Of a stretch of 20,377 nt of DNA, positions 1-20,377 are shown in pieces. Source of the stretch: a virus; IMG/VR virus record IMGVR_UViG_3300031841_001238, positions 1-20,377 of that record; one strand, written 5' to 3'. Each line of letters opens with the position of its first letter. Positions within the stretch are counted from its first letter, which is position 1. A program made the position numbers and the translations under genes. Below the pieces are notes generated by a model that was not told the DNA's origin, did not search any database, and was given only the letters and a program-made list of their open reading frames with translations.

Positions 1-1
1 A

Positions 2-1309
2 ACATTACCTGAACCGGCTGTTGTTAAAATGTGGAAAGATGTGCAGACAAATATTGGACGCTTCCAAAGTTTATTTAAAGATAATTTCATTGTTGTTGAC
101 AATTCTTCTGGTAGTAATTGGGAGAAAGCTACTACGAAAGGATTTAAATTCGCACAACGATTTGCAAATAAACCAGTCCGACATGCCAAAGCAATAAAAT
201 GGCTTGCACAATTCCGAAGTGGTCAAATGGAAGGTTGTATGGACCTGGAGGATATTAAACTTGTAGAAAGTATCATTGATATCCCAAGAAGAACATATGC
301 ACCTGCTGTATTTGATAACGAAGAATCCGATAATCCAAAAATCAAACCAAGTGTAAAAGAATTAATTAATAAACAATTAAAAGAATTTGAAACAGAATAC
401 CCAATCGTTAAAACATCTTTAATCGGCTCTATCCTTACAAAACGATATAGGAACGATGCTGATTTGGACATTAATGTTTTATTTGATGTACCACCAGAAA
501 AGGCAGAGGCAGAAAGAGAACGACTCTCCAAAAAGTATTTGTCATCAAGCAACCCAGATAATATCCAGGGTAAATTAATCCCAGGAACCGAACACCCAAT
601 TAACTATTATTTTATTACAAGCGAAAGCATATATGACGAACAGAATGGTAAGGCAGATGCTGTATTTGATATTGAAACAGATACCTTCATCAAACGCCCA
701 GAGGATTTTGTATTTGACCCAGACTTGTATATGCACGAATTTGATAGAAAAGTACAAGAGCTTGACATTATTAAAGGCGAATTAAAACGCGATATTATTG
801 ACTATAAAGAGTTGACAGAGCTCCAGCCAAGTGATATAATAGACTTGCAAGATAAAATTGAGGATAAACTAAAAGAAGTGGAAACCGGAATACAGGATTA
901 TGTACGTGTTGGTGACTTGGTTGACAAGGAACGCCGTGCCGCATTTGATACTGATATGACACCAGAACAGATTAAAACATTCTCTATTAAAAACAGATTG
1001 CCTAAAAATGTCATTTATAAAATGTTAGAGAAATATCATTACTTAAAATTCTATAAAATGTGTAAAAAGATACTTGATGATGGAAAAGTTGATGATGCTG
1101 AAATTGCAAAATTACAAACAGAGGCAACATTAGCTTCTTCTGATAGACATATCATCGATGCAATATTAAAGAAAGTGCAGGCGAAATTAGAAAAAGATTT
1201 AAAGAAAAATAATTATAACGATTTAAATGACATTGCCGCATTGGTAAAACAAAGAGTAGAACGAGATACCAAACGCAAAGGCCATTCAAGAATGAAGGAC
1301 CAGAAATGA
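2..1309 (+). CDS. Kinase-end/nucleotidyltransferase fusion protein, 5' partial
   Basis: The frame is open to the left edge, and the residues before the first ATG (position 29) read TLPEPAVVK without a stop. No Shine-Dalgarno precedes that ATG, so the gene very likely starts outside the window. Counting from the ATG, residues 1-60 (LFKDNFIVVDNS, then a basic stretch) resemble the C-terminal end of P-loop kinase-like proteins of marine phages; the Walker A part would be off-window. Residues 125-230 carry the DNA polymerase beta-type nucleotidyltransferase signature: G133-S134, then D145-L-D147, with a further acidic stretch (ADAVFDIETD) that could give the third metal-binding carboxylate. The C-terminus is lysine-rich and helical. 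The nucleotidyltransferase call is fairly firm; substrate is unknown. The stop overlaps the next start by ATGA. Confidence 0.7.
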   Translation, partial: TLPEPAVVKMWKDVQTNIGRFQSLFKDNFIVVDNSSGSNWEKATTKGFKFAQRFANKPVRHAKAIKWLAQFRSGQMEGCMDLEDIKLVESIIDIPRRTYAPAVFDNEESDNPKIKPSVKELINKQLKEFETEYPIVKTSLIGSILTKRYRNDADLDINVLFDVPPEKAEAERERLSKKYLSSSNPDNIQGKLIPGTEHPINYYFITSESIYDEQNGKADAVFDIETDTFIKRPEDFVFDPDLYMHEFDRKVQELDIIKGELKRDIIDYKELTELQPSDIIDLQDKIEDKLKEVETGIQDYVRVGDLVDKERRAAFDTDMTPEQIKTFSIKNRLPKNVIYKMLEKYHYLKFYKMCKKILDDGKVDDAEIAKLQTEATLASSDRHIIDAILKKVQAKLEKDLKKNNYNDLNDIAALVKQRVERDTKRKGHSRMKDQK

Positions 1310-1560
1310 AATCATATAAAGAATTTGTAGAAGAAGGATTTGCAATGCCTGATTACCCAATGCAAAAAGACCAAGTCCGTTATATGGACGGCGAATGGGT
1401 CACGGGTGACGCTGGCAAACCACATACATTTGACCACAGTAAAACTGGTGGTGAAAATTTAGACGATATGAATAAAGCTGTCCAAGCAGACAGAAAAAAG
1501 GAAAAAGTAGACCCAAGTATTCCTGGTAATACACAATTGGATATAGACCCGAATGATTAA
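1306..1560 (+). CDS. Small acidic protein with capsid-targeting-like N-terminus
   Basis: An 84-residue protein starting MKSYKEFVEEGF, close to the N-terminal peptide of T4 internal head proteins (MKTYQEFI type). The rest is polar and probably disordered, rich in Asp, Lys and Asn, with no recognisable enzyme motif. The start ATG overlaps the upstream stop (ATGA), and AAGGA at 1295-1299 is a good ribosome binding site. The gene end overlaps the next start by 8 bases, so the three genes are translationally coupled. It could be an internal head protein or a small partner of the ligase-fold protein that follows. The function is not recognised. Confidence 0.65.
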   Translation: MKSYKEFVEEGFAMPDYPMQKDQVRYMDGEWVTGDAGKPHTFDHSKTGGENLDDMNKAVQADRKKEKVDPSIPGNTQLDIDPND

Positions 1561-2788
1561 ATTTAAAAAATATATCGCAGAGGCCGCAGGTGCAAATCTT
1601 CATATGACGCACTTGGAAGATGCTGTCCTTGATGGTGGTGTCACTGGCACAAGAAATGTAATTAATTATTTAAGAAACATTCGCGATATGCTTTCTGGTT
1701 CTACAGCAACACCAGTAAGTCTTACCACAAAATGGGACGGTGCTCCTGCTATTTTTGCTGGTATTGACCCATCAGATGGCAAATTCTTTGTGGCAAAGAA
1801 AGGATTATTTAATAAGAATCCAAAATTATATAAAACAAATAGTGAAATAGATAATGAACTAAAAGGAGACCTTGCTGACAAGTTTAAGGTCGCCTTAGCA
1901 GAGTTTCCAAAACTCGGAATTGAAGGAGTAGTACAAGGTGATTTCTTATTTACAAAATCAGATCTTAAAACGGAAAACATTGATGGAAAACCGCATATTA
2001 CTTTCCATCCTAATACCATTGTTTATGCGGTACCTAAATCAACAGACCTCGGTAAAAAAATATCAGAATCCGAAATCGGTGTGGTCTGGCACACAACATA
2101 CAGAGGAACAAGTCTTGAAACAATGTCTGCAAGTTTTGGAGAGGAGATTGCATCAAAACAAAGCTCGGTTAAAAGCGTATGGTCAATAGACGCAACATTT
2201 AAAGACGAATCAGGAAATGCAACTCTTACCAAGGCAGAAAATAGAGATATTACAGCAAAGTTATCGGCTGCTGGAAAATTATTCAGAAAAATAAAAGCAG
2301 CAAAATTAAATACATTACATCAAAATACTGATTTAAATGCTCGTGTCAATACATACATTAATAGTAAGGTACGAGAAGGACAACGAATTACAAATGTAAA
2401 ACAATTTGTGATTGGGCTTCAACAATATATTCAAGAATATTATCAGAAAGAAGCAGATAAAGTTAAACAACAAAAAACAAAAGATGCTAAAATTGCGCAA
2501 GGTAATGTATTATTACAATACTTTAATAAGCGAGACATTAAACAGGTAGAAGCTATCTTTGAATTGTATAATTTACTTGTCGATGCAAAATATATGATAA
2601 TAAATAAATTAAACCAGGTAGAAGGAATTACAACTCTACTGAAAACAAGTAGTGGATTCGAGGTCACTGGCCAGGAAGGTTTTGTTGCTATCGACCATTA
2701 TAGTAAAAACGCACTAAAGATTGTGGATAGATTGGAATTTAGTAAAGCAAACTTTAGTACTGAATATATCAAAGGGTGGCAAAAATAA
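1553..2788 (+). CDS. Ligase-fold (KxDG) adenylyltransferase-like protein
   Basis: A 411-residue protein. Residues 1-11 (MIKFKKYIAEA) match the capsid-targeting-like pattern. Residues 18-26 (MTHLEDAVL) followed by K60-W-D-G63 and APAIF are typical of a phage family with the covalent nucleotidyltransferase (DNA/RNA ligase, mRNA capping) active-site lysine motif KxDG. Later blocks fit the same fold: AKKG at 81-84, GVVQGDFLF at 125-133, TFHPNTIVYAV at 150-160. The C-terminal half is helical and basic and is not a known ligase OB domain. I recall this family as an uncharacterised DUF of marine phages (DUF6267), which I cannot check. Ligase activity is inferred from the motif; the substrate could be RNA, DNA or protein. 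It overlaps its upstream neighbour by 8 bases. Confidence 0.7.
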   Translation: MIKFKKYIAEAAGANLHMTHLEDAVLDGGVTGTRNVINYLRNIRDMLSGSTATPVSLTTKWDGAPAIFAGIDPSDGKFFVAKKGLFNKNPKLYKTNSEIDNELKGDLADKFKVALAEFPKLGIEGVVQGDFLFTKSDLKTENIDGKPHITFHPNTIVYAVPKSTDLGKKISESEIGVVWHTTYRGTSLETMSASFGEEIASKQSSVKSVWSIDATFKDESGNATLTKAENRDITAKLSAAGKLFRKIKAAKLNTLHQNTDLNARVNTYINSKVREGQRITNVKQFVIGLQQYIQEYYQKEADKVKQQKTKDAKIAQGNVLLQYFNKRDIKQVEAIFELYNLLVDAKYMIINKLNQVEGITTLLKTSSGFEVTGQEGFVAIDHYSKNALKIVDRLEFSKANFSTEYIKGWQK

Positions 2789-3033
2789 TGGCTTGGGTCA
2801 CGGTACCAGGAAGTAATGGAACATGGGAATACGAGAATACAGCAACTACTGCTGATACCTATGTTGACTCTCCAGGCGTCGTATTAAATGGCGTCAGAAC
2901 ATTTACAGTACCTAATTCAGGTGGCCACACAACTCAAACTTATATCAAATGCAGAAAGCCAGGAAAAACCTTGGTGAATGGTGAAATCAATAAAGATTTT
3001 TACGATTATAGATTTAGTCAAGGAACACCATAA
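2788..3033 (+). CDS. Small virion-type protein
   Basis: An 81-residue protein, MAWVTVPGSNGTWEY onward, rich in Thr, Gly and aromatic residues with a predicted beta-rich character. An in-frame GTG lies four codons earlier, but the ATG at 2788 overlaps the upstream stop in the taATG pattern used repeatedly in this genome, so I chose it. It lies directly before a larger structural-type gene, with which it shares another taATG overlap. The sequence style is that of small tail or fibre-associated proteins of marine myophages. That role is inferred from style and position only. Confidence 0.6.
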   Translation: MAWVTVPGSNGTWEYENTATTADTYVDSPGVVLNGVRTFTVPNSGGHTTQTYIKCRKPGKTLVNGEINKDFYDYRFSQGTP

Positions 3034-3767
3034 TGGCAAAATATTATCCAACTGAAGATACTTTTTTAAACGCATCACGTGGATTAATCCAAGGTGGTGA
3101 AGTAAGAAATATTTTTGGATATCAAGAGGCTGCAGATACAACATTTAGAGTATTGTGGGAATTTGCTGCTACTAATTTAGTATTTCCTTCAAGCGCAATT
3201 CCATTAACTATCACATCAGCAAGTGGTAGTGACGATGGCAAGAGTTTATTAATTAAAGGTTTAGATGCTAATTGGAATGTTTTAACAGAAACAGTCACAC
3301 TTGTTGGTGGTGGAGATGTAGTCACAGATAATTCATTCTTAAGAATTAATGATGTTATATTAACAAGTGGAATTGAAAATATTGGTTTAATTACAGTACA
3401 AAATGCTGGTAAAACCGAAAAGTATGCAGGTATTAGAGTTGGTGATGGAAGAAATCAAGCATCTCATTTTTCAGTTCCTGCCGACCATTGTTATTACCTT
3501 TATCGTATCGATGCTTTTTCATCAGATAGTACATCAGCTAAACCTGGTATATTTAGAAATGTATCAGTTAATAACGCAAATGGTGGACAAGAATATAACG
3601 TTGCTCGAACAACATTCTTAGGAAATATGAATATCCAACGAAGGTTCCCGTTTAAGTATTCAGAAAAAACCGACATTCAGTTTCAATTAAGAACAGAGGT
3701 CGGAACACACGAAATGAATGTATTCGCCGAAGGTTTACTTTTAAGAGAACCAATTAGTACAAGTTAA
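3033..3767 (+). CDS. Probable virion structural protein
   Basis: A 244-residue protein with almost no charged clusters. It has alternating beta-type segments (LTITSASGSDDGKSLLIKGL, then VTLVGGGDVVTDNSFLRIND) and a C-terminal half containing RVGDGRNQASHFSVPADH. This pattern is familiar from virion proteins of marine T4-like phages, probably head decoration or tail/fibre-associated. It has no signal peptide, membrane segment or enzymatic motif. It starts at a taATG overlap with the small gene before it and ends five bases before a strong sigma-70 promoter, so it closes the structural block. Structural role is probable; the exact location in the virion cannot be told. Confidence 0.65.
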   Translation: MAKYYPTEDTFLNASRGLIQGGEVRNIFGYQEAADTTFRVLWEFAATNLVFPSSAIPLTITSASGSDDGKSLLIKGLDANWNVLTETVTLVGGGDVVTDNSFLRINDVILTSGIENIGLITVQNAGKTEKYAGIRVGDGRNQASHFSVPADHCYYLYRIDAFSSDSTSAKPGIFRNVSVNNANGGQEYNVARTTFLGNMNIQRRFPFKYSEKTDIQFQLRTEVGTHEMNVFAEGLLLREPISTS

Positions 3768-3771
3768 ATTG

Positions 3772-3800
3772 TTGACATTATAACCTTCTTGTGTTATAAT
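3772..3800 (+). promoter_or_regulatory. Consensus sigma-70 promoter
   Basis: TTGACA at 3772-3777 and TATAAT at 3795-3800 are both perfect matches to the bacterial housekeeping consensus, separated by exactly 17 bases. An extended -10 (TG at 3792-3793) is also present. Transcription would begin near 3807, leaving a leader of about 17 bases before the start at 3825. It sits right after the stop of a structural gene and heads the six-gene glycan cassette. Confidence 0.85.
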
Positions 3801-3824
3801 ATATAAAATTATGGTTCGTGATGA

Positions 3825-4418
3825 ATGCAAAACTTTATTGAAAATAAAACCGTTGCCTTAGTAGGTAATGCTCAGTCGTTATTCGACTTTCAATATGGTA
3901 GTGAAATTGATGACCATCAAGTGGTAATAAGAATTAACAATTCTGCTATCTTCTACGACGATTTAAATTCTCGTCATTCTCACGGAACTAAAATAGATAT
4001 TTGGGCCTTCTGGGACTATTGGAAAACAGCAACTGCTCACCATAGTTATACTACACCCAGAATGGCACAGTACATGAATAGTAAATATAATAAACTGGAC
4101 TTGGCAATGTCAAGAAAAGATAAAGGATTTATATTTAATAAAGTTGAATTTGGAGAGAAAATTAAAAATGATTTGTTCCGAGATACAGGGAATCCATCAG
4201 CAGGATTATCCATATTATATTTACTCAACGAATTTAATCCTTCAGCTGTAAATGTTTATGGATTTGATTTTAAAAGAACAAAAACCTTCCACAAGGAATA
4301 TAATGATGTTGATGACGATAGGTATGATTCCTTTAACAGACATAATTATAAATTCGAGGAAGAATACGCTCAACAAAAATTCTTTACTCAGGAGAAATTT
4401 AAATTAATAGGAGAATGA
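3825..4418 (+). CDS. GT29 sialyltransferase-like glycosyltransferase
   Basis: A 197-residue protein with the marks of glycosyltransferase family 29. An L-sialylmotif-like block VALVGNAQSL lies at residues 10-19 with RINN at 36-39. An S-sialylmotif-like block NPSAGLS is at 123-129, followed by VYGFDF (144-149) and a conserved-type histidine near H156. Known family members transfer sialic acid from CMP-sialic acid; whether this enzyme uses that donor is not known. It is shorter than eukaryotic GT29 enzymes and lacks a membrane anchor, so it should be cytoplasmic. It is the first gene after the sigma-70 promoter. Shine-Dalgarno pairing is poor. Nearby ATGs at 3811 and 3821 run quickly into stops. 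It overlaps no upstream gene, and its stop lies at the next start. Confidence 0.75.
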   Translation: MQNFIENKTVALVGNAQSLFDFQYGSEIDDHQVVIRINNSAIFYDDLNSRHSHGTKIDIWAFWDYWKTATAHHSYTTPRMAQYMNSKYNKLDLAMSRKDKGFIFNKVEFGEKIKNDLFRDTGNPSAGLSILYLLNEFNPSAVNVYGFDFKRTKTFHKEYNDVDDDRYDSFNRHNYKFEEEYAQQKFFTQEKFKLIGE

Positions 4419-4419
4419 A

Positions 4420-4986
4420 ATGGGAAGAATACGCGACCGCGGTCACGACGGTGGAAACATTTGGCGATGGCACACGATTGAAAAATATGTTAGAAAAAAC
4501 GGCTGGACAAAAGGGGCTGAACTTGGAGTTTGGCTTGGTGAAACATTTAAGCACCTTGTTCGTACATGTCACAATTTGCATCTTATTGGTGTTGACCTTT
4601 ATGAAGCTCAGCCAGGATATGACGGACCCGAACAATGGACCAGAGGTGAGAATGGCCATGCCTGGGACCATGAGACTTACTATAAAGACCTCGTAAATTT
4701 TTGCTCTCAATATCCAGACAGAGCAGAAATTATTAAGGATTATACAACTGAAGCAGCAAAACAAGTAGAAGATGAAAGTTTAGACTTTGTCTTTATTGAC
4801 GCTGACCACAGTTATAATGGTGTAATGCGAGATGTTGAAGCATGGGCACCTAAGGTGAGAAAGGGTGGTATGATTATTGGACATGATATTCATTTTCCAA
4901 CAGTAAAACAAGCTGTGGAAGAGCTATACGGAGAAGGTAATTATATTGTAGAAGATGATTTTTTATGGTTAGTTGAAAAGCAATAA
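4420..4986 (+). CDS. Class I SAM-dependent methyltransferase
   Basis: A 188-residue protein with a Rossmann-type methyltransferase layout. Motif I GAELGVWLGETF is at residues 32-43, an acidic ribose-binding position at D59 in IGVDLY, and the post-motif FIDADHSYNGV at 125-135 is followed by KGGMIIGHD (148-156). The IDADHSYNGV block is typical of the Methyltransf_24-like group often found with sugar and polysaccharide genes. The start at 4420 is supported by AGGAGA at 4408-4413. A competing ATG at 4415 opens a different frame that lacks the motifs. Position between two glycosyltransferases suggests O-methylation of a sugar or glycan intermediate; the acceptor is inferred. Confidence 0.8.
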   Translation: MGRIRDRGHDGGNIWRWHTIEKYVRKNGWTKGAELGVWLGETFKHLVRTCHNLHLIGVDLYEAQPGYDGPEQWTRGENGHAWDHETYYKDLVNFCSQYPDRAEIIKDYTTEAAKQVEDESLDFVFIDADHSYNGVMRDVEAWAPKVRKGGMIIGHDIHFPTVKQAVEELYGEGNYIVEDDFLWLVEKQ

Positions 4987-4996
4987 GGATAGTACA

Positions 4997-5539
4997 GTGA
5001 CAAAAAAGACCCGAGTAATTAATTTTTATGGCGGTCCATCTTCCGGCAAAAGCACAGCTGCTGCCGGATTGTTTTATAAGATGAAAATGTTGGGATACAG
5101 TGTAGAGCTGACCGACGAATTTGCCAAAGAGTGTGTATGGGAAGGAAATGTTCCTATGTTAAAAGACCAATTATGGGTTCTTGCACACCAACATCGTAAA
5201 ATTTTAAGATTGAAAGGTCAAGTGGATTATGTCATTACTGACAGTCCAGTATTATTATCTCCCATTTATAGAGAACTTTATGATGGTCCTTTATATTCAG
5301 ATTTAATTGACAAAATGGCCTTAGAGTGTTATAATATGTATGATAACATTAACTTTTTGTTAACTCGACCACAAGGCTTTGAATCTGATGGCCGAGCACA
5401 AAATGAAGAAGAAAGTGTAAATATAGACAAGGCAATATTAAATCAGTTTAATCTATTGGATATTAAATATACATTATTGGAGGGCGAAGACCCTGCCACA
5501 CAAGCATATTCAAAATTGGTGAATATACATGCACACTAA
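4997..5539 (+). CDS. Small P-loop ATPase/kinase-like protein
   Basis: A 180-residue protein using a GTG start, with AAGGA at 4985-4989 placed seven bases upstream. An in-frame TTG at 4973 lies inside the previous gene and has no comparable site. Walker A is GGPSSGKST (residues 12-20) and the Walker B-like strand is VDYVITDSP (77-84). The FYGGPSSGKST form and the DSP element resemble the NadR/AAA_28-like kinase group seen in many marine T4-like phages. The substrate is unknown. In this cassette it might phosphorylate a sugar or nucleotide precursor, but the family also occurs apart from glycan genes. Its end overlaps the following gene by 11 bases. Confidence 0.7.
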   Translation: MTKKTRVINFYGGPSSGKSTAAAGLFYKMKMLGYSVELTDEFAKECVWEGNVPMLKDQLWVLAHQHRKILRLKGQVDYVITDSPVLLSPIYRELYDGPLYSDLIDKMALECYNMYDNINFLLTRPQGFESDGRAQNEEESVNIDKAILNQFNLLDIKYTLLEGEDPATQAYSKLVNIHAH

Positions 5540-6188
5540 TATAGAAAAGAAATTAAGTCATATTTGGATTGGTCCAAAACCAGCTCCTTTGAAATGGATG
5601 TATACATGGCGTGATAAACACCCAGATTGGGAATATAGTATTTTTGATGACCGTATGCTTAAAGACAAACGATGGATTAACCAGGACCTTATCGAACATT
5701 ATTATAGAGCAAAAGCTTGGTGTGGCGTTTCTGATTTAATTCGTTATGAACTTTTATATGAAGAGGGTGGCTTTATTGCAGAAGCTGATATGATTTGCCT
5801 AGAAAATACAGACGAATTATGGCAATCACCAGAAGACCACGCATATACTTGTTATGAAAATGAAAAAGGGCGGCCTAATTTTGTTCAACCTATTTTTGGG
5901 TGTAATCCTGGAAATGAATTTGTTAAAACTGTAATTGATTCATTGCGTTTATTACGTCCAGGTGATTTACACAGACAACCACACAAATCTACAGGGAATG
6001 AATTTTTGGCTCAATTTATAGACCAATGGAAGCATAAACTCACTATTTGGCCATCACATTATTTCATTCCTCAATTTTATATTAATGGTTCACAGCGATA
6101 TAATGGACCAGACAAAGTTTATGCAGACCACAAATGGGGCTCAACTGGAATGGGCTTTAATTGTGTTGATTATTCACAAGGAGTATAA
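5529..6188 (+). CDS. GT32-like glycosyltransferase (sugar-binding DXD family)
   Basis: A 219-residue protein. The N-terminus LSHIWIGPKPAP matches the IPKxIHxIWIG-type opening of the Gly_transf_sug family, and SDLIRYELLYEEGG at 68-81 is the hallmark of that family. The metal-binding DXD that normally follows (GGxYxDxD) is replaced by E85-A86-D87 in GGFIAEADM. The enzyme should transfer a sugar from a nucleotide sugar to a glycan acceptor in the cytoplasm. Translation is coupled by an 11-base overlap with the kinase-like gene and by taATG with the sulfotransferase after it. The family call is firm; donor and acceptor are unknown. Confidence 0.78.
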   Translation: MHTNIEKKLSHIWIGPKPAPLKWMYTWRDKHPDWEYSIFDDRMLKDKRWINQDLIEHYYRAKAWCGVSDLIRYELLYEEGGFIAEADMICLENTDELWQSPEDHAYTCYENEKGRPNFVQPIFGCNPGNEFVKTVIDSLRLLRPGDLHRQPHKSTGNEFLAQFIDQWKHKLTIWPSHYFIPQFYINGSQRYNGPDKVYADHKWGSTGMGFNCVDYSQGV

Positions 6189-6850
6189 TGTACTTATCAC
6201 ACAAATACAAATTTCTCTTTTTACGCACGCCGAAAACTGCTTCAAGTAGTTTATCGGATTTCTTTATTCGTAATATTGATGACCCAGATGCTGTTTATAC
6301 AGAAGTAGAAGATAGTAATTTACGTGGAACACTTGATGAAAGTATTGTATCAAGGTATCGTCCTTATGCATTCTATCATTTTTCTTTGCAACAATTAATT
6401 GCTGAAGGTATTATTACCGAGGAACAAGCAAGTGAATATTATTGTTTTGCATTATTAAGAAATCCAATTGATAGAGCAAAAAGCTTTTATTACTTTTACA
6501 AGAAATTTAGGTCTCCAAATAAACCACCTTCATTAGAAGAATATAAATCATGGACTAATAATGGTGTATTTGATAATGATGCAAATTCTGCAATCGTACA
6601 AACAGACCTGTTAAAATTTAGAAATACATTATATGGTGAATATTGGTTATATGAAGATTTAGGAACTAGATTGGAATACTTTATGGAACATCAATTAGGT
6701 GTGCCAATTCAATTTCCACTACCTCGACATAAAACAGATACTAGAAAAAATAGAGATAACGAAATTATGTTTGACGAGGAATCATATACTGATATAATAA
6801 AACATTTTAGTGCTGATTATGAAATGTATAATGAACTTAGGAATATCTAA
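6188..6850 (+). CDS. Sulfotransferase family protein
   Basis: A 220-residue protein. FLRTPKTASSSL (residues 11-22) is the 5'-phosphosulfate binding loop of the PAPS-dependent sulfotransferases. LLRNPIDRAKSFYYFY (89-104) is the 3'-phosphate binding element (RxPxxRxxS). The overall pattern is that of the Sulfotransfer_2 group, which modifies carbohydrates. The enzyme would move sulfate from host PAPS to a hydroxyl, most plausibly on the glycan made by the neighbouring glycosyltransferases. No membrane segment is visible. It is coupled by one-base taATG overlaps at both ends, so it is an integral part of this operon. Confidence 0.8.
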   Translation: MYLSHKYKFLFLRTPKTASSSLSDFFIRNIDDPDAVYTEVEDSNLRGTLDESIVSRYRPYAFYHFSLQQLIAEGIITEEQASEYYCFALLRNPIDRAKSFYYFYKKFRSPNKPPSLEEYKSWTNNGVFDNDANSAIVQTDLLKFRNTLYGEYWLYEDLGTRLEYFMEHQLGVPIQFPLPRHKTDTRKNRDNEIMFDEESYTDIIKHFSADYEMYNELRNI

Positions 6851-7533
6851 TGAAAGCCTATATTCTCAGAATTGATACACCTATAAGCCGTGCATATGCT
6901 GAAGTTTGTGCAAAATCGTGTGACGATGTAGGGTGTAATTGGGAATATTTTGATGGTTGGTCTGATATTACTGGCCGTGCCGCATGGTGTCAAACTGGTA
7001 TTAAGATGAAATTCTTTGAACCACCTATGATTATTGATAGAATGACACCAGCACAAAAGGCAAATGCCTGTTCTGCAGGACATGGTGCAATATGGAAAAA
7101 GATTGCTGATGGAGACGACGAAGTTGGTATTGTATTGGAACACGATGCTTTATTATTACATAAACCAACTGTAAAGATACCGGATGGCCTATTGGTGGTA
7201 CTTGGATATAAATTGACTGACCCATCAAGATATGACCATAAGGCAGCTGGTACACCAACATCGTTAATAAATATTACTGGACATGAAGGCGCACATGCTT
7301 ATATGATGACGAAAAATACTGCTCAATTTCTTGTAAATGAAATAGAGGAAAAAGGTGTTTTAGGCGCTGTTGATAATGCATATTTTATTAGAGGTCAACG
7401 CAGAACATCTGTGCCTCTTGCAATTATGTCTCCCACACCAGCAATAGGTTGGTTGAGAGAATCGACAATTTGGTCGTCTAGCGCGGCAGTTAATTATGAG
7501 TTTATACCTTCATTCGCAGAGTATTATAAATAA
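6850..7533 (+). CDS. GT25 (LPS-type) glycosyltransferase
   Basis: A 227-residue protein with the family 25 pattern: an ACSAGHGAIW block at residues 73-82, IVLEHDALL at 94-102 (E-H-D in the place of the usual EDD metal site), GAHAYMMTKNTAQFLV at 147-162, and VDNAYF at 174-179. These enzymes are known from lipooligosaccharide biosynthesis, where they add galactose or related sugars. It is the last gene of the cassette and starts at a taATG overlap with the sulfotransferase gene. A late promoter box overlaps its stop codon, so the next transcription unit begins here. Confidence 0.78.
   Translation: MKAYILRIDTPISRAYAEVCAKSCDDVGCNWEYFDGWSDITGRAAWCQTGIKMKFFEPPMIIDRMTPAQKANACSAGHGAIWKKIADGDDEVGIVLEHDALLLHKPTVKIPDGLLVVLGYKLTDPSRYDHKAAGTPTSLINITGHEGAHAYMMTKNTAQFLVNEIEEKGVLGAVDNAYFIRGQRRTSVPLAIMSPTPAIGWLRESTIWSSSAAVNYEFIPSFAEYYK
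7525..7532 (+). promoter_or_regulatory. T4-type late promoter TATAAATA
   Basis: An exact TATAAATA box, the T4 late -10 consensus read by the phage sigma factor gp55. It overlaps the stop codon of the GT25 gene. The next gene starts 36 bases downstream, a suitable distance. There is no -35 box, as expected for late promoters. It separates the glycan cassette from the late block. Confidence 0.7.
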
Positions 7534-7568
7534 AACAAATAGAGCTCTAAATTACGGGATTATACCTT

Positions 7569-9407
7569 ATGGACCCAAAAGATAAATTAAATCCACGCCC
7601 AGAGGCCGAGTACGACGACGAGTCTCAGCACGATGGCATGGAACCTAGAAAGTCTAAAGAAGATTCAAAAGACAAAGAAAAGAAAAAGAAAGGTTCTTTA
7701 CTTAAAAAGGATGGCGAAGGACGAATCGATAGTTCAAAGTATATTGAAACAGAACCAACGATTTCAGAAGCTGTAAGAAAATCTACAGCTGTAATTGGAT
7801 TTGGTCGTATGAATCCTCCTACAGTAGGCCATGAAAAATTAGTAAATAAAATTATTAATGAAGCCATTTCCCGTGATGGCGACCCATTGGTATATCTTTC
7901 AAAAACACAAGATTCAGATAAAAATCCACTCACATATGACCAAAAATTAAGATATGCAAAAGCATTCTTTGGTAAAAAATATTTTCCTACTACAAGATCC
8001 CGAACAATTATAGAAGTTGCAAAAGAGCTTGACGGTGTATATGAAAATTTAGTTGTTGTAGTTGGTGCTGATAGATTAAAAGAATTTAGTGGATTAATGA
8101 ACAGATATAATGGTCGTGATTATAATTACAAAACATTAGATGTCATTTCTGCAGGCGAACGTGACCCAGATTCAGATGGAGTCACCGGTATGTCTGCATC
8201 CAAAATGAGAGCTGCAGCAGAAGATGGCGATTTAAAATCATTCACAAAAGGTGTTCCTTCCAAAGGCAAACGATTCGCAAGTGCCATGTATAATGATGTT
8301 CGCAAAGGACTTGGCATGGTAGAAGAATCATTTGATGATATGGTAGCCAATTTCTTAGGCGAAAGAGTTGTAAATGGTAAACTTGACCCATTATCAGCAA
8401 TGGGCAAATCAAAACTCACAGGCCGAGAGGTTGCTCAATATTATAGAGATAATCCTAAGGCGAAGTCAGCCTCAAAGAAAAAAGAAGTTAAATTAGGTAT
8501 TGAACTTGCGCTTGATTTAAGTGGTAATTATAATTACGCTATTAAAGAAATTGATAAAATCAAACGCAATCTTTCAAAACACCCAGAAGTTCAAAAAGCA
8601 TTACAATTTGCAAATGAATCCGTAAATCAAGAACTCTACACTGCATCCTCATTCCGTAAAAGATTATTAGATGAAAAGATGACAGTTGCTGATAAAAGAG
8701 CAAAAAGTAATTATTATAAAGATGATTCAAAGGACGGTAAATTATCTAAATCCACATCTGCAAAACGCCACGCACAATTTGCAAAACAAACAAAAATGGA
8801 CGATGATGACCCAGCTGCATATAAACCAGCACCTGGTGATGCCACAGCAAAAACAAAACCATCAACACATACAAAAAGATTTAAAGCAATGTTTGGTGAG
8901 GCAAACGGTGCATTTTTAAAACGACCTCACCAATTATTAAGATCTGACAATACAGTAAACTTTGATTATCGCTTTAAAATGTATTCTGCTGCAAGAGCAA
9001 TGGACGAAAGAGCAAAACAAAGAGAAGAAATTAAAGCACAAATCGAAGGTGAAGGCGATCCTTGTTGGGATGGCTATAAACAAGTTGGTATGAAAAAAGG
9101 CCGCAAAGGTAATATGGTACCAAATTGTGTTAAAGAAGAATTAGAACAGCTAGCAAATGAAGTCGAATTTATATTCATGAATGAGGCAGACACTGATAAA
9201 ACATTAAGAGATAAGGCAAAGAAATCAGGTATGCCTTTTAATATCTTAAAGAAAGTGTTTGATAGAGGTGTCGCCGCATGGAGAACTGGTCACAGACCAG
9301 GGACTACTCCTACACAGTGGGGATTTGCCCGTGTTAATAGTTTCGCAACGAAATCAAAAGGAACATGGGGTAAAGCCGACAAAGATCTAGCAGATAAGGT
9401 TAAATAA
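7569..9407 (+). CDS. Multidomain nucleotidylyltransferase (HIGH family) fusion protein
   Basis: A 612-residue mosaic. Residues 1-70 are charged and probably disordered. Residues 73-245 form a nucleotidylyltransferase-superfamily domain: GFGRMNPPTVGH (77-88) is the GxFxPxHxGH ATP-binding motif, and GMSASKMR (207-214) is the second, ISSTxxR-like motif. Residues 306-353 hold a module shared with the protein at 13659. Residues 390-445 (SAKRHAQFAKQ, DDDDPAAYKPAPGD) and 497-521 (DPCWDGYKQVGMKKG, then VPNC) are pieces that recur in marine phage proteins. Residues 545-612 (AWRTGHRPGTTPTQWGFARVNS) match a domain I recall as DUF5824. The substrate could be NMN or a pantetheine- or glycerol-type phosphate; it cannot be told. 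It follows an exact late promoter, which fits a virion role. Confidence 0.75.
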   Translation: MDPKDKLNPRPEAEYDDESQHDGMEPRKSKEDSKDKEKKKKGSLLKKDGEGRIDSSKYIETEPTISEAVRKSTAVIGFGRMNPPTVGHEKLVNKIINEAISRDGDPLVYLSKTQDSDKNPLTYDQKLRYAKAFFGKKYFPTTRSRTIIEVAKELDGVYENLVVVVGADRLKEFSGLMNRYNGRDYNYKTLDVISAGERDPDSDGVTGMSASKMRAAAEDGDLKSFTKGVPSKGKRFASAMYNDVRKGLGMVEESFDDMVANFLGERVVNGKLDPLSAMGKSKLTGREVAQYYRDNPKAKSASKKKEVKLGIELALDLSGNYNYAIKEIDKIKRNLSKHPEVQKALQFANESVNQELYTASSFRKRLLDEKMTVADKRAKSNYYKDDSKDGKLSKSTSAKRHAQFAKQTKMDDDDPAAYKPAPGDATAKTKPSTHTKRFKAMFGEANGAFLKRPHQLLRSDNTVNFDYRFKMYSAARAMDERAKQREEIKAQIEGEGDPCWDGYKQVGMKKGRKGNMVPNCVKEELEQLANEVEFIFMNEADTDKTLRDKAKKSGMPFNILKKVFDRGVAAWRTGHRPGTTPTQWGFARVNSFATKSKGTWGKADKDLADKVK

Positions 9408-9409
9408 AA

Positions 9410-9958
9410 ATGAGTGGTGCAGGAGACTGGGGAACAGATAAAGCGCGTAATAGACTTCAGAAAGACACACCAGGACAAAAAGTAGGAGAAGAAAAAATGG
9501 AACCATTTAAATTAGATGGCCGAACAAAGGCATTTAAGGAAAAGGTCAAGAAACTTGCTTATAAAAAGCAGAAACTTAATGCTCAAGCAATTAAGTTATT
9601 AGACCCTAAAGATTTTGATAATCCTTTGAAAGGCTATCCATATAATGAAAGAATGACAAAAGAGCATTCAGAAGAATTAATGGCATTCGTTAAAAATGCA
9701 AACGAGGCAGGTGTTGAACCTACAGAATTAATGGACGCAGTGCAAAACTGGATGACCATTAAGGGTTATACACAAGTTAAAGAAGAATCTGAATTAGATG
9801 AAGATTGGCGCAAAGACATGGAACGAGCTGTTGATGACGCAAATGCAAGAATTGCAAAGGCTGAAAAAGAGCTTGAGGCTGCCAAAAAGAAAAAAGCAGA
9901 CGTAAGAGCAAAATATAAAGACAAATATAACCGCGCGGTCGACAAGGCTAGAGGCTAG
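9410..9958 (+). CDS. Coiled-coil late protein of unknown function
   Basis: A 182-residue, highly charged protein. It opens MSGAGDWGTDKARNRLQKDTPGQ-like (residues 1-23), a start I associate with marine T4-like phage proteins. A lysine-rich middle follows, and a long coiled coil runs from about residue 134 to the end (MERAVDDANARIAKAEKELE, then repeated Ala-Lys heptads). No catalytic motif is visible. It begins two bases after the previous stop, so it belongs to the same late operon and might interact with the fusion protein. The function is not recognised. Confidence 0.6.
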   Translation: MSGAGDWGTDKARNRLQKDTPGQKVGEEKMEPFKLDGRTKAFKEKVKKLAYKKQKLNAQAIKLLDPKDFDNPLKGYPYNERMTKEHSEELMAFVKNANEAGVEPTELMDAVQNWMTIKGYTQVKEESELDEDWRKDMERAVDDANARIAKAEKELEAAKKKKADVRAKYKDKYNRAVDKARG

Positions 9959-9975
9959 GACCTTATTATGGCCTC
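9951..9975 (+). other. Short hairpin between two late genes
   Basis: GAGGCTA (9951-9957) can pair with TGGCCTC (9969-9975), including one G-T pair, leaving an 11-base loop. It spans the stop of the coiled-coil gene and lies just before AAGGTG, the probable ribosome binding site of the next gene. No T-run follows, so it is not a classical terminator. It may affect initiation or mRNA stability, or be chance. Confidence 0.3.
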
Positions 9976-9992
9976 AAGGTGAATAATACATT

Positions 9993-11417
9993 ATGCGAAA
10001 TTTCTCAAACTTTTTATCTGAAGCGAAAGGCGACGACTTTCAACTCAGAGTAATCATGGTCACGACTGTGCCGGATGCAAACCAACCGGCATTTCGTACC
10101 GCCTCTCACATGGAAACAGTATGTAAGGAACGCAATGTTCCTTTTTTTGGCTTTGATGTTGAACGTGGTTCTATTGAATGGGCAGATGGTATAAGTTCAT
10201 ATGTTATTCGCAATCGTAAAGACCAAACAGGCTTTAAAGTTGGGCCAGGCACTCTTTGTATTGTTCGAGGTAATGTAAGACATAATAAAGGCTGGTTCGA
10301 TAAGGTTTCACAATTTGAGAAATCAGGTTGTACAATGGTCAACGCAAGAGAAGTTGCTGAATTGTGTAATGACAAATATCGCTGTTATCTCAGATTACAA
10401 GACTTTGGTTTAACACAACCAAGAACAGTCCTAATTCCAAACGAGGAAGATGATGGTATTCAATCAGCATTAGAAAACCTTGATAGACCATTTCCGATTA
10501 TTATGAAAACATTGGAAGGTTCAGAAGGTGTTGGTGTTGTTAAAATTGATTCGGAATCTTCACTTAAAGCTTTTATCCAATTAATCTATAAACAAGATGA
10601 GGCTGCCGCCTTATTAATCCAAGAATATATTGAAATGAAAGAAGATTACCGTGTTCATGTATTGGACGGTAAGGTCATAGCAAGTATGACTCGTGGTAAA
10701 GTCAAAGGTGATTTTCGTTCAAATGTCACACAAGGTGGTGATGTGAATGAAGTCAAACTCACAAAATTAGAAGTAGAACAATGTCTATTGGCAGCAAAGG
10801 CTGTAGATGGCCGATGGGTTGCTGTTGATTTTATTCCTTCAAAGGATAGAGAAAAAGAACCTCCTTTCATATTAGAGGTTAATCATAGTCCTGGCACAAA
10901 AGGTATTGAATCGGCAATGTCTGGTTCAAAAGAAAAAGGTGATAAGGAACATCCACTTTTAAATTTACTAATAGACCATTTTTCACAAAAGAAATTTCAT
11001 TGGTCACACCCAACACAGGTTGGATATATAGAAATGGTGACGATAGAACCATTTGGACAATTAACAGCAAAACTTGATACAGGTAATTATAGATACCCAG
11101 TACTACATGCTGATAAATATAAAATTGATGGAAAGAATATCACATTCACATCGTTTGGCAAAACCATAAAAACCAAACTGATAGGTGATTACGTTTCTAA
11201 AACAATGGTCGGCGAAGATAAAAGACCATTGGTAAAACTCAATTATGAATTTGCTGGTAAAAAATACGGCGAAATTACTTTTGGTTTAGATGAGCGTGAT
11301 GGTCTTACAACAGATGTTCTATTAAATAGAAGATTAATGAATAAAATGAATGTAATGGTTAACCCAAACAGAAAATATGTCCGTACAACAGCATTCGAGG
11401 CAGAGGAAAAAGAATAA
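9993..11417 (+). CDS. RimK-like ATP-grasp ligase fused to RimB-like protease domain
   Basis: A 474-residue protein. Residues 1-11 (MRNFSNFLSEA) are capsid-targeting-like. Residues about 17-335 are a RimK-type ATP-grasp ligase: a pre-ATP-grasp domain, then PIIMKTLEGSEGVGV (168-182) as the ATP loop with K172, LIQEYIEMKEDYRVHV (208-223), and the metal-binding ILEVNHSPG at 293-301. RimK adds glutamate to the C-terminus of ribosomal protein S6. Residues 342-465 form a second domain with KLDTGNYRYPVLHA (360-373) and LLNRRLMNKMNVMVNPNRKYV (443-463), the pattern of RimB-like retropepsin-fold proteases, including a DTG triplet. In bacteria RimK and RimB can be neighbouring genes with opposing action. 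Here they appear in one chain. Ligase domain call is firm; protease domain is fairly firm. Confidence 0.8.
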   Translation: MRNFSNFLSEAKGDDFQLRVIMVTTVPDANQPAFRTASHMETVCKERNVPFFGFDVERGSIEWADGISSYVIRNRKDQTGFKVGPGTLCIVRGNVRHNKGWFDKVSQFEKSGCTMVNAREVAELCNDKYRCYLRLQDFGLTQPRTVLIPNEEDDGIQSALENLDRPFPIIMKTLEGSEGVGVVKIDSESSLKAFIQLIYKQDEAAALLIQEYIEMKEDYRVHVLDGKVIASMTRGKVKGDFRSNVTQGGDVNEVKLTKLEVEQCLLAAKAVDGRWVAVDFIPSKDREKEPPFILEVNHSPGTKGIESAMSGSKEKGDKEHPLLNLLIDHFSQKKFHWSHPTQVGYIEMVTIEPFGQLTAKLDTGNYRYPVLHADKYKIDGKNITFTSFGKTIKTKLIGDYVSKTMVGEDKRPLVKLNYEFAGKKYGEITFGLDERDGLTTDVLLNRRLMNKMNVMVNPNRKYVRTTAFEAEEKE

Positions 11418-12307
11418 TGAGAGCAGTAAAAGGTAGTATTAACGAAGCATTAAGACAAGTTGCAGCTTATAATAGTAATAGACTTGCTGAAGCAGCAATG
11501 TCAAAACCACAATCCATTGAAGATTACGCAAGAGCAGTAGCTGTTGATAAAAAAGAACAACAATGGATTATTGATAATGAAGATTCATTTTCAAAGTTTC
11601 ATAATAATAGCGCACTGAAGAAGTCTTGGTTATCTCTATCATATCCAATTTACGATAATGATTATTACTTTGCTTTTATTGGTGATAGCCAAACTGAAAA
11701 TTCAAAGCTCAATTCTGAAGCAAACCGTGAATTAAGAAAATACGCAAAAAGTAAATTAAGTAATGAACAAATTTACGACGAAATGGAAAAGATGTTCAGC
11801 ATGACTAGATATTCTAATGTTGGTGCTGGTGATACAATGACTCGCGAAGAATTGTGGAGAGCAATCCAACATATTCGTAAAGATTATAAAGAAGAAGCAC
11901 AAATCGAAGGTTGGGAAGAACTTGAAGAAAAAGCTTTAATGGGTAGAATGAAAACTATAGCACGTAGCTTACTCGATAAAATGAGAAAACGCGCTAAGAA
12001 AGTTTCCCTACCTGAAAGCTTAGAAGAGGCAAGAATTCCTAATTATAAACCCACGAAGTTTGAAGGTAAAGAGTTCGATAGAAAAAAAGAAATTAGAAGT
12101 TTAAAAAACATGCAAAAGGCAATTCACAAAGTTGCAAAGATGCAAGATGAAATGCAATATACTGCTGAAACAGGTGGAAGTCGTCAAAGAGGTAATCCAC
12201 ATGCAATATATGAAAGTTTAGTAAATGCCGAACAGGCAATATTTGATTACATGGGTGGTATCGAGAGAGGATATTTCGATGGCATCATTGATATGGACAG
12301 AGATTAA
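11417..12307 (+). CDS. Conserved-type late protein of unknown function
   Basis: A 296-residue protein not recognised. It is mostly alpha-helical and charged, with a Tyr/Phe-rich part at residues 65-90 and Lys/Arg-rich helices from 170 to 240. A motif TREELWRAIQHIRKDY lies at about 141-156. No catalytic motif, signal peptide or membrane segment is visible. The N-terminus (MRAVKGSINEALRQV) is only a weak relative of the capsid-targeting-like peptides. It starts at a taATG overlap with the RimK/RimB fusion gene, so it is probably co-expressed and could be an internal head protein. Confidence 0.55.
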   Translation: MRAVKGSINEALRQVAAYNSNRLAEAAMSKPQSIEDYARAVAVDKKEQQWIIDNEDSFSKFHNNSALKKSWLSLSYPIYDNDYYFAFIGDSQTENSKLNSEANRELRKYAKSKLSNEQIYDEMEKMFSMTRYSNVGAGDTMTREELWRAIQHIRKDYKEEAQIEGWEELEEKALMGRMKTIARSLLDKMRKRAKKVSLPESLEEARIPNYKPTKFEGKEFDRKKEIRSLKNMQKAIHKVAKMQDEMQYTAETGGSRQRGNPHAIYESLVNAEQAIFDYMGGIERGYFDGIIDMDRD

Positions 12308-12313
12308 ATTCTA

Positions 12314-12574
12314 ATGAAAAGTTTTAAACAATTTAACGAACAGGGTAATCACATTTACCAAAAGTTTATTCTTGCCACAAAAGCAGGAGAGGATACCTGG
12401 AAATTAACTGGTCAGGACGATGACATTAAATCAGCAAAAGATAGATTGGCTGATATTTGGACACAAGGTGGTGCAAAGGATAAAGCAATTATAGACGCCA
12501 GACTTGCACAAAAAAATAAATGGAAACTATACCAAGTCGTAAACTGGGACGGCAAACAAGGCAAGAAAGGATAA
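12314..12574 (+). CDS. Small protein with capsid-targeting-like N-terminus
   Basis: An 86-residue protein beginning MKSFKQFNEQGN, one of the clear members of the shared N-terminal pattern, though it lacks a hydrophobic-x-E ending. The remainder is basic and may form a small alpha/beta fold (IYQKFILATKAGEDTWKL, then WKLYQVVNWDG). It is six bases from the previous gene and three bases from the next. It is not recognised, but size, charge and opening peptide fit an internal head protein. Confidence 0.55.
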   Translation: MKSFKQFNEQGNHIYQKFILATKAGEDTWKLTGQDDDIKSAKDRLADIWTQGGAKDKAIIDARLAQKNKWKLYQVVNWDGKQGKKG

Positions 12575-12577
12575 CCA

Positions 12578-13207
12578 ATGGATAATAAACAATTTATTAA
12601 AGATTTACTAACTCAAAAGCTTGATGAAGTAATTGGAGGTCCTAAATCAGTAGCTGATGGCCAACTTGACTCTTACTATGCAATGCAGGCTGCTAAAGCA
12701 AAGGCCAAGAAAGACGGTAAAGTTTGGGATAAACTAGGTCAAGATGAAAAGGATCGTTATGTTGCTCCAGAAATGGAAAAAGCTGGTTATGAGAAAAAAG
12801 ATGGTAATACAAAATGGACAAGGGTATCAGATAAAAAAGACGACGAACCTAAAAAAGACAAACCAGATCTTTCAACACCTGAAAAAAGAATTAAACATTT
12901 TAGTGATAATCCAACCGCATCTATGGCTGGTACTGATGTATCAGATGATGAAGCAAAACAAATTCAGTTAGCAAGAATGGAAAAGCAACTTGAAAGTCTT
13001 TTTGATAAAGCACAAAAAGCCCAAGAAAAAATGTATGATGCCGAAGAATCAGGCGATGATGATGCTTACGAAACAGCTGATGAAGAAAACGAATATTGGG
13101 AAGAAAAAATTCGATCACTAGAAAATAAAATAGAAGATTTAAAAGACGAAATCGATAGTAAAAGAGAAGAAACAATAAAATCATTTAAAAATTTTATAAT
13201 AAAATAA
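12578..13207 (+). CDS. Charged coiled-coil late protein
   Basis: A 209-residue protein, very rich in Lys, Asp and Glu. Residues 1-50 contain MDNKQFIKDLLTQKLDEVIG and YYAMQAAKAKAKKDGKVWDK. A disordered acidic/basic middle follows. Residues 130-205 form a long coiled coil (RSLENKIEDLKDEIDSKREE near the end). It resembles scaffold-like or internal virion proteins by composition only. It ends in a taATG overlap with the next gene. The function is not recognised. Confidence 0.5.
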   Translation: MDNKQFIKDLLTQKLDEVIGGPKSVADGQLDSYYAMQAAKAKAKKDGKVWDKLGQDEKDRYVAPEMEKAGYEKKDGNTKWTRVSDKKDDEPKKDKPDLSTPEKRIKHFSDNPTASMAGTDVSDDEAKQIQLARMEKQLESLFDKAQKAQEKMYDAEESGDDDAYETADEENEYWEEKIRSLENKIEDLKDEIDSKREETIKSFKNFIIK

Positions 13208-13662
13208 TGCTATCATTTTCGGATTATTTGGAAGAAAAAGCTAAATCAAAGGCTCAACAAAGGCTTTTTGGTTTGGCACTATCGGTAAAAGATGGTGATA
13301 CACCTGAATCCGAAGTCTCTCAACAAGTGAGAGATATGGCAAAGAATATTTCCAAAAAGGATTTGGAAGATTATGCCAAAACAAAACACAAAGGTTTGCC
13401 AGATAAGGTAAACGAAGAAGGTGATTTGTATTCGGACGATAAGCCAAATGATACGGCTAAAGGTACTGGGTATTCTGATAAAAAGAAGGCTCAAAAGACA
13501 ATAGATATTGCGTCTAAATATAATAGACAAAGAAGAATGGCTATTATTAATACAATGTATTATAGGGCCAAACATCATGCAAACCAAACACAAGGTATGC
13601 GCGATGCTATGAAAGTTTTTAAGACTTGGATAGACAAAAATAAAATCGGAGACGATAAATGA
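13207..13662 (+). CDS. DUF3008-like two-part small protein
   Basis: A 151-residue protein. Residues 1-10 (MLSFSDYLEE) are a capsid-targeting-like peptide. Residues 12-67, KSKAQQRLFGLALSVKDGD through LEDYAKTKHKGLP, match a short phage and bacterial family that I recall as DUF3008. Residues 92-145 (KKAQKTIDIASKYNRQRRMA, then YYRAKHHANQTQGMRDAMKVF) form a second basic helical module common in marine phage proteins. Neither part has a known function. It starts at taATG and ends with ATGA into the next gene, so it is in the middle of a tightly coupled late string. Confidence 0.6.
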   Translation: MLSFSDYLEEKAKSKAQQRLFGLALSVKDGDTPESEVSQQVRDMAKNISKKDLEDYAKTKHKGLPDKVNEEGDLYSDDKPNDTAKGTGYSDKKKAQKTIDIASKYNRQRRMAIINTMYYRAKHHANQTQGMRDAMKVFKTWIDKNKIGDDK

Positions 13663-15497
13663 AAAAATTTAGAAATTTATTAACAGGATTGGTCGAATCC
13701 GATGCTGCCTATGGTGCTTCATTAAAAAAGATTGCCCACGACGAAAAAATTAAATCTTTATCTAAAAGAGATAGAGAAACATTAATGCGTATTGCTGATA
13801 TGATGAAAAATGCAAATCGCGATGACATTAAACACGAAGTTGCAAATAGCCCAGAGGAAAGAAGAAAAGAACGTCTTGCTAGAATGCAAAGACAATCTGG
13901 TAGTGAAACACATAGAGATAGACAGAAAAGATTAGGTAAACCTCAAACTGAAGAAACTGAACTCATAGAGGGTGGCGATTGTTATCATTGCGATGGTAAA
14001 GATGCTGATTGTAAGCATTGTGATGGTTCAGGTTATGTTCAGTTTAAAGATGATGACAGAGATTCTCCTATCACAAGTAAAGATATTAAAATGGCAATAG
14101 GTATTGCCAACGACCCAAGATATAAAGACGGTAATTATTCTGCTGCATATTCAAAAATTTCAAAACTCAAAAAAGGTTTGGTATCGCACCCAAGAGTTAA
14201 GGACGCATTAAGACAAGCTAACGAATCAGTCAATTTAGACGAATCAAAACTTACTTTGTCTACACCAATGTATAATGCAATCATGAAAATGGGTTTACCC
14301 CAGTTGATGAAGAAACATGATGCACATGTTGATAGAAAAGAAACAGATAAAGAGCATACAACTCTCTCAGGCGAGAGAGGTTTCGGTACTGAAGTATCAA
14401 AACTGATTAAAAAGAATGCTTCAAAACTTAAAAAAATATTAGATGAATCAGCTGTTGAAAACAGTGGCAATATTTCCAGAACAGACGCATTTACAAATAT
14501 AAAAAGAATTGCCAAAGAATTACAAAAGGAATCACCAAATAGATATAGCCCTCTCCAAATGGCAAAAGCTAAAAAAGAAAGAGAGGAACGAAGAAAGAAA
14601 TCTGGTGACTCTGAAAGAAATAGATATCAAAGATTAAAGCAAAGAGCCTATGGCAACTACATGGGTGGTCTCAAAGATGACTTTGCATATATTGAAGCTA
14701 CATTAGAAGAGAATTATAGAATACTTGCAACCAAAGGTATGGGAACTGAAACTCCATCTTCTGCAAATAACATTAAGAAAAATGATATAGAGATGGATTA
14801 TTACGATGCTTCTGGTAGCAAAAGACGAGGTAAAATCTCTAATATAGATAATGAAACATATACTGTAAGAGACCTCGACGATGGTAAATATCGTAAATAT
14901 AAATTCCTTGATAGAGAAAAAGCTAAAGAATATTTAAAGAAAGAAAATATCAACGAAAATGATATGTCTTTAGACGACATTAAAAAGAAATGGGCTAAAG
15001 AAATTATTGCCTTCCAAGATAATGGAAAGGATTTACCATCAAGTGCAATGTCAGATTTCTATGGTTATAGAGATTCAGATTCTATTAAAACAGATGACCC
15101 TGATGAGTTTGATGATTTTGTTATGGGTTTACAAATGGGCAAGTATAGAGAAGCATTAGGTTTAAAAGAAGCTTCTGCAAAAGCCGATGCAATGAAAGCC
15201 ATCAAAAGAGATAGAGATTTCCAACAAGTTAAAGATGTAGATGTAAGGGCAACTACAGCTGATATGAAACTTGCTAAAAAGAATCCTATTGTACAATTAA
15301 GAAAAATTCTTGATTACAAGGGTGGTACAATGGAATTCTTAAATAAGAAAAAATTAAAACTGAAGAGTGATGAAGCTGATGCTTTATTACGAGGTTTTGA
15401 TTCACTCCAAAAAGTGCAGGACAAAGAGAAATATCAGCTATTAATCTCTAAGGACCCTGCAAGCCTTAAAAAGATTCTGAAAATTGTAAAACGATGA
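13659..15497 (+). CDS. Large mosaic late protein with DnaJ-like zinc cluster
   Basis: A 612-residue charged protein. The start MKKFRNLLTGLVES is a weaker relative of the capsid-targeting-like peptide. Residues 106-126 hold C108-x2-C111-DGK and C118-x2-C121-DGSG, the CxxCxGxG style of DnaJ zinc fingers, but only two copies rather than four. Residues 140-192 are the same module as in the protein at 7569, ending in the identical ANESVN. Further helical segments (SGERGFGTEVSKLIKKNASK; RYQRLKQRAYGNYMGGLKDD) are of a kind seen in marine phage virion proteins. No catalytic site is visible. It could be an internal head or tail protein. Both ends overlap neighbours by ATGA. Confidence 0.6.
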   Translation: MKKFRNLLTGLVESDAAYGASLKKIAHDEKIKSLSKRDRETLMRIADMMKNANRDDIKHEVANSPEERRKERLARMQRQSGSETHRDRQKRLGKPQTEETELIEGGDCYHCDGKDADCKHCDGSGYVQFKDDDRDSPITSKDIKMAIGIANDPRYKDGNYSAAYSKISKLKKGLVSHPRVKDALRQANESVNLDESKLTLSTPMYNAIMKMGLPQLMKKHDAHVDRKETDKEHTTLSGERGFGTEVSKLIKKNASKLKKILDESAVENSGNISRTDAFTNIKRIAKELQKESPNRYSPLQMAKAKKEREERRKKSGDSERNRYQRLKQRAYGNYMGGLKDDFAYIEATLEENYRILATKGMGTETPSSANNIKKNDIEMDYYDASGSKRRGKISNIDNETYTVRDLDDGKYRKYKFLDREKAKEYLKKENINENDMSLDDIKKKWAKEIIAFQDNGKDLPSSAMSDFYGYRDSDSIKTDDPDEFDDFVMGLQMGKYREALGLKEASAKADAMKAIKRDRDFQQVKDVDVRATTADMKLAKKNPIVQLRKILDYKGGTMEFLNKKKLKLKSDEADALLRGFDSLQKVQDKEKYQLLISKDPASLKKILKIVKR

Positions 15498-15880
15498 AGC
15501 GATTCAACGAATCATTTGGTTTATATGAGGGAGTCGTTGTACCTCTCGAGCAACCATTGGTAGAGTTTGATACTTCTGCTGGTTTATTAGCAGCCGAAAA
15601 AGAACCGGAATTAAATAAACCAAAAAGGTCAAGTGGAGACAAAAAATATGTTGTCTATGTAAGAAATCCAAAAACAGGCAACATTAAGAAAATACAATTT
15701 GGTGATGAGAAAGGTGGGCTGACCTCTAAGATTAATGATAAAGGGGCTGCAGCAAGTTTTGCCGCAAGACATAATTGTGATACAAAAACAGATAAATTAA
15801 GTCCAGGTTATTGGGCTTGTCGCCTTCCAAGATATGCCAAGGAATTGGGGTTAAAAGGTGGCGGAAATTACTTTTGGTAA
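15494..15880 (+). CDS. Small protein with YWxC-type domain (DUF5872-like)
   Basis: A 128-residue protein. The start MKRFNESFGLYEG is an imperfect capsid-targeting-like peptide. Residues 51-115 (KYVVYVRNPKTGNIKKIQFG, then SFAARHNCDTKTDKLSPGYWACRL) match a short domain of marine phages and giant viruses that I recall as DUF5872; C94 and C107 lie near histidine and could bind metal. It ends GGGNYFW. The function of this domain is unknown. It overlaps the next gene by 23 bases, one of the longer overlaps here. Confidence 0.6.
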   Translation: MKRFNESFGLYEGVVVPLEQPLVEFDTSAGLLAAEKEPELNKPKRSSGDKKYVVYVRNPKTGNIKKIQFGDEKGGLTSKINDKGAAASFAARHNCDTKTDKLSPGYWACRLPRYAKELGLKGGGNYFW

Positions 15881-16130
15881 ACCTTACACAGACGAAGGTA
15901 ATATAAGAACATTTAGTGTTGATGCTATTGATGAAGAATTTGTTTGGCATCGAGACGAAGAAGATAGAATTATAGAAGTGATTGAAGGTGATGGTTGGCA
16001 ATTTCAACCAGAAAATTCCTTACCTTACTTGTTAAAGCCAGGAATTGGATTTACAATAAGAAAAGGTGAATATCACAGGTTGTTGAAAGGTATCAACGAC
16101 TTGGTGGTTAAAATCACTAAAATTATATAA
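15858..16130 (+). CDS. Small cupin-like protein
   Basis: A 90-residue protein with a GTG start inside the end of the previous gene. MAEITFGKPYTDEGNIRTF is followed by a beta-strand pattern with VWHRDEEDRIIEVIEGDGWQF (about residues 29-49) and FTIRKGEYHRLLKG (64-77). This arrangement of histidines, acidic residues and Gly turns resembles a minimal single-domain cupin with a metal-binding His/Glu set, as found in small proteins of marine phages. Enzyme activity is unknown. No other start in this frame would keep the conserved-looking N-terminus. A late promoter box overlaps its stop. Confidence 0.6.
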   Translation: MAEITFGKPYTDEGNIRTFSVDAIDEEFVWHRDEEDRIIEVIEGDGWQFQPENSLPYLLKPGIGFTIRKGEYHRLLKGINDLVVKITKII

Positions 16131-16133
16131 ATA
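16126..16133 (+). promoter_or_regulatory. T4-type late promoter TATAAATA
   Basis: An exact TATAAATA box overlapping the stop codon of the cupin-like gene, as at the GT25/late-block boundary. The next gene starts 33 bases downstream with a strong ribosome binding site (AGGGAG). Confidence 0.7.
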
Positions 16134-16166
16134 AACACATAATTAAATTTAAATAGGGAGACAGAT

Positions 16167-16742
16167 ATGTCAAGCAACGTAGACTATTTCACCAAAAAGG
16201 AAAATATTTCCGAAGAGGTGGTTGAAACACAAGAGGTTCAGGAAACTGAACTCTCTGAAGCTATTTTAAAAGTTGGTATGTTTACTGGTAAAGTAAAAGA
16301 CAATAAAACAGCTGAGAAATTAGGAATTAAAATCAGAGTTCACAGCCCAGCAAATCCAGGCAATAATATTATAATGTCTGGTCCTGAAGAGTCACTTATC
16401 AAATATGCTGTAAGATTTCTTGGTGCTGAAGAAGGCGGCTCACTAAGCCAAGTTCAAAATGACGTCATTGGTATGTACGACTTTGCAAGAGATGCAAAAG
16501 AATCAGTTGATTGGACATCAAAAATTAACGAAAAAATTGACGAATATATTCAAGAAGGTTCTTGTAGTTCAAAAAAGAAATTACATGCAAACTATAAGGA
16601 AGATAGTGAATACCAAGAGTTTTTCTCAAAGGCTTTAGAAAAATTTGGTGTAGAGTCACCCGATGAACTTGACGATGAGAAGAAAAAAGAATTCTTTGAT
16701 TATGTCGATTCTAACTGGAATGCAGATAAAGAATCTGACTAA
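16167..16742 (+). CDS. Acidic late protein of unknown function
   Basis: A 191-residue protein. Residues 1-32 are acidic and Thr-rich, and may be disordered. Residues 33-90 (ILKVGMFTGKVKDNKTAEKL, then HSPANPGNNIIMSGPEESL) form a small alpha/beta region. The C-terminal 50 residues (YKEDSEYQEFFSKALEKFGV, then EFFDYVDSNWNADKESD) match a helical tail element I associate with several marine T4-like phage proteins. It follows an exact late promoter and AGGGAG, so high late expression is likely. It is not recognised; a virion or assembly role is inferred from promoter type. Confidence 0.55.
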   Translation: MSSNVDYFTKKENISEEVVETQEVQETELSEAILKVGMFTGKVKDNKTAEKLGIKIRVHSPANPGNNIIMSGPEESLIKYAVRFLGAEEGGSLSQVQNDVIGMYDFARDAKESVDWTSKINEKIDEYIQEGSCSSKKKLHANYKEDSEYQEFFSKALEKFGVESPDELDDEKKKEFFDYVDSNWNADKESD

Positions 16743-16749
16743 TAATCAG

Positions 16750-16757
16750 AATAAATA
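16750..16757 (+). promoter_or_regulatory. Late-promoter-like box (one mismatch)
   Basis: AATAAATA, one base off TATAAATA, in the 45-base gap between the acidic late protein and the SAP-like protein. The start codon lies 30 bases downstream, the same layout as the exact boxes. AGGAGA at 16778-16783 is the ribosome binding site. Confidence 0.4.
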
Positions 16758-16787
16758 AATTAAATAATCTATATTATAGGAGATATT

Positions 16788-17045
16788 ATGAAAGCGATAA
16801 TTGAATGGTTAAAAGACTTTTTTGGTTTAAATAAACCTGAACCAAAAGAATCTGTTCGCACCACACCAGTGACTAAAAAAGAAGTTGCTAAAGGACCAGC
16901 TGTTAAGAAGGTCACAAAGGCTTCTTTAAATAAGTTAACTAAAGCTCAATTAGAAGAGCGTGGTCGTGAACTCGGCATTGAATTAGACAAAAGGTTAGTT
17001 AAAGCTAAATTAGTTGACCAAGTCTTTAAAGCCGAACAGAAATAA
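16788..17045 (+). CDS. Small SAP/HeH-like protein
   Basis: An 85-residue basic protein. Residues 1-14 (MKAIIEWLKDFFGL) are an amphipathic helix. A Pro/Lys-rich linker follows. Residues 46-85 (SLNKLTKAQLEERGRELGIE, then DKRLVKAKLVDQVF) have the helix-extension-helix pattern of SAP/HeH domains, which bind nucleic acid in many proteins. It could bind DNA or act as a small virion-associated protein. An amphipathic N-terminal helix joined to a DNA-binding-like domain could link DNA to a membrane or protein surface. That is speculation. It has a strong ribosome binding site and a late-promoter-like box upstream. Confidence 0.6.
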   Translation: MKAIIEWLKDFFGLNKPEPKESVRTTPVTKKEVAKGPAVKKVTKASLNKLTKAQLEERGRELGIELDKRLVKAKLVDQVFKAEQK

Positions 17046-17052
17046 TTTTTGT

Positions 17053-17060
17053 TATAAATT
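17053..17060 (+). promoter_or_regulatory. Late-promoter-like box (one mismatch)
   Basis: TATAAATT, one base off TATAAATA, 26 bases before the start of the MALWGK-type gene. It overlaps the palindrome at 17055-17072. Confidence 0.45.
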
Positions 17061-17072
17061 AACGTTAATTTA
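17055..17072. repeat. 18-base perfect palindrome
   Basis: TAAATTAACGTTAATTTA reads the same on both strands. It overlaps the late-promoter-like box and ends just before the ribosome binding site (AGGAGA, 17075-17080). It may be an operator or a weak mRNA hairpin; in AT-rich DNA chance is also possible. Confidence 0.5.
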
Positions 17073-17086
17073 ACAGGAGAAAACAA

Positions 17087-17404
17087 ATGGCACTATGGGG
17101 AAAAACAGACACCGCTGGTGACGTACCTAAGTGGCTCGAGGACGACGCAAATAACACTAATAAGTCCAATGACAAAGACAACGCAGTATTCGTTGACTTG
17201 ACAGAGGCAGGTGTTGCATCTAACAGAGCTAAAGGTCTTCATACACCTGGTTGGAACTTGTATCACACATATACAGATCAAAATGGAAACACAAGACATC
17301 ACGCAGAACCTTTGGTTGTGATGAAAGTTTCTCAAGGTGATGCTGGTGATGATGGTGTGACAGGTAATACAGCCGTGGAAGACGCAATTGTAGCTGACAG
17401 TTAA
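17087..17404 (+). CDS. Small MALWGK-type conserved phage protein
   Basis: A 105-residue protein opening MALWGKTDTAGDVPKWLEDD, with AVFVDLTEAGVASNRAKGLH at about residues 34-53 and GWNLYHTYTDQNGNTRHHAE at 56-75. This is a small protein type I associate with marine T4-like myophages, near virion genes. It lacks catalytic motifs and is Asp/Gly/Val-rich, compatible with a small structural or neck-associated protein. It has an excellent ribosome binding site and a near-consensus late box, suggesting abundant late expression. The exact role is unknown. Confidence 0.65.
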   Translation: MALWGKTDTAGDVPKWLEDDANNTNKSNDKDNAVFVDLTEAGVASNRAKGLHTPGWNLYHTYTDQNGNTRHHAEPLVVMKVSQGDAGDDGVTGNTAVEDAIVADS

Positions 17405-17432
17405 TAGTTAACACTTTTTACATTTTTGTATT

Positions 17433-17807
17433 ATGAAATTGACGGAATCAACCTTTTTACTTTATGCTATGAAGCATTACGACAATCCACAATGTACGGA
17501 CATGTCAGAGTTCGAAGAAGATATGAAGAGGTTCCAATACCTTCGAAAATTATTCAGTCGATATAGGCAGGATAACGAACTGAAGGAAAGGTTGATTCTA
17601 AATCATTTGATAGTACTATTTAATGTATTTGGTGCTAAAGCTACTGAAATGCTTTTTATGAGGCTTCATGAATATCATGAGTATTTGAAGCCTTTTGTAG
17701 TTTATCTGAATTTTATGCCACAATTGTTGGTATACGACGATGTGATTATTAATAGTAAAAGCATTGTTTCAGATGACAAAATTATAGAGCGTTTACAGGA
17801 AATCTAA
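17433..17807 (+). CDS. Helical protein of unknown function
   Basis: A 124-residue, largely alpha-helical protein (MKLTESTFLLYAMKHYDNPQ onward, with RYRQDNELKERLILNHLIVL near residues 44-64). I know this style as a conserved gene of marine T4-like phages located near tail or lysis genes, without a known function. It has many Leu, Phe and Tyr residues but no clear membrane span. The 28-base gap before it has no late box or obvious Shine-Dalgarno sequence, so expression may depend on read-through. It is followed one base later by the cysteine-rich gene. Confidence 0.55.
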   Translation: MKLTESTFLLYAMKHYDNPQCTDMSEFEEDMKRFQYLRKLFSRYRQDNELKERLILNHLIVLFNVFGAKATEMLFMRLHEYHEYLKPFVVYLNFMPQLLVYDDVIINSKSIVSDDKIIERLQEI

Positions 17808-17808
17808 T

Positions 17809-18705
17809 ATGGTTGTAGACTTATTTCTGGTATTTAGTTTTATTAAGAGGCTAGTTACGCCTTTTAATAAATGGCCAGCATTTAAAGAAGGCATTATTGA
17901 TGAGAAAGGAAATATCCTTATCTCTCGTAAAAAGTTTACTCGTAATAAACAAAAAGATGCTTTCGGCGTCTTCGACCAACTTATCTTAAATCTCAAAAAA
18001 TTACTAGGAAAACTTCCGGGTGGTCAAACAAAGATTGCCTCTTACGCTGCAGCCTTATGGTTAATTAGGGAAAGTGAAAGATTTAATGGCAACGTGTTGA
18101 CAGAGTCGGAAGAACATGATATAATAGAGGATTCAATTAGAAACTTTATTGCTGAAAATAGAGATATTCTATATGAGGATGCTTGTCCTACAGCAGCTGG
18201 TGATGTAGATTTAAATACAAAGAACCGAGATGCTACTATTAAAAAGCACAATTACGGTCCCTTAAATGTAGATATACCTGGGCCATATTGGGAAAAGATT
18301 GCTGACCACTGGGACACAACTGTGGAAGCAGCAAAGAAAAGTTTATGTGAAAATTGTGTAGCATTTGACATTTCACCTCGTATGAAAGATTGTATGCCTG
18401 GTAAAACATCAGACGATGATGGAGAATTAGGTTATTGTTGGATGCACCATTTTAAATGCCATAGTGCTAGAACATGTAATACATGGGCAAAAGGTGGGCC
18501 AATTAATAATGACGAAACAAGTCGTGATTGGCAAAGCCGAAACGAAGCTGTAATTGAAGAAATCCCAACTGTAAATGTTGGAGGTGGAGCAATCGCAGGG
18601 CTTGGTGTTGGACCACAAGGTGAGCCTGGAGTATCTCCAAAGGCTCAAAAGAAATATAAGAAAAAGAATTTAAAACAATTACTACAGGATGTAGCGGAGA
18701 GTTAA
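17809..18705 (+). CDS. Cysteine-rich protein with possible metal or Fe-S cluster
   Basis: A 298-residue protein. Residues 1-40 (MVVDLFLVFSFIKRLVTPFN onward) form a hydrophobic and basic start of a kind familiar from marine phages. Residues 146-232 hold six cysteines: C180-x2-C183, C195, C210 in GELGYCWMHH, C217 and C223, ending ARTCNTWAKGGPI. C126 is separate. The C-x2-C ... G-Y-C spacing faintly recalls high-potential iron-sulfur proteins and could bind zinc or an Fe-S cluster. A Gly-rich linker (VGGGAIAGLGVG, 257-268) precedes a Lys-rich C-terminus. AGGAAAT before the ATG supports this start. It sits immediately upstream of the endolysin gene. The function is unknown. Confidence 0.6.
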   Translation: MVVDLFLVFSFIKRLVTPFNKWPAFKEGIIDEKGNILISRKKFTRNKQKDAFGVFDQLILNLKKLLGKLPGGQTKIASYAAALWLIRESERFNGNVLTESEEHDIIEDSIRNFIAENRDILYEDACPTAAGDVDLNTKNRDATIKKHNYGPLNVDIPGPYWEKIADHWDTTVEAAKKSLCENCVAFDISPRMKDCMPGKTSDDDGELGYCWMHHFKCHSARTCNTWAKGGPINNDETSRDWQSRNEAVIEEIPTVNVGGGAIAGLGVGPQGEPGVSPKAQKKYKKKNLKQLLQDVAES

Positions 18706-18706
18706 A

Positions 18707-19162
18707 ATGAAAAGTGAAGATAGAGAAGCCGTATTTGAACAACTTAAAATCGACGAAGGAGTTGTCTATGCCATCTATAACGACCACCTCGGGTATCCCA
18801 CTTTTGGAGTCGGTCATCTTGTCCTCGACAGTGACCCGGAATTTGGAAAACCAGTTGGTACAGAGGTTAGTGAAGAAAGAGTCAGGGACTGTTTCGACCG
18901 AGATCTTGAAATTGCCATCGGAGAGTGTCACGCTTTATACGGCGAAGGGGAGTTTGGAGATTTCCCAGGAGAGGTCCAGCAAATCTTGGTTAATATGATG
19001 TTTAATATGGGGAGAACACGTTTAAGTGGCTTTAAGAAATTTAATGCTGCTTTAGGTGAACATGATTGGAAAACTGCTGCCGTTGAAGGCCGTGATTCTA
19101 AATGGTACCGCCAGGTCACCAATCGTGCCGAAAGGTTAATGTCTCGCCTAGAAGAAGTCTAG
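18707..19162 (+). CDS. T4-type lysozyme/endolysin (GH24)
   Basis: A 151-residue glycoside hydrolase family 24 enzyme that cuts the peptidoglycan MurNAc-GlcNAc bond. The catalytic triad is visible as E17, D26 and T32 in DEGVVYAIYNDHLGYPTFGVGH. The spacing (9 and 6) is exactly that of T4 lysozyme E11-D20-T26. Further family signs are MMFNMGRTRLSGFKKFNAAL (near residues 97-116) and a C-terminal W-x-x-QVTNRAERLM. The length is close to T4 lysozyme (164). No signal sequence is present, so export would need a holin, which I do not see in this window. It starts one base after the cysteine-rich gene. Confidence 0.93.
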   Translation: MKSEDREAVFEQLKIDEGVVYAIYNDHLGYPTFGVGHLVLDSDPEFGKPVGTEVSEERVRDCFDRDLEIAIGECHALYGEGEFGDFPGEVQQILVNMMFNMGRTRLSGFKKFNAALGEHDWKTAAVEGRDSKWYRQVTNRAERLMSRLEEV

Positions 19163-19166
19163 TCCT

Positions 19167-19382
19167 ATGTGGGCTTGGCTCAAGTCATTATTTACCAAAC
19201 CGACATATACAATTACTGTGTCGTATGACACACAATTTGGAAATGGTGATGATAAAGTTTGGAATGGAATAAAAACCATCACCAAACAAACTTGGAAAGA
19301 ATTACATTTTGTCACAACAGACAAAAAGAAAGTTCAAATTCGTTCTAATGCGGGCTTAAATTACCGCATAGAAGAGGAATAA
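19167..19382 (+). CDS. Small protein next to the lysozyme, unknown
   Basis: A 71-residue protein starting four bases after the lysozyme stop. MWAWLKSLFTKPTYTI is an aromatic, slightly amphipathic start. The rest is beta-like (VSYDTQFGNGDDKVWNGIKT, then KKVQIRSNAGLNYRIEEE). It has no membrane span long enough for a holin and no known motif. Location suggests a lysis-region accessory, but this is only positional. Confidence 0.5.
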   Translation: MWAWLKSLFTKPTYTITVSYDTQFGNGDDKVWNGIKTITKQTWKELHFVTTDKKKVQIRSNAGLNYRIEEE

Positions 19383-19385
19383 ATA
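19378..19385 (+). promoter_or_regulatory. Late-promoter-like box (one mismatch)
   Basis: AATAAATA overlaps the stop codon of the small lysozyme-neighbour gene and lies 29 bases before the chosen start of the acidic core-like gene. The same variant occurs at 16750-16757. Confidence 0.4.
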
Positions 19386-19414
19386 ATTTTACATTAATGA
19401 AATTGGAGAAAAAA

Positions 19415-19639
19415 ATGCCAGTAAAAGATATTATACAACATGCGATTGATAACAATCCACTTAAAGTAAAAGATGCATTCGAAGACGAAATGAAAGGTCG
19501 TATAAGAACTGCACTTAACGCAAAATATCAAGAAATGACAACTGATGCTGAAGCAGAAACTGAAGTAGAAACAGAAGTTGAAGCTCCTGCGGAAGATGAG
19601 GTTGTTGAAGAATCAGTAGAAGAAACTGAGGAAGAGTAG
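19415..19639 (+). CDS. Acidic prohead-core-like protein
   Basis: A 74-residue protein when started at the ATG at 19415, which follows GGAG at 19405-19408. An earlier in-frame ATG at 19397 has no ribosome binding site. The N-terminal part MPVKDIIQHAIDNNPLKVKD is followed by FEDEMKGRIRTALNAKYQEM, a helix pattern seen in small prohead core (T4 gp67-like) proteins of marine T4-like phages. The C-terminal 30 residues are almost all Glu, Ala and Val, giving a strongly acidic tail as in T4 gp67. Core proteins help shape the prohead and are degraded at maturation. The location among lysis genes is unusual, so confidence is moderate. Confidence 0.5.
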   Translation: MPVKDIIQHAIDNNPLKVKDAFEDEMKGRIRTALNAKYQEMTTDAEAETEVETEVEAPAEDEVVEESVEETEEE

Positions 19640-20019
19640 TGTATCAAATTTTTGGTACAATTATTATCGTTTTAGGTGGAGCCTGCTATTGGCTTTATAC
19701 CGATAATAATACACTTAAAGCAAATCAAGTTAAACTTGAATATGCTATTGAAGAGCAAAAGGCCGCGTTTAATACTATGAAAGAATCATACGAAAGACAA
19801 GGCCAGGCTCTAAATAATTTACAACGTGCTAATGCAGAGATCGAGGCAGAAAAAGATAGGTATCTAGATATCTTTCGTAAACATAACCTTGATAAATTAG
19901 CATTAATGAAACCAGGTCTAGTTGAAAATCGTTTAAATAATGGAACGAAGGCCGTATTTGAGGAGATCGAGAATGATAGCAAGAACATTTCTAATCTTGG
20001 CAACGATACTAACGATTAG
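19639..20019 (+). CDS. Probable i-spanin (inner-membrane lysis protein)
   Basis: A 126-residue protein with a GTG start overlapping the previous stop by one base. Residues 2-19 (YQIFGTIIIVLGGACYWL) are a single N-terminal membrane segment. Residues 25-75 are a long coiled coil (QVKLEYAIEEQKAAFNTMKE onward), giving the N-in, periplasm-out layout of Rz-type i-spanins, which with a lipoprotein partner fuse inner and outer membranes at lysis. The C-terminus (KPGLVENRLNNGTKAVFEEI) is of a type I associate with marine phages. A lipoprotein gene starts inside its 3' end in another frame, the classic Rz/Rz1-like arrangement. Confidence 0.72.
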   Translation: MYQIFGTIIIVLGGACYWLYTDNNTLKANQVKLEYAIEEQKAAFNTMKESYERQGQALNNLQRANAEIEAEKDRYLDIFRKHNLDKLALMKPGLVENRLNNGTKAVFEEIENDSKNISNLGNDTND

Positions 20020-20377
20020 TGGTTGCTCTATATTCGGCTCCAAACCAGTTGAGATTATTTCACAACCAGTAAAGATTGATATAATTCAGCCAACACTTCC
20101 TAGAGAAATTTCCTTACAACAACCAACATTTTATGTTGTATCTGAAGCTCGTATAGCAAATCCATGTAAACGAGTGATGAAACTTGACGAAAATGGCAAT
20201 CATATTGTTAAGGAAGATGGAACACATCAATTAACACGTCCTAGAACATGTGCTTTAGAAGATAGGGAAAATCCTGATTGGCCAGAAGGCTATACATATT
20301 TGGATAGATTCCTTGACGATATGAAAGCATTGAATAGTGGCGACATAGTTTTTGTAGCTTCGACTGTAAAAGACTAT
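19973..20377 (+). CDS. Probable o-spanin lipoprotein, 3' partial
   Basis: The frame opens with an ATG inside the end of the i-spanin gene (47-base overlap) and stays open for 135 codons to the right edge, so the stop is off-window. It begins MIARTFLILATILTISGCSI: a basic start, a hydrophobic core and an ISGC lipobox, so the mature lipoprotein would begin at Cys18 and be anchored to the outer membrane. The mature part has Pro-rich beta-like segments (EIISQPVKIDIIQPTLPREI) and a later ENPDWPEGYTYLDRFLDDMK block. Position and lipobox point to an o-spanin. It is larger than Rz1, so it may have additional periplasmic parts. Confidence 0.7.
   Translation, partial: MIARTFLILATILTISGCSIFGSKPVEIISQPVKIDIIQPTLPREISLQQPTFYVVSEARIANPCKRVMKLDENGNHIVKEDGTHQLTRPRTCALEDRENPDWPEGYTYLDRFLDDMKALNSGDIVFVASTVKDY

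Follow-up and report, generated by a model that had tools for sequence, protein, structure and literature searches.

A ten-residue N-terminal peptide resembling the T4 capsid-targeting sequence on unrelated proteins of a viral genome fragment

The capsid-targeting sequence (CTS) of the T4 internal proteins IPII and IPIII, namely MKTYQEFIAE↓A, where the arrow marks the cut and, in the other sequences below, the corresponding position (Mullaney and Black, 1996, reviewed in PMC9026906 and PMC9958956), has been dissected by mutation, residues 4 and 7 serving in targeting and residues 8 and 10 in processing (PMC9026906). In cyanophages, virion proteomes have revealed NMNAT-like, kinase, SAM hydrolase and Cas9-like nuclease proteins, the carry-over of abundant proteins being conceded as a possibility that the authors were unable to exclude. 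A literature search, with most subscription journals outside its reach, returned no paper that connects capsid targeting to marine phages or cyanophages.

The window considered here is the whole stretch of 20,377 nucleotides from the IMG/VR virus record IMGVR_UViG_3300031841_001238, a T4-like phage of marine type, for which an earlier note had proposed that a modular T4-like tag packs assorted enzymes into the head. Since the peptide matches the T4 head label and labelled enzymes occur in the particles of a related phage, it very probably marks enzymes riding inside the virus. The reading retained, with a probability of about 0.85, is that of a T4 CTS-type capsid-targeting propeptide, the cut of which by gp21 would free a head cargo entering the next host with the DNA.

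The shared N-terminus in the window

Five proteins, beginning at 1306, 1553, 9993, 12314 and 13207, do open with the common ten-residue start described in the earlier note (5/5; Table 1), four of them (1306, 1553, 9993 and 13207) matching the strict motif M..[FY]..[FY][ILVMF].E exactly and 12314 being a near match only, with N8, E at position 9 and Q10. Aromatic residues occupy positions 4 and 7 in 5/5 of these tags, and a hydrophobic residue at position 8 is combined with E10 in 4/5, the exception being again 12314. Under a chance model of random draws from the composition of each protein itself, the strict motif is expected 0.0047 times per 30 genes, and four matches were never reached in 20,000 trials. 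A profile trained solely on the NMNAT tags of other phages ranked the same five first among 29 window genes, followed by 13659 and then 12578 (0.4). With regard to the two starts formerly listed as weaker, the profile score of 4.5 leaves 13659 a borderline and doubtful tag, and 15494, at the background value of -9.8, was therefore dropped; both exhibit a hydrophobic-x-E↓small site shortly downstream (LVE↓S, LYE↓G). As protease sites, two of the five tags are poor, namely that of 12314, with Q10, and that of 13207, with K11.

Table 1. Coordinates of the tags and of the genes that carry or adjoin them in the window.
Feature	Position	Strand	Basis or remark
5'-truncated gene	2..1309	+	complete L010 version begins tag-like MKSFLEYKE
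Tag MKSYKEFVEE, then G	1306..1335	+	strict motif; profile 14.0; MKTYKEFVE↓G in relative L010
Short tagged protein (84 aa) without known family	1306..1560	+	Pfam, PHROGs, NCBIfam: no match
Tag MIKFKKYIAE, then A	1553..1582	+	strict motif; profile 6.0
Tagged DUF6267 protein, ligase-like KxDG and EGxV motifs	1553..2788	+	PF19782, E 5e-106
Untagged cytidylyltransferase/NMNAT-type protein of the same cluster	7569..9407	+	PHROG 3041, E 5e-97
Tag MRNFSNFLSE, then A	9993..10022	+	strict motif; profile 19.9, best of the window
Tagged RimK-like ATP-grasp ligase with C-terminal Zn_protease/retropepsin-like domain	9993..11417	+	Pfam matches
Near tag MKSFKQFNEQ (Q10), then G	12314..12343	+	profile 12.9; retained in L010
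Small near-tag protein, 86 aa, no known family	12314..12574	+	no family match
Tag MLSFSDYLEE, then K	13207..13236	+	strict motif; profile 9.5
Tag fused directly to DUF3008 domain	13207..13662	+	PF11450, E 5e-16, residues 12-68
Doubtful tag MKKFRNLLTG	13659..13688	+	profile 4.5, about that of the best untagged S-CREM2 proteins

The bodies behind the tags are indeed unrelated, namely a DUF6267 protein, a RimK-like ATP-grasp protein, a DUF3008 protein and two proteins without family. In the alignment of the DUF6267 protein, K60, D62, G63, E375 and G376 are invariant, and the relatives mostly show tag-type N-termini ahead of a body beginning at about residue 15-18, some of them lacking the tag (S-SZBM1_141, HTVC008M); in the structure model, residues 1-17 are unstructured, i.e., the tag is an unstructured extension. 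Identification of this protein by fold was tried and rejected, the model being confident yet the DNA-ligase matches weak (best E 0.08, low TM-score), and its putative ligase-like nature therefore stays a lead based on motifs. The protein encoded at 9993 matches PF08443 over residues 126-308 (E 1e-27) and PF05618 over residues 343-465 (E 2e-5), TIGR00768 (E 3e-41) falling slightly under the cut-off and the retropepsin-like models being weak. A DUF3008-like protein of S-SCSM1 (_93), annotated as a virion protein, carries no tag. Concerning the untagged NMNAT-type protein (7569..9407), its N-terminal extension ends with ISE↓A ahead of the catalytic domain, whereas the related proteins of S-CREM2, S-SZBM1 and S-SCSM1 bear the tag and belong to the virion. 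At the upstream edge, the truncated gene product combines zeta-toxin-like P-loop and nucleotidyltransferase domains; in L010, a near-identical contig with 97% identity in the DUF6267 protein, an extra tagged gene (MKRFGNYITE↓G) lies beyond this edge. The qualification of these proteins as "late" was not established, since TATAAATA (two copies in the window, one lying 37 nt ahead of 7569 and the other 34 nt ahead of 16167) and CTAAATA are no commoner there than expected by chance.

Register, spread and virion presence in relatives

Among the distinct N-termini of NMNAT relatives, collected via the body sequence alone with the N-terminus left unused, F4 and F7 are each found in 41/41, L or I at position 8 in 40/41 and E10 in 39/41, so that conservation sits at positions 4, 7, 8 and 10, positions 5, 6 and 9 being variable. 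The similarity to the T4 head peptide previously pointed out extends to the register, and falls on the very positions that matter by mutation in the CTS. In T4 itself, taken as positive control, the strict motif retrieved IPII, IPIII and gp61.1 only.

Beyond the window, the tag is not evenly spread over other genes: of 2212 genes called, 25 are tagged, against 2-4 in every one of the four controls of spacing or order; the simple gene caller behind this count missed a few overlapping genes (e.g., S-CREM2 ORF14 and S-SZBM1_192) and its positions were off by some codons, so the counts were used and the positions were not. In IMG/VR, the tag occurs on 37 unrelated bodies (clusters) and lies at a gene start in 116/117 cases, the corresponding figure for a spacing control being 37/60 (p = 1e-11). 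Several of the tagged bodies belong to no enzyme family; one tagged gene, in C48C1, encodes a helicase, a protein not known from virions, and an ART-like tagged protein in L073 had no Pfam match, its best hit being to tRNA 2'-phosphotransferase (E 0.096).

As had been anticipated, tagged proteins are found in the virions of relatives. In S-CREM2, the strict tag is carried by 4/52 detected versus 0/167 undetected proteins (p = 0.003), and the five best profile scores among the 219 proteins all belong to virion-detected proteins (p = 0.0006), a SAM hydrolase, a kinase and a cytidylyltransferase being among these five; the tagged ORF136 is also present in the virions. Tagged NMNAT-type proteins are likewise present in S-SCSM1 and S-SZBM1 virions, and 3/9 strictly tagged proteins of relatives were undetected in virions (S-SZBM1_191, S-SZBM1_192 and S-SCSM1_30). 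In S-CREM2, an aromatic-only variant of the motif gave 4/52 versus 1/167 (p = 0.012, with one undetected match), and loose versions gave no virion enrichment (6/52 versus 9/167, p = 0.11), the strict form or the profile alone being therefore advisable. A rank test over all 26 non-structural S-CREM2 virion proteins reached only p = 0.02; the majority of these proteins are untagged, and the tag is therefore one route to the virion, not the sole one.

The protease gp21 is encoded by 8/8 marine relatives examined, the head genes lying outside the window fragment. In the same 8/8 relatives, the predicted maturation site of the major capsid protein resembles the tag end F-L/I-x-E↓A/S/T, and these LxE or IxE sites sit where T4 gp23 is cut.

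Proposed role and alternative readings

Taken together, the virions of relatives, the gene-spread test and the T4 register support the earlier proposal of a modular tag packing enzymes into the head, both of the checks by which the earlier note would have seen it refuted having turned out in its favour in relatives. The aromatic residues 4 and 7 would dock the newly made protein on the scaffold core while the prohead grows; once the shell is assembled, the prohead protease gp21 would cut after E10, in an F-L/I-x-E↓A/S/T context of the same kind as the major capsid protein site, releasing within the head a cargo that would then accompany the DNA into the next host cell. The tag is a module shared by many proteins with unrelated bodies, among which enzymes make up a good part, and presumably it serves in the phage of the window as in its relatives.

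Alternatively, the tagged proteins may be helpers of prohead assembly or scaffolding, mostly degraded or left behind and not delivered to the host, which is improbable: the T4 core also contains proteins degraded by gp21, and the tagged bodies without enzyme family would suit such a role, but tagged enzymes are still detectable in mature CsCl-purified virions and in many cases the body is a catalytic domain for which a function in assembly is not apparent. Slightly less probable still, the peptide might send proteins to the tail, baseplate, neck, membrane or replication site, in which case presence in the virion would not mean presence inside the head; the published proteomes are unable to separate head from tail because whole virions were analysed. 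Nevertheless, the tag shares its functional positions with the T4 head signal, its end resembles the predicted site of the head protease in the capsid protein, and none of the listed S-CREM2 tail and baseplate proteins is tagged. That the shared start has no targeting role, having arisen by chance, from a preference at translation starts or through common descent of the proteins, is already disfavoured and scarcely credible given four matches against the 0.0047 expected, the 37 unrelated bodies, the contrast between conserved and variable positions and the enrichment among virion proteins, even if MKx starts are common and residues 2-3 alone mean little.

It is reasonably likely that a single readable head-address tag is common to marine T4-like phages, that each phage uses it to load a set of enzymes of its own, active in the host ahead of any phage gene expression, and that injected proteins can be predicted from the genome sequence alone. 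So read, the set comprises NMNAT-type proteins, the ligase-like DUF6267 candidate, the RimK-type ligase with peptidase-like domain, zeta-like kinase/nucleotidyltransferases, SAM hydrolases and the Cas9-like nuclease. A shared head-targeting peptide would explain the presence in cyanophage virions of the NMNAT-like, kinase, SAM hydrolase and Cas9-like nuclease proteins and offers a testable mutation. If true, the sequence would allow unknown genes of very abundant ocean phages to be divided between those whose products are probably injected and the others, and would bring to light a first-strike set of proteins so far hidden, perhaps with anti-defence and metabolism-shifting enzymes.

Comparison with described head-protein signals

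The closest counterpart is the CTS of T4 IPII and IPIII, with ten N-terminal residues, aromatics at 4 and 7, a hydrophobic residue at 8, E10 and often a small residue at 11, a peptide common to differing bodies, and gp21 with a matching capsid site in the marine relatives. Unlike the T4 internal proteins, which are small and basic, the putative head tag of the marine phages, which belong to another family, occurs on many enzymes and recurs on several adjacent genes of a single cluster; the families of the window bodies (DUF6267, RimK-like, DUF3008) also differ from the T4 internal proteins, as judged by family matches alone. With T4 Alt, an ADP-ribosyltransferase that gp21 processes at ITE-6 and that is injected, the likeness is that of a head-packed enzyme cut after Glu and delivered, as would apply here, but the Alt propeptide has six residues and no aromatic pair, and Alt is also cut C-terminally. 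In phage P1, N-terminal residues of DarB suffice to send a foreign protein to the capsid (PMC9024508); in contrast to the tag, the Dar proteins are without common consensus and the DarB signal needs more than nine residues. In the giant phage SPN3US, finally, a gp21-like protease cuts gp53 and gp54 after Glu, and the first 15 residues are identical on these two diverged proteins (PMC5694885), but the motif is another one that lacks the aromatic pair, and it is paralogues, not unrelated bodies, that have this N-terminus in common.

A ten-residue tag in a gene cluster of the window

The window comes from a T4-like marine phage (Kyanoviridae-type) and covers a fragment of its genome; an earlier note on it had named five proteins opening with a common N-terminal peptide, or tag; all five peptides were confirmed in the sequence, namely MKSYKEFVEE (start 1306), MIKFKKYIAE (1553), MRNFSNFLSE (9993), MKSFKQFNEQ (12314) and MLSFSDYLEE (13207). 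Four of them fit M..[FY]..[FY][ILVMF].E against 0.0047 expected, and a profile derived solely from NMNAT tags found in other phages placed all five above every other gene among the 29 of the window. With this profile, the two further tags described as weaker fared differently, 13659 being borderline and 15494 indistinguishable from background. Over 2212 called genes from nine phage genomes plus the window, the strict tag occurred 25 times vs 2 to 4 times for each of four spacing or order controls.

The cluster extends from the truncated first gene to about position 15880 and is broken up by a run of untagged transferase-type genes (Table). In L010, a near-identical IMG/VR contig, the same gene series bears the same tags, and tagged genes go on beyond the upstream edge of the window: one starts with MKRFGNYITE/G (a slash marking a putative cut site), and the full counterpart of the window's truncated gene opens with MKSFLEYKE. 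The window DUF6267 protein shows 97% identity with its L010 counterpart and 46-49% with the proteins from C48C1, Methylophilales phage Melnitz and Stenotrophomonas phage DLP6; it has matches in 465 phage records, cyanophages in majority. The cluster sits after the primase/helicase gene in Melnitz, HTVC008M and S-SZBM1, where it contains DUF6267 together with a cytidylyltransferase or NMNAT-type gene. As for the candidate cargo of the window, it would presumably act inside the host; in DUF6267, ligase matches in a fold search were weak.

Features of the window and of compared sequences
Feature	Location	Remark
Kinase/nucleotidyltransferase, truncated first gene	window 2-1309; full counterpart L010 7631-9400	would be further cargo candidate; apparent zeta-toxin-like P-loop kinase and Pol-beta-type nucleotidyltransferase fusion
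DUF6267 with ligase-like motifs	window 1553-2788	cargo candidate; KxDG and EGxV invariant with aligned relatives, as in covalent nucleotidyltransferases (ligases)
RimK-like ATP-grasp ligase with peptidase-like domain		window cargo candidate
DUF3008 protein		window cargo candidate
Two small proteins without known family		window cargo candidates
Sugar-, methyl- and sulfo-transferase-type genes, untagged	window 3825-7533	between DUF6267 and cytidylyltransferase genes; GT29 sialyltransferase-like, methyltransferase, sulfotransferase, others
Two proteins with ~35 residues in common	window 7569-9407; 13659-15497	GNYNYAIKEIDKIKRNLSKHPEVQKALQFANESVN / GNYSAAYSKISKLKKGLVSHPRVKDALRQANESVN
Protein opening MRAVKGSINE/A	window 11417-12307	protease-like site after residue 10, aromatic pair absent
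S-CREM2 ORF12, Cas9-like virion nuclease	L034 7704-10313	displaced tag LRFASFMAE/AA
C48C1 DNA helicase	L051 2420-3919	begins MKDYSHFMVE/A; not expected in virions
Tagged 138-residue protein	L073 3736-4149	YYHGTPES...GF start reminiscent of ADP-ribosyltransferases (cf. injected T4 Alt); sole match tRNA 2'-phosphotransferase, non-significant (E 0.096)
Capsid-arm repeat, S-CREM2 ORF160	L036 28342-29235	
Capsid-arm repeat, S-SCSM1_97	L050 9122-9307	
Capsid-arm repeat, Syn9 gp190	L048 11430-11954	
T4 gp61.1, 54-residue hypothetical protein	NC_000866 18966-19130, minus strand; L044 667-831	begins MKTFKEFIKE/D, good CTS motif match

Modularity of the tag

The tag is a module. Once it was removed, the bodies of 112 tagged IMG/VR proteins fell into at least 37 single-linkage clusters among the matches listed, bearing out the claim that one peptide opens unrelated proteins; among the clusters with a named family are cytidylyltransferase, DUF192, GNAT acetyltransferase, glucosaminidase and DPBB proteins, and DUF6267 can be aligned with one cluster. 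A gene-start position (in-frame stop at most 30 codons upstream) was found for 116 of the 117 tag matches listed vs 37/60 for a control with the same residues and one extra spacer residue (p = 1e-11), the totals, at least 117 against a complete 60, not being comparable as rates. Relative to the body, the tag is both gained and lost, e.g., the S-SZBM1 DUF6267 protein is devoid of it and the window cytidylyltransferase exhibits in its place an N-terminal extension containing ISE/A.

Tagged proteins in virions of relatives

Several tagged proteins were detected in the virions of related phages. Among all 219 annotated proteins of phage S-CREM2, whose virion proteome comprises 52 proteins (PMC10665884), the strict motif is present in 4/52 detected vs 0/167 undetected proteins (p = 0.003), namely a SAM hydrolase (MKDFDSFLEE), an APH-like kinase (MKRFDAFLTE), a cytidylyltransferase (MKNFSSFLTE/A) and ORF136 (MQTFSMFFSE), and the best five of 219 scores with the NMNAT-tag profile all belong to virion-detected proteins (p = 0.0006); the tag is absent from all 24 structural proteins listed. 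The displaced tag of ORF12 lies 16 residues inside the annotated start, which may be wrong, or the tag may work internally. S-SCSM1 (MKSFLQFLKE/A) and S-SZBM1 (MRFRQFIIE/A) likewise have the NMNAT/cytidylyltransferase in their virions. Over the three phages, 6/9 known strictly tagged proteins were detected (P about 0.002 given overall detection rates), from a list possibly incomplete for S-SCSM1 and S-SZBM1, S-SZBM1_191, S-SZBM1_192 and S-SCSM1_30 being undetected. Carry-over was discussed by the authors of the proteomes, and the S-CREM2 paper nowhere mentions targeting or an N-terminal feature (PMC10665884).

Protease-like site, register and the T4 capsid-targeting sequence

Judged on sequence, the end of the tag is a head-protease-like site. 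Homologues of the prohead protease gp21 are present in 8/8 marine relatives tested, where the predicted sites in the major capsid proteins read ILTE/A, FLAE/A, FLTE/T, ILTE/T, MLNE/V, FLSE/A, FLSE/A and LLTE/A; T4 gp23 has FLTE/A at the corresponding place, i.e., the end of a 65-residue piece cut off by gp21, and tags end in FLTE/A, FLSE/A, FITE/A, YIAE/A and similar. A repeat of the capsid-protein arm following the predicted site (G-[FY]-T-G...GPxAGYDPLM-like) was also observed in virion or head-annotated proteins (Table).

For packaging in T4, the ten N-terminal residues of IPIII are sufficient; there, amber-suppressor mutants designate residues 4 and 7 as the main targeting positions and 8 and 10 as those of processing, and Asp at position 10 blocks cutting with targeting unaffected (PMC9026906). 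IMG/VR was searched with the P-SSM2 NMNAT body minus its N-terminus, and the 80 kept loci, which are the closest relatives of a single query and not 80 independent cases, gave 41 distinct 14-mers with F4 in 41/41, F7 in 41/41, L/I8 in 40/41 and E10 in 39/41, positions 5, 6 and 9 being variable. In T4 itself, which served as positive control, the pattern returns only IPII, IPIII and gp61.1; no statement that gp61.1 is an internal protein was found in the literature searched.

We regard the motif, its register, its modularity and its gp23-site likeness as shown, as well as the presence of several tagged proteins in virions of relatives. In the mechanism proposed, aromatic residues 4 and 7 would bind the scaffold core, gp21 would cut after E10, and the cargo would be kept in the head, then expelled along with the DNA. 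AlphaFold2 models the N-terminal 17 residues of the window DUF6267 protein with pLDDT below 50, ahead of a well-predicted domain, and such predicted disorder is what a removable peptide would be expected to show. By analogy with T4, 12314 (Q10) and 13207 (K11) may be targeted yet poorly cut.

The signal itself is already known from T-even phages, and it was proposed that T4-like phages may pack various proteins by capsid-targeting sequences (PMC9026906). Within the literature searched, what is new is that the tag is widespread in T4-like phages from the sea, that many enzymes carry it, that tagged genes stand in neighbouring groups and that it connects with unexplained enzymes of published virion proteomes; its register is that of the T4 capsid-targeting sequence, where 4/7 serve targeting and 8/10 processing.
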